The notes under the pieces: model-generated
The model's input: only the letters and a program-made list of their open reading frames with translations
Database searches by the model: none
Told to the model about the DNA's origin: nothing
Assembly (NCBI GenBank): GCA_019638115.1
Contig: JAHBUK010000001.1
Coordinates: forward strand, 762,238 to 826,237
Length of the DNA stretch: 64,000 nt
Source of the DNA: Flavobacteriales bacterium
GTDB taxonomy: Bacteria; Bacteroidota; Bacteroidia; Flavobacteriales_F; PHOS-HE28
Reading direction: 5' to 3'
Made by a program: the position numbers and the translations under genes
Shown: piece by piece, positions 1 to 64,000 of the stretch
Layout: every line of letters starts with the position of its first letter
Numbering within the stretch: the stretch's first letter is position 1

Positions 1-749
1 TCCGTGAAACCGGTAATAACAAAAGAGTCGTCGGACTCGATCACCGCATCGTGTACCATGCCCTTGGGGCGGATGTAACTCTTCAGCCAAAGGAAATTGC
101 CATCGGCATCCATCCGCGCCACCACCGCCCCAGCCGTGTCCATGTTAATGCCTGCAAGCAGGTCGCCTCCGGGAAGCTCCTTAATGAACTGGAAGCCGCC
201 GCTATTCGGGAACCATTTCGCCCAAACTGGATCTAACGAAGCGGAAACCTTCATAGCGAAGAAGCTTCTCTCATGACCCCAGGCCAGGATACTTCCATCA
301 GCGGCTACACTTAGATCGCCTATCGTGTTCCTGCATACATCATTAAGGACGTAATGCCGCAGGTCCAGGATCGTTCCTTGTTCATCGACCTTAACTACCA
401 TTGGATGTCGAAATGGGATGACCGTAGAACCAGAAATGGAGCAAGAGTCCTTCCTGTAACCTGCGCCTATGAGATACTCATCATTTGAGATTCTCCGGAT
501 TCCTCCGAAACCAGTAAATCCTGTGGATGGATACTCCCAGTAGGACCGTGTATATATTATATCACCATTCATATCCAAATGCGAAATTGCTCTAGTTCTA
601 CCAAGTCCAACCATTATTCTGTTGTCATCAATTGCCGTAAGATTGAACTTGAAGGATGTACCTCCATCGTATATTTTACCGAATGTACTCTGAGCATTAA
701 TAGAGTGTATGAATGATACAAGTGATATAGCAATTGTCATATTTCTCAT
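1..749 (-). CDS. Secreted repeat protein, N-terminal part (runs off left edge)
   Basis: Reading the minus strand from an ATG at 749, the frame stays open to base 1, giving 249 residues without a stop, so the gene continues outside the window. It starts with a short signal peptide (MRNMTIAISLVSF, cleavage likely after INA before QS). The rest is a run of segments such as MVVKVDEQGTILDLRHY and ARMDADGNFLWLKSY, separated by phrases like DGSILAWG and DDSFVITGF. This is the pattern of Bacteroidota surface propeller proteins that resemble delta-60 or bulb-lectin repeats, usually exported by T9SS; the sorting domain would lie beyond the edge. A second in-frame ATG lies three codons downstream. The first ~200 coding bases are clearly AT-richer than the rest of the gene and its neighbours, suggesting acquisition or recombination of the 5' end. 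Biochemical function is unknown. Confidence 0.8.
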   Translation of the reverse strand, partial: MRNMTIAISLVSFIHSINAQSTFGKIYDGGTSFKFNLTAIDDNRIMVGLGRTRAISHLDMNGDIIYTRSYWEYPSTGFTGFGGIRRISNDEYLIGAGYRKDSCSISGSTVIPFRHPMVVKVDEQGTILDLRHYVLNDVCRNTIGDLSVAADGSILAWGHERSFFAMKVSASLDPVWAKWFPNSGGFQFIKELPGGDLLAGINMDTAGAVVARMDADGNFLWLKSYIRPKGMVHDAVIESDDSFVITGFT

Positions 750-952
750 GGCTTAGTGAATGATCAGTTTTTTGGACTTGCTATTCTTTCCACCTTTGAA
801 CGCCCTCACTTGAGCGCAATGTGCATCATAATGAACGACCCGAGCCGCGCGAGTTCATTCCTGCCCATGATCCGCTCTCGATGCATGAAGGTAGCTCTTC
901 CGTTCAGACGTCATGCAGGGAGCGAACGCTGCCCATCCGAGCACATGGCCCC

Positions 953-960
953 TACCTTCG
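953..960 (+). promoter_or_regulatory. Putative -7 promoter element TACCTTCG
   Basis: TACCTTCG ends 25 bases before the chosen start of the PLP enzyme. It fits the Bacteroidota -7 box TAnnTTTG with one change. The same 8-mer occurs upstream of metG and of the T9SS cargo operon on the other strand. No convincing -33 TTG was seen. Confidence 0.45.
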
Positions 961-985
961 CCGTCCCATTCGCACTACCTCCCCC

Positions 986-2125
986 ATGAAATTCGCCACC
1001 AAAGCCATCCACGCCGGTGTGGAGCCGGACCCTACGACCGGCGCCATAATGACGCCCATCTACCAGACCAGCACCTACGTGCAGGCTGCGCCGGGCGACC
1101 ACAAGGGCTACGAGTACAGCCGCACGCACAACCCCACGCGCACGGCCTTGCAAAACGCCTTGGCCGCGTTGGAGAACGGCACGCACGGGCTGTGCTTCAG
1201 CAGTGGCATGGCCAGCATCGATGCCATTGTGAAGCTGTTGAAGCCGGGCGATGAGGTGGTGAGCACCAACGATCTGTACGGTGGCACCTACCGCCTCTTC
1301 ACCAAGATCTTCGAAGGCTTCGGCATCAAGTTCCACTTTGTGGACATGAGCGACCTGAAGAACGTGGAGGCCGCCATGAGCGCCAACACCAAGCTGATCT
1401 GGGCCGAAACGCCCACCAATCCGCTGCTGCGTATCATCGACATCGCGGGACTGAGCGCGATCGCCAAGAAGCACGGCTGCCTGTTGGGCATCGACAACAC
1501 CTTCGCAACGCCCTTCTTGCAAACGCCCATCGACCTGGGTGCCGACATCGTGATGCACAGCGTGACGAAGTACCTGGGCGGCCACAGCGATGTGGTAATG
1601 GGCGCCCTGGTGGTAAAGGATGCAGAACTCGCCGAGCGCCTGGCCTTCATCCAGAACAGTTGCGGCGCCACGCCGGGTCCGCAGGATTGCTTCCTGGTGC
1701 TGCGCGGCTTGAAGACGCTGCACCTTCGCATGCAGCGCCACTGTGAGAACGGCAAGGCCGTGGCCGAGTTCCTGGCGCAGCACCCCAAGGTGGACAAGGT
1801 TTACTGGCCGGGCTTCGCCACGCATGCGAACCACGCCATCGCGGCGCAGCAGATGCGCGGTTTCGGTGGCATGATGAGCTTCACCCTGAAGGGCGACGAC
1901 ATGGCCGATGCCACGCGCGTACTAAGCAGCACCACCCTCTTCGCCCTGGCGGAAAGCCTCGGCGGCGTGGAAAGCCTGTTGGGCCACCCAGCGAGTATGA
2001 CGCACGCCAGCATTCCCCGCGAAGAGCGCTTGAAGAACGGCCTGGCCGACACGCTGATCCGCCTGAGCGTGGGTGTGGAGGATGCGGAGGACCTGATCGA
2101 GGACCTGCGGCAGGCCTTGGGATAA
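986..2125 (+). CDS. Cystathionine gamma-synthase / gamma-lyase family PLP enzyme
   Basis: A 379-residue fold-type-I PLP enzyme of the Cys/Met metabolism family, which normally has 380-400 residues. It starts MKFATKAIHAGVEPDP, the classic N-terminus of cystathionine gamma-synthases and lyases. Visible motifs are the cofactor-phosphate segment around SSGMASIDA, the tyrosine-arginine segment YEYSRTHNPTR, the aspartate in DNTFATP and the Schiff-base lysine K195 in SVTKYLGGHSD. The family makes or breaks cystathionine in methionine/cysteine interconversion in the cytoplasm; sequence alone does not separate MetB-like synthase from MetC/MccB-like lyase. The open frame extends upstream to 821, but family alignment and the promoter-like TACCTTCG just upstream favour the ATG at 986. 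It is a single gene between secreted-protein genes, with no methionine-pathway neighbour. Confidence 0.93.
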   Translation: MKFATKAIHAGVEPDPTTGAIMTPIYQTSTYVQAAPGDHKGYEYSRTHNPTRTALQNALAALENGTHGLCFSSGMASIDAIVKLLKPGDEVVSTNDLYGGTYRLFTKIFEGFGIKFHFVDMSDLKNVEAAMSANTKLIWAETPTNPLLRIIDIAGLSAIAKKHGCLLGIDNTFATPFLQTPIDLGADIVMHSVTKYLGGHSDVVMGALVVKDAELAERLAFIQNSCGATPGPQDCFLVLRGLKTLHLRMQRHCENGKAVAEFLAQHPKVDKVYWPGFATHANHAIAAQQMRGFGGMMSFTLKGDDMADATRVLSSTTLFALAESLGGVESLLGHPASMTHASIPREERLKNGLADTLIRLSVGVEDAEDLIEDLRQALG

Positions 2126-2249
2126 TTGCTTCCGTACCGGACCCGAAGCACCGGCCTTTCGCGCTTCGGGTATCCAATAGCCGCAGCCTGCCTGATCGCT
2201 GGCCGTGGTGTCCTGTGCCTACCTTGCCCATTCGAAAACAAGCTCCTGC

Positions 2250-4331
2250 ATGCGTTCACGCTACGTCCACTCGCTCGTCGCACTTCTGCTCACCACCGGC
2301 ATACATGCCCAACAGAGCGACCCCGGCGAAGGCTTCACCTGCCTGGCCAACCACCCGGAGGAACTGGCACGCCACCTGGCCAACACGCCGGGTGCCTGGG
2401 AAGCAGCGCAGCAGGCCGAGGCCGATCTGGATGCGCACACGGCCAGCTTCGTGGACCAACGCGGAGGAGGATCCACCTACGTGATACCCGTGGTGTTCCA
2501 CATCATCCACATGAACGGTTCGGAGAACATCAGTGACGCACAGATCTACGATGCGGTGCGGATCCTGAACGAGGACTTCAACCGCCTGAGCCCCGACTGG
2601 CAGAACGTGCGGCCGGAATTCCTGCCGATCGTGGCCAATGTGGGCATCGAGTTCCGCCTGGCGAAACGCGACCCGCAAGGCAATTGCACCAACGGGATCA
2701 CCCGCACCTTGAACCCGCTCACGTACAGCGGTGATTTCGACATGACGCAGCTGATCCAGTGGCCGCGCAACCGTTACATGAACGTGTGGGTGGGAGCTTC
2801 CGCCAACGGTGCGGCAGGCTACACCTATTACCCCATGTGGTTGAACAGCTGGCCCGAAGCGGACGGCATCGTGGTGCAGCACACCTACCTCGGCAGCATC
2901 GGCACCGGCCACCCCTCGCGGTCGCGCGTGCTCACCCACGAGGTGGGGCACTGGATCAACCTGCCCCACTGCTGGGGCAACAGCAACGAACCCGGCCTGG
3001 AGAGCAACTGCAACATGGATGACGGCGTGGCTGATACGCCACTTACCAAGGGCTGGACCAGCTGCTGGCTGGGTGCCAACTCCTGCGGATCGCCGCTGGA
3101 CAACGTGGAGAACTTCATGGAGTACGCCTACTGCTCGCGCATGTTCACCGAGGGGCAGGGCACGCGCATGCTGGCATCGCTCACCTCCAATATCGCGCAG
3201 CGCAACCAGCTGTGGCAGCCTTCAACCCTACAGCAGACCGGGGTGGAGGAAGAACCGATCCTGTGCGCCGCGCAATTCGGCTGGTCGCGCTCGGAGCTCT
3301 GCGATGGCATGAGCGTGCAGTTCACCGACCAGAGCTACCACGGGGTTACCCAACGCCTGTGGACCTTCCCCGGGGGCACACCAGCCACCAGCACCGATGC
3401 CAACCCCTTGGTGACCTACACCACGCCCGGCACCTATCCCGTGAGCTTGGAGGTGAGCGATGGAACGAGCATACTTACCAATTCGACCTCCGAATTGATC
3501 ACCGTGTGGAACGACCCCGGCGCAGGTTTCCCATGGAGCGAAGGCTTCGAGGCCCTCACCACGATCCCCGGCCCTTCTTGGGTGCTGAGCAATCCGGATG
3601 GCGACAACACCTTCGCGATCACCAACGCGGCATCCTTCAGTGGTGGTCGCAGCCTGCGTTTGGAGAACAACAGCAGCATGGTGGGGCGTGTGGACGAACT
3701 GCGTTCCGGCACCTTCGACATGAGCGCCGCAAGCAATGTGGTGGTGACCTTCCGCTACGCCTTTGCCCAACGCAACAGCAACAACGACGACCGCCTGCGC
3801 ATGTACGTGAGCAACAACTGCGGCGCCACCTGGAGCCTGCGCAAACAACTGCGCGGCACTACCGACCTGAACACCGCCGGTATCGTAAGCGGCAGCTTCG
3901 TGCCCAGCGGACCTGAGCAATGGGCGATCACTTCGGTGAACAACATCAGCGCGCTGTACCACACCAGCAACTTCCGGATCAAGTTCGAGTTCGAGAGCGC
4001 GGGTGGCAACAATGTGTACATCGACGACATCAACATCAACGGCCAACCGGTGAGCGTGGATGAGTTGCTGGGCGGGAACAACTCCTTGGCAGTGGTGCCC
4101 AACCCGGCCACGGACGCGGCGCAGGCCATCTTCCAGTTGGAGCAGGCCCACAACGTGCGCCTAGAGCTGCTGGATGTGTTGGGGCGCTCGGTGGCGGTGT
4201 TCCACGATGGGCAGCGTGCCGCGGGTATCCACCGCGTGGACATTCCGGTGGAGGGCTTGCGCAGCGGAGTCTATCTGGTGCGGATGCAGTACGGCGTGAA
4301 CACGCAGGTGCAGCGTTTCGTGGTGGAGTAA
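2250..4331 (+). CDS. M43-family zinc metalloprotease with PKD and T9SS sorting domains (copy 1)
   Basis: A 693-residue secreted protease. The start at 2250 was chosen because it gives a clean signal peptide (cleavage near HAQ/QS); an upstream ATG at 2205 would add 15 poorly fitting residues. Order: signal peptide 1-20; pro-region with a lone Cys31; M43/pappalysin-type catalytic domain from about 75 to 330 with the metzincin zinc motif HEVGHWINLPH at 230-240 and a Met-turn-like NFMEYAYCSRMFT; a PKD domain (LWTFPGG, TYTTPGTYPVSLEVSDG); a jelly-roll-like module ending FEFESAGGNNVYIDDININ; and a type-A T9SS sorting domain (VVPNPATDAAQ ... FVVE). The single pro-region Cys could act as a cysteine switch as described for ulilysin; this is inference. 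It is the first of three tandem paralogues with the same architecture. Probably a nutrient-scavenging or surface-processing protease. Confidence 0.93.
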   Translation: MRSRYVHSLVALLLTTGIHAQQSDPGEGFTCLANHPEELARHLANTPGAWEAAQQAEADLDAHTASFVDQRGGGSTYVIPVVFHIIHMNGSENISDAQIYDAVRILNEDFNRLSPDWQNVRPEFLPIVANVGIEFRLAKRDPQGNCTNGITRTLNPLTYSGDFDMTQLIQWPRNRYMNVWVGASANGAAGYTYYPMWLNSWPEADGIVVQHTYLGSIGTGHPSRSRVLTHEVGHWINLPHCWGNSNEPGLESNCNMDDGVADTPLTKGWTSCWLGANSCGSPLDNVENFMEYAYCSRMFTEGQGTRMLASLTSNIAQRNQLWQPSTLQQTGVEEEPILCAAQFGWSRSELCDGMSVQFTDQSYHGVTQRLWTFPGGTPATSTDANPLVTYTTPGTYPVSLEVSDGTSILTNSTSELITVWNDPGAGFPWSEGFEALTTIPGPSWVLSNPDGDNTFAITNAASFSGGRSLRLENNSSMVGRVDELRSGTFDMSAASNVVVTFRYAFAQRNSNNDDRLRMYVSNNCGATWSLRKQLRGTTDLNTAGIVSGSFVPSGPEQWAITSVNNISALYHTSNFRIKFEFESAGGNNVYIDDININGQPVSVDELLGGNNSLAVVPNPATDAAQAIFQLEQAHNVRLELLDVLGRSVAVFHDGQRAAGIHRVDIPVEGLRSGVYLVRMQYGVNTQVQRFVVE

Positions 4332-4404
4332 CAAGCTGCTTGGCGCCTTGCGTGGGATCGTGTAGTTTGGGGCTCCTTATCCGGGACCACTACCTGCCGA
4401 ACCC

Positions 4405-6483
4405 ATGAGAACAAGCATTACGCTCGCCGCCTCGCTCCTAACTGTCGCCTACCTAAACGCCCAGCAGAACGCGCCGTTCCACTGCGGGACCGGTGATGCG
4501 CAGCGCCTTGCCGAACTGACCGGCAACGACCCCGCCCTGCTCGCTGCCATAGCTGAGGCCGATGCGGAGCTGGATGCCTTCACGGCCGAATTCGGCGAAC
4601 AGAGCGCCGGAGCACGCAGCACCTACGTGATCCCCGTGGTGTTCCACATCATCCACAACAACGGCCCGGAGAACATCAGCGATGCCCAGGTGCTGGATGC
4701 CGTGCGCATCCTGAACGAGGACTTCAACAAGCAGAATGCGGACTGGCCCAATGTGAAACCCGAGTTCCTGGGGCTGGTGGCGGACTGCGACATCGAGTTC
4801 CGCCTGGCGCGCAAGGACCCGCAGGGCAACTGCACCAACGGCATCACGCGCACGGTGAGCACCCTCACCTACCAAGGCGACCAGGCCATGAAGAACCTGA
4901 TCCAATGGCCGCGCAACCGCTACATGAACGTGTGGATCTCCGCTTCCGCCGGGGGCGCTGGTGTTGCGGGATATACCCAGGTACCCGCCACAGCACAATT
5001 CCTGGCCGCCGCCGATGGCATCGTGGTGCGTCACAATTACTTGGGCAGCATCGGCACCGGCAGTACATCCGGATCGCGCACCCTCACCCACGAGGTGGGC
5101 CACTGGATCAACCTGCAGCACCCCTGGGGGCCTTCCAACGAGCCCGGCTTGGCCAGCAACTGCAATACTGACGATGGGGTGAGCGACACGCCGAACACCA
5201 TCGGCTGGACCACTTGCAACTTGAACGGTGTGAGCTGCGGAAGCTTGGACAACGTGGAGAACTTCATGGACTATTCGTTCTGCTCGAAGATGTTCACCAA
5301 CGGCCAAGCCTCGCGTATGGTGGCCGCCCTGAACAGTTCCACGGCCCAGCGCAACCAGCTTTGGCAGCCCGCCAACCTCACCTTCACCGGTGTTGAAGGG
5401 CCACCATTGTTGTGCGCGGCCCTGTTCACCAGCAACTCCACCACCATCTGCGCGGGCGGTACGGTGAACTTCTCGGACATCAGCTACCACGGGGTGCAGT
5501 CCCGCACCTGGAGTTTCCCCGGCGGCAACCCATCCACCAGTACCTCACCGAACCCCACCGTGACCTACAGCACACCGGGCACTTATGAAGTGAGCCTTAC
5601 CGTAAGCGATGGCACCTCCTCCCTGAACAACACGGCCAACAGCTACATCACCGTGCTCCCCAACCCCGGCGGTACCGTGCCGGCGGTGGAAGGTTTCGAG
5701 GCCTACACCTCGTTCACCGGCACGCCATGGACCGTTTCCAACCTGAACAACAACAACACTTGGAGCGTGACGGATGTGGCGGCCTACAGCGGCAGCAAGA
5801 GCGCCCGGATATTGAACACCGCCGCCATGGACGGGCAGTTCGACGACCTCTACAGCACGAGTTTCGACATGAGCGGTGCCACCGCCGTGACCATTTCCTT
5901 CCGCTATGCCTATGCCCGTCGCAACAGCAGCAGTGATGACCGCCTGCGCCTCTACGTGAGCAACAACTGTGGCGCCACTTGGAGCATGCGCCGCCAATTA
6001 CGCGGCGCCACCGACCTGAACACCGGTGGCATCACCACCGGCAACTTCGTGCCCAGCGGCCCCGAGCAATGGGGCCAGGCCACGGTGAACAACATCAGCA
6101 ACACCTTCCACACCAGTGATTTCCGGATCCGTTTCGAGTTCGAGAGCAACGGCGGCAACAACGTGTACATAGATGACATCAACATTAACGGCATGCCGGT
6201 GAGCGTGGGCGAACTGCTGCCCGGCCAAGGCGATGCCCTGATGGTGTTGCCGAACCCTGCAATTGACCGTGCAGATGCCCTGTTCAATGTGCGCACCAGC
6301 GGACCGGGCACCTTGGAACTGCTGGATGTATTGGGCCGAAGTGTGCAGGTGCTGCACAACGGCCAGCTCAGCGCGGGCGACCACCGGATCGGTATTCCTC
6401 TGCAAGGCCTGGGCTCCGGCCTCTACTTCGTGCGCCTGCAACAAGGTAGCCAGGTGCGCGTGGTCCGCTTGACCGTGAAGTAA
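4405..6483 (+). CDS. M43-family zinc metalloprotease with PKD and T9SS sorting domains (copy 2)
   Basis: A 692-residue tandem paralogue beginning 73 bases after copy 1 ends. The signal peptide MRTSITLAASLLTVAYLNA is followed by a pro-region with one Cys (C27). The catalytic domain carries HEVGHWINLQH starting at H229 and the Met-turn segment ENFMDYSFCSKMFTNGQ. A PKD domain (TWSFPGGNPSTSTS), the module ending FESNGGNNVYIDDININ and a T9SS type-A sorting domain (VLPNPAIDRADA ... VVRLTVK) follow. A promoter-like TAGTTTGG sits at about 4373-4380 and may give this copy its own transcript. Divergence from copy 1 is scattered along the length, and the linker between the catalytic and PKD domains differs in composition. 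Substrate is unknown. Confidence 0.93.
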   Translation: MRTSITLAASLLTVAYLNAQQNAPFHCGTGDAQRLAELTGNDPALLAAIAEADAELDAFTAEFGEQSAGARSTYVIPVVFHIIHNNGPENISDAQVLDAVRILNEDFNKQNADWPNVKPEFLGLVADCDIEFRLARKDPQGNCTNGITRTVSTLTYQGDQAMKNLIQWPRNRYMNVWISASAGGAGVAGYTQVPATAQFLAAADGIVVRHNYLGSIGTGSTSGSRTLTHEVGHWINLQHPWGPSNEPGLASNCNTDDGVSDTPNTIGWTTCNLNGVSCGSLDNVENFMDYSFCSKMFTNGQASRMVAALNSSTAQRNQLWQPANLTFTGVEGPPLLCAALFTSNSTTICAGGTVNFSDISYHGVQSRTWSFPGGNPSTSTSPNPTVTYSTPGTYEVSLTVSDGTSSLNNTANSYITVLPNPGGTVPAVEGFEAYTSFTGTPWTVSNLNNNNTWSVTDVAAYSGSKSARILNTAAMDGQFDDLYSTSFDMSGATAVTISFRYAYARRNSSSDDRLRLYVSNNCGATWSMRRQLRGATDLNTGGITTGNFVPSGPEQWGQATVNNISNTFHTSDFRIRFEFESNGGNNVYIDDININGMPVSVGELLPGQGDALMVLPNPAIDRADALFNVRTSGPGTLELLDVLGRSVQVLHNGQLSAGDHRIGIPLQGLGSGLYFVRLQQGSQVRVVRLTVK

Positions 6484-6744
6484 TAGCGGTCACAGTGTCA
6501 CGGCTAAGTAAGCACAGTGCCACCGAGCACTGAACGAGCCGAAACACGCGCTCATCGGGGAAATAAGGCAACTGGCCGAAGTGCAGTGGTCTCCTTTTGT
6601 GCGTCACAAGGTGTGATCGGCCGCTTAGGATAGCAAGTAGTGCGTGGCGAACGGTCCCTTCAGTGACCGATCGTTCGGGCTCTAAAGGGTAACCTTGGGA
6701 TCCGCAAACCATCCATACGGAACCAGGAAGCACTACCGAAGACC

Positions 6745-8826
6745 ATGAAGAGACCGTTCAGCTTGGGCCTGTTTGCCCTCCTCCTTGCCACCGATATTTC
6801 CGCCCAAAGCCAACAGGACGGTTTGTTGCCCTGCCGCAACAACGACCTGGAGATGGTGGCGCCCTTGCATACGTTCTCCGCCGAACAACTGGCCGCCATG
6901 GCAGCCGACGATGCCGCGCTGGAGCAGTTCACGGCCGAGTTCGAGGAGGCTTTTGCACCGGGCCAACGTTCCGGCATCATCATTCCGGTGGTCTTCCACA
7001 TCATCCACAACAACGGACCGGAGAACATCAGCGATGCCCAGATCGAGGATGCCATGCGTGTTCTGAACTTGGACTTCAACAAGCAGAACGCCGATTGGCA
7101 AAACGTGCGACCGGAATTCCTCGATATCGTTGGCGACGTTGGTGTGGAGTTCCGCCTGGCCAAGAAGGACCCACAGGGCAACTGCACGCGCGGTATCACG
7201 CGCACCCAGAGCGCGCTCACCAACGATGGCACGCAGACCATGAAGAACCTGATCCAGTGGCCTCGGAACCGCTACCTGAACGTGTGGGTGGCCGCTTCCG
7301 CGAACGGTGCCGCCGGATACACGTACCGACCCGGTGCGGTCAACAATCAACCCACCTGGGACGGCATCGTGCTGTTGCACACCTACACGGGCAGCATTGG
7401 CACCAGCAGCCCCGGCCGCAGCCGCACGCTCACCCACGAGGTGGGGCACTGGATCAATCTGGCCCACACGTGGGGCAATACGAACGAGCCCGCGATCGCC
7501 TCAAACTGCAACGATGACGATGGCGTGACCGACACCCCCAACAGCATCGGCTGGACCGTGTGCAACCTGAGCGGCGTGAGCTGCGGTAGCTTGGACAACG
7601 TGGAGAACTACATGGACTACTCCTACTGCTCCAAGATGTTCACCAACGGGCAGGCCACGCGCATGTTGGCCGCACTGAACAGCGGCACTTCGCAGCGCAA
7701 TCAGTTGTGGTCGGCCAGCAACCTCACCTTCACCGGTGTGGAACTGGAGAACCAACTCTGCGCTGCCCAGTTCGAGAGCAGTACACGCTCCACCTGCCAG
7801 GGCAGCAGCGTGACCTTCACCGACCTGAGCTACCACGATGTGACCGAGCGCACTTGGAGCTTCCCCGGCGCTGAGCCCTCCACCAGCACCGAAGCCAATC
7901 CCACCGTGGTGTACACCGAGACCGGCGTGTTCCCGGTGACCTTGACGGTGAGCAACGGTGGCACCACGCTCACCAGCAGTCAGACGAACTACATCAACGT
8001 GCAATCCAACCCCGGTGCTCCAACACCTCTTGAGGAAGGCTTTGAGAACATCTCCAGCTTGACGAGTTCACCCTGGGCCGTGGTGAACCCGGACAACAAC
8101 AACACCTTCACGCTCACCACGGCAGCGGCCTTCAGCGGCTCCAACAGTGTGCGCATCCTGAACACCGCGAACATGAGCGGCCAGAAGGACGACCTGATCT
8201 CCGAGACCTATGACCTGAGCAGCGCGAACGAGGCGATCATCACCTACCGTTACGCCTACGCACAGCGCAACACCTCCAACGATGACCGCCTGCGGGTCTA
8301 TGTGAGCAACAACTGCGGGAATACCTGGAGCATGCGGCAGCAGTTGCGTGGCATCAATAGCCTCAACACGGGTGGCACCGTTACCGGCAGCTTCGTGCCC
8401 ACGGCCGAGCAATGGGGCTTCTCCACGGTGAACAACATCAGCCCCAGCTTCCTCACAAGCAACTTCCGCGTGCGTTTCGAGTTCGAGAGCGCCGGTGGCA
8501 ACAACGTGTACATCGATGACATCAACATCAACGGTGCACCGGTGAGCGTTGGCGAGCAACTGCTCGGAAGCGGCGACGCCCTGGTGGTGGTGCCCAACCC
8601 GGCCACGGATGCCGCGCAGGCCGTGTTCAACCTGGCCGAAGCCGGCCAGGTGCGCATGGAGCTGGTGGATGTGCTGGGCCGCAGCATCGCAGTGTTGGAC
8701 AATGGCCAACGTGCAGCAGGAACGCACCGTATCGACCTGCCCATCGGCGGACTCCAGAGCGGCCTCTACTTCGTGCGCATGCAACAGGGCACAAAGACCC
8801 AAGTGGTGCGCTTCGTGGTGAAGTGA
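6745..8826 (+). CDS. M43-family zinc metalloprotease with PKD and T9SS sorting domains (copy 3)
   Basis: The third tandem paralogue, 693 residues, 261 bases after copy 2. It starts MKRPFSLGLFALLLATDISA, with a lone pro-region Cys at C30. The zinc motif HEVGHWINLAH begins at H231; the Met-turn region is ENYMDYSYCSKMFTNGQ. PKD, the module ending VYIDDININGAP and the sorting domain (VVPNPATDAAQAVF ... VRFVVK) are all intact. A TAACCTTG box at 6690-6697 may be its -7 element. A strong intrinsic terminator follows at 8844-8875, so the protease array ends here. No catalytic residue is lost in any of the three copies, which argues for maintained function. The 261-base gap before it holds no recognisable gene. 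Confidence 0.93.
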   Translation: MKRPFSLGLFALLLATDISAQSQQDGLLPCRNNDLEMVAPLHTFSAEQLAAMAADDAALEQFTAEFEEAFAPGQRSGIIIPVVFHIIHNNGPENISDAQIEDAMRVLNLDFNKQNADWQNVRPEFLDIVGDVGVEFRLAKKDPQGNCTRGITRTQSALTNDGTQTMKNLIQWPRNRYLNVWVAASANGAAGYTYRPGAVNNQPTWDGIVLLHTYTGSIGTSSPGRSRTLTHEVGHWINLAHTWGNTNEPAIASNCNDDDGVTDTPNSIGWTVCNLSGVSCGSLDNVENYMDYSYCSKMFTNGQATRMLAALNSGTSQRNQLWSASNLTFTGVELENQLCAAQFESSTRSTCQGSSVTFTDLSYHDVTERTWSFPGAEPSTSTEANPTVVYTETGVFPVTLTVSNGGTTLTSSQTNYINVQSNPGAPTPLEEGFENISSLTSSPWAVVNPDNNNTFTLTTAAAFSGSNSVRILNTANMSGQKDDLISETYDLSSANEAIITYRYAYAQRNTSNDDRLRVYVSNNCGNTWSMRQQLRGINSLNTGGTVTGSFVPTAEQWGFSTVNNISPSFLTSNFRVRFEFESAGGNNVYIDDININGAPVSVGEQLLGSGDALVVVPNPATDAAQAVFNLAEAGQVRMELVDVLGRSIAVLDNGQRAAGTHRIDLPIGGLQSGLYFVRMQQGTKTQVVRFVVK

Positions 8827-8843
8827 CATAGGGAACACACTGC

Positions 8844-8875
8844 AAAAAGCCCCGCCGGCACTGGCGGGGCTTTTT
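8844..8875 (+). terminator. Intrinsic terminator after the M43 array
   Basis: A perfect 13-bp stem (AAAAAGCCCCGCC, 8844-8856, with its complement at 8863-8875), six-base loop and trailing T run, 18 bases after the copy 3 stop. Confidence 0.92.
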
Positions 8876-8952
8876 GTTTGTCAAGGATGCTCGCCCTCAG
8901 GCCAAGCCCGGGCCAGTGATGCCAGCGCACCCGGTTTGTCACTCCGAGCTTG

Positions 8953-8970
8953 GTCCGATGCATATCGGAC
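8953..8970. other. Small hairpin in pseudo-tRNA-like debris
   Basis: GTCCGAT and ATCGGAC form a perfect 7-bp stem around a 4-base loop. On the minus strand it directly follows a T-arm-like piece (CAGG, loop TGCGACT, CCTG), so 8950-9000 may be the degraded 3' end of another tRNA gene. No promoter or ORF is supported here. Confidence 0.4.
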
Positions 8971-9001
8971 AGGAGTCGCACCTGCACTTGGACTAGTACA
9001 C

Positions 9002-9199
9002 TGCTCAGTTGGCCGACCAGGGCTTCCCTCGCAAATCCTCGGGACAGGCGTCTCGACCGTAACGGTGTTACATGCAAAAGCCCCGCTTGGGGCGGGGCTT
9101 TGCTCAGTTGGCCGACCAGGGCTTCCCTCGGAGAGCCTCGGGACAGGCTTCTCGCCCGTAACGGTGTTACATGCAAAAGCCCCGCTTGGGGCGGGGCTT
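9002..9199 (-). repeat. Two tandem 99-bp units of tRNA-Gln 3'-end plus terminator
   Basis: Bases 9002-9100 and 9101-9199 are two near-identical units differing at a few positions. On the minus strand each unit ends in CCCTGGTCGGCCAACTGAG, which copies the T-arm 3' strand and acceptor 3' strand of the intact neighbouring tRNA-Gln, and each contains the palindrome GTAACGGTGTTAC (9059-9071 and 9158-9170) and a GC-rich terminator. The 5' two thirds of the tRNA are replaced by unrelated sequence, so no functional tRNA is encoded. This is the main content of the gene-free stretch 8876-9205. Possible origins: decayed tandem tRNA genes or scars of integration at the tRNA 3' end. Confidence 0.8.
9076..9101 (-). 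terminator. Terminator hairpin, distal repeat unit
   Basis: AAAGCCCCGC paired with GCGGGGCTTT around TTGGG. It is the repeated copy of the tRNA-Gln terminator in the distal 99-bp unit. Confidence 0.7.
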
Positions 9200-9201
9200 T
9201 T
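9175..9201 (-). terminator. Intrinsic terminator of tRNA-Gln
   Basis: An 11-bp stem (9175-9185 with 9191-9201, loop TTGGG) with flanking A/T runs, starting four bases past the tRNA-Gln 3' end on the minus strand. Confidence 0.85.
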
Positions 9202-9205
9202 TCAG

Positions 9206-9278
9206 TTGGCCGACTAGGGCTCGAACCTAGACTCTTCTGAACCAAAATCAGACGTGTTGCCAGTTACACCATCGGCCA
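9206..9278 (-). tRNA. tRNA-Gln (anticodon TTG)
   Basis: A 73-base cloverleaf on the minus strand: acceptor TGGCCGA/TCGGCCA, D stem GTGT/ACAC with loop AACTGGCA, anticodon stem TCTGA/TCAGA with loop TTTTGGT (anticodon TTG), T arm CTAGG-TTCGAGC-CCTAG and discriminator A. CCA is not encoded. A terminator follows, then the tandem pseudo-3'-ends. Confidence 0.97.
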
Positions 9279-9392
9279 GTAAAGCACTTCTGCGGGTCCA
9301 AGGCCCACTAAAGGACCAGTGACGAACCGCCGAAGCGGGGGCGAATTTAGCAAGATCGGAGAAACACAACAGTGACCCCGACAGGACTTTGG

Positions 9393-9400
9393 TATTTTCG
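9393..9400 (+). promoter_or_regulatory. Putative -7 element TATTTTCG
   Basis: TATTTTCG, 26 bases before the DUF2723 start, matches the TAnnTTYG pattern seen upstream of several genes in this window. Confidence 0.4.
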
Positions 9401-9426
9401 CCGCTTATCGTCCTGGACCCATCCGT

Positions 9427-12400
9427 ATGCACTACAACAGACTGAACGTCATCACCGGTTGGCTGGTTTTCCTGGTGGCCGCCATCACCTACCTCGCCAC
9501 CATTGAACCCACGGCCAGTTTCTGGGACTGCGGCGAGTTCATCGCAACGGCCTACAAACTGCAGGTGGGCCACCCACCGGGCGCACCCTTGTTCATGATC
9601 CTGGCGCGGGTATCGAGCTTCTTCGTGGCACCCGAGCACGTGCCCGTGGCGGTGAACGCCCTGAGCGCCCTGGCCAGTGCTTTCACCATCCTGTTCCTTT
9701 TCTGGAGCATTACGCACATGGCCCACAAGCTGGCCACCCGCAACGGCCAGGAGCTTACCACCGGCGCTCTGATAGCGGTGCTCGGTAGCGGCATCGTGGG
9801 TGCTTTGGCCTACACCTGGAGCGACAGTTTCTGGTTCAGTGCGGTGGAGGGCGAGGTATATGCGCTTTCAAGCTTCTTCACGGCTATCGTGTTCTGGGCG
9901 ATCCTGAAATGGGAGAGCGAGGCCGATAGCCCGCACAGCACCCGCTGGCTGATCCTGATCGCCTACCTCATGGGCCTGAGCATCGGGGTCCACTTGCTCA
10001 ACCTGCTGTGCATCCCGGCGATCGCGTTCGTGTACTACTTCAAGCGCTATCCCGTCACCCCCAAAGGGATCGCGGTCACTTTCGTGGTATCGGCATTGAT
10101 CCTGGGCACCATCCAAGCGGTGATCATCCCGGGCATCGTGAAGTTGGCCGGACGTTTCGAGCTGCTGTTCGTGAACGAACTGGGCCTGCCCTTCAACACC
10201 GGCAATGCGGTCTATGCGATACTGCTGGTGGCAGGTCTGGCATGGGCCATCCGCTGGTCGCAGCAAAAAGGCAAGGCCCTGTTGAATACGGTCCTGCTGA
10301 GCGTAACGGTGATCCTGCTGGGCTACAGCACCTACGCCATGATCGTGATCCGCAGCACCGCCAACCCGCCGATCGATGAGAACAACCCGGAGAACGTGTT
10401 CAGCCTGCTGAGCTACCTGAACCGGGAGCAGTACGGTGACCGCCCCTTGCTGGTGGGCCAGTTCTGGGGAAGCCCCACCCTGCCGGAGAGCAAGGATGGC
10501 AACCCCGTGTACACCGCCACTTGGGAGGTGAAGAAGGGCAACACCGTGGTGACCCGCTTCTACGACCGTTGGAGCGCTCGCCATTTCATGGAGGAGAACC
10601 CTGGCCACACTGTGGACAACGCCTACATCATCACCGATGCGCGCAAAGGCATCGAAACGGTGTACGACCCGGAGTTCACCATGGTCTTCCCCCGTCTGTA
10701 CAGCGCTCAGCCCAACCACGTGCGCGCATACAAGGAGTGGACGGATTTCAAAGGCACGCCCATGCGCGGCCGCGATCGCAACGGGGAGGTGATGCAGGTC
10801 TTCAAGCCCACCTTCGGAGAGAACATGGCGTTCTTCTTCAACTACCAGATGGACTGGATGTACTGGCGCTACTTCATGTGGAACTTCGCCGGGCGACAGA
10901 ACGATGTGCAGGGCCATGGCGACATCCTGAACGGGAACTGGATCACCGGGATCAAGGCCATCGACGCGCAGCGCCTGGGCAACCAGGACCACCTGCCGCC
11001 CAGCATGACCAACAACAAGGGCCGCAACAAATTCTACCTGCTACCTCTGCTGCTGGGCGTTATTGGACTGGTTTACCAACTGCTTCGCCACCTGCGCGAT
11101 TGGACCGTGGTGATGCTGCTGTTCTTCTTCACCGGCGTGGCCATTGTGATCTACCTGAACCAGACCCCGTTCCAGCCGCGCGAGCGGGATTACGCTTACG
11201 TGGGTTCGTTCTACGCCTTCGCCATCTGGATCGGCCTGGGCGTGTTCGCCTTGTACGATGCCGCACGTTCGCTCAAGCAACGCGAGCTCATCATGACCGT
11301 GGGTGTGGCCTTCGGCCTGGGAGCCTTGAAGTACCTGTTCGAGATGGGTGGCGACCACTCGGTCTCCTACATCCTGTTCTACATGGCGGCATTGGGCGGC
11401 GGCGCCATCGCGCTCTTCCACTTCATGGGGCGTTTCCTGCGGAACGATGCCCTGCACGGCACGCTCGCCACCTTGCTCGGCTTGGCCATTCCGGCGGTGA
11501 TGGTGGCCGATGGTTGGGACGATCACAACCGCGCCAAGCGCACCCCGGCGCGTGATGTGGCCCACAACTACCTGGAGAGTTGCGCGCCGAACGCCATTCT
11601 CTTCACCAATGGCGACAACGACACCTTCCCGCTGTGGTATGCCCAGGAGGTGGAGAACATCCGCACGGACATCCGGGTGGTGAACCTGAGCCTGCTGAAC
11701 ACGGATTGGTACATCGACCAGATGCGCCGCAAGGCCTACGACAGCGATCCGGTGCCCTTCAAGATGGCTCCTGAGCTGTACCGCCAGGGCAACCGGGACG
11801 TGATCTACTTCCTGGATGGCGGGGCGGAGAAACCGATCACCGACCTGAAAGCCGCCATGGCCTTCATCGGTTCCGACCGCAGCGTACGGACCACCCCAGG
11901 CGGCATGCGGTACAACTTCCTTCCCACCCGCGATGGGCCTCCCTATCAGGGCAAGCAGGGCCGCACCAGCCTCTTCAACCTGCCCGTGGACCGCGAGCAA
12001 GTGCTGGCCACCGGCACCGTGGCTTTGGAGGATTCGGCCAAGATCGCGGATGCGGTGACCTGGCAGGTGACCAAGTCGTACGTGGCGAAGAACCATATGA
12101 TGGTGCTGGACCTGATCGCCAACAACGACTGGACCCGCCCCATCTACTTCGCCGTTACCACCGGGCCTGACAGCTACATCGATATGCAGGACTACTTCCA
12201 GCTGGAAGGGCTCACCTACCGCCTGGTGCCGATCTACACGCCGAACCCCATCCCGGGCATGCAAGGCCGGGTGGCCACGGACCTGATGTTCGACAACGTG
12301 ACCAACAAATTCCGTTGGGGCAACATGGACAGCCCCGACGAGATCTACCTGGATGAGAACATCCTGCGCATGACCAGCAACCTCAGGCTGCAGCTGAGCA

Positions 12401-12831
12401 GCTTGGCGGAAGCTTTGATCGAGGAGGAGAAGCTGGACAAGGCACGTTCGATCCTGGACCTCTCCGTGGAGAAGATGCCCGAGCACAATGTGCCTTACGA
12501 CCGCCTGATCCTACCCACCATCGAAGCTTACTACACCTTGGGTGAGACGGAAAAGGCCAACGCGCTGGGCGAGCGACTCTTCAACATCATGGAAGAGGAC
12601 CTCACCTACTACCTGAGCCTGGAGCCCAAATTCGCTGTGAAACTGAGCCGCGACATTGAGATGAGCATGATGGTGATGGGGCGCATGGCCAACAATGCCC
12701 TGCTGAACGCTCCCGAACTGGGCGCCCGCTTGGAGGAGCGCTACAAGACCATGGGCAAGGCCTACCAAGCCAAGCGCATGGAGATCGAGCAGGAGCGGTC
12801 CCCACGCCGTTCCACGCGAATGAGCTTCTGA
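9427..12831 (+). CDS. DUF2723-family membrane glycosyltransferase (protein O-mannosyltransferase-like)
   Basis: A 1134-residue polytopic inner-membrane protein. The N-terminus carries the family signature: a first membrane helix (TGWLVFLVAAITYLATIE) followed by the acidic loop motif SFWDCGEFIATAYKLQVGHPPG. About a dozen further hydrophobic segments lie between residues 80 and 700, for example near 540-575 and 650-700, and a long soluble C-terminal part carries segments such as TNGDNDTFPLWYAQEVE and ends in helical, TPR-like sequence. DUF2723 proteins are related to PMT-type GT-C glycosyltransferases and to vertebrate TMEM260, an O-mannosyltransferase. In Bacteroidota they are suspected of glycosylating exported proteins, which fits the secretome-rich neighbourhood, but donor and acceptor are not known here. 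It has its own promoter-like box and terminator, so it is probably monocistronic. Confidence 0.9.
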   Translation: MHYNRLNVITGWLVFLVAAITYLATIEPTASFWDCGEFIATAYKLQVGHPPGAPLFMILARVSSFFVAPEHVPVAVNALSALASAFTILFLFWSITHMAHKLATRNGQELTTGALIAVLGSGIVGALAYTWSDSFWFSAVEGEVYALSSFFTAIVFWAILKWESEADSPHSTRWLILIAYLMGLSIGVHLLNLLCIPAIAFVYYFKRYPVTPKGIAVTFVVSALILGTIQAVIIPGIVKLAGRFELLFVNELGLPFNTGNAVYAILLVAGLAWAIRWSQQKGKALLNTVLLSVTVILLGYSTYAMIVIRSTANPPIDENNPENVFSLLSYLNREQYGDRPLLVGQFWGSPTLPESKDGNPVYTATWEVKKGNTVVTRFYDRWSARHFMEENPGHTVDNAYIITDARKGIETVYDPEFTMVFPRLYSAQPNHVRAYKEWTDFKGTPMRGRDRNGEVMQVFKPTFGENMAFFFNYQMDWMYWRYFMWNFAGRQNDVQGHGDILNGNWITGIKAIDAQRLGNQDHLPPSMTNNKGRNKFYLLPLLLGVIGLVYQLLRHLRDWTVVMLLFFFTGVAIVIYLNQTPFQPRERDYAYVGSFYAFAIWIGLGVFALYDAARSLKQRELIMTVGVAFGLGALKYLFEMGGDHSVSYILFYMAALGGGAIALFHFMGRFLRNDALHGTLATLLGLAIPAVMVADGWDDHNRAKRTPARDVAHNYLESCAPNAILFTNGDNDTFPLWYAQEVENIRTDIRVVNLSLLNTDWYIDQMRRKAYDSDPVPFKMAPELYRQGNRDVIYFLDGGAEKPITDLKAAMAFIGSDRSVRTTPGGMRYNFLPTRDGPPYQGKQGRTSLFNLPVDREQVLATGTVALEDSAKIADAVTWQVTKSYVAKNHMMVLDLIANNDWTRPIYFAVTTGPDSYIDMQDYFQLEGLTYRLVPIYTPNPIPGMQGRVATDLMFDNVTNKFRWGNMDSPDEIYLDENILRMTSNLRLQLSSLAEALIEEEKLDKARSILDLSVEKMPEHNVPYDRLILPTIEAYYTLGETEKANALGERLFNIMEEDLTYYLSLEPKFAVKLSRDIEMSMMVMGRMANNALLNAPELGARLEERYKTMGKAYQAKRMEIEQERSPRRSTRMSF

Positions 12832-12848
12832 GGAACATACCCCCTTGA

Positions 12849-12883
12849 ACAAGCCCCCGTTGACCGCATCAACGGGGGCTTGT
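12849..12883 (+). terminator. Intrinsic terminator after the DUF2723 gene
   Basis: A perfect 15-bp stem (12849-12863 with 12869-12883, loop CCGCA) followed by CGTTCTTT. It overlaps any start upstream of 12905 for the next gene, which decides that start. Confidence 0.92.
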
Positions 12884-12904
12884 CGTTCTTTGTGGTCAGT
12901 GGCC

Positions 12905-13537
12905 ATGTATCCCGTTCGCACTCCTGCCCTTCTGAAGCCTTTGATGAAGGATCTGATCTGGTCCATGCCGGACGATGGACGGAGCGTGTACCTGACCTTC
13001 GACGATGGGCCAACACCCGGGGTAACGGACAAGGTGCTGGACCTGCTCGCTGCGTATCAAGTGAAGGCCACGTTCTTCTGCATCGGCAGTAATGCCGAAG
13101 CGCATCCGGAGCTGATGGCCCGGATCAGGCGGGAAGGCCACAGCATCGGTGATCACACCTACGACCACCTGAACGGTTGGAAGAACTCGGCGTTCAGCTA
13201 TTTCCGCAATGTGCTCCGATCCCAGCGAATAACCCGGGGCACCCTGTTCAGACCTCCCTATGGCCGCATCACACACCAGCAGGCCAAGGTGCTTGGCAGC
13301 CGATTCGACGTGGTGATGTGGGATGTGCTCAGCGGCGATTTCGACACCGCGATCGATGGCGCTCAGTGTGCCCGGAACGTGCTGCGGAATTGGAGGGCAG
13401 GCAGCATCATCGTGTTCCACGACAGCCTGAAGGCCGAAGTCCGCTTGATGACGGCGCTACCCTTGGTGTTGGAACAGTTGGCCGAGTGCGGTTTCGTTGC
13501 GCGCAGCCTTCCGGAGCGAGGCATCCGGCCCCGTTGA
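12905..13537 (+). CDS. Polysaccharide deacetylase (NodB homology, CE4)
   Basis: A 210-residue NodB-domain protein. The ATG at 12905 was chosen because earlier starts lie inside the terminator of the preceding gene. CE4 motifs are present in order: TFDDGPTPG (D33-D34), the metal-binding HxxxH in GDHTYDH (H84, H88), RPPYGRITHQQ, then WDVLSGDFD and IIVFHDS with the last catalytic-type histidine. The family removes N-acetyl groups from peptidoglycan or other polysaccharides using a divalent metal. There is no signal peptide, so it may act in the cytoplasm or be exported unconventionally. It converges with the OmpA/PorE-like gene, with 7 bases between the stop codons and no terminator between them. 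Confidence 0.92.
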   Translation: MYPVRTPALLKPLMKDLIWSMPDDGRSVYLTFDDGPTPGVTDKVLDLLAAYQVKATFFCIGSNAEAHPELMARIRREGHSIGDHTYDHLNGWKNSAFSYFRNVLRSQRITRGTLFRPPYGRITHQQAKVLGSRFDVVMWDVLSGDFDTAIDGAQCARNVLRNWRAGSIIVFHDSLKAEVRLMTALPLVLEQLAECGFVARSLPERGIRPR

Positions 13538-13544
13538 TCGCGGA

Positions 13545-15743
13545 TCATTCCAGCACCTCCAACACCGTCCACGTGGCGCGCCGGTTGGCGGCATGCTCTT
13601 CGGGGCTGCACTGCACACCGGGCACACAATGGTTCAAGGGATTGGTAACGCCATAGCCCTTGTGCTTGACCCGGTCTTTGTTGATGCCTTTACCGGCCAG
13701 GTAGGTTGCCATTGTTTCGGCCCGTTTGCGGCTGAGGAAAAGCTCCATGTCCGCATCTTCACCGGTATTGCCATGCACGGCAAGTTCCACCACCACGGCC
13801 GGGTTCACCATCAGGCGTTCCGCCAGGTTATCCAATTCGGTGCGGGCAAGCGGATCGAGGGTTGTTTTCCCGCTGGTCCAATTCACGAACCGGAAGGTGT
13901 TGGGCACACCAATTTCCAAGGGCTCCATCACCAGGTCGCGCGCGGCACCGAGGTCGATCAATCCTTGGCGCATGCCCATGGTGGACAAGGGAACGCTGAT
14001 GCTGAAGAAGCCTTTCTTTTCCAGCAACACCTCGAATTCCTCGTTCGTTTGCAGGCGAATGTTGATGTCGCCACCAGGCCCTGTCTGACGTGTATCCGCC
14101 TGGTAGGTCTGGATGTTCACCACGCTTACGGTAACCCCTGGTATGAAACCCAGTCGGTCCTTGCGTTTCACCGCACCACGCAACCAAACCCCGGCATCCG
14201 CCACCAAATGCAGGTCACGCGCAACGATCTGTTCCTGGTCGATGCGCTCGGTGCTCAGGTGTTGTTCGGCATCGAAACGGCCACGCAGCTTGGCAACGAT
14301 CCGGTAGGCACGGTCCTTTTCCACGGGGAAGAAGTAATCGCCACGCGCACCACTGGTGGTCTGCCCCAACAGGGCGCCACCAAGGTCGAAGAGCAGTACC
14401 TCGGCACCGATCACCGGTGTGCCATACTCATCGTCGTAGACCACCCCGTTGCACAAGAATGCCTGCTCCAAAGGAGCCAGCATGGTAAAGGCATAAATGT
14501 CGTCGCCCCCTGCTCCACCTGGGCGGTTGCTGGAGAAGAAGCCGCGTTTGTTGGCATCGTCGATGATGAACGCGAAATCATCGCGCGGGCTGTTGACCGG
14601 AGCGCCCACGTTGATGGGAGCACCGAACCCCTTACCTGCCGGCTTTGCAGCGAACACGTCCAAGCCACCCAGGCCGGGGTGTCCGTTGCTGGCGAAATAG
14701 AGCGTGCCGTCCACCGCTATGAATGGGAAGACCTCGTTGCGTGCGGTGTTCACCGTGGGGCCCAGGTTCCGGGGTTCCGACCACTCACCGCCCCGGCGGG
14801 TGGTCACATACAGGTCCATTCCGCCATAGCCGCCGGGCATGTCGCTGGCGAAGTACAGCGTGTTCCCATCCTTTGAGAGTGCGGGATGCGCCACGGAAAT
14901 GGAAGGGTCGTTGAACATGAAGGGCTTCACCGATGCGAAGCCATCACCATCGGAGTTGGCAGCATGGATGCCCAGGCGCGATATCGGCTTACCACTGGTG
15001 GACTGGCCGCGGCTGGGAGGGCCATTCCGAGTGAACCAGAGCTCCTGGCCGTTGGCACTGGCCGATGCAGGCCCCTCATGCAGGTTGGTATTCACCGAAC
15101 CATCCAGCAACTGCGGCTTTACCAATCCACCGTCGGGCGTTAGCTCGGCCACAAAGAGGTCCAGGAAGGGTTGATCGTTCCAAGCGGCTTTGCGTTCAAT
15201 GCCCACGGTAACGTTGCGGGCGCTAACGAACAGCACCCGGTCGGAACCAAGCCAGGCAGTACCGAAATCGGAGAACGAGGAATTGATCTCCGTCGGACGG
15301 ATGGTAAAGCGTGGTTCCCCTTCGCCCAACTTGCGCGCGAAGCCCATGATGTTGCTGCGTTGTGGTTCGGCCCCGTTGGCGACCAGCTCATAGTACTTGT
15401 CCATCCATTCCTGCGCCTCTTCATAGCGCTCTATGCCCTTCAACGCATCGGCATACAGCATCATGTCGCGCGGCTCCACATTGAGGAACTTCATCAGATC
15501 GCCGTACCACTTGGCAGCCTCTTCAGGGTTGCCGAGCTTCATGTGGCTTTCGCCCAACCGGCGTGTAACGTGCTCGTTACGGGCCCCCATCTTAACGGCG
15601 GTGTGGTAGGAACGAGCGGCCCTGGCGTAGGCCATCTGCTGAAAGAAGCGGTCACCCTCGTTCATGTGGGCATCCGCACTGCGCTGCCCGAAAGCAGCCA
15701 GTTGTACGCCGAGGAAGAGGATGACGATCAGAAGGCGGCCCAT
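13545..15743 (-). CDS. TPR / beta-propeller / OmpA protein, PorE-like
   Basis: A 732-residue envelope protein with the order signal peptide (MGRLLIVILFLGVQLAAFG), TPR-type helices about 20-125, WD40-like (PD40) propeller blades about 140-420 (for example KDGNTLYFASDMPGGYGGMD and RGFFSSNRPGGAGGDDIYAF), a carboxypeptidase-regulatory-like beta-sandwich about 430-500, and a C-terminal OmpA peptidoglycan-binding domain about 610-732 (VHGNTGEDADMELFLSRKRA, DRVKHKGYGVTNP). PorE of the T9SS has this same four-domain order and links the machinery to peptidoglycan; many Flavobacteriales carry several such paralogues beside PorP/SprF genes. Here it starts two bases after the PorP/SprF stop, as the last gene of a cargo-PorP-OmpA operon. 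I infer a periplasmic anchor for this secretion or adhesion unit. Confidence 0.9.
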   Translation of the reverse strand: MGRLLIVILFLGVQLAAFGQRSADAHMNEGDRFFQQMAYARAARSYHTAVKMGARNEHVTRRLGESHMKLGNPEEAAKWYGDLMKFLNVEPRDMMLYADALKGIERYEEAQEWMDKYYELVANGAEPQRSNIMGFARKLGEGEPRFTIRPTEINSSFSDFGTAWLGSDRVLFVSARNVTVGIERKAAWNDQPFLDLFVAELTPDGGLVKPQLLDGSVNTNLHEGPASASANGQELWFTRNGPPSRGQSTSGKPISRLGIHAANSDGDGFASVKPFMFNDPSISVAHPALSKDGNTLYFASDMPGGYGGMDLYVTTRRGGEWSEPRNLGPTVNTARNEVFPFIAVDGTLYFASNGHPGLGGLDVFAAKPAGKGFGAPINVGAPVNSPRDDFAFIIDDANKRGFFSSNRPGGAGGDDIYAFTMLAPLEQAFLCNGVVYDDEYGTPVIGAEVLLFDLGGALLGQTTSGARGDYFFPVEKDRAYRIVAKLRGRFDAEQHLSTERIDQEQIVARDLHLVADAGVWLRGAVKRKDRLGFIPGVTVSVVNIQTYQADTRQTGPGGDINIRLQTNEEFEVLLEKKGFFSISVPLSTMGMRQGLIDLGAARDLVMEPLEIGVPNTFRFVNWTSGKTTLDPLARTELDNLAERLMVNPAVVVELAVHGNTGEDADMELFLSRKRAETMATYLAGKGINKDRVKHKGYGVTNPLNHCVPGVQCSPEEHAANRRATWTVLEVLE

Positions 15744-15745
15744 GG

Positions 15746-16678
15746 TCAGAAATAGCGGGGTGATACCGTGTGGCCCTTGATGAACCGCAGGTCATAATTG
15801 AGCATGATCTCGTGGGTGCCGGCGTTGTAGGCCCCAAGACGGGTGGTGGTGAGATCGAAGGCGTAGCCCACCCGGAACTGGTCGTTGATCTGGTACTGGC
15901 CCAAAAAGCCCAGTGCATTGCCCACGCGGTACATGGCACCGAACCAGATGCGGTCACGCATGAGGAAGTTGGCGCTCAGATCAACTGAAAGTGGAGCTCC
16001 GTTCACGACCCGCACCATGGTGGACGGCTTGAACTTCAGGTCCGAGTTGAGGTCCAACACGTATCCGCCCACCAAGAAGAAGTGTCGCTCTTCCTGCGCG
16101 CTGACAAGTACGTTGCCACCCTCCGGGTTGAAACTGTTCTCCAGCAACTTGGGAACGGAAACGCCCACATATGCCCGCGGTGCATGCCAGAACATGCCGA
16201 AGCCGAAGTTGGGCATCAAGCTTCCCTGAATGTTGGCGTTCGCCGGATCGACCTCCACGGTGCTCAAGGATGCGATGTCGGCTTGCATGATGTTGAAACC
16301 ACCTTTCAAGCCGAACGCCAGCCGGTGGTCCTCGCCGGTCCTGATGCGATAGGCATAATCGGCAAACACCCCGCTCTGCCGCATGGGCCCCACCTTGTCG
16401 TTGAGCACGGTGAGCCCCAGTGCCATGTTCTGTGACCTTAATGGGGTGTGCGCCACCAGGGTCTGGGTACTCGGTGCACCATCAAAACCAACCCATTGGT
16501 GGCGGCTCAGGGCCAGCACGGTCATCACATCGGCACTGCCCGCATAGGCCGGGTTGAAAGCCAGGGTGTTGAACATGTACTGGGTGTACAGGGGGTCTTG
16601 TTGCGCGAACAGCGCAGATCCCGGCCATACCAGCGAAAGCGGTAACAGCAAGCGGATGATGGTGCACGCCCGGTTCAT
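15746..16678 (-). CDS. PorP/SprF family T9SS outer-membrane protein (partner of the 2854-residue cargo)
   Basis: A 310-residue protein with a signal peptide (MNRACTIIRLLLPLSLVWPG, cleavage near FAQ/QD) and the family hallmark right after it: DPLYTQYMFNTLAFNPAYAGS, then RHQWVGFDGAP. The C-terminus is aromatic with alternating strands (GYAFDLTTTRLGAYNAGTHE and a final F), as expected of a beta-barrel. SprF is needed in Flavobacterium for export of the type-B cargo SprB, and PorP is a T9SS component in Porphyromonas. Its ATG overlaps the stop of the giant upstream gene as ATGA (16675-16678), and the PorE-like gene follows two bases after its stop, so translation is probably coupled. Confidence 0.94.
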   Translation of the reverse strand: MNRACTIIRLLLPLSLVWPGSALFAQQDPLYTQYMFNTLAFNPAYAGSADVMTVLALSRHQWVGFDGAPSTQTLVAHTPLRSQNMALGLTVLNDKVGPMRQSGVFADYAYRIRTGEDHRLAFGLKGGFNIMQADIASLSTVEVDPANANIQGSLMPNFGFGMFWHAPRAYVGVSVPKLLENSFNPEGGNVLVSAQEERHFFLVGGYVLDLNSDLKFKPSTMVRVVNGAPLSVDLSANFLMRDRIWFGAMYRVGNALGFLGQYQINDQFRVGYAFDLTTTRLGAYNAGTHEIMLNYDLRFIKGHTVSPRYF

Positions 16679-19600
16679 CGGTTCAGGTAGATATAGCCGG
16701 TCAATGCCTCACGACCAGTGCCCAGGTCGAGCACATAGAAATACGTCCCGGAAGGTGCCAGGCCACTGTAAAGACCATCCGGAGATGTACCGTCCCACAC
16801 CACGCTGCGGTTGTTGTAGCCTGCGGCTTCATACATCTTGCCACCCCATCGGTTGAAGATGGTGATGCGGTTGTCCGGATAGCCTTCTATGCCGGGTATC
16901 ACGAAAGCGTCATTGATGCCATCGTTGTTCGGGGAGAAGGCCTCAGGAACGAACACGTCGTCATCGAACGCACAGGGACTGCTGCCCTCCACACGCACAA
17001 CGGCGCATCCGTATCCATCCGTAACGAAGACCTCGAAGCCGGAACTCGTGATCACCGGCACGCTGGTGAAACGATGCACAGGACCCGTTGAGAGTTCGCC
17101 TTCCAGACCATTCACCGCGTACGTACCCGGATCACCGCCCTGGATCACGAAGGAGACCGTATAGGTGCGCGAAACCGGATCGCACACCGTGCTCAGGTCA
17201 ACTACATCCACGCCTTCCTTCACCTCAACGGTCAGGCGGGCCGACACCCCCGGGCAACCCGGAGCGGATACCGTGTAGAGGTAGACATAGCTGCCCGCTG
17301 CAAGGACCGAGGTGTTGAGCACCTCACCATTGAGCCCACCAGCGCCGTTCAAGGCACTCCAAGCACCACCGGTCTGGGGCGAGCCGCCCAAGGCACTGAT
17401 CAAGGGGAAATTGAACAGGGTGTCGCACAGCACCACCGTGGCATCCGAACCGGCATTGGGCAATGTGTTCACCACCACGTTCACCGTGGCCGAGGAATCA
17501 GCGCAAACGCTGTTGCCGGCAACCAAGTACCGATAAGGCCCCGGGGCATTGGTACCCGGCGTGAAGGCGCCGTCAAAGGTGTTGCCCTGTGGGTCGGACC
17601 AGGTCCCACCTGCCTGGGGCGTGCCGGTAAGCACGTCGAACAGTTGCACGGCATCGCTGATCGAGCACAGCACCAACTCGCCGCCAACACCCGGGTCAGG
17701 GAACTCGGATACGCTCAGGGTGAGGACCGAACTGACCGACCCGCAACCGGGATCCACCACCGTGTATCCATACTGCCCGGTCACGCCCGGCGTGAGGAGC
17801 GTGGCGTTGAGGGTTCCGTCGGGCTGCAGACCACCAGCTCCGATCAGGTCGGTCCACGTTCCACCGGTGGAAGGCGATCCTCCGAGCCCTTCGATAAGGG
17901 GGTAGTTGATCTCAGCTCCGCATATTTCAACCACGGCATCGTCACCTGCGCTAAGGCCCTCGCCCACGGTAACGGCCACCTGGCTGGAAGCGCCTGAACA
18001 TGGAGGGACCGCCGGGAAGGAGTAGGTGAAAACGTGAACCCCCGGCGACAATTGGGAGGGGTCCAACACGCTTCCGTTCAATGCGATCGGTCCGGACCAG
18101 TTGCCACCGGTTTGTGCCGTAGGGCCAAGTATGGGGTACAGGTCCAACTCTGTTTGCGTGATGCAGGCTTGTGCGCTGCCGTCCACCCCCGCCACGGGGA
18201 GTTGTGCAACCGCAATGGATAGCGTGGCAGAGGCACTTGGGCATGGCGCCACGCCCACCACCGTGTACACGTAATTGCCCGGTGTATGTGTCGCAGGATT
18301 GAAGAAGTTGCCGTGCGGCTCATCCGGCCCGACCCATGTTCCTCCACCTTGTGGAGAGCCACCCAGGAAATCGCGCATGAAGATCTGCGCTTGGTTGGAG
18401 CACAGCGCCACGGAGGAAGAGACACCTGCATTAACGGCCTGCGGTTCACTTACGGTAACAAAGGCATCATCCGTTGCAGAGCAGGGCAACTGGCCCAATA
18501 CGCGGTATCGATAGATACCGGGCCCGTCCACGATCGGATTGTAAATGCCTCCGCCCACGTGCGGAACATTACCTGGCGCGAACCACTGTCCACCGCTCTG
18601 AGCGTTGGCCCCCAAAAGCGTGAAAAGGTCTATCGGCGCATCCGATGAACAGATGGATATCGAAGCGTCGTTGCCTGCATTCGGTGCTTGCACCAGGTTT
18701 ATCGGAACCACTGCGGTATCGCTGGGGCAGGAGCCCACTGCGGGCACCACGTAATAGTAGTTCCCAGGCAGGTCGGTCAAGGGGTCGAAACTGCCGGTGC
18801 TCGGTCCGAATACGGGATCCAGCCAGAAGCCTCCTTGGTCCGCGTTGCACTGCAGCAAACTGGCCAGATTGACCGCTGTTTGTGATGAGCAAATGTTGGC
18901 CCCTGCCGAACATCCTGCATTGGGGCCATCCAAGACTGTAATGCTCACGCGCGCGGTGTCGCTCTGGCACTGGCTCTGCGAGTTGGCAGGCAGCACGTAC
19001 AGGATCTCCCAAGTGGTACCGGGCACCACGGCCGACGCGTTGAACACACAACCGATCAAGGCACCGCTACCATTCACATCCACGCAGAAACCACCCGTTT
19101 GTGGAGCACCGCCTATTGCGGCGAACACATCCACGTTTCCCTGGCTTTCGCATACCTCCACGGTGCTGTCATCGCCGGCATTGAGGGCATCGCTGATGTT
19201 AACGGTCACAGATGCGGAAGCACTGCCGCAGGGCGACGTTCCCGGCACGGTGTAGATGAACAGGTAGCTTCCGGGAGGGAGCCCTTGTGTATTGAAGAAG
19301 TTCCCGCTCAGCCCTCCGGTGTCATTCGTGTCGGTCCAGGACCCACCGGTCTGTGCGTTCGGACCCAGTGCCGCAAATAGATCAATGGCGGCATCTCCGG
19401 AACACGCCGTTATCTGTGCGTTGTTTCCTGCATTGGGAGCGGGCACCAGTACCACCTGCACTTGCGCTACCGCGTTGGGGCATGGCGTAGTGCCTGTAAC
19501 GGTGTACACGTATATGCCGGAAACATCCGAGGCCGGATCGAAGACCGGTCCATGAGGGTCGTTGTTGAAGGTCCAGGCCCCAACCAGATCGGGGTTGCCG

Positions 19601-22600
19601 GTAAGGAGGTCGACCAGTGCAAAGGCGATGGTATCGGAACAGATCTGGGCCACACTCGGGAACCCCGCCACTGGCGCCGTTACCTCATTGATGGTGACGG
19701 TGGCCGAATCACTCGTGCACGGTGCCAAACCCGTAATGCGGTACGTGTAAACCCCGGGCAGGTCCGTGCCAGGCACATAGGTCCCCGTACTTCCTGCGCC
19801 GCTTGGCCCGGTCCATGTGCCACCACCTTGTGGGCTACCCCCGAGCTGCGCAAGCAGGTCTATGGCACCATCGGTGCTGCATACCGATCGGGTAGCACTG
19901 CTTCCTGCGTTGGTGGCAGGATTTACCGAGATCACGAGGAAGGCTGATGCACTGTTGCAGCCTGCCAAGCCAGGCACGGTGTAGGTGTAGGTGCCGGGCG
20001 GATCGATACCCGGCTGGAAGATGCCCGGAACTGCGCCGGGACCGCTCCAGACCCCGTTCGAGGCCGGGGAATTGGTCAAGAGTGTGAAAAGCAGGACCGG
20101 ATTGGCATTGCTGCAGAAGGTCACAGGTCCACCAATTCCTGCATTGGGCGCTTGGTTGAGCACCACCGAAACCAAGGCACTATCGCTGGGGCAACTGCCC
20201 TGCCCTTGCACGGTGTACACATAGGTGCCCGTGGTGTTCACCGTAGGGAGGAAGGTACCCGAGAAGGGGGCGCCCGTTCCTTGCACGTGCCAAGTGCCAC
20301 CCAATTGCGCACTGGTGCCCAGCAGTGGGAACAAATTCACAGCTCCGCTGCTGGAGCAGATCTGGGTATTGGCATCAACACCTGCATTGGGCTCTTGGAA
20401 AACCGTGATGGTCAACGTGGAGCTCACGTTCGGGCAAGGCTGGGCGCTGGGTACCGTGTAGGTATACACATAGGTGCCAGGCCCCATGGCCAGCGGATTG
20501 AAAACGCCATTGGAAGGGGGATTCCCTGGTGCCGGGCCCGCCCACGTACCATTCAAGGCCGGGCTACCCAGCAATCGATCCACCATGGCAAAAGCAGGCT
20601 CCGTGCGACAAACCTGGATCGTGTTGCTGATGCCTGCATTCGCCGAACCGCTCACGCCTACCGTGACCGATGATGAAACGGTTGCAGGGCACGGAAAAAC
20701 GCCGTTCACCGTGTAGGTATACACCCCTGGTTGACTTACCCCAAGGACGAACGTGCCGGTGAACGGAGGATTCAAAGGCGCCGGCCCCACCCACGTGCCA
20801 CCTGGATCGGGAGTACCACCAAGTTGCCCGAAAAGATTGATCGACCCACCCGCACCCGTATTGCACAGGGTGATCGAGGAGGGAAGCCCTGCATTGGGCG
20901 CAGTGTTCTCGAATATGGAGACCACCGCAGTGTCGCCCGCGCATATTCCGCTACCCGTCACCACATAGAGGTAATCGCCCGGCTCGCTGGTGCCAGGAGT
21001 ATATGTTCCGGTAGGATATGGGAGCAGGTCCGGGCCGACCCATTGGCCATTGAATTGGGGCTGACCACCCAATACATCGTACAGCAAGAAAGGACCATCC
21101 ATGGAGCAGACCGTGCGCGAACCACTCACACCGGCAAAAGCCGCCGGGGTAACCGAAATGGTCAACGAACTGCTCTTATTGGCGCAAGGAGGAGCACCCG
21201 TAACCGTGTATACATACACTCCCTGCTGGTCCAGACCGGGTACGAAGTTGGGGCCATGGGGCAAGTTGTTGAAGGTCCACGCACCCCCGGGGGCCGGTGT
21301 GCCGCCCAATTGAGCGGTCATGTTGAACTCGGGAGAAGTGGAACAGACCGTAATGTCGTTCGGTAAACCCGCATTGGCCGCTGGCACGAGCTGCACGGTC
21401 ACCGTTATGATGGCCGCATCGCATGGAGTAGGAGCCCCTACGCGGTATTGGATGATGTCCGACGGGCTGTGTGTTGTCGGGTTGAACGTACCGGAGAACG
21501 ACTCACCGTTCCGCGTCCATGTTCCGCCACCAGTAGGACCGCAGTTGATGAAGGGGAACAAGGCCGTAGGTCCACTGTCACTGCACAAGACCGCTGTGCT
21601 ATTGCAACCCGCATTGGGCGCTTGGTTCACGGTCACCTGGGTCTGTGCGGAATCGGCATCACAAGCCACTGAACCCGACAAACGGTATCTGAACACATAC
21701 ACTCCAGCACCTGCCAGGGATGCGTTGAACGTGCTTCCGCTCAATGCACCTGTGCCACTGAGGTCCAACCACTGTCCGCCGAGCTGCGGATTTCCGCCCA
21801 ACCCACTGAACAAGTTCACCGAAGTGCTGGAGCTGCACACTGTTATGGACCCGTTCGTTCCGGCGTTCAAAGCAGGCACGATCGTAACCTGCACGGTGGA
21901 GACCGCTTCCGGGCATGGACCGATCGCAGGCACCGTGTACGTGAATCCATAGACCCCGGGTGGCAACCCGATGGGGTTGAAGAATTCACCAGAGAGTTGC
22001 CCGGTGGGGCTATCCTCGGTCCAAGTGCCGTTCAAGTCGGGATCCCCGCTCAAACCATCGAACAGACTGACGGGCGGCGATCCGGCACAAACCGCCATTT
22101 CACCACTAACACCCGCATCGGGTGCGTCGTTAACGGTCGCTTCCAAGATCGCGTTCGCATTGGTGCACGGTGCAACACCGACAACGGTGTAGGTGTAGTT
22201 GCCAGAAGGACTGCTGGCCGGGAAGAAGATGCTGTTGGTGGGGCCTGATGGGCCTTCCCACGACCCACCACCCTGTGGCGTTCCGCCAAGGAGCGTAAAG
22301 AGGTCCACGGGAGCCTGCGTGTTACACACTTCAAAGGCCCCACCGGTCCCGGCAACGGGTTGCTGATTCACGTTCACCACCAGCACCGCGCTCGCATTCA
22401 AACAGGGTGTTTGACCTGCGACCTGATAGGTGTAGCCACCCGGTACCGAAATTCCTGGCACGAACAGCCCATCGGGCACAGGTCCACCCGGTCCGGTCCA
22501 TGTGCCGTTGGCATCCGGCGACCCAGCAAGCACACCCAATAGATCGAACGTATCATCGCTGCTGCAGACCGTAATGGAGGTGTTCACGCCAGCATTGGGC

Positions 22601-25239
22601 GCGGAGTTCACGTTCACGGTAACCGTACTGGTATCGTTGGCGCAGGGAATGGTACCCAGCAGAACATACCGATAAACACCCGGAGCGGTGGTGCCCGGCA
22701 CGAAGGTGCCCGGTACCGTCTGATCGTTGTCGTTGATCCAGGTACCCCCGCCGTTCGGGTTCCCTCCAAGCACGGAGAGCAGCTCAAAGGAGCCGTTGGT
22801 GCTGCACACCGTCAGGAAGCCATCCACACCGGCGTTCGGAGCTTGAACGCGCACCACCTGCACGGAAGAAGAAGCATTCGCGCAAGGAGCATTACCTGTT
22901 ACCGTGTAGGTGTAGGTGCCCGAAGGTTGGAATGCCGGAAAGTAGGTGCCTGAATGTGATGTCCCTCCCGGACGGGTCCATGTACCACCTTGGTCCGGAG
23001 TGCCGCCCAGTTCCTCGAACAGGTCCACGGGTGCATTGTTGCTGCAGACCGTAATGCTTCCGTTGGTACCCGCGTCGGGAGCTGGGATCACCCCAAGCTC
23101 CAACAGAGCCACAGCATTGGCACAAGGTGCGGCGCCCTGCACGGTGTACGTGTACACCCCCGGAAGTGCGGTGCCCGGATCGAACACACCACCAAAAGGC
23201 TGAAGGTCGGGATCCGCCCACGTTCCCGTTTGAGACGGCGTGCCGCCCAGCTGATCGGTGAGGTTCACCGGAGCATCGTTGATGCAGAGGTCCAGGCTGG
23301 CATCCGTACCTGCATTTGGTGCGACAACGATGGAAACGTTGACCACCGCCACCTCAGGCTCGCACGGAGGCAGACCTTCCACGGTGTAGATGTATGGACC
23401 GGGGGCGTCAGTACCGGGTATGAAGGTGCCGCTGTGTACACCACCAGGCCCGGCCCATGTGCCATTGGGGTCCGCATTACCCCCCAGCAGATCGAAAAGG
23501 CTGAATGGAGCATCATTGGAACAACGTACCGTTGATGCGTTGGAACCAGCGTTCGGTGCGGTGTTTACCGATACCGATACGATGGCGAATGCGGGAGTGC
23601 ATGGCGCCTGACCAACGACCGTGTAGGTGTAATCACCGGCCGGATCCGTGCCAGGCACAAAGGTCCCGGAGAACGGCAGGCCATCGGGGTCGGTCCAGGT
23701 TCCACCCACGTTCGGAGCACCACCGAGCATTCCGAAGAGCGAAAAACTACCATCGTTATCGCACACCGTGATGGCAGCGTCGCTACCTGCATTGGGTGCT
23801 TGCCGCAAGGTGATGGTCAATACGGCGGATGCGTTGGCGCATGGTGCATTCCCTTGCACGGTGTAGGTATATGCTCCTTCGTCATCCGATGCCGGATCGA
23901 AAGTGTCCCCGTGCGGGCCGTTCGGGCCAAGCCATGTGCCACCAGCCTGAGGGCTTCCGGCAAGTTGGCCCAGCAAGGAGAACGCAGGCAGATCACTACA
24001 CACCGTTATCGAGCGGTTGCCACCGGGGTTCGGAGCGGCCACTTCAACTACGGTCACCGTTGCGGAGGAAGAGGCGCAAGGAGGCAGACCCAGGACCGTA
24101 TAGGTATAGACCCCTGGTGCGGAACTGCCGGGTGTGTACGTGCCAGAAACGGGGACCGGGCCCGGCAATGACCAAGCGCCACCTGCATCAGGGCTTCCGG
24201 CAAGTGCTCCGAACAGCGGAAAAGCTGCCTGGTTGCTGCATACGGTAACGGTGGCAGGTCCGCCAGCGTCGGGCCGCTGATTTACGGTAACGCTAACCGT
24301 GGCCGAAACATCCGCACAGGGAGGTGTGCCGAGTACCGTGTATACATAAAGCCCGGGCGTATCGGATGCTGGATCGAACTCGCCGGAGTGGGGGCCATCC
24401 GGTCCGGCCCAACTTCCACCGGGCTGTGGTGAACCACCAAGAACCGTGAACAGATCGACCGAAGCGCCATCACTGCAAAGGGATATGGAGCTATTGGAAC
24501 CCGCATTTGGTGCGGATACCTTGGCAATTGTGAGTGTGGCCACGGAATCAGGACATGGAGCCGGACCACTGACGGTGTATGTGTAGACACCCGCAGGGTC
24601 TACCTGGGGGTCGAAAAGGAACGAATGCGGGGCACCTCCGGGACCGGTCCAACTACCACCCGGCGTGGGAGTGCCGCCCAATTGCAAGCGCATGAAGAAG
24701 GGAGCATCGCTGGAGCAAACCGTTATGGAAGCATTCTCTCCTGCATTGGGACCGGTTATGATCCGGGCGGTCCACCCAGCGGCAGTTCCCGAGCCATTGC
24801 TCAACCAGCGGAACGTAAGACAACCACTGGGATGGGTGGCGGTGAATGTCAAGTTCAGCAGCGAATTCGCAGCGCTGCCTACGGCCATCGGCGGACCACC
24901 GGTATCCGGACCGTCATATATGCGTAGCTCGTCACCGGGGCCCGGGGCCACATTCCACTGCATGAAGACCACTGATGAAAAAGGGCCAGCTCCGGCGCCT
25001 CCGGCAGGGCAGATCGTAGTGGTTATGTCCTCATTGTTGGAATAGTTGGTGGTCGGCCCTCCGGAATCATGGAACGTACCGGAGCAGGTTTCGAACACCA
25101 CACCATCCTCGGCAACACAAACTTGTGCTTGGACCGAGCTGGCGCAATAACCTACGACGGCAGCAAAAAGAAGCATGGCCCTCAATAGCCATGAACTGCC
25201 GTGGACGCGTTTCGCCCGTACGATGGAAGCGGTCGTCAT
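16675..25239 (-). CDS. Giant secreted protein: CUB-like domain, 31 Cys-pair repeats, type-B T9SS sorting domain
   Basis: 2854 residues from the ATG at 25239 (the longer frame begins at a TTG). An extended signal peptide ends near SSVQAQ. Residues about 40-165 look CUB-like (TNYSNNEDITTTICPAG, GDELRIYDGPDTGG, SGCLTFRW). Then come about 31 tandem units of about 80 residues with the consensus PNAG, then S-I-T-V-C-S, LF-x-x-LGG-x-P-x-x-GG-T-W, PG-x-Y-x-Y-T-V and PC; each has two Cys, probably one disulfide. The C-terminus is a gliding-motility/type-B sorting domain (VPEAFSPNNDGINDAF, IFNRWGGKMYEA, GTYFYVLDL). I infer a long surface filament or adhesin. The direct PorP/SprF and PorE-like neighbours suggest a dedicated export or anchoring set. 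The repeat type is distinct from the SprB repeats of the neighbouring giant. Confidence 0.92.
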   Translation of the reverse strand: MTTASIVRAKRVHGSSWLLRAMLLFAAVVGYCASSVQAQVCVAEDGVVFETCSGTFHDSGGPTTNYSNNEDITTTICPAGGAGAGPFSSVVFMQWNVAPGPGDELRIYDGPDTGGPPMAVGSAANSLLNLTFTATHPSGCLTFRWLSNGSGTAAGWTARIITGPNAGENASITVCSSDAPFFMRLQLGGTPTPGGSWTGPGGAPHSFLFDPQVDPAGVYTYTVSGPAPCPDSVATLTIAKVSAPNAGSNSSISLCSDGASVDLFTVLGGSPQPGGSWAGPDGPHSGEFDPASDTPGLYVYTVLGTPPCADVSATVSVTVNQRPDAGGPATVTVCSNQAAFPLFGALAGSPDAGGAWSLPGPVPVSGTYTPGSSAPGVYTYTVLGLPPCASSSATVTVVEVAAPNPGGNRSITVCSDLPAFSLLGQLAGSPQAGGTWLGPNGPHGDTFDPASDDEGAYTYTVQGNAPCANASAVLTITLRQAPNAGSDAAITVCDNDGSFSLFGMLGGAPNVGGTWTDPDGLPFSGTFVPGTDPAGDYTYTVVGQAPCTPAFAIVSVSVNTAPNAGSNASTVRCSNDAPFSLFDLLGGNADPNGTWAGPGGVHSGTFIPGTDAPGPYIYTVEGLPPCEPEVAVVNVSIVVAPNAGTDASLDLCINDAPVNLTDQLGGTPSQTGTWADPDLQPFGGVFDPGTALPGVYTYTVQGAAPCANAVALLELGVIPAPDAGTNGSITVCSNNAPVDLFEELGGTPDQGGTWTRPGGTSHSGTYFPAFQPSGTYTYTVTGNAPCANASSSVQVVRVQAPNAGVDGFLTVCSTNGSFELLSVLGGNPNGGGTWINDNDQTVPGTFVPGTTAPGVYRYVLLGTIPCANDTSTVTVNVNSAPNAGVNTSITVCSSDDTFDLLGVLAGSPDANGTWTGPGGPVPDGLFVPGISVPGGYTYQVAGQTPCLNASAVLVVNVNQQPVAGTGGAFEVCNTQAPVDLFTLLGGTPQGGGSWEGPSGPTNSIFFPASSPSGNYTYTVVGVAPCTNANAILEATVNDAPDAGVSGEMAVCAGSPPVSLFDGLSGDPDLNGTWTEDSPTGQLSGEFFNPIGLPPGVYGFTYTVPAIGPCPEAVSTVQVTIVPALNAGTNGSITVCSSSTSVNLFSGLGGNPQLGGQWLDLSGTGALSGSTFNASLAGAGVYVFRYRLSGSVACDADSAQTQVTVNQAPNAGCNSTAVLCSDSGPTALFPFINCGPTGGGTWTRNGESFSGTFNPTTHSPSDIIQYRVGAPTPCDAAIITVTVQLVPAANAGLPNDITVCSTSPEFNMTAQLGGTPAPGGAWTFNNLPHGPNFVPGLDQQGVYVYTVTGAPPCANKSSSLTISVTPAAFAGVSGSRTVCSMDGPFLLYDVLGGQPQFNGQWVGPDLLPYPTGTYTPGTSEPGDYLYVVTGSGICAGDTAVVSIFENTAPNAGLPSSITLCNTGAGGSINLFGQLGGTPDPGGTWVGPAPLNPPFTGTFVLGVSQPGVYTYTVNGVFPCPATVSSSVTVGVSGSANAGISNTIQVCRTEPAFAMVDRLLGSPALNGTWAGPAPGNPPSNGVFNPLAMGPGTYVYTYTVPSAQPCPNVSSTLTITVFQEPNAGVDANTQICSSSGAVNLFPLLGTSAQLGGTWHVQGTGAPFSGTFLPTVNTTGTYVYTVQGQGSCPSDSALVSVVLNQAPNAGIGGPVTFCSNANPVLLFTLLTNSPASNGVWSGPGAVPGIFQPGIDPPGTYTYTVPGLAGCNSASAFLVISVNPATNAGSSATRSVCSTDGAIDLLAQLGGSPQGGGTWTGPSGAGSTGTYVPGTDLPGVYTYRITGLAPCTSDSATVTINEVTAPVAGFPSVAQICSDTIAFALVDLLTGNPDLVGAWTFNNDPHGPVFDPASDVSGIYVYTVTGTTPCPNAVAQVQVVLVPAPNAGNNAQITACSGDAAIDLFAALGPNAQTGGSWTDTNDTGGLSGNFFNTQGLPPGSYLFIYTVPGTSPCGSASASVTVNISDALNAGDDSTVEVCESQGNVDVFAAIGGAPQTGGFCVDVNGSGALIGCVFNASAVVPGTTWEILYVLPANSQSQCQSDTARVSITVLDGPNAGCSAGANICSSQTAVNLASLLQCNADQGGFWLDPVFGPSTGSFDPLTDLPGNYYYVVPAVGSCPSDTAVVPINLVQAPNAGNDASISICSSDAPIDLFTLLGANAQSGGQWFAPGNVPHVGGGIYNPIVDGPGIYRYRVLGQLPCSATDDAFVTVSEPQAVNAGVSSSVALCSNQAQIFMRDFLGGSPQGGGTWVGPDEPHGNFFNPATHTPGNYVYTVVGVAPCPSASATLSIAVAQLPVAGVDGSAQACITQTELDLYPILGPTAQTGGNWSGPIALNGSVLDPSQLSPGVHVFTYSFPAVPPCSGASSQVAVTVGEGLSAGDDAVVEICGAEINYPLIEGLGGSPSTGGTWTDLIGAGGLQPDGTLNATLLTPGVTGQYGYTVVDPGCGSVSSVLTLSVSEFPDPGVGGELVLCSISDAVQLFDVLTGTPQAGGTWSDPQGNTFDGAFTPGTNAPGPYRYLVAGNSVCADSSATVNVVVNTLPNAGSDATVVLCDTLFNFPLISALGGSPQTGGAWSALNGAGGLNGEVLNTSVLAAGSYVYLYTVSAPGCPGVSARLTVEVKEGVDVVDLSTVCDPVSRTYTVSFVIQGGDPGTYAVNGLEGELSTGPVHRFTSVPVITSSGFEVFVTDGYGCAVVRVEGSSPCAFDDDVFVPEAFSPNNDGINDAFVIPGIEGYPDNRITIFNRWGGKMYEAAGYNNRSVVWDGTSPDGLYSGLAPSGTYFYVLDLGTGREALTGYIYLNR
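17190..24770 (-). repeat. Array of about 31 coding repeats (PNAG/CS/GGTW type)
   Basis: Counting the PNAG-like unit starts followed by a Cys within about ten residues gives 31 units, from GPNAGENASITVC near 24,740 to LPNAGSDATVVLC near 17,430. Units are about 75-90 codons long and well diverged at nucleotide level, so this is an old array rather than a fresh amplification. It is not CRISPR: there are no short identical direct repeats with spacers. Confidence 0.88.
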
Positions 25240-25253
25240 AATGGATAGGGGCC

Positions 25254-25261
25254 GCAATTTA
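25254..25261 (-). promoter_or_regulatory. Possible -7 element for the 2854-residue gene
   Basis: TAAATTGC on the minus strand, 14 bases before the ATG, is a weak TAnnTTTG match. The 171-base gap to the upstream PorP/SprF gene leaves room for a promoter, so the operon may be re-initiated here. Confidence 0.25.
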
Positions 25262-25325
25262 GGGTAGTTATGAACAGCTGTTGGTTAAGTTGGTGGTCGT
25301 TTGTTGGGGTCAGTCGACGAAATAG

Positions 25326-25347
25326 CGCTTTTCGACGATGAAAAGCG
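25326..25347 (-). terminator. Hairpin between the two giant-adhesin units
   Basis: CGCTTTTC and GAAAAGCG form an 8-bp stem with a 6-base loop, 64 bases after the PorP/SprF stop. The T run behind it is weak (CTATTTCG), so it may be only a partial terminator or a processing site between the two halves of the block. Confidence 0.4.
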
Positions 25348-25410
25348 GCGCGGGTCACCATCCCGTACCGAACGTGTACAAGAAGACAACGGTAAACCTG
25401 AAGCGGTTGC

Positions 25411-26334
25411 CTATTCGGCCATCGGCTGTGGCCCTACCCCCTGCTTTCCGAAGGTGATGGCCAGCATCACCTCATGGGTCCCAGCGCTGTAGTTGCGCAG
25501 GTTGCTGGTGATGATATCGTAGGAATAGCCGAACTGGAATGCTTCCCGGAACCAGTATCCGACCATGGCACACCAGGCATCGTTGGTGCGGTAGGAGGCC
25601 CCCAGCCACATGGCGTTCTTGTAGCGCATGGTGAGCGTGAGGTCCACTTTGGGGGGCACGGGATCCACGTACTTCACCATGAACGAAGGCTCCAAGCTCC
25701 AGTCCGTACCCAAAGCAGCGCGGTAGCCACCGGTGATGTAGTAATGGTCCTCCATGCGGCTCAAGCTGCCGGTGCTTTCATCGAAGAAGCTGACCTTGTT
25801 CCGCAGGATCTGCGGTGCCGATGCTCCGAACCAATATTGCGGGTGGTAAAGCATGAAGCCGAATTTGGCATCGGGCATCAATTCGCCACGCAATTGGTCG
25901 TCCATGGCCGGGTCACCGGCATCGCGCAACTGGATCTTCGAGCCATCGATCAGGAACTGCAGCAATCCACCGGAAAGGGCCAGGGATAGCTTAAGATGCC
26001 CAGTGAGACGCAGGTGATACGCGTATGAGAACTGCACTCCTGTGCGCCGGGTGGGGCCCACGTGATCGGTGAAGAGGTAGCCGCCCACCCCCATGTTGGT
26101 ACCCAAGGCGGTGGCCCCGCTCAGGGTGAAGGTGCGCGGCGCATCCTGGATGCCCACCCACTGGTAGCGGTGGCCACTGCGGACCTCGAAGAAGGGACGG
26201 GTGCCCGCCACGGCCGGATTGAAGATGTAGTCGTTGAACTGGTACTGCGTGAGCTGGGGCAACTGCTGGGCACGGACAGCAGCGAATGCCAAGGTGGCCA
26301 GGACCAGAAGCAGGATGCGGCGCGTCGTTTCCAT
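25411..26334 (-). CDS. PorP/SprF family T9SS outer-membrane protein (partner of the SprB-like giant)
   Basis: A 307-residue protein with a signal peptide (METTRRILLLVLATLAFAAVRA) followed by the family start QLPQLTQYQFNDYIFNPAVAG and HRYQWVGIQDAPRTF. Further family features are GVGGYLFTDHVGPTRRTG and the C-terminal strand region FGYSYDIITSNLRNYSAGTHE. It starts four bases after the stop of the 3125-residue SprB-repeat gene, so the two are co-transcribed and probably translationally coupled. By analogy with SprF it would help export or surface anchoring of that type-B cargo; specificity is inferred from position only. The C-terminal residues after HEVMLAITFG are non-barrel-like and form a short tail. 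Confidence 0.94.
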   Translation of the reverse strand: METTRRILLLVLATLAFAAVRAQQLPQLTQYQFNDYIFNPAVAGTRPFFEVRSGHRYQWVGIQDAPRTFTLSGATALGTNMGVGGYLFTDHVGPTRRTGVQFSYAYHLRLTGHLKLSLALSGGLLQFLIDGSKIQLRDAGDPAMDDQLRGELMPDAKFGFMLYHPQYWFGASAPQILRNKVSFFDESTGSLSRMEDHYYITGGYRAALGTDWSLEPSFMVKYVDPVPPKVDLTLTMRYKNAMWLGASYRTNDAWCAMVGYWFREAFQFGYSYDIITSNLRNYSAGTHEVMLAITFGKQGVGPQPMAE

Positions 26335-26338
26335 GGCT

Positions 26339-29300
26339 TCAGCGGATCACGGTCAGCGGACCGGTGAATGGTTCCGGGAACTCCGGGTCGTTGAGCTTCA
26401 CGATGTAGTAGTAGGTACCCACCGGCACCTGGCCTCCCTTGTAGCGGCCGTCCCACGGTTGTCGGTAACCCACGCTTTGGAAGAGCAGCTCGCCCCAGCG
26501 GTTGTAGATCTCCACTTCGCAATCGGGGAATAGCTCAATGTTGTCGATGATCCAGGTGTCGTTCCAACCATCACCATTGGGGGTGAAACCGGACGTGATG
26601 ACCACCTCGGGCACCACCGTTACGAGCACTGAATCAACACCGATGCAACCGTTGGGCGCCACCACGTTCAATACGTACCAAGTGCTCTGCACGGGGGCGG
26701 CTGTGGGGTTGGCAGCGCTGGTGCTACTGATCAGGGTATCGGGGCTCCAGGTGAACGTGGATCCCGCCGGGCCGCTCGGACTGCCACCCAGCGCAGTTGA
26801 TTGGCCCGGGAAGATGGTCCGGTCCTCACCGGCATCGGCAACCGGCAATTCCAGCACAGTGATGGTCACCTGCGCTGTGGATGTGCATGGGCCATCGGCC
26901 ACCGTGAGCGTGAAGGTGTAGGAACCCGGAGCAAGAACACCCGGATCGATCACCGCACTGTTGCCTACCACGGCACCTTGGTCGTTGGTCCAGGTGTAGG
27001 TAACAGCACCCACGCTCTGGCTGCCATCCAAGGTGATGGTTGCGCCGAAGCAGAGGTCCTGGTCCGCGCCGGCATCGGCCTGCACCGTGCTGAGGGCATC
27101 CACCAACACCACCAGTTGCACGGAACATCCGTTGGCATCGGTGACCGTAAGGGTGTAGGTGCCCGGGAATAGGTCGTTGATGTCCTCGGATGTGCTGGTG
27201 TAGTTGCCTGGTCCGACCCAGCTGAAGGACAAGGGGGCCACACCGCCGGAAGCATCCACCGTAATGGATCCATCATTGGCATCCGCGCAGCTGGTGGGCA
27301 CCACCACGCCTTCGCTGACCGTAATGGCCGGCGGCTCCGTGACCGTATAGATGAAGGTGCTGTCGCAACCCACACCATCGCTGACCGTGACGTTGTATGT
27401 GCCTGCGCAGAGACCTGTGGCCTGTGCAGTGCCGTCGCCATTGGGCGGCACCGGAGACCATGCATAGGTGTAGTTGCCAAATCCACCGGTCACGCCCAGT
27501 GAAATGCTGCCGGTACAACTGCTTGCGCACAGCACATCCACCACGCTCGCATTGTCATCCAAGGCTTGGTAGGGCAGCACCAAGAAGGTGTAGGTGCTGT
27601 CGCAGCCGAGCTGATCGGTGATGGTCACCTGCCAGCTGTCCGCACACAGGCCGCTCACCTGCTCAGTGCCCTGGCCTTGATCCGGCTCCGGCGACCACAG
27701 GATGTCGTAGGGGCCCACGCCGCCTACCGGTGCAACGGCCGCAGTCCCATCGCAGGGACCGAAGCAAGTCTCGTTGGTCACCAACAGGTTGGCCTCGATC
27801 GCGCTCTGCTGGCCTATGGAGAAGGTTTGTACGCCGATGCAACCATTGGCATCCACCACCTGCACTTCATAGTCACCGGCACAGAGGGTGGCCACATCGT
27901 TCACCCCTTGGGCGATAACCGTTCCCGTGGCGTCGGTCCAAGTGAGCACGTAGGGAGCAAGACCGCCGCTTACCAGTGCGGTAGCTGTGCCTTGGCAGTC
28001 GCCGAAGCAGTTGTTATCGGTGGTCTGCACATCGATCGTGATCGCATCGGGTGCGACCAGATCCACCTCCACCAAGGTGGAGCAGCCGTTGCCATCGCTC
28101 ACTTCCACCTGCCAGTTACCGGCACACAGTCCGGTGCCGATGGCCACACCCTGACCATCCGGAGGAACAGGGGACCAGTTGTAGGTGTATGGGATCACAC
28201 CACCCGATGCGTTCACCTCGATGACCCCGGTGCAATCACCGAAGCAGAGCGGCGAAGTGATGATCGGATCGGTCACAAGCAACCCTGGCTCCAGGATCAA
28301 TACGCCCTGCACGATGGAGCAGCCGCTCACCACATCGGTGATGGTGACCGTGTAGCTGCCTGCGCAGAGCCCGGTGGCCTGCGGTGTGCCCTGGCCGTTA
28401 ATGGCGCCGGGTTCCCAGAAGTAGGTGTAGTCACCCGACCCACCGGTGGGGCCCACGGTGGCGCTGCCATCGCAAAGGCCTGCGCAGCTCACGGGCACCG
28501 TGCTCAAGTTCGCAAGGATCGGATCGGGAGCGGTCACCGTTGCCGTATCCACGGTGATGCAGCCGATGCCGTTGGTGACTTGCACGTAATAAGTGCCCGC
28601 GCACAGGCCGTCCACTTGCGCGGTGTTCTGGCCGAGGTCATTGCCGTCACCATCGAACCAGGCGATGGTGCAAGGCGGCTCGCTGCATTGCAGGTCCACG
28701 GAAACGCTGCCATCGCAATCGCCCGGGCAAGTCACTTCAGTGCCGGCCGTGGTCAGCACCTCGCCATCCACATCGCTCACAGGAACCACAAGCGAAGCCT
28801 CGCAACCGTTGGCATCGAAGACCTGTACCGTGTAGATGCCCGCACAGAGATCGGTGATGGCCGGTCCCGTTCCGATGATGCCCGCAACGGACGACCAGAC
28901 CTCCACATAAGGCTGGGTGCCACCGCTTGCCGTTACCTCCACCCCTCCGTTGCACACGCCGCATTCGCTCTGCGTGGAGGCACCTGCCAGCACCAAGGGA
29001 TCCGGCTCGGTCACCTCGAAGGTTGCGTCGCTGGTGCATCCGTTGGCATCGGTCACCGTGAGCGTGTAGCTGCCTGCACAGAGACCCGTTGCTTGTGCGC
29101 TCTGCTGCCCATCGCTCCATGCATAGGTGTAGGGCGCCACACCACCGGTCACCACCACGCTGATGGTACCGTTGCAATCGCCGTTGCAGGCCACAGCACC
29201 GGCCGTGCCGGTGATCACCAAAGGCGGCGGTTCCAAGATCAGTACGGTGACCGTGGTGTCACAACCCGTGGCGTCGGTGATCTGCACGGCATACACTCCT

Positions 29301-32300
29301 GCACACAGGCCTGTTGCCTGCGGCGTGCCTTGCCCACCACCGGGTTCAGGTGACCAGTTGAAGGTGTAGGGCGCAATGCCACCCACAGGCCCCACCGTGG
29401 CGCTTCCCGTGCAGGCTCCTGCGCAAAGCACCGGCGTGCTGCTCAGGTTCGGAATGATCACTTGTGAAGGCAGCACGGAGGCATCCGCGAAGCTCACACA
29501 GCCGTTCGCATTGGTGACCTGCACCGTGTAGGTACCCGGACAAAGGTCCGCCACCACCAGCACGTTACCTGCGATCACCGCACCGCTGGCATCGGTCCAT
29601 TGCACCACGCAAGGCTCGGCCGTGCAGGTGAAGGTGACCCCGATCGTGCCGTCGCAACCATTGGCGCAGCTGGCCTGTCCATCAATGGGCACAAGCACTT
29701 CGGCATCCGCATCGGACACTTGCACCACCTCCTGTACGGAGCATCCATTGGCGTCCGTCACTTCCACCACGTACAACCCACCGCAGAGGTCCACGGCATC
29801 GGGGTCGGTGGAAACGACCACGCCGTTCAAGGTCCATGCGATGGTGTAAGGCAGCGTACCGCCGGTGATGTTCACGGAAGCCGTTCCATCGCAGATCGGG
29901 CAGGTACTCTGCGTGCTGCTCACGCTGATGGCGAGCGGTGCCGGTTCCACGATGTTCCAACTTGCACTGGTACTGCACCCGTTCGCATCGAACACGGCGG
30001 CCGTGTACGTACCGGCACAAAGGCCAAGCGCCTCGTTGTTGCCCTGACCGTTGGAAGGCACCGGCGACCAGATGATGTTGTACGGCGCCACTCCACCTGA
30101 AAGCGTGAGCGCGATGCTGCCGTCACATTCCCCCGCGCAGCTGATGTCACTGGTGAGCGCATCGATCACCACCGGGGTCGGCTCCAGGATCAATACGGAA
30201 ACGGTCTCGAAGCAACCGGCACCCGTGCCGATGGTGATCTCGTAGAACCCGGCGCACAGGCCCGTGGCGAAGGGTGTTCCCTGCCCACCGCCCGGTACCG
30301 GCGACCACACGAAGGTGAACGGCGGCTGGCCGGAGGTGATGCCCACCGTTGCCGTTCCATCACAGGCACCGGCGCAGGAAACCGGCGTGCTGCTGATCGC
30401 CGTACCGATCGGTGGTGGCGGAAGCACTTCAGCAGGAGCGATGGACACGCAACCCAATGCATTGGTGATGGTGGCGAAGTAGGTGTCCACACAAAGCCCC
30501 GTAAGCTGATCGCTGCTGCCTATCGTGTTGCCCTGTGCATCGGTCCACTCAATGGTGCAAGGTGGCTCAGAGCAGGTGTAGGTGGCGCTCACCGTACCAT
30601 CACACGTGTCCGGGCAGGTGGTCTCCCCATTCGTTGTGGTGATGGTCTCTCCATCCGCATCGGTGATCGGCACGAGCAGGGAAACCACGCAGTTGTTGCC
30701 CGGGGTTACGGTAACGGTGTACAAGCCGGCACAGAGTGCACCTACGCTCGTGCCGTTGCCGATCACGTTGCCAAGTGCATCGGTCCACTCCACGGCGAAG
30801 AGGCCTGAACCACCGCTAACGATCACCTCTGCAGTACCGATGCATTGCAGGCAAGCGCTCGGAGTGGTCACTGCATCAAGCACCACGGGAGCGGGTTCGG
30901 TGATGGTGAAGACCAGCAGGCTGTCGCAGCCGTTGGCATCGCTCACCGTTACGCTCCACGTGCCGGGGCAGAGGCCTGTGGCGCTGTTGGTGCCCTGTCC
31001 GTTGGGCGGCACAGGCGACCAGAGGTAGGTGTAGGGCGCCACACCACCACCCACGTTCAGCGTGATGCTGCCATCACAAAGACCGGGACAGGAAACATCC
31101 GAAAGGGTGCTCGTGATGGCCAACGGATCGGGCGAAAGAACTAACAGGCTTGCAAGCGTGGAACAGCCATCCACATCGGTGATGGTCACTTCCACCACAC
31201 CCGGGCAAAGCTCAGTGGCCTGCGGTGTGTTCTGTCCCCCTCCGGGTGCCGGGCTCCAGACGTAGGTGTATGGTGCAGTGCCGCCCGTCGGGCCCACGGT
31301 GGCGCTACCATCGCAGGTGTTAGCGCAGGTAGCCGGGGTGGTGCTGCCGTTGGACAGGATCTCCTGGAAGGGATCGATGGTGAAGGTGATGGTGGTGTCG
31401 CAACCGTTGTCGTCCGTAAGGGTGACGGAATAGGTATCACCCGCGCAAAGACCCGTGGCTTGCGTGATGCCTTGACCACCACCGGGGTCCGGTTGCCACA
31501 GGATGACCACGTTGCCGGTGCCGCCCGAGAAGATCACTTCCGCAGAACCTGTGCAGGGATCGTTGCAGTTGGCCGGCAGGTCGATCACGGAAGCGACCAA
31601 GGGCGGCGGTTCGGCGATCACGAAAGCGATCGTGGTATCACAACCCGCAGCATCCACCACCAGCACCGTGTAGTTACCAGCGCAGAAGCCCGTGGGCGTC
31701 GCCGTTCCCTGACCAACGGCCGGTGCGGGGTCCCAGGTGTAGGTGTAGGGGTCCACGCCACCACTTGACGTTGCCGACACACTGGCATCGCAACCACCGG
31801 CACAGCTCACATCGGTGATGGCGAGTTGCACATCGATGGGCTGCTGGGGAAGGATGTCGAAGGTGAGCGTCGTGTCGCAGCCGTTCGCATCAGTGATGGT
31901 AACCGACCACAGGCCAGCGCACAACTGCTCGGCATTAGGCGTGCCTTGACCGACCGGCGGCAGCGGACTCCAGAGATATTGGTAGGGCGACACTCCGCCG
32001 GAGACCGTCACGCCCGCAGTACCATCGCAGGGTCCTGCGCAGCTTTCGTTCGTGAAGCTGCTGGTGATCGTCAGGGCCGGAGGCTCCAGGATGGTGATCT
32101 GCAGGACCGTATCGCAACCGATGGCGTCCACGATGCGCAGGTCGTACACACCGGCGCAGAGACCCGTGGCGCTGTTGGTGCCTTGGCCGCCACCAGGTGC
32201 AGGGGTCCACGTGTAGGTGTATGGCAAGATGCCTCCGGTGGAGCTCACACTGGCCGTTCCATCGCAGTCACCGTTGCAGCTTACGTCGGTGGTGGTCACC

Positions 32301-35300
32301 ACGGAATTGATGTCCGCCGGCGCCACGATGATGAACTGCACCGTGGTATCACAGCCTGCCGCGTCGGTAATGGTGAGGGTGTAGTTGCCCGGGCAAAGGT
32401 TGGTGGCCTGTGCAGTACCCTGGCCATTGATCGTGCCAGGGCCCCATTGATAAGCGTAGGGCGCAATGCCGCCACCCACCGTTGCCGTGGCAGTGCCCGC
32501 ACAGTTCAAGTCGCAACCGGCTTCGGTCAGCACCAGATCCACCGTGATCGGTGCAGGCGCCACGATCTCGATCGTTAGGGTGGTGTCGCAACCCAATGCA
32601 TCGACCACCAACAACTGGTAGGTGCCCGGGCAAAGACCGGTAGCGTCAGGAGTGCCCTGCCCACCACCGGGCGCAGGGGACCAGGTCCACGTGTAAGGCG
32701 CCGTGCCACCGGTGGTGGTAGCGGATGCAGTGGCCACGCAGGTGCCTGCACATGCCGCTGCCCCGATCGTCACGTCCACTTCAATAGGCGGTGGTTCATT
32801 GATCAAGAAGGTGAGCGTGGTATCGCACACGCCCGAAGTGATCGTTACGCTGTACGTGCCAGCACACAGGCCCGTGGCGTTCGCCGTGCCTTGACCGCCG
32901 CCCGGCGCAGGGCTCCAGAGGTACGTGTACACACCGGTTCCACCGCTCACCGTCAGCGCAACACTGCCAGTGCATTCACCGGCACAGATCGCGTCGTTCA
33001 CCACCGAGGTCACCGTGATCGGATCGGGAGCAAGAACCGTGAAGGCGATCGTGGTGTCGCAGCCCACCGCATCGGTGACCGTAAGCGTGTAGGCTTGCGG
33101 GCAGAGGCCGGTAACGTTGGCCGTGCCCTGACCACCACCGGGTGCGGGGCTCCAGAGGTAGGTGTAAGGCGCCACACCACCCGTGGCGATCACACCAGCC
33201 GTTCCATCGCATACGCCAGGGCAACTCGTGGGCAGCACTTGCAACGAGAGTTCGATCGGAACCGCGTCCAGTATGGTGAAGGGCACCACCAAATCGCAGC
33301 CGTTCGCATCGGTGATCGTTACGCTATACAAGCCTGCGCAAAGACCCGTGGCGTTCGCTGTTCCCTGACCACCACCGGGCGCAGGGCTCCAGTTGTAGGT
33401 GTAGCCGGGTGTACCGCCGCTCACCGACACGCTGGCCGTGCCATCACACAAGCTGCCGCAGGTAAGGTCCGTCTGGCTCGCAACGACATCCAATGGCGGC
33501 GGCTCGTTGATCAGGAAGGTCACCGTGGTGTCGCAGCCGTTCGCATCGGTGATCGTAACAGCGATCGGACCGGCACACAAGCCCGTGGCCGTGCCGGTGC
33601 CTTGTCCTGCGCCGGGCGCTGGTGTCCATACGTAGGTGTAGCCACCTACCCCACCGTTCATCGGCAACACCGTGGCCGTGCCATCACAGGCACCCGCACA
33701 GGTCACATCCGTGGAACTGGGTGTGGGGGCCAACGGCGGTGGTGCATTGATGGTGAAGCTCACCGTGGTATCGCAGCCGGCTGCATCGAGCACCGTCAAT
33801 GACCAAATACCCGGACAAAGGCCGCTTACGTTCGGTGTGCCTTGTCCCACAGCAGGTACAGGCGACCATGTGTAGGTGTATGGTGCTGTGCCTCCGTTCA
33901 CCACCGTGGTGATGCTTCCATCGCAGGCATCCGCGCAGCTTGCATCCACGGCAGTGCCTTGCACATCGATGGCCCCCGGTGAATCGATGGTTATCGAGAC
34001 CAGGGTATCGCAACCCGTGGAAAGGTCCGTGATGGTGATCTGGTAGGTGCCAGCGCAAAGGCCGGTGCCAATGCCTGTGCCCTGCCCGCCGCCCGGTGCC
34101 GGGGACCAGTTGAAGTCGAACGGACCCGGAGTACCGCTGGCGATGATGGTGGCGCTACCATCACACACGCCGAAGCACGAGGCATCGGTGCTGCTCACAT
34201 CCAGATCGATCGGTGGAGGCTCATCGATCACGAAGGCGATGGTGGTATCGCAGCCGTTGGCGTCCAAGAGCGTTACGCTCCACGGGCCTGCGCACAGTCC
34301 GCTAACGCTGTTGGTGCCCTGGCCCACCGGTGGCTGGGGCGACCACGTTACCGTGTAAGGCGGCGTGCCACCCTGGGGGTTGATCTCCGCAGTACCATCG
34401 CAAGCACCAAAGCAGCTAGTGCCACTGAAAAGCAGGCTGGGGTCAAGGGGCTGAAGATCGAAGAAGAAGGTGGTGTCGAAGGTGCAGTTGTTGGCATCGG
34501 TTACCACCAGCGTGTTCAGCCCCGGGCAGAGCCCGAAGAAGGAGGAGGACGTACCCGCGCCGTTGTTCCAGTTGTAGGTGATGGGGGCCACGCCACCAAC
34601 ACCCAACGCGGTGCGTGTGCCGTTGCAGGAGGTGGGGCAGGTGGGCGGCGTACCCGGGCCGAAGAAGATCACGCCCAAGGGCGCCGGTTCGGAAACGTTC
34701 ACGGCCACCGGGCACGAAATACCCTGCCCAAGGTCAGTGACGATCACGATCTGTGGACCACCGCAGGCCGATGTCCAGGTCTGGGTGTTCGGTCCGCCGT
34801 TCAACCATTGGTAAGTGAAGACCGGCCCTACCCCACCGGTCACCGTTACGGTCACCGTGGCATTGCATTCGCCACGGCAACGCACACCAAAGCCGTTGTA
34901 GCTGCTTACCACTTGGGCATCCACGATGAAGGGCGTCTGCCCCGGTCCCGTGCCGCACACGTTCACATCGCGATCACTGGCTTCAGCCTGGTCCGCTTCC
35001 CACTCCCAGGCACTCACCATACCACCCACCACCAGCTTGGAGTTGCCCGCTGCAAGTACGTTTTGAAGGCTGCCAAAGGCCGGTGCTTCATCGAGCATCA
35101 CCAACGATGAGCCGGCCAGGAACCGCTTGTTGCGCCTTCCTTCCACCTGCAAGGCACCAGCGCGCAACACGCTGCCGTTGGCGATCAGCACGCCTTCGCG
35201 CAGCACGATGGCCTTGCCCGGCCGGAGCACCAGATCACTGATCACGCTCCAACTTCCGCTGCCCTCGAACACCAGGCGGGAGGCCAGGGGAATGCTGCGC

Positions 35301-35716
35301 AGATCCAGCTCCACGCCTTCCTGCCGCACCACCAGCCGCACATCGCCGCGCTTCAGCCATTGCACATCACCCTGCATCCGCCAATCGCCCGCTATGTTCA
35401 ATTCGCTCCGCTGATCGCCCACCACTTGCACGGACGCCATGCTGCCATCCACCACAAGCGCATTGCACCAAGCCGCTCCACGCACCTGGACCTCCACCGC
35501 ACCAGTGGGCGCTATCACCACGTTGTCGCTCACGCGGGGCACACCGGCACCACCGTTCCCATTGGGCTGCACGCTCCAGTTGGCCGCATTGTCCCAGCGA
35601 CCGGATGCACCCGTCCAGTAGAGTGTGCGGGTATCCTCGGACTGTGCCGAAGCCGCCAGCCCCATTGCCAACAGCACCAGTACCAGGACCTGTCTGAGGA
35701 GTGCGTGCATGCGCAT
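26339..35716 (-). CDS. Giant SprB-repeat adhesin with type-B T9SS sorting domain
   Basis: 3125 residues. Signal peptide MRMHALLRQVLVLVLLAMGLA (a second ATG lies two codons in). Residues about 28-260 form a beta-rich head beginning LYWTGASGRWDNAANWS, a common start of Bacteroidota surface proteins. Then come 33 SprB-type repeats of about 75-80 residues: CxxxCDGTATV, GGxxPYTYxWSP, GGGQGTxxATGLCAGTY, VTITDANGCDTT. Each has about four Cys, probably two disulfides. Two PKD/Ig-like domains follow (ADAGADQDLCFGATITLDG; ADAGEDRTIFPGQSTALGG), then the type-B sorting domain (ITSGFTPNGDGWNDTW, IYNRWGELLFQS, VGTYYYIVKLND). SprB of Flavobacterium johnsoniae is the mobile gliding adhesin with the same repeats. 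Gliding itself cannot be claimed because no gld core gene is in view. It sits between two PorP/SprF genes, 17 and 4 bases away. Confidence 0.94.
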   Translation of the reverse strand: MRMHALLRQVLVLVLLAMGLAASAQSEDTRTLYWTGASGRWDNAANWSVQPNGNGGAGVPRVSDNVVIAPTGAVEVQVRGAAWCNALVVDGSMASVQVVGDQRSELNIAGDWRMQGDVQWLKRGDVRLVVRQEGVELDLRSIPLASRLVFEGSGSWSVISDLVLRPGKAIVLREGVLIANGSVLRAGALQVEGRRNKRFLAGSSLVMLDEAPAFGSLQNVLAAGNSKLVVGGMVSAWEWEADQAEASDRDVNVCGTGPGQTPFIVDAQVVSSYNGFGVRCRGECNATVTVTVTGGVGPVFTYQWLNGGPNTQTWTSACGGPQIVIVTDLGQGISCPVAVNVSEPAPLGVIFFGPGTPPTCPTSCNGTRTALGVGGVAPITYNWNNGAGTSSSFFGLCPGLNTLVVTDANNCTFDTTFFFDLQPLDPSLLFSGTSCFGACDGTAEINPQGGTPPYTVTWSPQPPVGQGTNSVSGLCAGPWSVTLLDANGCDTTIAFVIDEPPPIDLDVSSTDASCFGVCDGSATIIASGTPGPFDFNWSPAPGGGQGTGIGTGLCAGTYQITITDLSTGCDTLVSITIDSPGAIDVQGTAVDASCADACDGSITTVVNGGTAPYTYTWSPVPAVGQGTPNVSGLCPGIWSLTVLDAAGCDTTVSFTINAPPPLAPTPSSTDVTCAGACDGTATVLPMNGGVGGYTYVWTPAPGAGQGTGTATGLCAGPIAVTITDANGCDTTVTFLINEPPPLDVVASQTDLTCGSLCDGTASVSVSGGTPGYTYNWSPAPGGGQGTANATGLCAGLYSVTITDANGCDLVVPFTILDAVPIELSLQVLPTSCPGVCDGTAGVIATGGVAPYTYLWSPAPGGGQGTANVTGLCPQAYTLTVTDAVGCDTTIAFTVLAPDPITVTSVVNDAICAGECTGSVALTVSGGTGVYTYLWSPAPGGGQGTANATGLCAGTYSVTITSGVCDTTLTFLINEPPPIEVDVTIGAAACAGTCVATASATTTGGTAPYTWTWSPAPGGGQGTPDATGLCPGTYQLLVVDALGCDTTLTIEIVAPAPITVDLVLTEAGCDLNCAGTATATVGGGIAPYAYQWGPGTINGQGTAQATNLCPGNYTLTITDAAGCDTTVQFIIVAPADINSVVTTTDVSCNGDCDGTASVSSTGGILPYTYTWTPAPGGGQGTNSATGLCAGVYDLRIVDAIGCDTVLQITILEPPALTITSSFTNESCAGPCDGTAGVTVSGGVSPYQYLWSPLPPVGQGTPNAEQLCAGLWSVTITDANGCDTTLTFDILPQQPIDVQLAITDVSCAGGCDASVSATSSGGVDPYTYTWDPAPAVGQGTATPTGFCAGNYTVLVVDAAGCDTTIAFVIAEPPPLVASVIDLPANCNDPCTGSAEVIFSGGTGNVVILWQPDPGGGQGITQATGLCAGDTYSVTLTDDNGCDTTITFTIDPFQEILSNGSTTPATCANTCDGSATVGPTGGTAPYTYVWSPAPGGGQNTPQATELCPGVVEVTITDVDGCSTLASLLVLSPDPLAITSTLSDVSCPGLCDGSITLNVGGGVAPYTYLWSPVPPNGQGTNSATGLCPGTWSVTVSDANGCDSLLVFTITEPAPVVLDAVTTPSACLQCIGTAEVIVSGGSGLFAVEWTDALGNVIGNGTSVGALCAGLYTVTVTPGNNCVVSLLVPITDADGETITTTNGETTCPDTCDGTVSATYTCSEPPCTIEWTDAQGNTIGSSDQLTGLCVDTYFATITNALGCVSIAPAEVLPPPPIGTAISSTPVSCAGACDGTATVGITSGQPPFTFVWSPVPGGGQGTPFATGLCAGFYEITIGTGAGCFETVSVLILEPTPVVIDALTSDISCAGECDGSIALTLSGGVAPYNIIWSPVPSNGQGNNEALGLCAGTYTAAVFDANGCSTSASWNIVEPAPLAISVSSTQSTCPICDGTASVNITGGTLPYTIAWTLNGVVVSTDPDAVDLCGGLYVVEVTDANGCSVQEVVQVSDADAEVLVPIDGQASCANGCDGTIGVTFTCTAEPCVVQWTDASGAVIAGNVLVVADLCPGTYTVQVTNANGCVSFADASVLPSQVIIPNLSSTPVLCAGACTGSATVGPVGGIAPYTFNWSPEPGGGQGTPQATGLCAGVYAVQITDATGCDTTVTVLILEPPPLVITGTAGAVACNGDCNGTISVVVTGGVAPYTYAWSDGQQSAQATGLCAGSYTLTVTDANGCTSDATFEVTEPDPLVLAGASTQSECGVCNGGVEVTASGGTQPYVEVWSSVAGIIGTGPAITDLCAGIYTVQVFDANGCEASLVVPVSDVDGEVLTTAGTEVTCPGDCDGSVSVDLQCSEPPCTIAWFDGDGNDLGQNTAQVDGLCAGTYYVQVTNGIGCITVDTATVTAPDPILANLSTVPVSCAGLCDGSATVGPTGGSGDYTYFWEPGAINGQGTPQATGLCAGSYTVTITDVVSGCSIVQGVLILEPGLLVTDPIITSPLCFGDCTGVIEVNASGGVIPYTYNWSPVPPDGQGVAIGTGLCAGNWQVEVSDGNGCSTLVEVDLVAPDAITIDVQTTDNNCFGDCQGTATALVSGGLAPYVLTWTDATGTVIAQGVNDVATLCAGDYEVQVVDANGCIGVQTFSIGQQSAIEANLLVTNETCFGPCDGTAAVAPVGGVGPYDILWSPEPDQGQGTEQVSGLCADSWQVTITDQLGCDSTYTFLVLPYQALDDNASVVDVLCASSCTGSISLGVTGGFGNYTYAWSPVPPNGDGTAQATGLCAGTYNVTVSDGVGCDSTFIYTVTEPPAITVSEGVVVPTSCADANDGSITVDASGGVAPLSFSWVGPGNYTSTSEDINDLFPGTYTLTVTDANGCSVQLVVLVDALSTVQADAGADQDLCFGATITLDGSQSVGAVTYTWTNDQGAVVGNSAVIDPGVLAPGSYTFTLTVADGPCTSTAQVTITVLELPVADAGEDRTIFPGQSTALGGSPSGPAGSTFTWSPDTLISSTSAANPTAAPVQSTWYVLNVVAPNGCIGVDSVLVTVVPEVVITSGFTPNGDGWNDTWIIDNIELFPDCEVEIYNRWGELLFQSVGYRQPWDGRYKGGQVPVGTYYYIVKLNDPEFPEPFTGPLTVIR
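27210..34900 (-). repeat. Array of about 33 SprB-type coding repeats
   Basis: 33 units were counted by the CxxxCDG start and the tryptophan about 25 residues later. Units near the N-terminal half read PYTYxWSPAPGGGQGT almost invariantly, while the C-proximal half is organised in a higher-order pattern listed separately. Confidence 0.88.
28010..30900 (-). repeat. Nested four-unit super-repeat, three copies
   Basis: SprB units 18-29 form three copies of an ordered set of four: a short unit with CxxC (CLQC at 30842-30853, CPIC at 29891-29902, CGVC at 28952-28963), a unit with PPC or EPC plus a W-T-D or W-F-D segment, a unit with VxCAGxC plus SATVG, and a CxGxCxGxI-type unit. The spacing of the CxxC markers is 951 and 939 bases, a period of about 315 codons. 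Confidence 0.8.
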
Positions 35717-35733
35717 TGCTTGTTCCGCTTGTT

Positions 35734-36675
35734 CTAATCGAAGGCCGGGCAGTTGATCATGCGCATGCCGGGGTCATCCTTGCCACAGGGTGTTATGGCC
35801 AGAATGATCTCGTGCGTATTCGAGCTGCCGTTCCGCAAACGCGAAGTGGTGATGTCGTAGCTGTAGCCCAGCTGGAAGTACTGCAGGAAGCCCACGCGCA
35901 TCATCAGCGTCAGGGCATCGCCGCTGCGGTAACCGGCACCGAAACCGATCACCCGGTTGTACTCCAGCATGGCGTTCAGGTCCAGGGCCATGGGCACGCC
36001 TGCCGCGAACTTCAACAGGGCGCTCGGAGTAAGGCTCGTCTTGCGTGCCACGCGGAAACGATGGCCACCGCTCAGCATGAACTGACGGGCCAGCTTGGAA
36101 TCGGTACCGATATCCGGCATCCGGTTGCCCAATACCTGGTGCAGTGCCAGCCCTCCGAAGGTGTTCTTGTTGTACATCCAGATACCCGGGGTGATCTCCG
36201 GCGCCACCATCACGCTGGAGGCACTTCCCAATACCGGATCGTTGAAGTCGGACAGCACGATCTCGCCCACGTTGAGCTTCATCTGCTGCACCCCTCCGAA
36301 CACGCCCAATGCCATGTGCATGTCACGGCTCAACTGCATGTTGTACGCGTAGGCCAGCAGGAAGCGGGTATAGCCCCAGTTGCCCGCATTGTCGGCCTCC
36401 ACGAAACCTCCGATGCCGTGTACGTTGGTCTGGTAGCCCTTGCGTTTCTTGCCCCGCAGAGCACCGTGCACGCTGGCCCATCCCGTAACGGGTGCCCCCT
36501 CCAAGCCCACCCACTGCTGGCGGTAGCCCAAGCGCAGGTCCAGGCAATCCTTGCTGCCGGCCACAGCGGGATTCACGCTGAACTGGTTGAAGACGTACTG
36601 GGTGTACTGCGACAGTTGCTGGCCGACCACGGCGGTGGCACCCAACAGGAAGGGCAATACCAACAGCCACCTCAT
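35734..36675 (-). CDS. PorP/SprF family T9SS outer-membrane protein (partner of the 330-residue cargo)
   Basis: 313 residues from the ATG at 36675, which gives a proper signal peptide (MRWLLVLPFLLGATAVVGQ); the frame is open upstream but that part overlaps the previous gene. The family start is QLSQYTQYVFNQFSVNPAVAGS, then YRQQWVGLEGAPVTGWAS. Barrel-like strands end with FQLGYSYDITTSRLRNGSSNTHE and a Cys-containing tail (CGKDD, NCPAFD). Its ATG overlaps the upstream stop as ATGA (36672-36675), and the SprB-like giant begins 17 bases after its stop. It is therefore the second gene of a cargo-PorP-giant-PorP transcript. This is one of three PorP/SprF paralogues in 21 kb, which suggests cargo-specific partners. 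Confidence 0.93.
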   Translation of the reverse strand: MRWLLVLPFLLGATAVVGQQLSQYTQYVFNQFSVNPAVAGSKDCLDLRLGYRQQWVGLEGAPVTGWASVHGALRGKKRKGYQTNVHGIGGFVEADNAGNWGYTRFLLAYAYNMQLSRDMHMALGVFGGVQQMKLNVGEIVLSDFNDPVLGSASSVMVAPEITPGIWMYNKNTFGGLALHQVLGNRMPDIGTDSKLARQFMLSGGHRFRVARKTSLTPSALLKFAAGVPMALDLNAMLEYNRVIGFGAGYRSGDALTLMMRVGFLQYFQLGYSYDITTSRLRNGSSNTHEIILAITPCGKDDPGMRMINCPAFD

Positions 36676-37664
36676 CGCACAAGGGATATGAAGCCCGTGT
36701 AGGGCGGCGATCGCCCTTCGAGCTGGTTGAGCTGGATGTGGTAGTAATAAGTGCCCACCGCGACCGGCGTTCCATTGTTGGTGCCATCCCAGGGCTCGCG
36801 GTAACCGGTGCTGCGGTAGACCACCTGCCCCCATCTATCATGAATGCGGACCTCCGCTCCCGGATAATCCGCAATACCCGGTATCAGCCACGTATCGTTG
36901 AACCCATCGCCGTTGGGCGTGAAGGTGTTGGGAGGCTGTATGCGCCGGATCACCTCAACGAACACATCGGCGCTGTACGTGCAGCCGTTCAGGGTGGTGC
37001 TCACCGTGTAGAACACGGTGCTTGGCGGACTGGCGATCGGGTTCGATATCCCATTGCCGCTCAACCCCGTGGTAGGCGTCCAGTCGTACGGCGGACCACC
37101 ATAGGCCACCAGTTGCGTGCTTTCCCCCTCGCCGATCTGCACATTGGGGCCCACACCGAAATCGACTCCCACGATATCCGCACCCGGGCCACTGGTCATA
37201 ACATTGAAACCGCACTGCGCAGGGATCGTCGAGCCACCGTTCAAGGCACCACCTACCACCACCCAGTATTGGGTGTTCGGCAATAGGGTCTGCGCGGTGG
37301 TAATGGCCTGTTGTGTTCCGAAAGCGCAACTGGAAACGGCACTGAAGGAGGCCGGCGCGCAACTGCCGTTGCCCGATAGCACCACCACCGCCAACTCATC
37401 ACCCATACCCACCACATCCGGGCAATCGATGTTGGACACACTAACGCTTACCGCACCGCCCACGCTGTTGGTGGTGAAGGTGTACCAAAGAACCGCTTGT
37501 GTGCCAGGGCAGAAACCCGGCAAGCCAACCGCACCCGTGTTGTTCTGCTGCTGCGGTTGCTGGGCACATAGAACCAAGGCACCCGAACAATCGCTGTTGG
37601 GTGGCTGCCCGTGGCAATACGCCGCGGAGAGCACTACAAGAAGCGCGAAAAGGCTTGTGCGCAT
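36672..37664 (-). CDS. Small T9SS type-B sorted surface protein, first gene of the adhesin block
   Basis: 330 residues: signal peptide MRTSLFALLVVLSAAYCHGQ; a Cys-rich beta-sandwich at about 22-160 beginning PPNSDCSGALVLCAQQ, with LWYTFTTNSVGG and TQYWVVVGGALNGG, as in many Flavobacteriales surface proteins; a short Ig-like stretch at about 165-235 (PPYDWTPTTGLSGNG, TVFYTVSTTLNGCTYSADV); and a type-B sorting domain at about 240-330 (PPNTFTPNGDGFNDTW, IHDRWGQVVYRS, VGTYYYHIQLNQL). Function unknown; it may be an adhesin tip, adaptor or base. It opens the minus-strand block behind a TACCTTCG box and is coupled by ATGA overlap to its PorP/SprF. Confidence 0.9.
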   Translation of the reverse strand: MRTSLFALLVVLSAAYCHGQPPNSDCSGALVLCAQQPQQQNNTGAVGLPGFCPGTQAVLWYTFTTNSVGGAVSVSVSNIDCPDVVGMGDELAVVVLSGNGSCAPASFSAVSSCAFGTQQAITTAQTLLPNTQYWVVVGGALNGGSTIPAQCGFNVMTSGPGADIVGVDFGVGPNVQIGEGESTQLVAYGGPPYDWTPTTGLSGNGISNPIASPPSTVFYTVSTTLNGCTYSADVFVEVIRRIQPPNTFTPNGDGFNDTWLIPGIADYPGAEVRIHDRWGQVVYRSTGYREPWDGTNNGTPVAVGTYYYHIQLNQLEGRSPPYTGFISLVR

Positions 37665-37706
37665 GTGCCTCGGGAGGGTGCCGCAAGGACGGACCTACGG
37701 CAAGGC

Positions 37707-37714
37707 CGAAGGTA
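37707..37714 (-). promoter_or_regulatory. Putative -7 element TACCTTCG of the adhesin block
   Basis: TACCTTCG read on the minus strand, 42 bases before the ATG at 37664. It is identical to the boxes before the PLP enzyme gene and metG. No clear -33 element was found. Confidence 0.45.
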
Positions 37715-37866
37715 GACGGGCCCTTTGCCGCGCCCGGAAAGGGCCGCACCGCTTTTTCACACATGCGGGTGTTGAGGGCGGCACGCACGCCGCGCCAGCA
37801 TTGGCACAAAGCGCAGCGCAAGGTACTGGCGCTGCTCACTGCCGATCGGTGCCGCACAGGAACTTG

Positions 37867-37938
37867 TAGCCCCACCAGGAATCGAACCTGGATCTAGAGT
37901 TTAGGAAACTCCTATTCTATCCATTGAACTATGGGGCC
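37867..37938 (-). tRNA. tRNA-Arg (anticodon CCT)
   Basis: A 72-base cloverleaf on the minus strand: acceptor GGCCCCA/TGGGGCT (one G-T closing pair), T8, D stem GTTC/GAAT with loop AATGGATA, anticodon stem GGAGT/ACTCT with loop TTCCTAA (anticodon CCT), T arm CCAGG-TTCGATT-CCTGG, discriminator A. CCA is not encoded. Confidence 0.96.
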
Positions 37939-38070
37939 GAGCGACCACCCTGCGGTGGAAGCGGCGGCAAAGGTAGGCGCATCCGAACATCGGAATAGAC
38001 GCGGTGAAGTACGGCCTTACTAAGCAAGACTGCTCAATGCTCTGAGCTTGTAAACCCGGAGTAGGAAGGG

Positions 38071-38451
38071 TCACTTGATAAAGTCAATTACCCCCCCCCC
38101 CCCGCGTTTTCCGGGGCTTTTCATTATGCCTTCCACCAGGTCGGTGATCCGGGTAAGAAGGTCCAGGGCACGAAGACGCCATCTGCTGTCTTCACGATCG
38201 GCTTCCGTTTCTTCATTGCGCAGGTGAACAACACGTGGGCCCGGTTCTGGGGGTGCGGTCTCCTCCGGCCGCAGCCAGCTCCAGGCATCCACGCCGAATT
38301 CTTTGCTGATCCGCTCCACCACGTACGCCGGTGGATGCTCCGAGTGTTCCCAGCGGCAGTAGGTGCTGCGGTCCACGTTCAAGCGGTCGGCCATGGCCTG
38401 CTGGGTAAGGCCAAGGTGGGTGCGTAGTGCTTTGAGTTCTTCACTGAACAT
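38071..38451 (-). CDS. XRE-family helix-turn-helix regulator
   Basis: 126 residues from MFSEELKALRTHLG; the frame is open further upstream but that part lacks family similarity and covers the promoter. Residues about 3-60 form an XRE/Cro-type HTH: LRTHLGLTQQAMADRLNVDRSTYCRWEH, with Q-Q-A-M-A in helix 2 and R-S-T-Y-C-R-W in the recognition helix. After WSWLRPEE comes a linker and a charged helix (EADREDSRWRLRALDLLTRITDLVEG) that could mediate dimerisation. The gene ends in a 13-G run (coding strand) giving GGGG then VIDFIK. It is divergent from a giant T9SS protein gene; between them lies a phased array of TGTGCA/TGCACA sites, two of which overlap its own likely promoter, so autorepression and control of the divergent gene are plausible. 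Confidence 0.88.
   Translation of the reverse strand: MFSEELKALRTHLGLTQQAMADRLNVDRSTYCRWEHSEHPPAYVVERISKEFGVDAWSWLRPEETAPPEPGPRVVHLRNEETEADREDSRWRLRALDLLTRITDLVEGIMKSPGKRGGGGVIDFIK
38091..38103. repeat. 13-base poly-C tract at the 3' end of the XRE gene
   Basis: Thirteen consecutive C on the plus strand, within the last 12 codons of the regulator. Loss of one base puts TAA right after the glycines; gain of one gives GGGGGN and a stop. The length could also be a sequencing or assembly error. Confidence 0.85.
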
Positions 38452-38489
38452 GATCGCGACGTTCACAAATTGGATAAATGCAGGTGTTG

Positions 38490-38497
38490 CCAAAATA
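38490..38497 (-). promoter_or_regulatory. Putative -7 element of the XRE gene
   Basis: TATTTTGG on the minus strand, 38 bases before the ATG at 38451. It abuts or overlaps the outermost AGCACA/TGCACA sites of the operator array. Confidence 0.4.
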
Positions 38498-38631
38498 GCA
38501 CATTGTTGCACAGGCACGCACAACGGTGAACATCAGCCACTTGATCCATCGTGTGTGCAATTATTGCACACCGTGTGCATCATCTGCACGAAGAATGCAC
38601 ACCATGTGCAAGAACTGCCATAGGATGTGCA
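38497..38631. promoter_or_regulatory. Phased TGTGCA/TGCACA operator array
   Basis: At least eight TGTGCA/TGCACA hexamers or one-mismatch variants: TGCACA 38507, TGTGCA 38554, TGCACA 38565, TGTGCA 38574, TGCACG 38585, TGCACA 38596, TGTGCA 38605 and TGTGCA 38626, plus AGCACA at 38497. The pair at 38553-38571 is a perfect 19-bp palindrome GTGTGCAATTATTGCACAC. Successive starts between 38554 and 38605 are 11, 9, 11, 11 and 9 bases apart, then 21, so the sites lie on one face of the helix. The array fills the gap between the XRE gene and the divergent giant gene. Confidence 0.75.
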
Positions 38632-38689
38632 GGAACGGTTGGGAAAGGTTTGTGAGCGGCACATAACGCCGTGATCAAACCTATTTACC

Positions 38690-41600
38690 ATGAGAACTGA
38701 ACGACTTTTCCGAACGGCCCGGGCCAGGTGGCATGCGGGCTTATGGGCGGCATGTGTGGCCGCGTGGGGTGCTTGGGGCCATAGCCCCGTATCAGCCCAA
38801 GTTGATGCTTGGGCAATTGGTACACAGGCGGTGGTGATGCCGCCGGGAACGGATGGCCCTGCCGGACAACCCTTCGCCTTGCCACAACCCAACAACCCCA
38901 ACTACCCGGCTGCGTGGCAATACCAGGGGCAGGTGGCGCAACGATCGCAGCATGCACGTACCGCTGGCGATGGGCGCATCCTGTTCTTCGAGGTGGATGG
39001 CAACCTGTACGATGGCGATGGGTACATGATCGCCGATGCGCGGCCATGGGGTTGCACGGACAATTGTTGTGTGGAATGCCTGGAGCCCGGTGTGATGGAG
39101 TTCATCAGCCTACCAGTGCCGGGCAGTTGCTCGTTGTTCTACCTGTTCTCGGCGGCACCGGAGAACGCGGCATACAACGGCACCCATGTTCAATGGGCCA
39201 TACTTGACCTGGATGCGGACAATCCCCGATTCCCGCCGCAAGGAGCCAGCACCTGCGCCCGCAAGGGCCGCTTGCTCCACTTCATCGATGATCCAGGATC
39301 CCCGGCCTATCCACAGTTCAGTTCTGTGACCTGGCTGCCCGAGGACGGTGCTTTCGGTGTACCTTCGGTGCTCACCAGCGAGTATGTTTCGAAACTGTCC
39401 ATGGGCACCGTCCCTGTGCAGGCGAAGACCGTTACACCCTTGATCCGGGCGGTGGAAGGCGAGAACGGCGCACCGCATTGGCTCTTCTTCATACTTCCGG
39501 ACCGTGTGTTCGTGTACAAAGTGATGGCGACCGGCGTTGTGCGGGTGGATCCCAACCCTGGTGCCGGCACCCCCTTCGAGCAACAGTGCGTGCGCTTGTT
39601 GGCATCAGGAACCGTGGTGCAGAACAAGCGCTACATCCGTGATGCCGATGCCATACGATCGGACGATCCAAACAGGAGCGATGCCCCTTTGGTGCTGGCC
39701 ATCGCCGATGCGGCACCGCTGATCGTTTATCCCGATCCTGCCGAGCTATACGATGTGCTGGTCCTTCGGTTCGACCCCTACACGGGGATCTACCTCAGCC
39801 AGGAAAGCCAAGGCTTCACAATGCAACTGGACGTGTGCCCAAATGGACCTGAACCCGGTGTGGTGGGGGGCACGCGTGGCTGTGCTTTGCGCGCTGATGG
39901 CCATGGCCTGTTCCTGACAGGCGAGACTACCTCGGATTGTCAGAATTGGACCCCCTTCGTAAGGCATGTTGAACTGAGCACTGAGGAAGCGACCGATCTG
40001 GGCTACGCTTTCAGTGGTGGTATCGATCCACAATGGACCCGCACGCGCTTATACCGCAACCGCACTCTGGACAACAGCGGCTGGGCCATCTACTTCCCTT
40101 CTCAAAACGCTGTGGCAGCGCTCACGGGCCTTTCCAACCTGAACGCGGTGAGCTTCTCCCCGACAGTGCTCACCAACGTGGTCTTGCCGCAGTTCGCCCC
40201 CATCCCCGGTGGCTTCGGCAACAATGAATTCCATCCCCATTTCCTCAACATCGGCGTGGCCGGCGACCGCTACCTGAGCGCCGAAAACCGAGGCACCTGC
40301 TGCGGTTTTCTTCAATCCCATGGCAGCGGCATGGTCTATGGCCACCGCCAAACACCAGGCATGACACCCACCACTTGGACCGCCACCAACAACCCGTACA
40401 ACAACAATGGGCCGCTCACCTGTGTGTGCGATCTGGAAGTGGAAGGGAACGCACAGCTGAACCTCAGCGGCATGGAGATCCGCTTCGCGTCAGGTGTGGG
40501 CACCATCGTGGAGCGCAAAGGCGTACTTGACGTATTCAATACGAAGCTGACCAGCCTGAGCCAATGCTCGGATACGCGCTGGAAGGGCATCGAAGTCCAC
40601 GGCATCATCAACCAGCTCCAAACAGGTACACCCTATCCCACTGAACAGGGTTACCTGGCCTTGCGGGCCAGCACTTTGGAGAACGCCGAGATCGGTGTGC
40701 TGGTGGCCAAACGCGGATTCTTCGGCAATCTGGCCTCGGGAGGCGTGGTGCTTGCCGACCGGGCTATGGTCACCAGTGGCGGTTCCTCCGCTTGGAAACG
40801 CACCGAGTTCCGAAATTGCAAAGTGGGCGTGCAATTCCTGCCCTACTTGGGCTCCACATCGGGAGGTGTGATACTGTCCAACCGCAGCCGCTTTAATGAT
40901 TGCCTACTCACCGTGGACACCGACTACCCCGCACCTTACGATTTCCGGTTCCACGCCAACCTGCATATGGTCACCGGGATCCAGTTCCGTGCCTGCACCT
41001 TCGAGAACACCATCCCCGATGCGTTCTTCGCCATGAACGGCAGCTTCCCTGGAAGTCAATACCTGGGCAATGGCATTTGCAGCATGGATGCCCATTTCTC
41101 CGTGAGCAGCCCCTGCAACCAGATCCTGCCCCTTGGCCAGCCCTGCCCCGAACCGGATACCCGCTTCAGCCAGTTCATCGGGCTTGACCACGGCATACAC
41201 GCCACCAGTTCGGGCTCGTCCTTCACCTACCAGGTGAACCGCGTGCGCTTCACGGACAACATCGCCGGGGTGTACTCCAGCGGTGTGAACAAGTTCTCCG
41301 TGCGCAACAGCACCTTCAGCATCGGCGGTAGGGAGGTGGATTTGACCACAACAGAAGAAGAATTCTGGGATGACCACCACCGCGGCGTTTACAGCCACAG
41401 CGGCCAGGGCTTCACCGTGCAGGACAACACCTTGTTCAAAACCCCGGGCAGCGCACCGAACCGGCGGACGGAAGGGGTGGTGATCGGCTACAGCGGTGCT
41501 TCCCACGACGTGGTGTTCCGCAACCACGCTGCACATCTCGCCATCGGGTTCATTGGCGAGGGTGAATGTGCCAACACCTCTTCAGCCCAATCCGCGTTAC

Positions 41601-43099
41601 AAGGGTTGGAGCTTCTGTGCAATACCAACAGCCAGGTGGATAAGAACCTGAGCAGCCGGATAGCCAATGGGTCACCGGTTTCGGAGCACAACGACCATAC
41701 CATTCGGACCTTCCAAGGTGATTCCGACCGGCCAGCGGACAACCAGTTCGACAACTGGCCTACTGGAGATCCTGACCGAAAGGATTTCGAGGTAACCACT
41801 GTGTTCGCCGGGATCTTCTACTACCACAGGGCTGGCGCACCCTTCTTGCCCACCTCTTACGATACCTACCTCAACCCTGCCTTGGTGGATCCCCAGCACA
41901 TCAACACCTGCGCCAACCGCATCCACCGCTTCACCAAGGACAGTCCGGAGGGCCTGGACCCGGCGGAGGCATGGGACTCATTGGACGACGAGAAGCTAGC
42001 CTACGGCAGTGTGCGCTACCTGTACGAGCAGCTGATCGACGGCGGAAACACCAGTGAGGTGGTGCAGGAGATCACCGATGCCTGGCCGCAGGACGTGTGG
42101 GACCTACGCGCCGGCCTTCTGGCCCGCAGCCCCTTCCTCAGCAGCGATGTGCTTCGCGAGCTGAACGTGCAGAACAAACTGCCCGCAGCGGTCTATGCTG
42201 AGGTGTGCATAGCCAACCCCGATGCCACCCGCGCCGATCGTTTCTACGACTGGCTGGAACACGATGCGCCCCACCCCCTGCCGGAATACCTGATGGCCGC
42301 CATTGCCGCCAGCTGGAACGGGCGCACCTACCGCACCACCTTGGAAGGCTCCATGGCCAACCGCTATGCGGCATACGCCCAACTCGCCACGCTGTTGCTG
42401 GAATACCACAGCAGTGATGAGGAGCAGTTGGACCTCACCGCCCTGCGGTCCGTGTGGCAGGAGCTGCGCACCCCAACGGCGCGTTTTGCCGAGGCGATCA
42501 CCCTGATGGAGCAGGGCCAATACGCTGCGGCCACCGCCTTGGTGGAGGCCATACCCCAGGAGCACAGCAAGCTGAAGCCCCGCGACATTACCGAGAAGGA
42601 CCGCATGCTGGCGCTGATCGCCTTCAGGCAAAACCTGGCGGCCAGCGGACGCAGCGATGCCGAGCTTACACCGGCCGAACAGGACCAGCTGGAAAGCCTA
42701 ATCGACGGCCAGCAGGACCGGCCCGCCATGTGGATGCAGAACCTGCTTTGCTTCCACTACGACCGCTGCGCGGCGCCGTGGACGGGCGAGGGGGGAACCC
42801 CGAAGTCGCTGCCCCAAGTGAAGCCTGAATTGGCCGTGGCCGCCCCGCCCGTGCTGGTGCTGTACCCCAACCCGGCCACCACCTGGGCCGTGGCCACGCT
42901 GGAGATGCCCGCCGGGCTGCCCCAGGCCAGCCTCCGCGTGCTGGACCTTACCGGCAAACAGGTGGCACAGCACATGGTGGCCAAAGAACAACCACAACTC
43001 GTGCTGGACACCCGCAGGCTGGCACCGGGTGCCTATCTTGTGGAAGTGGCCGGCCCGCAGGGCGTGCTCGCCACCGAAAAACTCATCGTGCAACCGTGA
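38690..43099 (+). CDS. Large T9SS-exported beta-helix protein
   Basis: 1469 residues. Basic signal peptide (MRTERLFRTARARWHAGLWA, cleavage near VSAQ). Residues about 80-560 form a beta-rich part with IADARPWGCTDNCCVECLEPG and propeller-like stretches. Residues about 575-935 look like a right-handed parallel beta-helix (CVCDLEVEGNAQLNLSGMEIRF, RWKGIEVHG, VRFTDNIAGVYSSGVNKFSV). Residues about 1090-1370 are helical. A type-A T9SS sorting domain closes the protein (VLYPNPATTWAVATLEM, LRVLDLTGKQVAQH, LAPGAYLVEV). Beta-helices often bind or cleave polysaccharides, but no catalytic motif could be identified. The downstream delta-60 gene begins inside its stop codon (GTGA at 43096), so the two are coupled. 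Its upstream region carries the operator array next to the divergent XRE gene. Confidence 0.87.
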   Translation: MRTERLFRTARARWHAGLWAACVAAWGAWGHSPVSAQVDAWAIGTQAVVMPPGTDGPAGQPFALPQPNNPNYPAAWQYQGQVAQRSQHARTAGDGRILFFEVDGNLYDGDGYMIADARPWGCTDNCCVECLEPGVMEFISLPVPGSCSLFYLFSAAPENAAYNGTHVQWAILDLDADNPRFPPQGASTCARKGRLLHFIDDPGSPAYPQFSSVTWLPEDGAFGVPSVLTSEYVSKLSMGTVPVQAKTVTPLIRAVEGENGAPHWLFFILPDRVFVYKVMATGVVRVDPNPGAGTPFEQQCVRLLASGTVVQNKRYIRDADAIRSDDPNRSDAPLVLAIADAAPLIVYPDPAELYDVLVLRFDPYTGIYLSQESQGFTMQLDVCPNGPEPGVVGGTRGCALRADGHGLFLTGETTSDCQNWTPFVRHVELSTEEATDLGYAFSGGIDPQWTRTRLYRNRTLDNSGWAIYFPSQNAVAALTGLSNLNAVSFSPTVLTNVVLPQFAPIPGGFGNNEFHPHFLNIGVAGDRYLSAENRGTCCGFLQSHGSGMVYGHRQTPGMTPTTWTATNNPYNNNGPLTCVCDLEVEGNAQLNLSGMEIRFASGVGTIVERKGVLDVFNTKLTSLSQCSDTRWKGIEVHGIINQLQTGTPYPTEQGYLALRASTLENAEIGVLVAKRGFFGNLASGGVVLADRAMVTSGGSSAWKRTEFRNCKVGVQFLPYLGSTSGGVILSNRSRFNDCLLTVDTDYPAPYDFRFHANLHMVTGIQFRACTFENTIPDAFFAMNGSFPGSQYLGNGICSMDAHFSVSSPCNQILPLGQPCPEPDTRFSQFIGLDHGIHATSSGSSFTYQVNRVRFTDNIAGVYSSGVNKFSVRNSTFSIGGREVDLTTTEEEFWDDHHRGVYSHSGQGFTVQDNTLFKTPGSAPNRRTEGVVIGYSGASHDVVFRNHAAHLAIGFIGEGECANTSSAQSALQGLELLCNTNSQVDKNLSSRIANGSPVSEHNDHTIRTFQGDSDRPADNQFDNWPTGDPDRKDFEVTTVFAGIFYYHRAGAPFLPTSYDTYLNPALVDPQHINTCANRIHRFTKDSPEGLDPAEAWDSLDDEKLAYGSVRYLYEQLIDGGNTSEVVQEITDAWPQDVWDLRAGLLARSPFLSSDVLRELNVQNKLPAAVYAEVCIANPDATRADRFYDWLEHDAPHPLPEYLMAAIAASWNGRTYRTTLEGSMANRYAAYAQLATLLLEYHSSDEEQLDLTALRSVWQELRTPTARFAEAITLMEQGQYAAATALVEAIPQEHSKLKPRDITEKDRMLALIAFRQNLAASGRSDAELTPAEQDQLESLIDGQQDRPAMWMQNLLCFHYDRCAAPWTGEGGTPKSLPQVKPELAVAAPPVLVLYPNPATTWAVATLEMPAGLPQASLRVLDLTGKQVAQHMVAKEQPQLVLDTRRLAPGAYLVEVAGPQGVLATEKLIVQP

Positions 43100-44616
43100 G
43101 CACCACGAACCACAAGCGCTACAACACCGTGGCGGCCCTCCTGTTGGGGGCCGCTGCGGCTGTTGCGCAACAGCCGTTCGACTTGGACCCCTCCTTCTGG
43201 ACGACCATTGAGACCATAAACGTGTACGACATCGCTATTCTTAATGACGGGAAGATCTTATTGTCCGGCCGGATCCAATATCCTGGTTCTTCCAATGTAA
43301 CGGGTAGTGGCCGGTTGCATCCCGATGGCAGCAGGGACTTATCCTACCAAACATTCCCCTATTCAACTGGTGGCGGGAAGTTGACGCCATGGACCGACAA
43401 ATTCTACGTATCGGCGGGTCAAACCATCCGTCGATTGGATGCGCAAGGATTGATAGACCCCATGTTCCAATCCCTGAACAACAACGCACCGCTGTTCTCC
43501 TCCTTCCAAGGCGGCGACTACCACGTGTACCCCGATGGCTCCGTGGTGATCACCGGCAGCCACACGGTGAACGTGCCGGACAGCGGTTGGACGGGCAGCC
43601 ACCACATGATCTGGTTCAACAACGACGGAACCCTGGACCTTACACGCAGGCCGCGCAAGGGCAATGGGGCCGTGATGCGTATACAGCCCCAACCCGATGG
43701 GAAGTTCTTATTGAGCGGTGGAGGAGCCACTTGGGAGGGCGTGCCCAAGCCCAGCATTTACAGGGTGCATGCCGATGGCACATTGGACACCACCTTCAAT
43801 TCCGGCATTTATTGGGGCTTGGCGTACAGCATGACCGTGTTGGAGGATGGGCGCATCCTGGCTTCGGGGCTGTTCAAGACCGAGTTCTCCTCACCGGACA
43901 CCCTGCATTTCGTGCGGCTGATGCCCGATGGCAGCCTGGACCCCACCTTCAACAACAGTTTGGAAGTGGTGCGCATGCCCTGGCTATCGCCGGAATGGCC
44001 AGGTGATCCCAGGTACTTCGGGCAGTTCACCATAGCCCTTCACACCAGGCTGTCCAATGGGCGGATCGTGTTGCATGGACCGCATGCCTTCGTTGAAGGC
44101 GAGCCCCGATACGGCCTGGCCATGCTGGACGAGAACGGGTTCTTGTTGGACGAACCCTTCGGTACAAGCGGCTGCGGATCATACTTGTATAACGGAGGCA
44201 CATACAACTATTTGTACAACTCGATAGATGGCATTCTCGAAGCCCCCGACGGCCACATCTACATCTGGGGCGCCTACCACGGCTATGATGATGGCACCAC
44301 CAACGACCCCACGCAGCGCTTCGTAAGCCGCTTGTACGGCCTTAATGTGGGGCTGGCCCCCCTCTCCCCCGGAGAGGGGTTGGGGGTGAGGGTGTATCCC
44401 AATCCGGCAAGCACCCAGCTTACCGTGGAGCTGGAGCGCATACCCGCCCAAGGGGAACTTGTGCTGCGCGATGCGTTGGGGCGGGCGGTGCGGAGGGAGC
44501 GCATCACCGGGCAGCACCACACGCTGGGGGTGCTGGGCCTGCCTGCGGGCCTGTACCTGGTGGAGGTGTATGCACAGGGCGCGCGCATGGCTGCGGAGCG
44601 GGTGGTGGTGGAGTAG
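43096..44616 (+). CDS. Delta-60 repeat beta-propeller protein with T9SS sorting domain
   Basis: 506 residues, starting with GTG (GTGA overlap with the upstream stop); no ATG precedes the signal peptide region (YNTVAALLLGAAAAVAQQ), so GTG is the likely start. It contains delta-60-like blades with the pattern PDGK/DGR, ILxSG, R-x-x-x-DG-x-x-D-x-x-F: LNDGKILLSGRI, QPDGKFLLSGGG, RVHADGTLDTTFN, LEDGRILASGLF, RLMPDGSLDPTFN. The type-A sorting domain (VYPNPASTQLTVEL, LVLRDALGRAVR, AGLYLVEVYA) closes it. A palindromic element is inserted in frame just before the sorting domain, giving APLSPGEGLGVRV. Co-expressed with the beta-helix protein; role unknown. Confidence 0.88.
   Translation: MSTTNHKRYNTVAALLLGAAAAVAQQPFDLDPSFWTTIETINVYDIAILNDGKILLSGRIQYPGSSNVTGSGRLHPDGSRDLSYQTFPYSTGGGKLTPWTDKFYVSAGQTIRRLDAQGLIDPMFQSLNNNAPLFSSFQGGDYHVYPDGSVVITGSHTVNVPDSGWTGSHHMIWFNNDGTLDLTRRPRKGNGAVMRIQPQPDGKFLLSGGGATWEGVPKPSIYRVHADGTLDTTFNSGIYWGLAYSMTVLEDGRILASGLFKTEFSSPDTLHFVRLMPDGSLDPTFNNSLEVVRMPWLSPEWPGDPRYFGQFTIALHTRLSNGRIVLHGPHAFVEGEPRYGLAMLDENGFLLDEPFGTSGCGSYLYNGGTYNYLYNSIDGILEAPDGHIYIWGAYHGYDDGTTNDPTQRFVSRLYGLNVGLAPLSPGEGLGVRVYPNPASTQLTVELERIPAQGELVLRDALGRAVRRERITGQHHTLGVLGLPAGLYLVEVYAQGARMAAERVVVE
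44359..44379. repeat. Palindromic element inside the delta-60 gene
   Basis: CCCCTCTCC and GGAGAGGGG form a 9-bp stem with a CCC loop, followed by TTGGGGGTGAGGG. It encodes PLSPGEGLGVR in the linker before the sorting domain, a peptide typical of a dispersed palindromic repeat rather than of the protein family. Confidence 0.7.
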
Positions 44617-44781
44617 AACGAGCAACGGTGGCGATCGCCCGTGCGGGTTGCGGTAGTTCAGTTGAGGAGGGAGGGTCCCCTGCGGTTGTTCCGTTTCAAT
44701 TGGTTGGCGAGCGAATTTGCGGTGCGGTAGAGGCCCATTCAGGAGGTCGCCTACCGTGGTTCGCACGCCGCGATACACCCA

Positions 44782-44789
44782 CACCTTCG
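44782..44789 (+). promoter_or_regulatory. Possible -7 element CACCTTCG
   Basis: CACCTTCG differs by one base from the TACCTTCG box and lies 36 bases before the chosen start of the fourth M43 gene (18 before the alternative ATG at 44808). Confidence 0.3.
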
Positions 44790-44825
44790 ACCTTGTTCAG
44801 CCATGCAATGTTCCTACATTTCGAC

Positions 44826-46724
44826 ATGCGCTCACTGCTCCTTCCCCTGGCATTCACCAGCCTGTGCGTCCACGCCCAACAAGCCTTCCGCATCCCCGTG
44901 GTGGTACACGTGATCCACGACGATGGCAACGAGAACATCAGCGAGGCGCAGATCCGTAACGGGATCGAGATCCTTACCCGCAACTGGCGTAAGCAGAACC
45001 CCGATACCGTGGAGATCGTGGAGGCCTTCCGACCCATTGCGGCGGACATGGAGGTGGAGTTCGAGCTGGCGCGCCTGGACCCCGATGGCAACTGCACCAA
45101 CGGCATCAACCGCCTGCGTTCGCCGCTCACCACCAGCGGCACGCACAACGTGAAGGAGCTGATCCACTGGCCGCGGGACCGCTACCTCAACATCTACGTT
45201 ACCCGCAACGCCGCCGGGCTGGCCGGGCATGCCTTGATGCCCTTCCAGGCGGACAGCATTCCGCAGAAGGACGGCATCGTGATCCAGGGCAGCTACTTCG
45301 GCAACATCGGCACCAGCAACGACCTGCGCTCCGTGGTGCTCAGCCATGAGGTGGGCCATTACCTCAACCTCTTCCACATCTGGGGCGGCAACAACGTGCC
45401 GGAGTTCTACTACCTGCCCGTGGGCCAGCAGGCCAACTGCGCGATCGGCGATGCGGTGGACGACACCCCGGAGACCACCGGTTGGAGCAGCTGCAACCTG
45501 GGCGGCACCAGTTGCGATGGGCAGTTGGACAACGTGCAGAACTTCATGGACTACGCCTACTGTGCGCGCATGTTCACCCAGGGGCAGAAGGCGCGGGTGC
45601 ATGCCGCGCTCAACAGCCCAATAGCCCAGCGCAACAACCTGTGGACGGAAGAGACGCTTGAGGCAACGGGGCTCTCCACGCCCGCATCCCTCTGCAAAGC
45701 CGACTTCCGTGGAAGGCGCAATTGGTGCGTGGACGAACTGGTGGAACTGGAGGACCTCTCCTACCATGCTGTTACCGCTTGGAGTTGGAACGTGGGCGCA
45801 GGACCCATCCTTTCGGACCAGCACCCAAGCTTCAGCTACTCCACACCGGGCGTGTATGATGTGAGCCTCACGGTCTCCAACGCATCCGGCTTCATGAGCA
45901 CCACGCGCAACCGCTACCTGCGCGTGCTTGCCGAACAAGGCTTGCCCGGCCCTTACCAGGAAGGCTTCGAGGGCTTGGGCAGCTTGGAGGAGAGCAACGT
46001 CTTCATGGAGTACGAAGCGGAGAACGACCAAGCCGAGCTGAACGCCGCGGCCGCGAGCGGGTCCGCGTCGCTGCGGATCCCCAACCACGGCCTGGCACCG
46101 GGCAGGCTCATCGCCATCACCTCGCCGCGCCTGGATGTGACCAACGTGCCCAACCCGGTGCTCCGCTTCAAATACGCCTTCGCGCAACGCGATGCCGCCA
46201 ACAGCGATCGCATCACCGTGCGCATCAGCCGCGATTGCGGAAAGACCTGGATCGTGCGCCGCACCATCGTACCTGCGGATATGCCCACCGTGCCCGGCTT
46301 CGCTTCAAGCCCCTTCAGCCCCGGGCCGGAGGACTGGACCCACGTGCCCAGCATTGCCATACCGCCGAGCTACGCCACCAACAACCTGCTCATCCGCATC
46401 GAGTTCGTGAGCGGCGGTGGCAGCGACCTGTTCATCGACGACATCAACCTCGATAACATGACCGCCATCGGCATTGATGAGCTGGATCAAAGCCAGTGGA
46501 CGCTTGCCCCGAACCCCACGGACGATGTGGTGCGGATAGAAGGCCCATTGCCCCAACAGCGCGTGGAAGTGTTCAGCAGCACAGGCCTGCTCTTAGCTGA
46601 CCACGGCACGCTGCCCAACGGTTACCTGCTGCCGGTGCACGACCTTGTGCCCGGCATGTACCTGCTCCGCCTCAGCGCACCCGGCATATCCGTGGTGAAA
46701 CAGCTGATGGTGATGCAACCCTGA
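44826..46724 (+). CDS. M43-family zinc metalloprotease with T9SS sorting domain, no pro-region (copy 4)
   Basis: 632 residues from MRSLLLPLAFTSLCVHAQQ; an ATG at 44808 would lengthen the n-region by six residues and is possible. The catalytic domain begins directly after the signal peptide (FRIPVVVHVIHDDGNENIS) and has HEVGHYLNLFHIWGG at H174, closer to canonical M43 than copies 1-3, and Met-turn QNFMDYAYCARMFTQGQ. A PKD-like domain (SWNVGAGPILS, YSTPGVYDVSLTVSN), a module ending FVSGGGSDLFIDDINLDN and a sorting domain (LAPNPTDDVVRIEG ... VKQLMVMQP) follow. Unlike copies 1-3 it lacks the roughly 50-residue pro-region and its Cys, so latency must be handled otherwise or is absent. It stands alone, 36 kb from the tandem copies. 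Confidence 0.93.
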   Translation: MRSLLLPLAFTSLCVHAQQAFRIPVVVHVIHDDGNENISEAQIRNGIEILTRNWRKQNPDTVEIVEAFRPIAADMEVEFELARLDPDGNCTNGINRLRSPLTTSGTHNVKELIHWPRDRYLNIYVTRNAAGLAGHALMPFQADSIPQKDGIVIQGSYFGNIGTSNDLRSVVLSHEVGHYLNLFHIWGGNNVPEFYYLPVGQQANCAIGDAVDDTPETTGWSSCNLGGTSCDGQLDNVQNFMDYAYCARMFTQGQKARVHAALNSPIAQRNNLWTEETLEATGLSTPASLCKADFRGRRNWCVDELVELEDLSYHAVTAWSWNVGAGPILSDQHPSFSYSTPGVYDVSLTVSNASGFMSTTRNRYLRVLAEQGLPGPYQEGFEGLGSLEESNVFMEYEAENDQAELNAAAASGSASLRIPNHGLAPGRLIAITSPRLDVTNVPNPVLRFKYAFAQRDAANSDRITVRISRDCGKTWIVRRTIVPADMPTVPGFASSPFSPGPEDWTHVPSIAIPPSYATNNLLIRIEFVSGGGSDLFIDDINLDNMTAIGIDELDQSQWTLAPNPTDDVVRIEGPLPQQRVEVFSSTGLLLADHGTLPNGYLLPVHDLVPGMYLLRLSAPGISVVKQLMVMQP

Positions 46725-46744
46725 ACGCTTTAGAACCGACCATC

Positions 46745-47431
46745 ATGCGCCACGCCCTCGCCATTGCAGTTGCCCTGCTCTGCGCCACCCTGCTCCATGC
46801 CCAGTCCTCGTACATCGAAGTGAGCGTCACGGACACCCTCGTTCTGGAACCGACCTCCATCGTGTACCGCGTTTCCAGCGGATCGTCCAACACCTTCATG
46901 GGCATGCGCATGCCTTACGATGACACGGAGAGCGCCGCGCCCCAACAGGACCTGAACACCATGCTGCTGCTGCTGAAGAAGAACAAGTTCAACGTGGAGG
47001 AGGAAGCACCAACGGACTACACGATCGGCAACACGGGCATGGGCACCAAGGCCAGCAAGCCCGCTGCATCACTGCTTGTTACCGTGCATTCGGAAGCGGA
47101 ACTGCGCCGTTGCGTGGACCTGCTCAGCGGTCTGGAAGGCATTTCCGGCAGTGTGGCCACCGTGCGCCATGCTTCCATGGAAAGCCAGTTGCCCGCCTTC
47201 CACAAGGCCGTGCTGGCCCAGGCGCGAACGGAAGCACAGGCCATTGCCAAGGCCAGCGACCTGGAGTTGGGGCGCGTGGTGAGTGTGCAGGAGCGACCGA
47301 GCGGTGGTACGGACAACTACATGGACATGATGCGCGACATGATGAAGCGCGGCGTGGAGGCATTCAATACCTCGGAAGCGATCCGCAAGCAGGTGGTGAA
47401 GACCATGGTGGTCCGCTTTGAAGCGCAGTGA
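46745..47431 (+). CDS. SIMPL-domain (DUF541) periplasmic protein
   Basis: 228 residues with a signal peptide (MRHALAIAVALLCATLLHA). The C-terminal half has the SIMPL/DUF541 signature: a helix AVLAQARTEAQAIAKASDLELGRVVSVQE followed by a strand. The N-terminal half has strand SSYIEVSVTDTLVLEPTSIVY where the family usually has a V-x-G-x-G start. A Met-rich insertion (NYMDMMRDMMKRG) lies before the last strand KTMVVRFEAQ. SIMPL proteins are oligomeric envelope proteins of uncertain role, some linked to oxidative stress. It begins 20 bases after the fourth protease gene. Confidence 0.8.
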   Translation: MRHALAIAVALLCATLLHAQSSYIEVSVTDTLVLEPTSIVYRVSSGSSNTFMGMRMPYDDTESAAPQQDLNTMLLLLKKNKFNVEEEAPTDYTIGNTGMGTKASKPAASLLVTVHSEAELRRCVDLLSGLEGISGSVATVRHASMESQLPAFHKAVLAQARTEAQAIAKASDLELGRVVSVQERPSGGTDNYMDMMRDMMKRGVEAFNTSEAIRKQVVKTMVVRFEAQ

Positions 47432-47490
47432 TCGGAGGCCCGCCGCAGCGCAGCCCACTGCCGATATTTGCCCCCCAGCACGCGCAGACC

Positions 47491-48360
47491 ATGACGAAAG
47501 CCCGTATGAAAAGCGCCATTGCCCCGCCGCAATGGACCACCGCCAAGGAGTTCACTGACATCACCTACCGCAAATGCCGGGGCGTTGCGCGCATCGCCTT
47601 CAACCGGCCCGAAGTACGCAACGCCTTCCGTCCGCACACGGTGAGCGAACTGCTGGAAGCCTTCCACGATGCCCACCAGGACACCTCCATCGGGGTGGTG
47701 CTCTTCAGCGGTGAGGGGCCCAGCAGCAAGGACGGTGGTTGGGCCTTCTGCAGTGGCGGCGATCAGCGGGCACGCGGGCACCAGGGCTACGTGGACGAGG
47801 GTGGCATGCCGCGTCTGAACATCCTGGAAGTGCAACGGCTCATCCGCTTCATGCCCAAAGTGGTGATCGCCGTGGTGCCCGGCTGGTGCGTGGGCGGCGG
47901 GCACAGCCTGCACGTGGTCTGCGACCTCACATTGGCCAGCAAGGAGCACGCGGTCTTCAAGCAGACCGATGCCGATGTGACCAGCTTCGATGGTGGTTAC
48001 GGCAGCGCCTACCTGGCCAAGATGGTGGGCCAGAAACGGGCACGCGAGATCTTCTTCCTGGGCCGCGACATCAGTGCACAGCAGGCCTACGAGATGGGCA
48101 TGGTGAACGCCGTGGTGCCGCATGCCGAGCTGGAGGCCACCGCTTGGGAGTGGGCGCAGGACATCCTTGCCAAGTCCCCGACCTCCATCAAGATGCTGAA
48201 GTTCGCCTTCAACCTCACGGACGATGGCATGGTCGGTCAGCAGGTCTTCGCTGGCGAGGCCACGCGCCTGGCCTACATGACCGAAGAAGCCAAGGAGGGC
48301 CGCAATGCCTTCCTGGAAAAGCGCAGGCCGGATTTCTCGAGCATCAAGTGGATCCCATGA
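47491..48360 (+). CDS. menB: 1,4-dihydroxy-2-naphthoyl-CoA synthase
   Basis: 289 residues from the ATG at 47491; a GTG at 47428 overlapping the previous stop would add 21 residues, but a TATTTG box at 47465-47470 favours the later start. The crotonase-fold enzyme closes the second ring of menaquinone from o-succinylbenzoyl-CoA in the cytoplasm. MenB-specific features are FNRPEVRNAFRPHTV, the oxyanion/active-site segment WAFCSGGDQRARG, PGWCVGGGHSLHVVCDLTLAS, the TDADVTSFDGGYGSAYLA stretch with the active-site aspartate and tyrosine region, and the C-terminal EEAKEGRNAFLEKRRPDFS. Length matches the family. No other men gene is in view. Confidence 0.97.
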   Translation: MTKARMKSAIAPPQWTTAKEFTDITYRKCRGVARIAFNRPEVRNAFRPHTVSELLEAFHDAHQDTSIGVVLFSGEGPSSKDGGWAFCSGGDQRARGHQGYVDEGGMPRLNILEVQRLIRFMPKVVIAVVPGWCVGGGHSLHVVCDLTLASKEHAVFKQTDADVTSFDGGYGSAYLAKMVGQKRAREIFFLGRDISAQQAYEMGMVNAVVPHAELEATAWEWAQDILAKSPTSIKMLKFAFNLTDDGMVGQQVFAGEATRLAYMTEEAKEGRNAFLEKRRPDFSSIKWIP

Positions 48361-48539
48361 GGAGATTTGCGTTGGGCCAACGCCTTGGTGGGTGAAATGG
48401 TGCCACCCGTCGAATAGTCCTTGGAGGGTGGGACCGGTGCGGGTTTATTCACGGGTCCAACCCACATGGAGCTGCACCATCCAAACAGGGCGCAACCGAA
48501 AAGCCTCATGAGTAGGACATACCAATCCCTTCATCGGTC

Positions 48540-48917
48540 ATGCAGTGGTATCTGAAAGCACTTCGCAACTACGTTGGTTTCACAGGCCGGGCACGGCGCA
48601 AGGAGTTCTGGATGTTCGTGTTGTTCAACATCCTCTTCTCCATTGCGGCCGGGGTCCTGGATGGTGCACTGGGTCTGGCCGACCCCAGCACCGGCTACGG
48701 CCCTATCGCTGGCCTTTACACCCTGGCCGTTCTGTTACCGGCCCTTGCCGTTGCGGCTCGTAGGCTGCATGATACCGGCCGCTCCGGTTGGCTGCTGCTC
48801 CTGGCCCTTATCCCGTTGATCGGCGCGATCATCCTGATCGTGTTCCACGCGCAGGACAGCAAGCCCGGTCCCAACAAGTACGGCCCCAACCCGAAGGAAA
48901 CGCCGGACATGGCCTGA
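48540..48917 (+). CDS. DUF805 inner-membrane protein
   Basis: 125 residues typical of DUF805 (YhaH/YiaV-like): MQWYLKALRNYVGFTGRARRKEFWMFVLFN at the N-terminus, with the conserved F-x-GRARRxEFW motif, three to four hydrophobic segments (LFNILFSIAAGVL, YTLAVLLPALAVAARRLHDTGRSGW, LLLLALIPLIGAIILIVF) and the conserved RRLHDTGRSGW. The tail DSKPGPNKYGPNPKE is also standard. Molecular function is unknown. It is followed by a terminator; the 179 bases upstream hold no recognised gene. Confidence 0.92.
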   Translation: MQWYLKALRNYVGFTGRARRKEFWMFVLFNILFSIAAGVLDGALGLADPSTGYGPIAGLYTLAVLLPALAVAARRLHDTGRSGWLLLLALIPLIGAIILIVFHAQDSKPGPNKYGPNPKETPDMA

Positions 48918-48938
48918 CGACCATCGCGCTCAACAGGG

Positions 48939-48965
48939 AAAAGCGGTCCGCAGTGGGCCGCTTTT
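48939..48965 (+). terminator. Intrinsic terminator after the DUF805 gene
   Basis: An 11-bp stem (48939-48949 with 48955-48965, one T-G pair), five-base loop, ending in TTTTT. Confidence 0.85.
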
Positions 48966-49131
48966 TCATTTGGCCCGGGCCGATCAGGCACAAGAGCTTC
49001 ATCTACCATCGCTGCGCGGCAACGCACATGGTACCTGTACGATATGGCGGGACCCTACCCTGCACCGGAACAAATACCACCCCCCGGTCCTTTCTTTGCG
49101 CCCCCTTGTGGCGCACACTTCACCCCGGACC

Positions 49132-49992
49132 ATGAAATACATCTACCTCCCGATCACTACCCTCGTTGCACTGGCCACGCTCGTCAGCGCCGTTTCGCTG
49201 AACAACAACGGCAAGGAAGGCCGCACCGGCTCCCCCGGCGAACTCACCTGCCGCGATGGTTGCCACAACACCTTCGCCCTGAACAGTGGCGAGGGATCCG
49301 TGGTGCTCTCCTCCGCCAACATGGTGAACTGGCAGTATGTGCCCGGCACCACCTATCAGATGAGCCTCACCGTTTCGCTGGCCACCAGCAACAAGTTCGG
49401 GATGGGCTTGGAGGCGCTCACCGATGAGCTTTCCAACGGCGGAACCTTGTTGATCACCGATGCGGCATCCACCCAGATCAAGAACCACACGATATCCGGT
49501 GTGGTGCGGCGCAATGTGGTACACACCAATAACGGCGGACTCGGCACCGGTTCCAAGACCTTCAATTTCAACTGGGTGGCCCCCAGCACCGACGAAGGCC
49601 CCATCACCTTCTACTTCGCGGGCAATGCCACCAACAGCGGCAACAATTCTTCAGGCGACCGCATTTACGTGAGCAGCCAGGTGGTGACCCCCGCGAGCAC
49701 TGTTTCCGTGGCTGATATCGAGGAGGCCATGGCCACGTTCCGCGTGCAGCCCAATCCTTTCATGGACCAGGTGACCATCGACTATTCGACCTCCGGCAGT
49801 GGTCCGGCACTGGTCTCGGTATATGATGTGCGCGGCAGCCTGTTGCAGCAAGTGGATCTCGGCACGCGTGCGGCAGGTCGCTACACGGAGCGCATCGAGG
49901 CACTGGATGCACTGCCTGATGGTGTGCTGTTCATCCACCTCACCGTGGATGGTAACACCCGGATACAGCGTGCAGTGAAGCAGGCCCGCTGA
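49132..49992 (+). CDS. Reeler-like (choice-of-anchor V) secreted protein with T9SS sorting domain
   Basis: 286 residues from the ATG at 49132, which gives the signal peptide MKYIYLPITTLVALATLVSA; a TTTCTTTG box lies at 49091-49098. The mature protein begins with KEGRTGSPGELTCRDGCHN, the Gly/Cys/His motif of choice-of-anchor V proteins, followed by a beta-sandwich (VPGTTYQMSLTVS, KTFNFNWVAPSTDEGPITFYFAG) resembling reelin N-terminal (reeler) domains. It ends with a type-A T9SS sorting domain (VQPNPFMDQVTIDY, SVYDVRGSLLQQVD). The CxxGCH element is haem-like in form but belongs to this family's N-terminus; haem binding is not implied. Function unknown; surface-exposed or released. Confidence 0.88.
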   Translation: MKYIYLPITTLVALATLVSAVSLNNNGKEGRTGSPGELTCRDGCHNTFALNSGEGSVVLSSANMVNWQYVPGTTYQMSLTVSLATSNKFGMGLEALTDELSNGGTLLITDAASTQIKNHTISGVVRRNVVHTNNGGLGTGSKTFNFNWVAPSTDEGPITFYFAGNATNSGNNSSGDRIYVSSQVVTPASTVSVADIEEAMATFRVQPNPFMDQVTIDYSTSGSGPALVSVYDVRGSLLQQVDLGTRAAGRYTERIEALDALPDGVLFIHLTVDGNTRIQRAVKQAR

Positions 49993-50007
49993 ACAGAAGG
50001 CCTTTGA

Positions 50008-50046
50008 GCAAAAGAGCGGCTGTGCGATGCACAGCCGCTCTTTTGC
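50008..50046. terminator. Bidirectional terminator between convergent genes
   Basis: A perfect 18-bp stem (50008-50025 with 50029-50046, loop GAT) with A and T runs at its ends, between the reeler-like gene and the end of metG. Confidence 0.93.
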
Positions 50047-50061
50047 TATTGACCATTTTAC

Positions 50062-52200
50062 CTACCGCACCTCGCCGCCTGGCCCGACCATCTCCTTCGG
50101 CTGCACGAACACCAGCTTGCCGCTGGCATCTTCGGCCATCAGCACCATGCCCTGGCTTTCCACGCCCCGCATCTTGCGCGGCTCCAGGTTGGCCACCAAT
50201 ACCACTTGCTGGCCGGGCAGCTGCTCCGGCTCGTAGTGCATGGCGATGCCGCTGACGACAGTACGCGGCGTTGTTTCACCCAGGTCGATGGTGAGCTTGA
50301 GCAACTTGTCGGCCTTGGGCACTTTCTCTGCGGCGGTGATGGTGCCCACGCGCAGATCGAGTTTGGCGAAGTCGTCGAAGGCGATGTTGGGGTTTGACTG
50401 TCCAACAGGCTTCAAGCCTGTTGCCTCTGCTGGTCCAGCAGGCTGGAAGCCTGCTGGACTTTCTGCTGCATGCAAGCGCTCAACCTCCGGCTGGATCTCC
50501 GCATCGGTGATCGGCTTGAAGAGGTGCTCGGGCTTGCCCAACTCCTGGCCAGCACCGATCAAGTCGCTGCGGAAGGCATCGTCCCAAGGCAGGGTGCCGA
50601 TGCCCAGCATGCGGCGCAGCTTGGCCGTGGTGTGCGGCAGGAAGGGCTCCAGCACGATGCTCAGCACGGCGGCCACATTGAGGCTGTTGGCCAGGATGGT
50701 GCGCGTGCGCTCGGGGTCGGTCTTTTCCAGCTTCCACGGCTCGTTGTCGCTGAGGTACTTGTTGCCGGCGCGTGCCACGTTCATGGCACTGCTCAGCGCA
50801 TCGCGCAGGCGGAAGTCGTCGATGTGTTGGGCCACTTCCTCCACACTGCCGTGTACGCTGCTCCAAAGCGCCACATCCATATCCACCTTCTCGCCGGCCG
50901 CAGGTGCCTTGCCTTCGTAGTACTTGTGGCTAAGCACGAATACGCGCTGCACGAAGTTGCCCACGATGCTCACCAGCTCGCTGTTGTTCTTCTCCTGGAA
51001 ATCCTTCCACGTGAACTCGCTGTCCTTCTGCTCAGGGATGATGGTGGCGAGGCAGTAGCGCAACTCATCCTGCCGGTCGGGCCAGCGCTGGATGTACTCG
51101 TGCAGCCACACCGCCCAGTTGCGGCTGGTGCTGATCTTCCGCCCTTCCAGGTTGAGGAACTCGTTGGCCGGCACGTTCTGCGGCAGCACGTAGCCGCCGT
51201 GCAGCTTCAGCAGGATCGGGAAGATGATGGCGTGGAAGACGATGTTGTCCTTGCCGATGAAGTGGACCAGGCGCGGTTCGTCCTCCTTTGTCATTCCGGC
51301 CTCCGAGCCGGAATCGCGTGAAAGCCACCAACGCTCCCAATCGGTGTTGTGCTCCTGGGCCCAACGCTTCGTGGCACTGATGTAGCCGATAGGCGCATCC
51401 AACCACACGTAGAGCACCTTGCCCTCGGCGCCCTCCAACGGCACCGGCACGCCCCAGTCCAGGTCGCGCGTCATGGCGCGGGGGCGCAGGCCATCCTTCA
51501 ACCAGCTGTTGCATTGGCCCAGCACGCTCGCCTTCCACTCCTTGGGGTCGTGGTGTTGCGCGCCGTCGAGCACGCCGGTGTTCATCCACTGCTCCACCCA
51601 CTGCTGGGCCTCGTCCATCTTCAGGTACCAGTGCTTGGTGCTCTTCAGCACGGGCTTCGATCCACTGAGCGTGCTGCGCGGCTCTATCAGGTCCTTGGGG
51701 CTGAGGGCGCTGCCGCACTTCTCGCACTGGTCGCCGTAGGCATCGGTGTTGCCGCACTTCGGGCAGGTGCCCATGATGTAGCGGTCGGCCAGGAACTGCT
51801 TGGCCTCTTCATCGAAGTACTGCTGTTCTTCCTGCACGCTGAAGGCGCCGTTCTCCAGCAGCTTCAGGAAGAAGCCCTGCGAGGTCTCGCGGTGCAGCTC
51901 GCTGCTGGTGCGGTCGTAGATGTCGAAGTGGATGCCGAAGTCCTTGAAGGCCTGGCCCATCAGCGCATGGTACTTGTCCACGATGGCCTGCGGCGTGGTG
52001 CCCTCCTTCATGGCCCGCATGGTGATTGCCGCGCCGTGTTCATCGCTACCGCAGATGAAGAGCACCTCCTTGCCCCGCTGCCGCAGGTTGCGCACGTAGA
52101 TGTCGGCCGGCAGGTAGGCCCCGGCGATGTGGCCGATGTGCAATGGGCCGTTGGCGTAGGGCAGTGCGGCGGTAACGGTGTGGCGGGCAGGGGTCTTCAT
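50062..52200 (-). CDS. metG: Methionyl-tRNA synthetase with C-terminal tRNA-binding domain
   Basis: 712 residues from the ATG at 52200 (MKTPARHTVTAALPYANGPLHIGH, HIGH at 21-24). The cytoplasmic enzyme charges tRNA-Met. Present are the zinc-knuckle CPKCGNTDAYGDQCEKC, the KMSKS-type loop GRKISTSRNWAVW, the anticodon-binding helical domain, and an EMAP-II/Trbp111-like C-terminal tRNA-binding domain (FAKLDLRVGTITAAEKVP ... MVLMAED). Two palindromic elements are inserted in frame: SRDSGSEAGMTK at about residues 294-304 in the catalytic region and a linker peptide SPAGFQPAG/EATGLKPVGQS at about 579-601. Both peptides look foreign to the family but leave the frame open. A TACCTTCG box precedes the start by 23 bases. 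Confidence 0.97.
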   Translation of the reverse strand: MKTPARHTVTAALPYANGPLHIGHIAGAYLPADIYVRNLRQRGKEVLFICGSDEHGAAITMRAMKEGTTPQAIVDKYHALMGQAFKDFGIHFDIYDRTSSELHRETSQGFFLKLLENGAFSVQEEQQYFDEEAKQFLADRYIMGTCPKCGNTDAYGDQCEKCGSALSPKDLIEPRSTLSGSKPVLKSTKHWYLKMDEAQQWVEQWMNTGVLDGAQHHDPKEWKASVLGQCNSWLKDGLRPRAMTRDLDWGVPVPLEGAEGKVLYVWLDAPIGYISATKRWAQEHNTDWERWWLSRDSGSEAGMTKEDEPRLVHFIGKDNIVFHAIIFPILLKLHGGYVLPQNVPANEFLNLEGRKISTSRNWAVWLHEYIQRWPDRQDELRYCLATIIPEQKDSEFTWKDFQEKNNSELVSIVGNFVQRVFVLSHKYYEGKAPAAGEKVDMDVALWSSVHGSVEEVAQHIDDFRLRDALSSAMNVARAGNKYLSDNEPWKLEKTDPERTRTILANSLNVAAVLSIVLEPFLPHTTAKLRRMLGIGTLPWDDAFRSDLIGAGQELGKPEHLFKPITDAEIQPEVERLHAAESPAGFQPAGPAEATGLKPVGQSNPNIAFDDFAKLDLRVGTITAAEKVPKADKLLKLTIDLGETTPRTVVSGIAMHYEPEQLPGQQVVLVANLEPRKMRGVESQGMVLMAEDASGKLVFVQPKEMVGPGGEVR
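50403..50458. repeat. Double palindrome inserted in metG linker
   Basis: Two related palindromes: 50403-50423 (CAACAGGCTT, one centre base, AAGCCTGTTG) and 50434-50458 (11-bp arms TCCAGCAGGCT/AGCCTGCTGGA, loop GGA). They encode a peptide between the anticodon-binding and tRNA-binding domains. Confidence 0.75.
51293..51314. repeat. Palindrome inserted in metG catalytic region
   Basis: ATTCCGGC and GCCGGAAT form an 8-bp stem with a CTCCGA loop. Read on the metG strand it encodes RDSGSEAGM, a peptide typical of a dispersed palindromic repeat. Confidence 0.7.
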
Positions 52201-52223
52201 GAACAAAACAAGGGATCCGTGGG

Positions 52224-52231
52224 CGAAGGTA
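52224..52231 (-). promoter_or_regulatory. Putative -7 element TACCTTCG of metG
   Basis: TACCTTCG on the minus strand, 23 bases before the metG ATG; third exact copy of this box upstream of a gene in the window. Confidence 0.5.
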
Positions 52232-52360
52232 TCCGTTGGATCCGGGAGCTTGCATAGGTTCGGCACGGGATCGGTAAAGGGCCGCACCGCCAAGGCGCAC
52301 CGAACTCGTGCGCTTAAGGCACCAACTTCATTTCGTACATCAACAACAAAAACCTGAAAG

Positions 52361-52978
52361 ATGGATCGCTTCCGCACTCTCCTCATTGGTTCAACGGCGC
52401 TGCTTTCCGCGCTATCCGCTTCATCTGCACAGGCCCAGGCTTTCCAAGAAGGTGGTCATACGGTCTCCGTAGGTCATGGCGCGGTCACCTTCCTGGGCAA
52501 CCTGAACCGCACCTTCGACCTTTACACGGACCTGAATTACAAAGGGCTTGGGCCGCTTTATTTGAAGTATGAATACGGCGTAACGGACCGTATTGGCCTG
52601 GGCGTGAACATCGCCTATGCCACCAACGAATGGAGCTATCGCTACCAAGGGACCGACGAGAACGGCAATGCCGCGCAATACACCGAATCCACCGAACGGA
52701 ATACCTACAGCGTGCTGGCCCGTTTCAATTACCATTTCGGGAATAGCGACCGCTTCGACCCGTACTTCGGCTTCGGTATGGGCTACCGCGATGCCAACTG
52801 GAAATTCAACAGCTCCGACCCGAACGGTGGCAGTGGCGTGGAGGTGAAGAGCTTGATGCCTTTTGGATTCGAGTTCACCTTGGGTGCCCGCTACTTCTTC
52901 ACGGACAACATCGGCTTGTATGCTGAAGTGGGCGGCGCCAAGAGCGTTTTCCAGGGTGGCTTGGTAGCAAAGTTCTAA
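52361..52978 (+). CDS. Outer-membrane beta-barrel protein
   Basis: 205 residues: signal peptide MDRFRTLLIGSTALLSALSASSAQA, then a small barrel of alternating strands (VSVGHGAVTFLGN, GPLYLKYEYGVTDRIGLGVNIAYA, YSVLARFNYHFG, YFGFGMGYRDANWKF, FGFEFTLGARYFFTDNIGLYAEVGG) ending in F (GGLVAKF), the usual BAM recognition residue. It resembles the OmpW/OMP_b-brl type of 8-stranded barrels. No specific role can be assigned. It is divergent from metG, with a strong terminator downstream. Confidence 0.85.
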   Translation: MDRFRTLLIGSTALLSALSASSAQAQAFQEGGHTVSVGHGAVTFLGNLNRTFDLYTDLNYKGLGPLYLKYEYGVTDRIGLGVNIAYATNEWSYRYQGTDENGNAAQYTESTERNTYSVLARFNYHFGNSDRFDPYFGFGMGYRDANWKFNSSDPNGGSGVEVKSLMPFGFEFTLGARYFFTDNIGLYAEVGGAKSVFQGGLVAKF

Positions 52979-53011
52979 GAGTCTTGAGCGGCCGCAGGGC
53001 CAACACGAAGT

Positions 53012-53056
53012 GACCTCCGGAGGCATTCCCGCATGGGATCCCTCCGGAGGTCTTTT
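53012..53056 (+). terminator. Intrinsic terminator after the barrel gene
   Basis: A 12-bp stem (53012-53023 with 53041-53052), a loop that can itself pair (ATTCCC/GGGAT), then TTTT. Confidence 0.85.
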
Positions 53057-53222
53057 GGTACCAGGGCCTTTTGTTCGTGGTGTGGACTGGCGGCGGGTTC
53101 ATGTACAGGCAGTACTGCTTCCATGCATGATGATACTCCGGTGATCACCGTAGTGGTTTACGGCGATCCCCGAATGGAGCAGGCGTGGCATGGCCCGGAC
53201 CTTTGCCGTCAACACCCACACC

Positions 53223-54701
53223 ATGAAGCACGCATTACTCCTTGCAGGTGTTCTGGCCCTGCCCATTGCCACCCTCGCCCAGACCCCAAACACCCAACGC
53301 GACGCCAGTTTCACCCTGGACCTCTCCGGTGCCGGGGCGCTGTCGTTCAGCCCCAACGAATTCCCCCTGACGCGGGTGCTGCCGCTTTCCGATGGTAAGA
53401 TCCTCTTCTTCGGTTCGTTGCATGACCCGCTGCACACCACCATGAGCGGAGTGGTGCGCTTGAATGCCGATGGTTCCTGGGACAACACCTTCGACGGCCC
53501 CGACTTCGACCAGGACTACTACCTGCGCATCCGGGCGGCCGTGGAACTGCCCGATGGCAAGTACTTGGTGGGGGGCCAGTTCACGGATTTTTCCGCAGGC
53601 GTGAACCAGCGGGGCATCATTCGGCTGAACAACAATGGCAGCCAGGACATGAGCTTCGACGCCGGTTTCGAGATCAACCCCACGATCAATGCCATCGCGT
53701 TGCAGCCTGACGGCAAGATCCTCATCGCAGGCGGCTATGGTACCATGAGCCATGGTACCGGCATTACCCGCCTGCATCCGAACGGGAGTGTGGATGCCAC
53801 CTTCGATGCCGGCCAAGCACCCACCAACATCCGCGACATCAAGGTGCTGCCCAACGGCAAGATCTTGGTTGCGGGCCGCTTCAGCAGCTGGCCCGGTGGG
53901 CTGGCCGTGCTGAATGCCGATGGATCAAGGGACCTCACCTTCAACCACACGGGATACATCCAGAGCTCCAACATCTTCGACAACACTTATCCCCGCACGG
54001 CCATCCAGTCCGATGGCAAGATCGTGGTGGCCGGACAGCAGACCTCCAGCATCGTGAAGATCATGCGCTACAATGCGGACTTCACGGTGGATACGGACTT
54101 CCATGTGGCAAGCAACTCGTCCATCAGCGGAGTGTACCCCACCGGCGTGGCCATTCAGAACGATGGCAAGATCATCGTAACGGGCTACTTCCTCAATGCC
54201 TACGACGGGGTAAGTTCCGTGTCCGGCGTGATGCGCCTGAACGCCAATGGGACACTTGACGAGACCTTTGATACGGCCAACGGATTCGGCAATGGCCCCC
54301 TGGCCTATCACTGCGCCCTGCAAGCCGATGGCAAGATCCTGGTGGTGACGCAGAACACCTCCTACCAGGGGCAAAGTTTGTCCGGCACCACTGAGACCCC
54401 CACCAGCCAGCACGTCATTCGCTTGAACGGTGATGCCAGCGGAGTTTCCGTGGGTGAGCAAACTGCTTCCTTCAGCTTCGAGCTGTTCCCCAACCCGGCT
54501 TCGGACGTGCTCTATCTGCGCCATGTGCCCACCGGCGCCGTGGTGCGTATGCTGGACCTGACCGGCAGGGTGCTGCTGGAGCAGCGCGCAAGCACTGACC
54601 GGATGGAGCTTCCGATCGCTGCACAAGCACCGGGCGTTTACCTGGTGAGCGTGCTGCACGCGGGTTATGCGGTAACGCATCGGATGGTGGTGGAACGGTA
54701 G
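53223..54701 (+). CDS. Delta-60 repeat beta-propeller protein with T9SS sorting domain
   Basis: 492 residues from the ATG at 53223, which gives the signal peptide MKHALLLAGVLALPIATLAQ; the frame is open to 53190 but a CCTTTG box at 53198-53203 lies there. Seven or so delta-60 blades are visible: LSDGKILFFGSL, LPDGKYLVGGQF, LQPDGKILIAGGY, LPNGKILVAGRF, IQSDGKIVVAGQ, IQNDGKIIVTGYF and LQADGKILVVTQ, each followed by RLN-x-DG-S-x-D-x-x-F. A type-A sorting domain ends it (LFPNPASDVLYLRHV, VVRMLDLTGRVLLEQ, GVYLVSVLHA). Probably a surface-exposed propeller; ligand unknown. It resembles the delta-60 protein at 43-44.6 kb but has cleaner repeats and no palindromic insertion. Confidence 0.9.
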   Translation: MKHALLLAGVLALPIATLAQTPNTQRDASFTLDLSGAGALSFSPNEFPLTRVLPLSDGKILFFGSLHDPLHTTMSGVVRLNADGSWDNTFDGPDFDQDYYLRIRAAVELPDGKYLVGGQFTDFSAGVNQRGIIRLNNNGSQDMSFDAGFEINPTINAIALQPDGKILIAGGYGTMSHGTGITRLHPNGSVDATFDAGQAPTNIRDIKVLPNGKILVAGRFSSWPGGLAVLNADGSRDLTFNHTGYIQSSNIFDNTYPRTAIQSDGKIVVAGQQTSSIVKIMRYNADFTVDTDFHVASNSSISGVYPTGVAIQNDGKIIVTGYFLNAYDGVSSVSGVMRLNANGTLDETFDTANGFGNGPLAYHCALQADGKILVVTQNTSYQGQSLSGTTETPTSQHVIRLNGDASGVSVGEQTASFSFELFPNPASDVLYLRHVPTGAVVRMLDLTGRVLLEQRASTDRMELPIAAQAPGVYLVSVLHAGYAVTHRMVVER

Positions 54702-54744
54702 CGTTCAGGTGATGGTCATGTGCGCGGGGGCTTTACTTCGCGCC

Positions 54745-55719
54745 ATGACCATCACCCCGCCCCCCCTCCGCCCTGGTGACACCATCGCCATCATCCCAAC
54801 AGCACGCGCCATTTCCGTGGAAGAACTGCGCGACGGCATCGCACTCGCCGAAAGCTGGGGCCTGAAAGTGAAGCTCGGTGCAGGCATTGGCCGCAAGCAC
54901 TTCCAGCAGGCGGGTACTGCCGAGGAACGCGCCACCGACTTGCAAGCCGCGTTGAACGACCCGGATGTGCGTGCCATCTGGTGCGCCCGCGGCGGATACG
55001 GCACCGTACACCTGCTGGACCACCTGGACCTCGGCGTGCTGCGCAAAGACCCCAAATGGATCGTGGGCTTCAGCGACATCACCGTGCTGCACAATGCCTT
55101 ACACAACCTGGGCGTGGCCAGCCTGCATGCGCAGATGCCATTCAACATCGGGGCAAAGACGGAGGAGAGCAGGGAGAGTTTGCGGAGAGCGATGTTCGGG
55201 GAGGAAATTCGAGTGGCGAGTGACGAGTTGCGAGTGGCGAGTTCTGCCGGGCATTCACTCGCCACTCGCAACTCTCCACTCGTTACTCAGCGAGAAGGAA
55301 CGTGCGTTGGCGAATTAGTTGGCGGCAACCTCTCCCTGCTCTACGCCCTGCGCGGCACGCCCTACGACATCGACCCCAAGGGCAAGATCCTGTTCATCGA
55401 GGACCTGGACGAGTTGCTCTACCACATGGACCGCATGGTGCAGAATCTGCGGCTGGCGGGCTGGTTCAAGGGCCTGGCCGGGCTGATCTTGGGGGGGATG
55501 AGCGACATGCGCGACAAGAACCCGGAAGACCCCTTCGGCAAGAGCGCCGAGCGGATCATCGCCGATGCACTGGGCGATACCACCTACCCGGTGTGCTACG
55601 GTTTCCCAGCGGGCCACATCGATGATAACCACGCCTTGGTGTTGGGCACAAAAGCAACGCTCAGCGTCACCGCGAACGGGTGCACGCTGAGCGTTGATGG
55701 AACCAGAGCCGAGGCTTAG
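54745..55719 (+). CDS. LD-carboxypeptidase (peptidase S66)
   Basis: 324 residues from MTITPPPLRPGDTIAIIPTA, the family's usual start; a TTTACTTCG stretch sits just upstream. S66 enzymes trim the terminal D-Ala from tetrapeptides during peptidoglycan recycling, normally in the cytoplasm, which fits the lack of a signal peptide. The Ser-Glu-His triad is visible: S110 in GFSDITVLHNAL, E219 in LFIEDLDE and H291 in FPAGHIDDNH; the oxyanion region WCARGGYGT is present. A palindromic element of about 78 bases is inserted in frame between the two domains (residues about 156-182, reading IRVASDELRVASSAG). Its stop overlaps the stop of the convergent DUF4412 gene by four bases (55716-55719). Confidence 0.94.
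   Translation: MTITPPPLRPGDTIAIIPTARAISVEELRDGIALAESWGLKVKLGAGIGRKHFQQAGTAEERATDLQAALNDPDVRAIWCARGGYGTVHLLDHLDLGVLRKDPKWIVGFSDITVLHNALHNLGVASLHAQMPFNIGAKTEESRESLRRAMFGEEIRVASDELRVASSAGHSLATRNSPLVTQREGTCVGELVGGNLSLLYALRGTPYDIDPKGKILFIEDLDELLYHMDRMVQNLRLAGWFKGLAGLILGGMSDMRDKNPEDPFGKSAERIIADALGDTTYPVCYGFPAGHIDDNHALVLGTKATLSVTANGCTLSVDGTRAEA
55211..55288. repeat. Palindromic element inserted in the LD-carboxypeptidase gene
   Basis: A perfect 18-bp inverted repeat (55225-55242 with 55257-55274, 14-base loop) flanked by an imperfect outer pair (55211-55224 with 55275-55288). It is built from GAGTGGCGAGTGACGAGTTG-like motifs and is translated in frame. Confidence 0.82.
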
Positions 55720-56360
55720 TTCCGTTCGAACTTGTTGTAGCCAGCCGGGATCTCGAACAGGGAGGCTTTCTGGGCCGCTTTGGTGACTTTGCTAACCTCC
55801 AGGCGGCTTACCTCGGCACCGTCCATTTTCTGCTCGATGCCCAACATGGGGAACACGCCTTTGGCATCCTTGATCTGCAGGAAGAACACGGCCTGCTCGT
55901 CCTTGCGGTTGAGCGTCTCCAGCAAAGGGATGAAGAAATTGAACTCGTCGGCCGCCACCCAATAGGTGATCTGGCAATCCTCCTTGGGACTCTTCACCAG
56001 CCACTTTTCGCACTTGTAGCCGGCCACCTCCTTCATTTCGGCGGTCTTCTGCACCTGCACCTCCACATCCTTGGGCAGGCGCATGTTGGGCACATCCATG
56101 TAGAGCTTACGCTCGGGGCTGACGGCGGTGACGGTCTTGTCGCGCGTATCCACCAGCATGATGCCTTGAACCTCACCACGCGCACTGATCTCCTCGATCC
56201 GGATGCGATCACCCTTCACGTAGTACTTGTAGCTGGTTACCACCGGACCCGTGGTCTTGGTGAACTCCACGATGCCCTCGAAGGACTGGGCCATGGCCGT
56301 GGATGTGGCGAATACGGCTGCGAGGCCGAGGGTTCGGAAAAGGTGTTTGTTCAGTTGCAT
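55716..56360 (-). CDS. DUF4412 exported protein
   Basis: 214 residues from the ATG at 56360, giving the signal peptide MQLNKHLFRTLGLAAVFATSTAMAQ. The mature protein begins SFEGIVEFTKTTG and continues with YYVKGDRIRIEEISARG, MLVDTRDKTVTAVSPERKLYMDVP, and then GYKCEKWLVKSPKEDCQITYWVAADEFNFF, the pattern of DUF4412 proteins of Bacteroidota. These resemble LolA/LolB-type half-barrels, so a periplasmic lipid-related role is possible but unproven. The two Cys (KCEKW, DCQI) could pair. Its TAA stop lies within the same CTTAG as the TAG stop of the convergent LD-carboxypeptidase gene. Confidence 0.85.
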   Translation of the reverse strand: MQLNKHLFRTLGLAAVFATSTAMAQSFEGIVEFTKTTGPVVTSYKYYVKGDRIRIEEISARGEVQGIMLVDTRDKTVTAVSPERKLYMDVPNMRLPKDVEVQVQKTAEMKEVAGYKCEKWLVKSPKEDCQITYWVAADEFNFFIPLLETLNRKDEQAVFFLQIKDAKGVFPMLGIEQKMDGAEVSRLEVSKVTKAAQKASLFEIPAGYNKFERN

Positions 56361-56458
56361 GGCGCTGAGCTGGGCCCTTGGGCAGGGCATAAGATCTCCC
56401 AATTTTAATGCCTTCAACGGCGGGGGCGTTCCTTGGTTACGTCGATATTCGTCCACAA

Positions 56459-56839
56459 ATGGCTGAACATAACCAGACCGGTGCCACGGGCGAGCAACTC
56501 GCATGCCGCTTCCTGGAGCAGCAGGGCATGTTGGTGTTGGAACGCAACTGGCGCCACGGCCGGCACGAGATCGATGTGGTGGCCCAACAGGGAAAGGAAC
56601 TGGTGATCGTTGAAGTGAAGACCAGAAGCAGCGACCTTTACGGCCAACCTGCCGAAGCCGTGAAGCGCGGAAAACGCGGGAAGCTCATCAAGGCCGCCAA
56701 CGCATACGTGGAGCAGACCGGCTGCTCGTTAGCCATCCGGTTCGACATTGTCAGCATCATTCTCCACCCTTCGGGCAAGCCGTTCATCCATCACATCCCA
56801 GACGCCTTCTACCCCACCATCCATGACAAACCGCAGTGA
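56459..56839 (+). CDS. YraN/UPF0102 family putative nuclease-fold protein
   Basis: 126 residues from MAEHNQTGATGEQLACRFLEQQG; an ATG at 56408 is possible but would cover a GATATTCG promoter-like box at 56444-56451, and family members are about 120 residues long. Signature: GATGEQLACRFLEQQGMLVLERNWRHGRHEIDVVAQQGKELVIVEVKTR, with E, D, E and K of a PD-(D/E)xK nuclease-like core, then AVKRGKRGKLIKAANAYV and RFDIVSI. The cellular role is not settled. The next gene starts inside its last codons (17-base overlap). Confidence 0.92.
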   Translation: MAEHNQTGATGEQLACRFLEQQGMLVLERNWRHGRHEIDVVAQQGKELVIVEVKTRSSDLYGQPAEAVKRGKRGKLIKAANAYVEQTGCSLAIRFDIVSIILHPSGKPFIHHIPDAFYPTIHDKPQ

Positions 56840-57965
56840 AGGACGCCGCCCCGGGCGCGGCCGCAGTTCCGACAACGCCAAGCCAGGTGGCAAGGCACGC
56901 CCCAGCGGCCCGCGTCGCGCCGCTGGCGATCGCACTACCGATGGAGCCCCGGATCGTGGAGGCCGGCCGGCAAGCAAGCGTGCGGGCAAGCGCCCACCCG
57001 GTGCCGTGCGCCGTGGCGAAGAGCAAGCCACCGACCGCGGGCGCAGCACCCGCACGGAGCGGCCTGGCAGCGGGGAAGGCAAGGCACGCGCACCTTTCAA
57101 GCGCGCAGCAGGTGCTGGCAAGCCGGGTGGTGAGCGATCGGCAGCCGGATCGCGCACCGAGCGCCCACAGCGCCCCGGTATGGGCAAACGTCCTTTCGGC
57201 GCCGGACCCAAACGGAGCAAGAAGAGCAGCTCATCCGCAGGACCCAAGGTGGAAGGGCTGATCCGCCTGAACCGCTACCTCGCTCAAAGCGGCATCTGCA
57301 GCCGCAGAGAGGCCGACGACCTGATAAAGGCCGGGGTGGTGAGCGTGAACGGCAAGATCGTGACGGAGATGGGCGCCAAAGTATTCGCCTCGGACAAGGT
57401 GCACTATGGCGGTCAGCGCCTGAGCATGGAGAAGAAGCGCTACGTGCTCTTGAACAAGCCCAAGGGCTTCATCACCACCACCGACGACCCCCAGGACCGC
57501 AAGACCGTGATGCACCTGGTGACCCATGCCTGCCCAGAACGGCTCTACCCGGTGGGTCGCCTGGACCGCATGACCACCGGCGTGCTGCTGATGACCAACG
57601 ATGGCGACCTGGCCAAGAAGCTCACCCACCCCAGCCACGGCGCTGAGAAGATCTACCACGTGACCACGGACAAGTCGGTGACCAAGGCGCACCTGGTGCA
57701 ACTGGTGGAAGGCATCACCTTGGAGGATGGACCGGCGCAGGCCGACGAGGCCAACTACGTGGACGGTGCGGGCAAGCGCGAGGTGGGCGTCAAGATCCAC
57801 ATGGGGCGCAACCGCATCGTGCGCCGCATGTTCGAGCACCTGGGCTACGAGGTGGTGAAACTGGACCGCGTGGTGTTCGCCGGGCTCACCAAAAAGGACC
57901 TGCCCCGCAGCAAATTCAGGCACCTTACGGAGAACGAGGTGCTCTTCCTGAGCAAACGGAAGTAG
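56823..57965 (+). CDS. RluB/RsuA-family rRNA pseudouridine synthase with basic N-terminal extension
   Basis: 380 residues from the ATG at 56823, overlapping yraN by 17 bases. Residues about 1-140 are a low-complexity, Arg/Gly/Lys/Pro-rich disordered extension (for example GRRPGRGRSS and PSGPRRAAGD) of the kind seen on Bacteroidota RluB proteins. An S4 RNA-binding domain follows (IRLNRYLAQSGICSRREAD, about 145-200), then the catalytic domain with GRLDRMTTGVLLMTNDG; D248 is the expected catalytic aspartate. The C-terminal GRNRIVRRMFEHLGYEVVKL is typical of the RsuA/RluB branch, which modifies 16S or 23S rRNA; the position cannot be told from sequence. Base composition of the extension is even more GC-rich than the rest. 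Confidence 0.94.
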   Translation: MTNRSEGRRPGRGRSSDNAKPGGKARPSGPRRAAGDRTTDGAPDRGGRPASKRAGKRPPGAVRRGEEQATDRGRSTRTERPGSGEGKARAPFKRAAGAGKPGGERSAAGSRTERPQRPGMGKRPFGAGPKRSKKSSSSAGPKVEGLIRLNRYLAQSGICSRREADDLIKAGVVSVNGKIVTEMGAKVFASDKVHYGGQRLSMEKKRYVLLNKPKGFITTTDDPQDRKTVMHLVTHACPERLYPVGRLDRMTTGVLLMTNDGDLAKKLTHPSHGAEKIYHVTTDKSVTKAHLVQLVEGITLEDGPAQADEANYVDGAGKREVGVKIHMGRNRIVRRMFEHLGYEVVKLDRVVFAGLTKKDLPRSKFRHLTENEVLFLSKRK

Positions 57966-58029
57966 CGCAATAACAGCGCGCTGTGAACGAACGGCACGCG
58001 ATCGGCCGTTAGGCATCCACACACCCGGA

Positions 58030-58037
58030 TACCTTTC
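58030..58037 (+). promoter_or_regulatory. Putative -7 element TACCTTTC
   Basis: TACCTTTC, 10 bases before the AsmA-family start; followed by a second ACCTTCG just before the ATG. Confidence 0.35.
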
Positions 58038-58047
58038 GACCTTCGCC

Positions 58048-60768
58048 ATGCTACGTCGTTCGCGCAACCTGCTGCTCCTGTTCGCCGGCCTGCTCGTGGC
58101 CGGGTTCACGACCCTGGTGGTGCTGGCCAAGGTGTACGAGCCCGAGGTGAAGCAACGGCTGGTGGCCGCCATCAACGAACGGCTGCATGCCCCGGTGAGC
58201 GTGGGCGATATGGACCTCACGCTCATTGCGCGCTTCCCCAACGCGAGCCTGCGCCTGCAGAACGTGTATGCCCAGGAAGTGCGCAGCGATGGCCTTGCTC
58301 CGGACACCCTGCTGTATGCCGAAGAGCTCTTCCTGGAGTTCAGCCTCATCGACCTGATCCGCGGCAACTACACCGTCAAGTACATACACGGCACCGCAGT
58401 AACGGCCTATCCGGCGCTGGATCGGAACGGGCAGGAGAACTACCTGATCTGGAAGAGCGACAGCACCAGCACCTCCAACGCCATCGCCTTGGAGCGCGTG
58501 AGCTTCAATGAGCTTGTGCTGCGGTTCCGCGACGATCGCGATGGACTGGAAATACTGACCCGGAACCGCGAACTGACGCTGCGCGGCGCCTTTTCAGATG
58601 CCGCCAACAACGTGGGCATCGAGGGCAACATGCACTTGGTGCATTGGCAAAAGGGCACCGAACTGCTGCTGGCGGACCGCAAAGCCGACATCCGTGCCGA
58701 GCTGGCCTTCGGAGGTGCTGATGGTGTGTTCCGCATTACGCGCGGAGAGCTCCGGAGCGGCAAGGTGCCCTTGGAATTCACCCTGGAAATGGCACCCGAC
58801 GCCAAAGGGCGTACCCTGGACCTGCGTGCCAACGGACTGGGTTTACCGCTGGCCGAGACTGCCGCCCTGCTGCCCGAGCAGATGGCCAAATACCTGCAGC
58901 GCTATGGCATGAAAGGCGAAGTGGACCTGGCCGTGCGCTACTCCGGCCCCCTCTACGGTGCTGGACCTTCGCTGGCCCTGGGCGCGAAAGTGAGCAAGGG
59001 CCGCATGAAGGAACGTGTAAGCGGGACCGTACTGAGCGACATCTTCGGCGAGCTTTCCTTGGAACTCAGCCAATCGGGCACGCCGAGCAAATTGTTGGTG
59101 AAGGACTTTTCGGCACGCAGCGCGAAAGGTTCCATCAGTGGCAACTGGTCCTCCAACGGCATCACCAACGCAACGCTGAAGGCCGACCTGCACGGTGACA
59201 TCGCGCTGGCCGACCTGCTCCGTTTCGCACAGATCGACACCCTGGAGCAGGTGAGCGGCCACCTGAAGGCCAATGCCCGGGTGGAAGGCAAACTCCGCGA
59301 CCTTGGCGACCTGAAGGCCAGCGACCTGCGCGCGCTGCGCATCGATGGCAACGTGGAACTGCGCGATGCCACGTTGAAGCTGAAAGGTGTGCGGCACCGC
59401 GTGGAACACCTCGATGCCGCGCTCGCCATAAAGGGCAACGATGCAGCCATCGAACACCTGCGCGGCGAATTGCAAGGCAGCACCATCACCCTGCAAGGCA
59501 GCCTGCGCAACCTAATGCCCTACCTGCTCTTCGACGACCAGCGTTTGGTGATCGAGGCCAAGGCTGCAAGCCCCAACCTGGACCTGGCCGCGCTGCTGCT
59601 CGACCCGGCACCGGCCAAACGCAACAGCTCTCCTGCGGAAGAGAAGCCTTACACCCTGAGCCTGCCCGCCACCATTGAGCTGGATCTGCAGGTGCGCGTG
59701 GAGGAACTGGCCTTCGAGGACTTCCGCGCCAACGCCATCAACGGCACCGTGCGCATGAAGGACCGCGTGCTGAAAGCCAGCCCGATGACCTTCAACACCG
59801 CTTCCGGTGCCGTGCTCGGCTCCCTGCAACTGGATGCGCGCGATCCCCGAGTCCACCAACTGGCCATCGAAGCCACCTTCAAGGACATCAACATCACGCA
59901 GCTCTTCCGGGAGTTCAAGGATTTCGGACAGGACTTCATCGGGCACCGGCACCTGAGCGGGCGCTCGCAGGCACACATCCGCTTGAACGCACCCATGTCG
60001 CCCAGCCTTTCCATCGACATGCAGCGCCTCACCTGCACCGTGGACATCGCCATTGAGGAGGGCGGCATCAAGGGGCACGAACCCATCATCGCCGTGGCCG
60101 ACCACCTGAAGGGCAACAAGCTGGTGGCACCCTTCGTGAACATCCCAGAACTCCGCAAACGCCTGACGGACATCCGCTTCGCCCGCTTGGAGAACCGCAT
60201 CGACATTCGCGATGGTGCCGTACACATCCCCTTGATGGAGGTGCGCAGCACGGCCATGGACATCGAACTGAGCGGAACGCATTGGTTCGACGATCGGATC
60301 GATCACCACCTGAACTTCCGCTTGAGCGACCTCTTCCGCATGGGTAAACCCACCCGTGACGAGTTCGGCCCCATTGCGGATGATGGCACCGGCATGCGCG
60401 TTTTCCTGCGGATGTACGGCACGGCCAGCGACCCGCAGTTCGCCAACGACGGGGCCATGGCAGCAGCACGGCGCAAGCAGCAATTCCAGCAGGAGAAACA
60501 GGAGTTGCGCGACATCCTGCGCCAAGACCTTGGCCTCTTCAAAGGCAAGGAAGGTGGCAACACCACCAGCCGCCCGGCCGAAACCGGCACCACCATCAAA
60601 GTGGATTGGGGTGATCCGGAACCGGCACCCACCACGAGCACGGTACGCAAGGACAGCACGAAGACCGAGGAACCCAAGCAGCGCAAAGGCCTGGGCAAAC
60701 TCCTGCAGGACGACAAGGACACCGGCAAGGACGGGCAACCGCGTGAGCGGGTGAAAGTGGAGGAGTAG
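58048..60768 (+). CDS. AsmA-family envelope protein
   Basis: 906 residues. One N-terminal membrane anchor (NLLLLFAGLLVAGFTTLVVLA) is followed by the AsmA start VYEPEVKQRLVAAINERLHAPVSVGDMDLTLIARFPNASL, with the conserved aspartate and F-P-x-A/V-S-L. The body is repetitive beta sequence (VNF/SGN-type grooves such as ISGNWSSNGITNATLKADLHG and IDGNVELRDATLKLKG), and an AsmA C-terminal region runs from about 560 to 790. The tail (about 800-906) is highly charged and disordered (KQQFQQEKQELRDILRQD; Lys/Glu/Pro-rich end). AsmA-like proteins are thought to be bridge-like lipid carriers between inner and outer membrane in Gram-negatives. It probably forms its own transcript. Confidence 0.88.
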   Translation: MLRRSRNLLLLFAGLLVAGFTTLVVLAKVYEPEVKQRLVAAINERLHAPVSVGDMDLTLIARFPNASLRLQNVYAQEVRSDGLAPDTLLYAEELFLEFSLIDLIRGNYTVKYIHGTAVTAYPALDRNGQENYLIWKSDSTSTSNAIALERVSFNELVLRFRDDRDGLEILTRNRELTLRGAFSDAANNVGIEGNMHLVHWQKGTELLLADRKADIRAELAFGGADGVFRITRGELRSGKVPLEFTLEMAPDAKGRTLDLRANGLGLPLAETAALLPEQMAKYLQRYGMKGEVDLAVRYSGPLYGAGPSLALGAKVSKGRMKERVSGTVLSDIFGELSLELSQSGTPSKLLVKDFSARSAKGSISGNWSSNGITNATLKADLHGDIALADLLRFAQIDTLEQVSGHLKANARVEGKLRDLGDLKASDLRALRIDGNVELRDATLKLKGVRHRVEHLDAALAIKGNDAAIEHLRGELQGSTITLQGSLRNLMPYLLFDDQRLVIEAKAASPNLDLAALLLDPAPAKRNSSPAEEKPYTLSLPATIELDLQVRVEELAFEDFRANAINGTVRMKDRVLKASPMTFNTASGAVLGSLQLDARDPRVHQLAIEATFKDINITQLFREFKDFGQDFIGHRHLSGRSQAHIRLNAPMSPSLSIDMQRLTCTVDIAIEEGGIKGHEPIIAVADHLKGNKLVAPFVNIPELRKRLTDIRFARLENRIDIRDGAVHIPLMEVRSTAMDIELSGTHWFDDRIDHHLNFRLSDLFRMGKPTRDEFGPIADDGTGMRVFLRMYGTASDPQFANDGAMAAARRKQQFQQEKQELRDILRQDLGLFKGKEGGNTTSRPAETGTTIKVDWGDPEPAPTTSTVRKDSTKTEEPKQRKGLGKLLQDDKDTGKDGQPRERVKVEE

Positions 60769-60769
60769 C

Positions 60770-60932
60770 AGAAGCCATCTCAAACTGGTTTTTGGAAGCG
60801 AGCCGGATGGATCTTTCGGCCAGCCAAGGCGCGAAATCCGCGCATAGCTGGATGCTCTGTAAGGGTTGAGCAACGCAGGATGGCCGAAAGAGGCGCCGGC
60901 GCAGCCCGAAGGATTATTTTGAGATGGCTTCT
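60770..60932. mobile_element. 163-bp MITE-like element with perfect 15-bp terminal inverted repeats
   Basis: Ends AGAAGCCATCTCAAA (60770-60784) and TTTGAGATGGCTTCT (60918-60932) are perfect inverted repeats. Inside, TCTTTCGGCCA (60812-60822) pairs with TGGCCGAAAGA (60881-60891), and GCGCG/CGCGC forms a small hairpin at 60829-60843. There is no ORF of its own and no clear target-site duplication. It fills the gap between the AsmA-family stop and the histidine kinase. Confidence 0.75.
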
Positions 60933-60963
60933 AACCTCAATGGCGATCTTCACGCCCGCCGCC

Positions 60964-62502
60964 ATGGACCTCTATTCGCGCAAGCAACGCTGGAAACTGC
61001 TGTTGGCCGTCGTCGCCCTGTTGATGGTGGGTGCATCCCTGTGGTACAGCAACCGCATTGTGCAGGCCGTGCGCCAGGAGGAGCGGCGCAAGGTGAGGCT
61101 GTGGGCCGAGGCCGTGCAGAACCGCGCCGAACTGGTGAACTACACCGAGCGCCTGTTCCAGCGCCTGCGCGAGGAGGAGCGCAAAAAAGTGCGCCTCTAT
61201 GCCGAAGCACAACTGCGCCTGGTGAACAGCAACGAGGACGACCTCTCCTTCTACCTCAGCGTGGTCACCGACAACACCACCGTGCCCGTGATCATCACCG
61301 ATGCCAAGGGCCAGGTGAAGTTCCACCGCAACCTGCCCGAGGCCATCTCCAGCTCGCCCGAGCGCCTGAAGGAGGAGGTGAAGAACATGCAGCGCGAACC
61401 GATCGAGATCTCCGTGCTGGACCAGAAACAGTACCTCTACTACAAGGACTCGAAGGTGTTCACCGAGTTGCAGGAAGTGATGGACGGCATCATACGCTCC
61501 TTCATCTCGGAGACGGTGATGAGCACCGCCGCCGTGCCGGTGATCTACACGGACAGTACACGCACTCGCATCATCGAGCACAGCAACATCGATGAGGAGA
61601 TCGCGGCGGACACCATGGCGCTGCGTGCACGCATAGCGGCCATGGAGAAAGCCAACCCGCCGATCCTCATCAACCTACCCGGAATCGGTAAGCACTACAT
61701 CTACTACGAGGAATCGCTGGTGATCACCCAGCTGCGCTACTTCCCTTATGTGCAGCTGATCATCCTCGGCCTGTTCCTGCTGGTGGCCTATGCGCTCTTC
61801 AGCATCTTCCGCAATGCGGAGCAGAACCAGGTGTGGGTGGGCATGGCCAAGGAGACCGCGCATCAACTGGGCACACCGCTCAGTTCGCTGATGGCCTGGA
61901 TGGAACTGTTGAAGGCCCAGAACGTGGACCCCGAAGCGCTGAACGAGATGCGCAAGGATGTGGACCGGCTGGAGGTGATCACCGAGCGCTTCAGCAAGAT
62001 CGGATCCGCACCGGACCTTACCAGCGAGAAGCTCTACCACACCCTGCGCGCCACCGTGCTCTACCTGCGTCCACGCCTACCGGGTCGTGTGAAGATCGAG
62101 ATCGCACAGCCGGAGGACACCGAGCTGCAAGTACCGTTGAACCGCGCGCTCTTCAGCTGGGTGTTCGAGAACTTGATCCGCAACGCCATTGATGCCATGG
62201 AGGGAGAAGGCGCGATCAACCTGGAGATCATACCTGAGGGCAACCAAGTGCACGTGGATGTGACCGACAACGGAAAGGGCATACCCGCCTCGCAACAGGC
62301 GACCGTCTTCAGACCAGGCTTCACCACCAAAAAACGCGGCTGGGGCTTGGGACTGTCGCTCAGCAAACGGATCATCGAACAGTACCACGGCGGCAAGATC
62401 TTCGTGAAGAAGAGCGCTCCCGGTAAAGGCACCACCTTCCGCATTACGCTGAACCAGGGAGTGTTGGGGACGGCGTTGGTGAGCGAGACCGAGAATTCCT
62501 GA
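60964..62502 (+). CDS. Membrane-bound sensor histidine kinase
   Basis: 512 residues from MDLYSRKQRWKLLLAVVALL; longer frames start inside the MITE-like element and are less likely. Two membrane helices (about 10-30 and about 258-282, VQLIILGLFLLVAYALFSIF) flank a periplasmic sensor region with coiled-coil-like ends (RLFQRLREEERKKVRLYAE) and PAS-like strands (VPVIITDAKGQVKFHRN). The kinase core has H-box MAKETAHQLGTPLSSL (H300), N-box FENLIRNAIDAME, G1 VTDNGKGIP and F/G2 GFTTKKRGWGLGLSLSKRII. No response regulator gene is adjacent, so it is an orphan in this window. Confidence 0.95.
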   Translation: MDLYSRKQRWKLLLAVVALLMVGASLWYSNRIVQAVRQEERRKVRLWAEAVQNRAELVNYTERLFQRLREEERKKVRLYAEAQLRLVNSNEDDLSFYLSVVTDNTTVPVIITDAKGQVKFHRNLPEAISSSPERLKEEVKNMQREPIEISVLDQKQYLYYKDSKVFTELQEVMDGIIRSFISETVMSTAAVPVIYTDSTRTRIIEHSNIDEEIAADTMALRARIAAMEKANPPILINLPGIGKHYIYYEESLVITQLRYFPYVQLIILGLFLLVAYALFSIFRNAEQNQVWVGMAKETAHQLGTPLSSLMAWMELLKAQNVDPEALNEMRKDVDRLEVITERFSKIGSAPDLTSEKLYHTLRATVLYLRPRLPGRVKIEIAQPEDTELQVPLNRALFSWVFENLIRNAIDAMEGEGAINLEIIPEGNQVHVDVTDNGKGIPASQQATVFRPGFTTKKRGWGLGLSLSKRIIEQYHGGKIFVKKSAPGKGTTFRITLNQGVLGTALVSETENS

Positions 62503-62559
62503 AGCAATCAAGGTTGGGAAATCCTGAGGCTCACAAGAACAATGTTCAGGACACCGGTA

Positions 62560-63136
62560 GTTGGCAGCCAAAAAATATGAAGAGACACTTACCGCTCTTA
62601 ATTACGGTCGCGTGCTTGGCTTCTTGTTCTTCCGAACCCAAGGCTGAAAGAATCGATGAAGTCCCACCTATCAATGCTGGCGTGATAGGAACTACAGACA
62701 ACATTGCCGTTGAAGAATATGAACCTCTCGAAATACTTGGGATTGACAATCCACAAATTTTGCAGGACACATTTGTAATAGACCAGACTAGTGTAGTATT
62801 CTTCATCTTGACCCAAGTTGAATACGACACACTAATGCACAAGTCAGGAAAAGATGCTCCTGACGTAAACGAAAGTCTTGCCGATTTCTCATATTACGCT
62901 GATAAAACATGTAAAAATTTGAATAAGAGGGGAATGAGATCTGATTTCGTAGCTTATCAACAATTCATCATAATGACGAAAAAAGGTCCTCAATACTTCA
63001 ATCGTAAAAATCAAAACATGGACATGGGTGTGATAATATTCAACGGAACAAAAAATCCGGTAATTGAGTCCGGAGTATTCACCGATACAGACTACCAGAA
63101 AATGATCGATGAAAATTTGAAATGATAACTGCCAAC
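62560..63136. other. AT-rich cassette bounded by inverted GTTGGCAG/CTGCCAAC
   Basis: GTTGGCAG at 62560-62567 and CTGCCAAC at 63129-63136 are perfect 8-bp inverted copies bracketing the lipoprotein gene. From about 62,560 to 63,340 the sequence is strikingly AT-rich compared with its roughly 60% GC surroundings. The 221 bases after the lipoprotein gene (63126-63346) are also AT-rich and carry no recognised gene. Confidence 0.55.
62577..63125 (+). CDS. Small lipoprotein of unknown function, probably acquired
   Basis: 182 residues from MKRHLPLLITVACLASCSS, which has a lipobox LASC (Cys17); the frame is open to 62514 but that part has no signal character. The mature part starts SSEPKAERIDEVPP and includes FVIDQTSVVFFILTQVEYDTLM and FSYYADKTCKNLNKRGMRSDFV. 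It ends KMIDENLK. No known family was recognised. Codon use is AT-rich, unlike every neighbour, and the gene is bracketed by short inverted repeats, so transfer as a single-gene cassette is likely. An outer-membrane or inner-membrane-anchored lipoprotein is expected. Confidence 0.8.
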   Translation: MKRHLPLLITVACLASCSSEPKAERIDEVPPINAGVIGTTDNIAVEEYEPLEILGIDNPQILQDTFVIDQTSVVFFILTQVEYDTLMHKSGKDAPDVNESLADFSYYADKTCKNLNKRGMRSDFVAYQQFIIMTKKGPQYFNRKNQNMDMGVIIFNGTKNPVIESGVFTDTDYQKMIDENLK

Positions 63137-63346
63137 ATAGCACACGGAAAGCGCGTGCCAAAAATAGATGAAGACTAAACAAGAGTTTAGTATTTTAGTG
63201 CCATCAAGGCGAATCCGAATCTATTCCGCCATTCCTGCTTTTATCAGTTTTGAACTGAAAATTGAACGTTATACCAGAGGACTTCATCCAAGGCGCCATT
63301 TGACAATCCCGAATACAATAAACAGGCGAGATTCCTATCCCACCCT

Positions 63347-64000
63347 ATGCCCGGCATCTACCTCCACATCCCCTTCTGCCGGAAAGCCTGCACCTACTGC
63401 GACTTCCACTTCAGCACCAGCACGCAGGGCAAGGCGCGTGTGTTGAACGCCATGGCCTTGGAGCTGGAGCAGCGCGCGACCGAGATGGAAGGGAGCGTTG
63501 GCACCATCTACTTCGGCGGTGGAACACCGAGCTTGTTGGAGGCGAGCGAGATCGCCCGTTTCATGCAGGACATCCGTGGTCGGTGCAGCGTGGCACCCGA
63601 TGCCGAGGTGACCTTGGAGGCCAATCCGGACGACATCACTGAGGAGCGCCTGGCGGCTTGGAAGGAACTTGGCATCACCCGCCTGAGCCTCGGCACCCAA
63701 AGCTTCCGCGAGGAACGCCTGCGTTTCATGGGCCGCGCGCATACGGCGGAGCAAGCCCTGCGCAGCATCGCGCTCATCGCCAAGGCAGGCTTCGCATCGT
63801 GGACCATCGACCTGATCTATGGCCTGCCGCAGATGAGCCTGGCCGAATGGGACGAACAGCTCACCATCGCCCTGGAGCACGGCATGCCGCACCTTAGCGC
63901 CTACTGCCTTACCGTGGAAGCGAAGACCGCGCTGGCCCACCAGGTGGCCAAGGGTGCTGTACACATGCCCGAAGATGCCGACCAGAGCGCACAACTGGAC
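63347..64000 (+). CDS. hemW: HemW-like radical SAM protein, N-terminal part (runs off right edge)
   Basis: 218 codons open to the last base. MPGIYLHIPFCRKACTYCDFHFST has the radical-SAM CxxxCxxC motif (C11, C15, C18) and the HemW/HemN-like context Y-x-H-I-P-F-C. Further family features are TIYFGGGTPSLLEASEI, EVTLEANPDDITEERL, GITRLSLGTQSFREERLRFMGRAH, SWTIDLIYGLPQMSL and LSAYCLTVE. HemW-type proteins lack the extra Cys of true coproporphyrinogen dehydrogenases and act as haem chaperones; the motif here fits HemW. The C-terminal domain lies outside the window. It starts immediately after the AT-rich region. Confidence 0.93.
   Translation, partial: MPGIYLHIPFCRKACTYCDFHFSTSTQGKARVLNAMALELEQRATEMEGSVGTIYFGGGTPSLLEASEIARFMQDIRGRCSVAPDAEVTLEANPDDITEERLAAWKELGITRLSLGTQSFREERLRFMGRAHTAEQALRSIALIAKAGFASWTIDLIYGLPQMSLAEWDEQLTIALEHGMPHLSAYCLTVEAKTALAHQVAKGAVHMPEDADQSAQLD

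What the first reader, a model, noticed from the sequence alone, without database searches (positions are those of the whole stretch)
13545..37664. 24-kb block with three type-B cargo/PorP-SprF pairs, each translationally coupled, capped by a PorE-like gene
Seen: three proteins with type-B (gliding-motility) C-terminal domains (330, 3125 and 2854 residues) are each followed by a distinct PorP/SprF gene with ATGA overlap, a 4-base gap and ATGA overlap; the last pair is followed 2 bases later by a TPR/propeller/CRD/OmpA protein. Known: SprF supports export of type-B SprB, and PorE-type proteins anchor T9SS parts to peptidoglycan. Inference: this is a modular surface organelle in which each cargo has its own barrel and one periplasmic anchor serves the set, possibly a composite filament of two giant fibres and one small tip or base protein.
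Basis: partly seen in the sequence, partly recalled or inferred. Interest (0 to 1): 0.72.

Follow-up and report, generated by a model that had tools for sequence, protein, structure and literature searches.

The report
Three adhesin-barrel pairs, different anchors
An uncultured bacterium carries, side by side, three surface proteins that each come with their own outer-membrane carrier barrel; the pairs follow a known pattern, but the carriers' tails suggest one is tied to the moving gliding track and another to the static cell wall, so they look like three separate devices rather than one organelle.

Summary
Type-B cargo/PorP pairing, with or without PorE, is already published (F. johnsoniae, P. 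gingivalis). Cargo CTDs and adjacent PorPs co-evolve across other families (Mantel r 0.61; within-genome shuffles 0.04 +/- 0.06), which supports 'each cargo has its own barrel'. 'One anchor serves the set' and 'composite filament' are not supported: the three PorPs belong to three subfamilies with different periplasmic tails. PorP1 ends in an invariant C-x11-CPxF[DE] tail, like PorPs encoded just before gldJ, and is probably disulfide-linked to the gliding track. PorP2 has a bare tail and belongs to an old, roughly one-per-genome pair with a giant SprB-repeat fibre. PorP3 ends SPRYF, the tail type that goes with a PorE-like gene downstream. Best reading: three separately shuttled adhesins with different fates, in two probable transcription units. 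The tail-to-anchor rule is the main new, testable lead; it has exceptions and is not fully separated from shared descent.

The parts
36672..37664 (-). c1: small type-B cargo, 330 aa: signal peptide, cysteine-rich beta-sandwich domain, Ig/PKD-like domain, type-B CTD (residues 243-330)
   Evidence: CHU_C 2.5e-25, TIGR04131 4.2e-21; orthologues of about 330 aa directly upstream of PorP1; AF2 model pLDDT 84
35734..36675 (-). PorP1: PorP/SprF barrel, 313 aa from ATG 36675 (ATGA overlap with c1), C-tail PC-x11-CPAFD
   Evidence: PF11751 8.5e-61; tail C297, C309, P310 invariant in 16 sequences; spacing of 11 in 12 of 12 genus copies
26339..35716 (-). c2: giant SprB-repeat fibre, 3125 aa, about 33-35 repeats of about 79 aa, type-B CTD (residues 3042-3124)
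   Evidence: PF13573 2.6e-187, CHU_C 2.1e-23; repeat count; length 3114-3127 in 11 of 12 genus copies
25411..26334 (-). PorP2: PorP/SprF barrel, 307 aa, short bare tail, 4-base gap after c2
   Evidence: PF11751 1.5e-76; class-wide subfamily paired with SprB-repeat cargo
25240..25410 (-). only long intergenic gap in the block; terminator-like stem 25326-25347; probable start of the second transcription unit
   Evidence: weak, consensus scan only; gap present, variable in length, in genus copies
16675..25239 (-). c3: giant fibre, 2854 aa, 31 Ig-like repeats of about 80 aa with no Pfam match, type-B CTD (last about 90 residues)
   Evidence: CHU_C 4.2e-25; own repeat model; AF2 of two repeats pLDDT 96.7; Ig-like fold, incl. 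GhpA fragments
15746..16678 (-). PorP3: PorP/SprF barrel, 310 aa, ATGA overlap with c3, C-terminus SPRYF
   Evidence: PF11751 3.3e-86; PRYF-type clade with PorE downstream
13545..15743 (-). PorE-like periplasmic protein, 732 aa: TPR, PD40 propeller, CarboxypepD_reg, OmpA; 2 bases after PorP3; no lipobox seen
   Evidence: OmpA domain matches PDB 6top, E 1e-7

Best explanation
The block holds three independent type-B T9SS adhesin modules, not one organelle. Each cargo crosses the SprA translocon and is then taken over and held at the surface by the PorP encoded directly after it (shown for homologues; inferred here). The periplasmic C-tail of each PorP then decides what the adhesin is tied to (inferred). 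PorP1's C-x11-CPxF[DE] tail would form a disulfide with the conserved Cys of GldK in the GldJ/K/N track, so the small adhesin c1 can be carried along the cell. PorP3's SPRYF tail goes with the PorE-like protein, whose OmpA domain would hold giant fibre c3 to the cell wall. PorP2 carries neither mark, and giant fibre c2 is held only by its barrel or by an unknown partner.
For: Genome has the machinery: SprA, GldJ and GldK; GldK keeps the GCF cysteine. 9 of 12 PorPs directly follow a type-B CTD gene. Block conserved across the genus; PorP3 overlap is -4 in all 10 complete copies. CTD-PorP co-evolution: r 0.605 against 0.038 +/- 0.060 for within-genome shuffles, 71 pairs; nearest-pair test 44 of 69 against 11.4 expected. 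Three PorPs in three supported subfamilies. Tail marks: PorPs directly upstream of gldJ have a terminal-cysteine tail in 16 of 16 genomes, those upstream of gldK in 0 of 16. C-x11-C spacing in 12 of 12 genus PorP1s and 12 of 16 gldJ-type tails. PRYF tail with PorE directly downstream in 12 of 12 against 16 of 97 other PorPs, p 1e-8, in 16 families not used to frame the rule. Literature: SprF C-tail cysteines bond GldK and are needed for sustained movement (PMC12635249); PG1035-PorP-PorE complex and the proposal that PorE-linked cargo is static (PMC9143113, PMC12618676).
Against: PRYF tails fall mostly in one clade; the phylogenetically independent-pair test had too few pairs (2-4) to decide, so tail and PorE may simply be inherited together. 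Exceptions: some PorPs have a cysteine tail and a PorE-like neighbour with OmpA (L198, L210, L211, L224). SprF's motif is C-x-C, not C-x11-C. No disulfide, movement or binding was measured, and the organism is uncultured. In the window's PorE-like protein one position of the OmpA domain reads Asn where most orthologues have Asp, so wall binding is not certain. Nothing explains what holds PorP2.
Confidence: 0.6

Rival explanations
1. One reading: one composite surface organelle. c1, c2 and c3 assemble together, each placed by its own PorP, and the PorE-like protein anchors the whole set to peptidoglycan.
For: All seven genes stay together in every genus genome read across the block, on one strand. 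Only one PorE-like gene is in the block.
Against: c2-PorP2 lives without the others in nine other families. PorE-like genes associate with the PorP3 subfamily class-wide, not with PorP1- or PorP2-types. The 171-base gap with a terminator-like stem separates c3-PorP3-PorE. The three PorP tails differ.
Confidence: 0.12
2. PorP1, PorP2 and PorP3 are all static surface anchors. The cysteine tail of PorP1 is structural or bonds something other than GldK, and the genus does not use these proteins for gliding.
For: Uncultured genus with no gliding data. GldK/PorK occurs in non-gliders too (PMC12635249). The spacing differs from SprF C-x-C. Some cysteine-tail PorPs neighbour OmpA-bearing PorE-like genes.
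Against: Both tail cysteines are invariant while the residues between them vary. The same spacing marks the gldJ-adjacent PorPs. The CTD-PorE-PorP(CPKF) subfamily uses PorE-like proteins without OmpA, 5 of 5 complete, as expected if wall binding is avoided.
Confidence: 0.2
3. c2 and/or c3 are grappling-hook-like fibres as in Aureispira GhpA: long Ig-repeat proteins that oligomerise into a hook used to catch other cells.
For: GhpA (PDB 9flp, 5898 aa) is the only solved giant with a homologous C-terminal domain found here. Two c3 repeats and the c1 model match GhpA fragments among the top hits.
Against: Sequence homology to GhpA is confined to the CTD and the domain before it. Ig domains of animal proteins score as well. 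c3 itself finds no PDB sequence hit.
Confidence: 0.08

Closest known systems
F. johnsoniae type-B substrate / SprF-like shuttle pairs, including five PorE-linked operons (PMC12618676, PMC9143113)
   Same: Type-B CTD cargo directly followed by its PorP/SprF; in some operons a PorE-like gene follows. c3-PorP3-PorE is the same arrangement as Fjoh_3952-3951-3950.
   Different: Three pairs in tandem, conserved genus-wide; one PorP has a C-x11-CPxF tail; two of the cargoes are giants of about 3000 aa.
P. gingivalis PG1035-PorP-PorE complex (PMC9143113)
   Same: Same three protein kinds; PorE has the TPR/propeller/CRD/OmpA order found in P0007.
   Different: P. gingivalis has a single PorP and a single type-B protein; P0007 shows no lipobox and scores below the NCBIfam PorE cut-off (301 against 600 bits).
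F. johnsoniae SprB-SprF gliding adhesin and carrier (PMC12635249)
   Same: Giant SprB-repeat cargo next to a PorP/SprF (c2-PorP2); C-tail cysteine pair on a carrier (PorP1).
   Different: Here the giant SprB-repeat cargo has the carrier without cysteines, and the cysteine tail is on the carrier of the small cargo.
Aureispira grappling hook protein GhpA (PDB 9flp)
   Same: Giant Ig-repeat protein with a homologous type-B C-terminal domain.
   Different: Homology outside the C-terminal region is fold-level only; no evidence of hooks here.

Membership tests
Type-B T9SS cargo with cognate PorP/SprF shuttle | Cargo ends in a type-B CTD (TIGR04131/CHU_C) above curated cut-off | tested here: met
   All three cargoes
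Type-B T9SS cargo with cognate PorP/SprF shuttle | PorP/SprF gene directly downstream of the cargo gene | tested here: met
   Three of three, conserved in the genus
Type-B T9SS cargo with cognate PorP/SprF shuttle | Specific recognition of the cargo CTD by its own PorP | tested here: inconclusive
   Co-evolution strong; no binding or secretion assay possible
PorE family (T9SS anchor) | TPR, beta-propeller, CRD-like and OmpA domains in that order | tested here: met
   OmpA part matches 6top
PorE family (T9SS anchor) | NCBIfam T9SS_PorE model above cut-off | tested here: not met
   301 bits against cut-off 600; so PorE-like, not PorE
PorE family (T9SS anchor) | Outer-membrane lipoprotein | tested here: not met
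   N-terminus MGRLLIVILFLGVQLAAFGQR has no lipobox cysteine (by eye)
PorE family (T9SS anchor) | Binds peptidoglycan and PorP | not testable with these tools
   One OmpA position is Asn in the window copy, Asp in most orthologues
SprF-type track-linked carrier (PorP1) | Cysteine pair in the periplasmic C-tail, invariant in homologues | tested here: met
   C297 and C309 invariant in 16 sequences
SprF-type track-linked carrier (PorP1) | C-x-C spacing as in SprF | tested here: not met
   C-x11-C
SprF-type track-linked carrier (PorP1) | Disulfide to GldK and helical movement of the cargo | not testable with these tools
   GldK with the GCF cysteine is present
GhpA-type grappling hook (c2, c3) | Homology to GhpA beyond the C-terminal region | tested here: not met

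The most novel reading that the evidence does not exclude
The C-terminal tail of a PorP/SprF carrier is a sorting code. A C-x11-CPxF tail links the exported adhesin by disulfide to the moving GldJ/K/N track; a PR[YF]F tail docks a PorE-like wall anchor; a bare tail leaves the adhesin on its barrel. This block displays all three codes side by side, and the code lets motile and static adhesins be predicted from sequence across Bacteroidota.
Probability: 0.35. Interest if true: 0.7.

Novelty: new member of a known kind. Interest (0 to 1): 0.45.

Why it matters
Type-B cargo/PorP modules are known, but which adhesins glide and which stay put has been worked out for only a handful of proteins in one species. 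If the carrier's last residues tell the two apart, carriers in sequenced Bacteroidota genomes could be sorted by sequence, and the idea can be tested with a few point mutants in F. johnsoniae. The block also defines an old, nearly one-per-genome giant SprB-repeat fibre with its own carrier (c2-PorP2) in ten families, whose function is unknown.

Tried and rejected
Composite-organelle model: lowered because c2-PorP2 occurs without the others in other families and PorE tracks with the PorP3 subfamily. Recent tandem duplication of the pairs: rejected, since each PorP belongs to a separate class-wide subfamily. Tail-PorE association as independent events: the independent-pairs test was underpowered. 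A phylum-wide draw of genomes gave mostly species without clear PorP hits and was not used further. PDB sequence search with PorP3 found nothing meaningful. Fold search with the c1 model gave only generic Ig-like matches. The sigma-70-type promoter scan of the c3 leader found none; Bacteroidota promoters are not covered by it. An earlier count gave the cysteine spacing as x13/x14; one search corrects it to x11.

Full report
What is there. On the minus strand of the window lie seven genes in the order c1 (330 aa), PorP1, c2 (3125 aa), PorP2, c3 (2854 aa), PorP3 and a PorE-like gene. The three cargoes end in type-B T9SS sorting domains and the three barrels are PorP/SprF proteins, all above curated cut-offs. 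The last protein has TPR, PD40, CarboxypepD_reg and OmpA domains in the PorE order, but it scores below the NCBIfam PorE cut-off and shows no lipobox, so I call it PorE-like.

More than chance. The genome (G000, 4.06 Mb) has 12 PorPs and 43 type-B CTDs. Nine PorPs directly follow a CTD gene, which random neighbours would give with probability about 1e-15; in a tenth a PorE-like gene lies between them. The two PorPs with no cargo neighbour are the ones directly upstream of gldK and of gldJ. SprA, GldJ and GldK are present.

Conservation of the block. PorP1 orthologues occur in all 22 relatives of the genus that were searched. In nine relatives where the block could be read whole, plus the window, all seven genes are present in the same order; two further copies are cut by the fetched stretch inside c3. 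c2 is 3114-3127 aa in 11 of 12 copies despite 45-59% identity, and individual repeats are often closest to the repeat at the same position in other species, so the repeat number is stable. c3 varies more, 2567-2869 aa in complete copies. Outside the genus the three pairs were not found together in the sampled families: PorP2-type pairs stand without c1 or c3.

Cargo and carrier co-evolve. In 71 cargo-PorP pairs from the window's genome and other families of the class, CTD distances and PorP distances correlate at r 0.605; shuffling partners within each genome gives 0.038 +/- 0.060, maximum 0.32 in 2000 trials. Given the nearest PorP in another genome, its CTD is also the nearest CTD of that genome in 44 of 69 cases, against 11.4 expected. 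The three window CTDs are 37-47% identical to each other.

Three carriers, three subfamilies. A tree of 152 PorPs puts PorP1, PorP2 and PorP3 in three different groups (FastTree, local support only). PorP3's group ends mostly in PR[YF]F and nearly always has a PorE-like gene directly downstream. PorP2's group has bare tails, no PorE neighbour, and in nine other families a type-B SprB-repeat cargo upstream (2283-3583 aa in eight, 1402 aa in one). PorP1's group is small and all its sampled members end in a cysteine tail.

The tail rule and how it was tested. I noticed in the window's genome that PorPs followed by PorE end in PRYF. In 16 other families this held: 12 of 12 PRYF-tailed PorPs had PorE directly downstream against 16 of 97 others, p about 1e-8. 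PorPs directly upstream of gldJ have a terminal cysteine tail in 16 of 16 genomes; those upstream of gldK in none of 16. Twelve of the 16 gldJ-type tails, and 12 of 12 genus PorP1 tails, have exactly 11 residues between two cysteines, followed by P. In PorP1 the two cysteines and that proline are invariant while the residues between vary. A separate subfamily with order CTD-PorE-PorP and a CPKF tail uses PorE-like proteins without OmpA in 5 of 5 complete cases, whereas PRYF-type PorE-like proteins have OmpA in 11 of 12.

Limits of the rule. PRYF tails are mostly one clade, and the phylogenetically independent test had too few pairs. Four PorPs have a cysteine tail and a PorE-like neighbour with OmpA. 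SprF of F. johnsoniae uses C-x-C, not C-x11-C (PMC12635249). None of this is a measurement of binding or movement.

How it most likely works. Type-B substrates are held after export by their own PorP/SprF (PMC12618676, PMC9143113). SprF is joined to GldK of the gliding track by a disulfide from its C-tail cysteines, and these cysteines are needed for sustained movement but not for export (PMC12635249). PorE-linked type-B proteins were proposed to be static and wall-anchored (PMC9143113, PMC12618676). Putting these together with the tails, c1-PorP1 is predicted to be track-linked, c3-PorP3-PorE wall-anchored, and c2-PorP2 held by its barrel or an unknown partner. The steps from tail to anchor are inference. 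The 171-base gap with a terminator-like stem before c3 suggests that the PorE-like gene belongs to the c3 unit alone.

The cargoes. c2 is made of about 33-35 SprB repeats. c3 is made of 31 repeats of about 80 aa that match no Pfam family; two of them fold confidently as Ig-like domains. c1 has a cysteine-rich beta-sandwich before its Ig-like and sorting domains. The only solved giant found with a homologous C-terminal region is the Aureispira grappling hook protein GhpA; the likeness beyond that region is fold-level and shared with animal Ig proteins.

Verdict. The tail code is the new lead; it can be tested in F. johnsoniae.

Noticed in passing
L007, L128, L137, L154, L168 and others: A PorP with a terminal-cysteine tail lies directly upstream of gldJ in 16 of 16 genomes of different families; I found no mention of this pair in the papers read.
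   Followed up: partly
L019-L041, own genome: Many type-B CTDs without a PorP neighbour end in a shared GHVT[LIV]xR motif that the window's three cargoes lack; they may share one orphan carrier, as three do in F. johnsoniae.
   Followed up: no
L198, L210, L211, L224: PorPs with a cysteine tail next to a PorE-like protein that keeps its OmpA domain: exceptions to the tail rule.
   Followed up: no
window 2208-4331, 4405-6483, 6745-8826, 44631-46724: Four pappalysin-like M43 metalloproteases with PKD domains surround the block, at least two with type-A sorting tails.
   Followed up: no
window 13545-15743, OmpA domain: The window copy has Asn where most genus orthologues have Asp in the VHxD stretch, which may affect peptidoglycan binding.
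   Followed up: no
window 38690-43099: A 1469-aa protein just beyond the block has only a type-A sorting tail as a recognisable domain.
   Followed up: no
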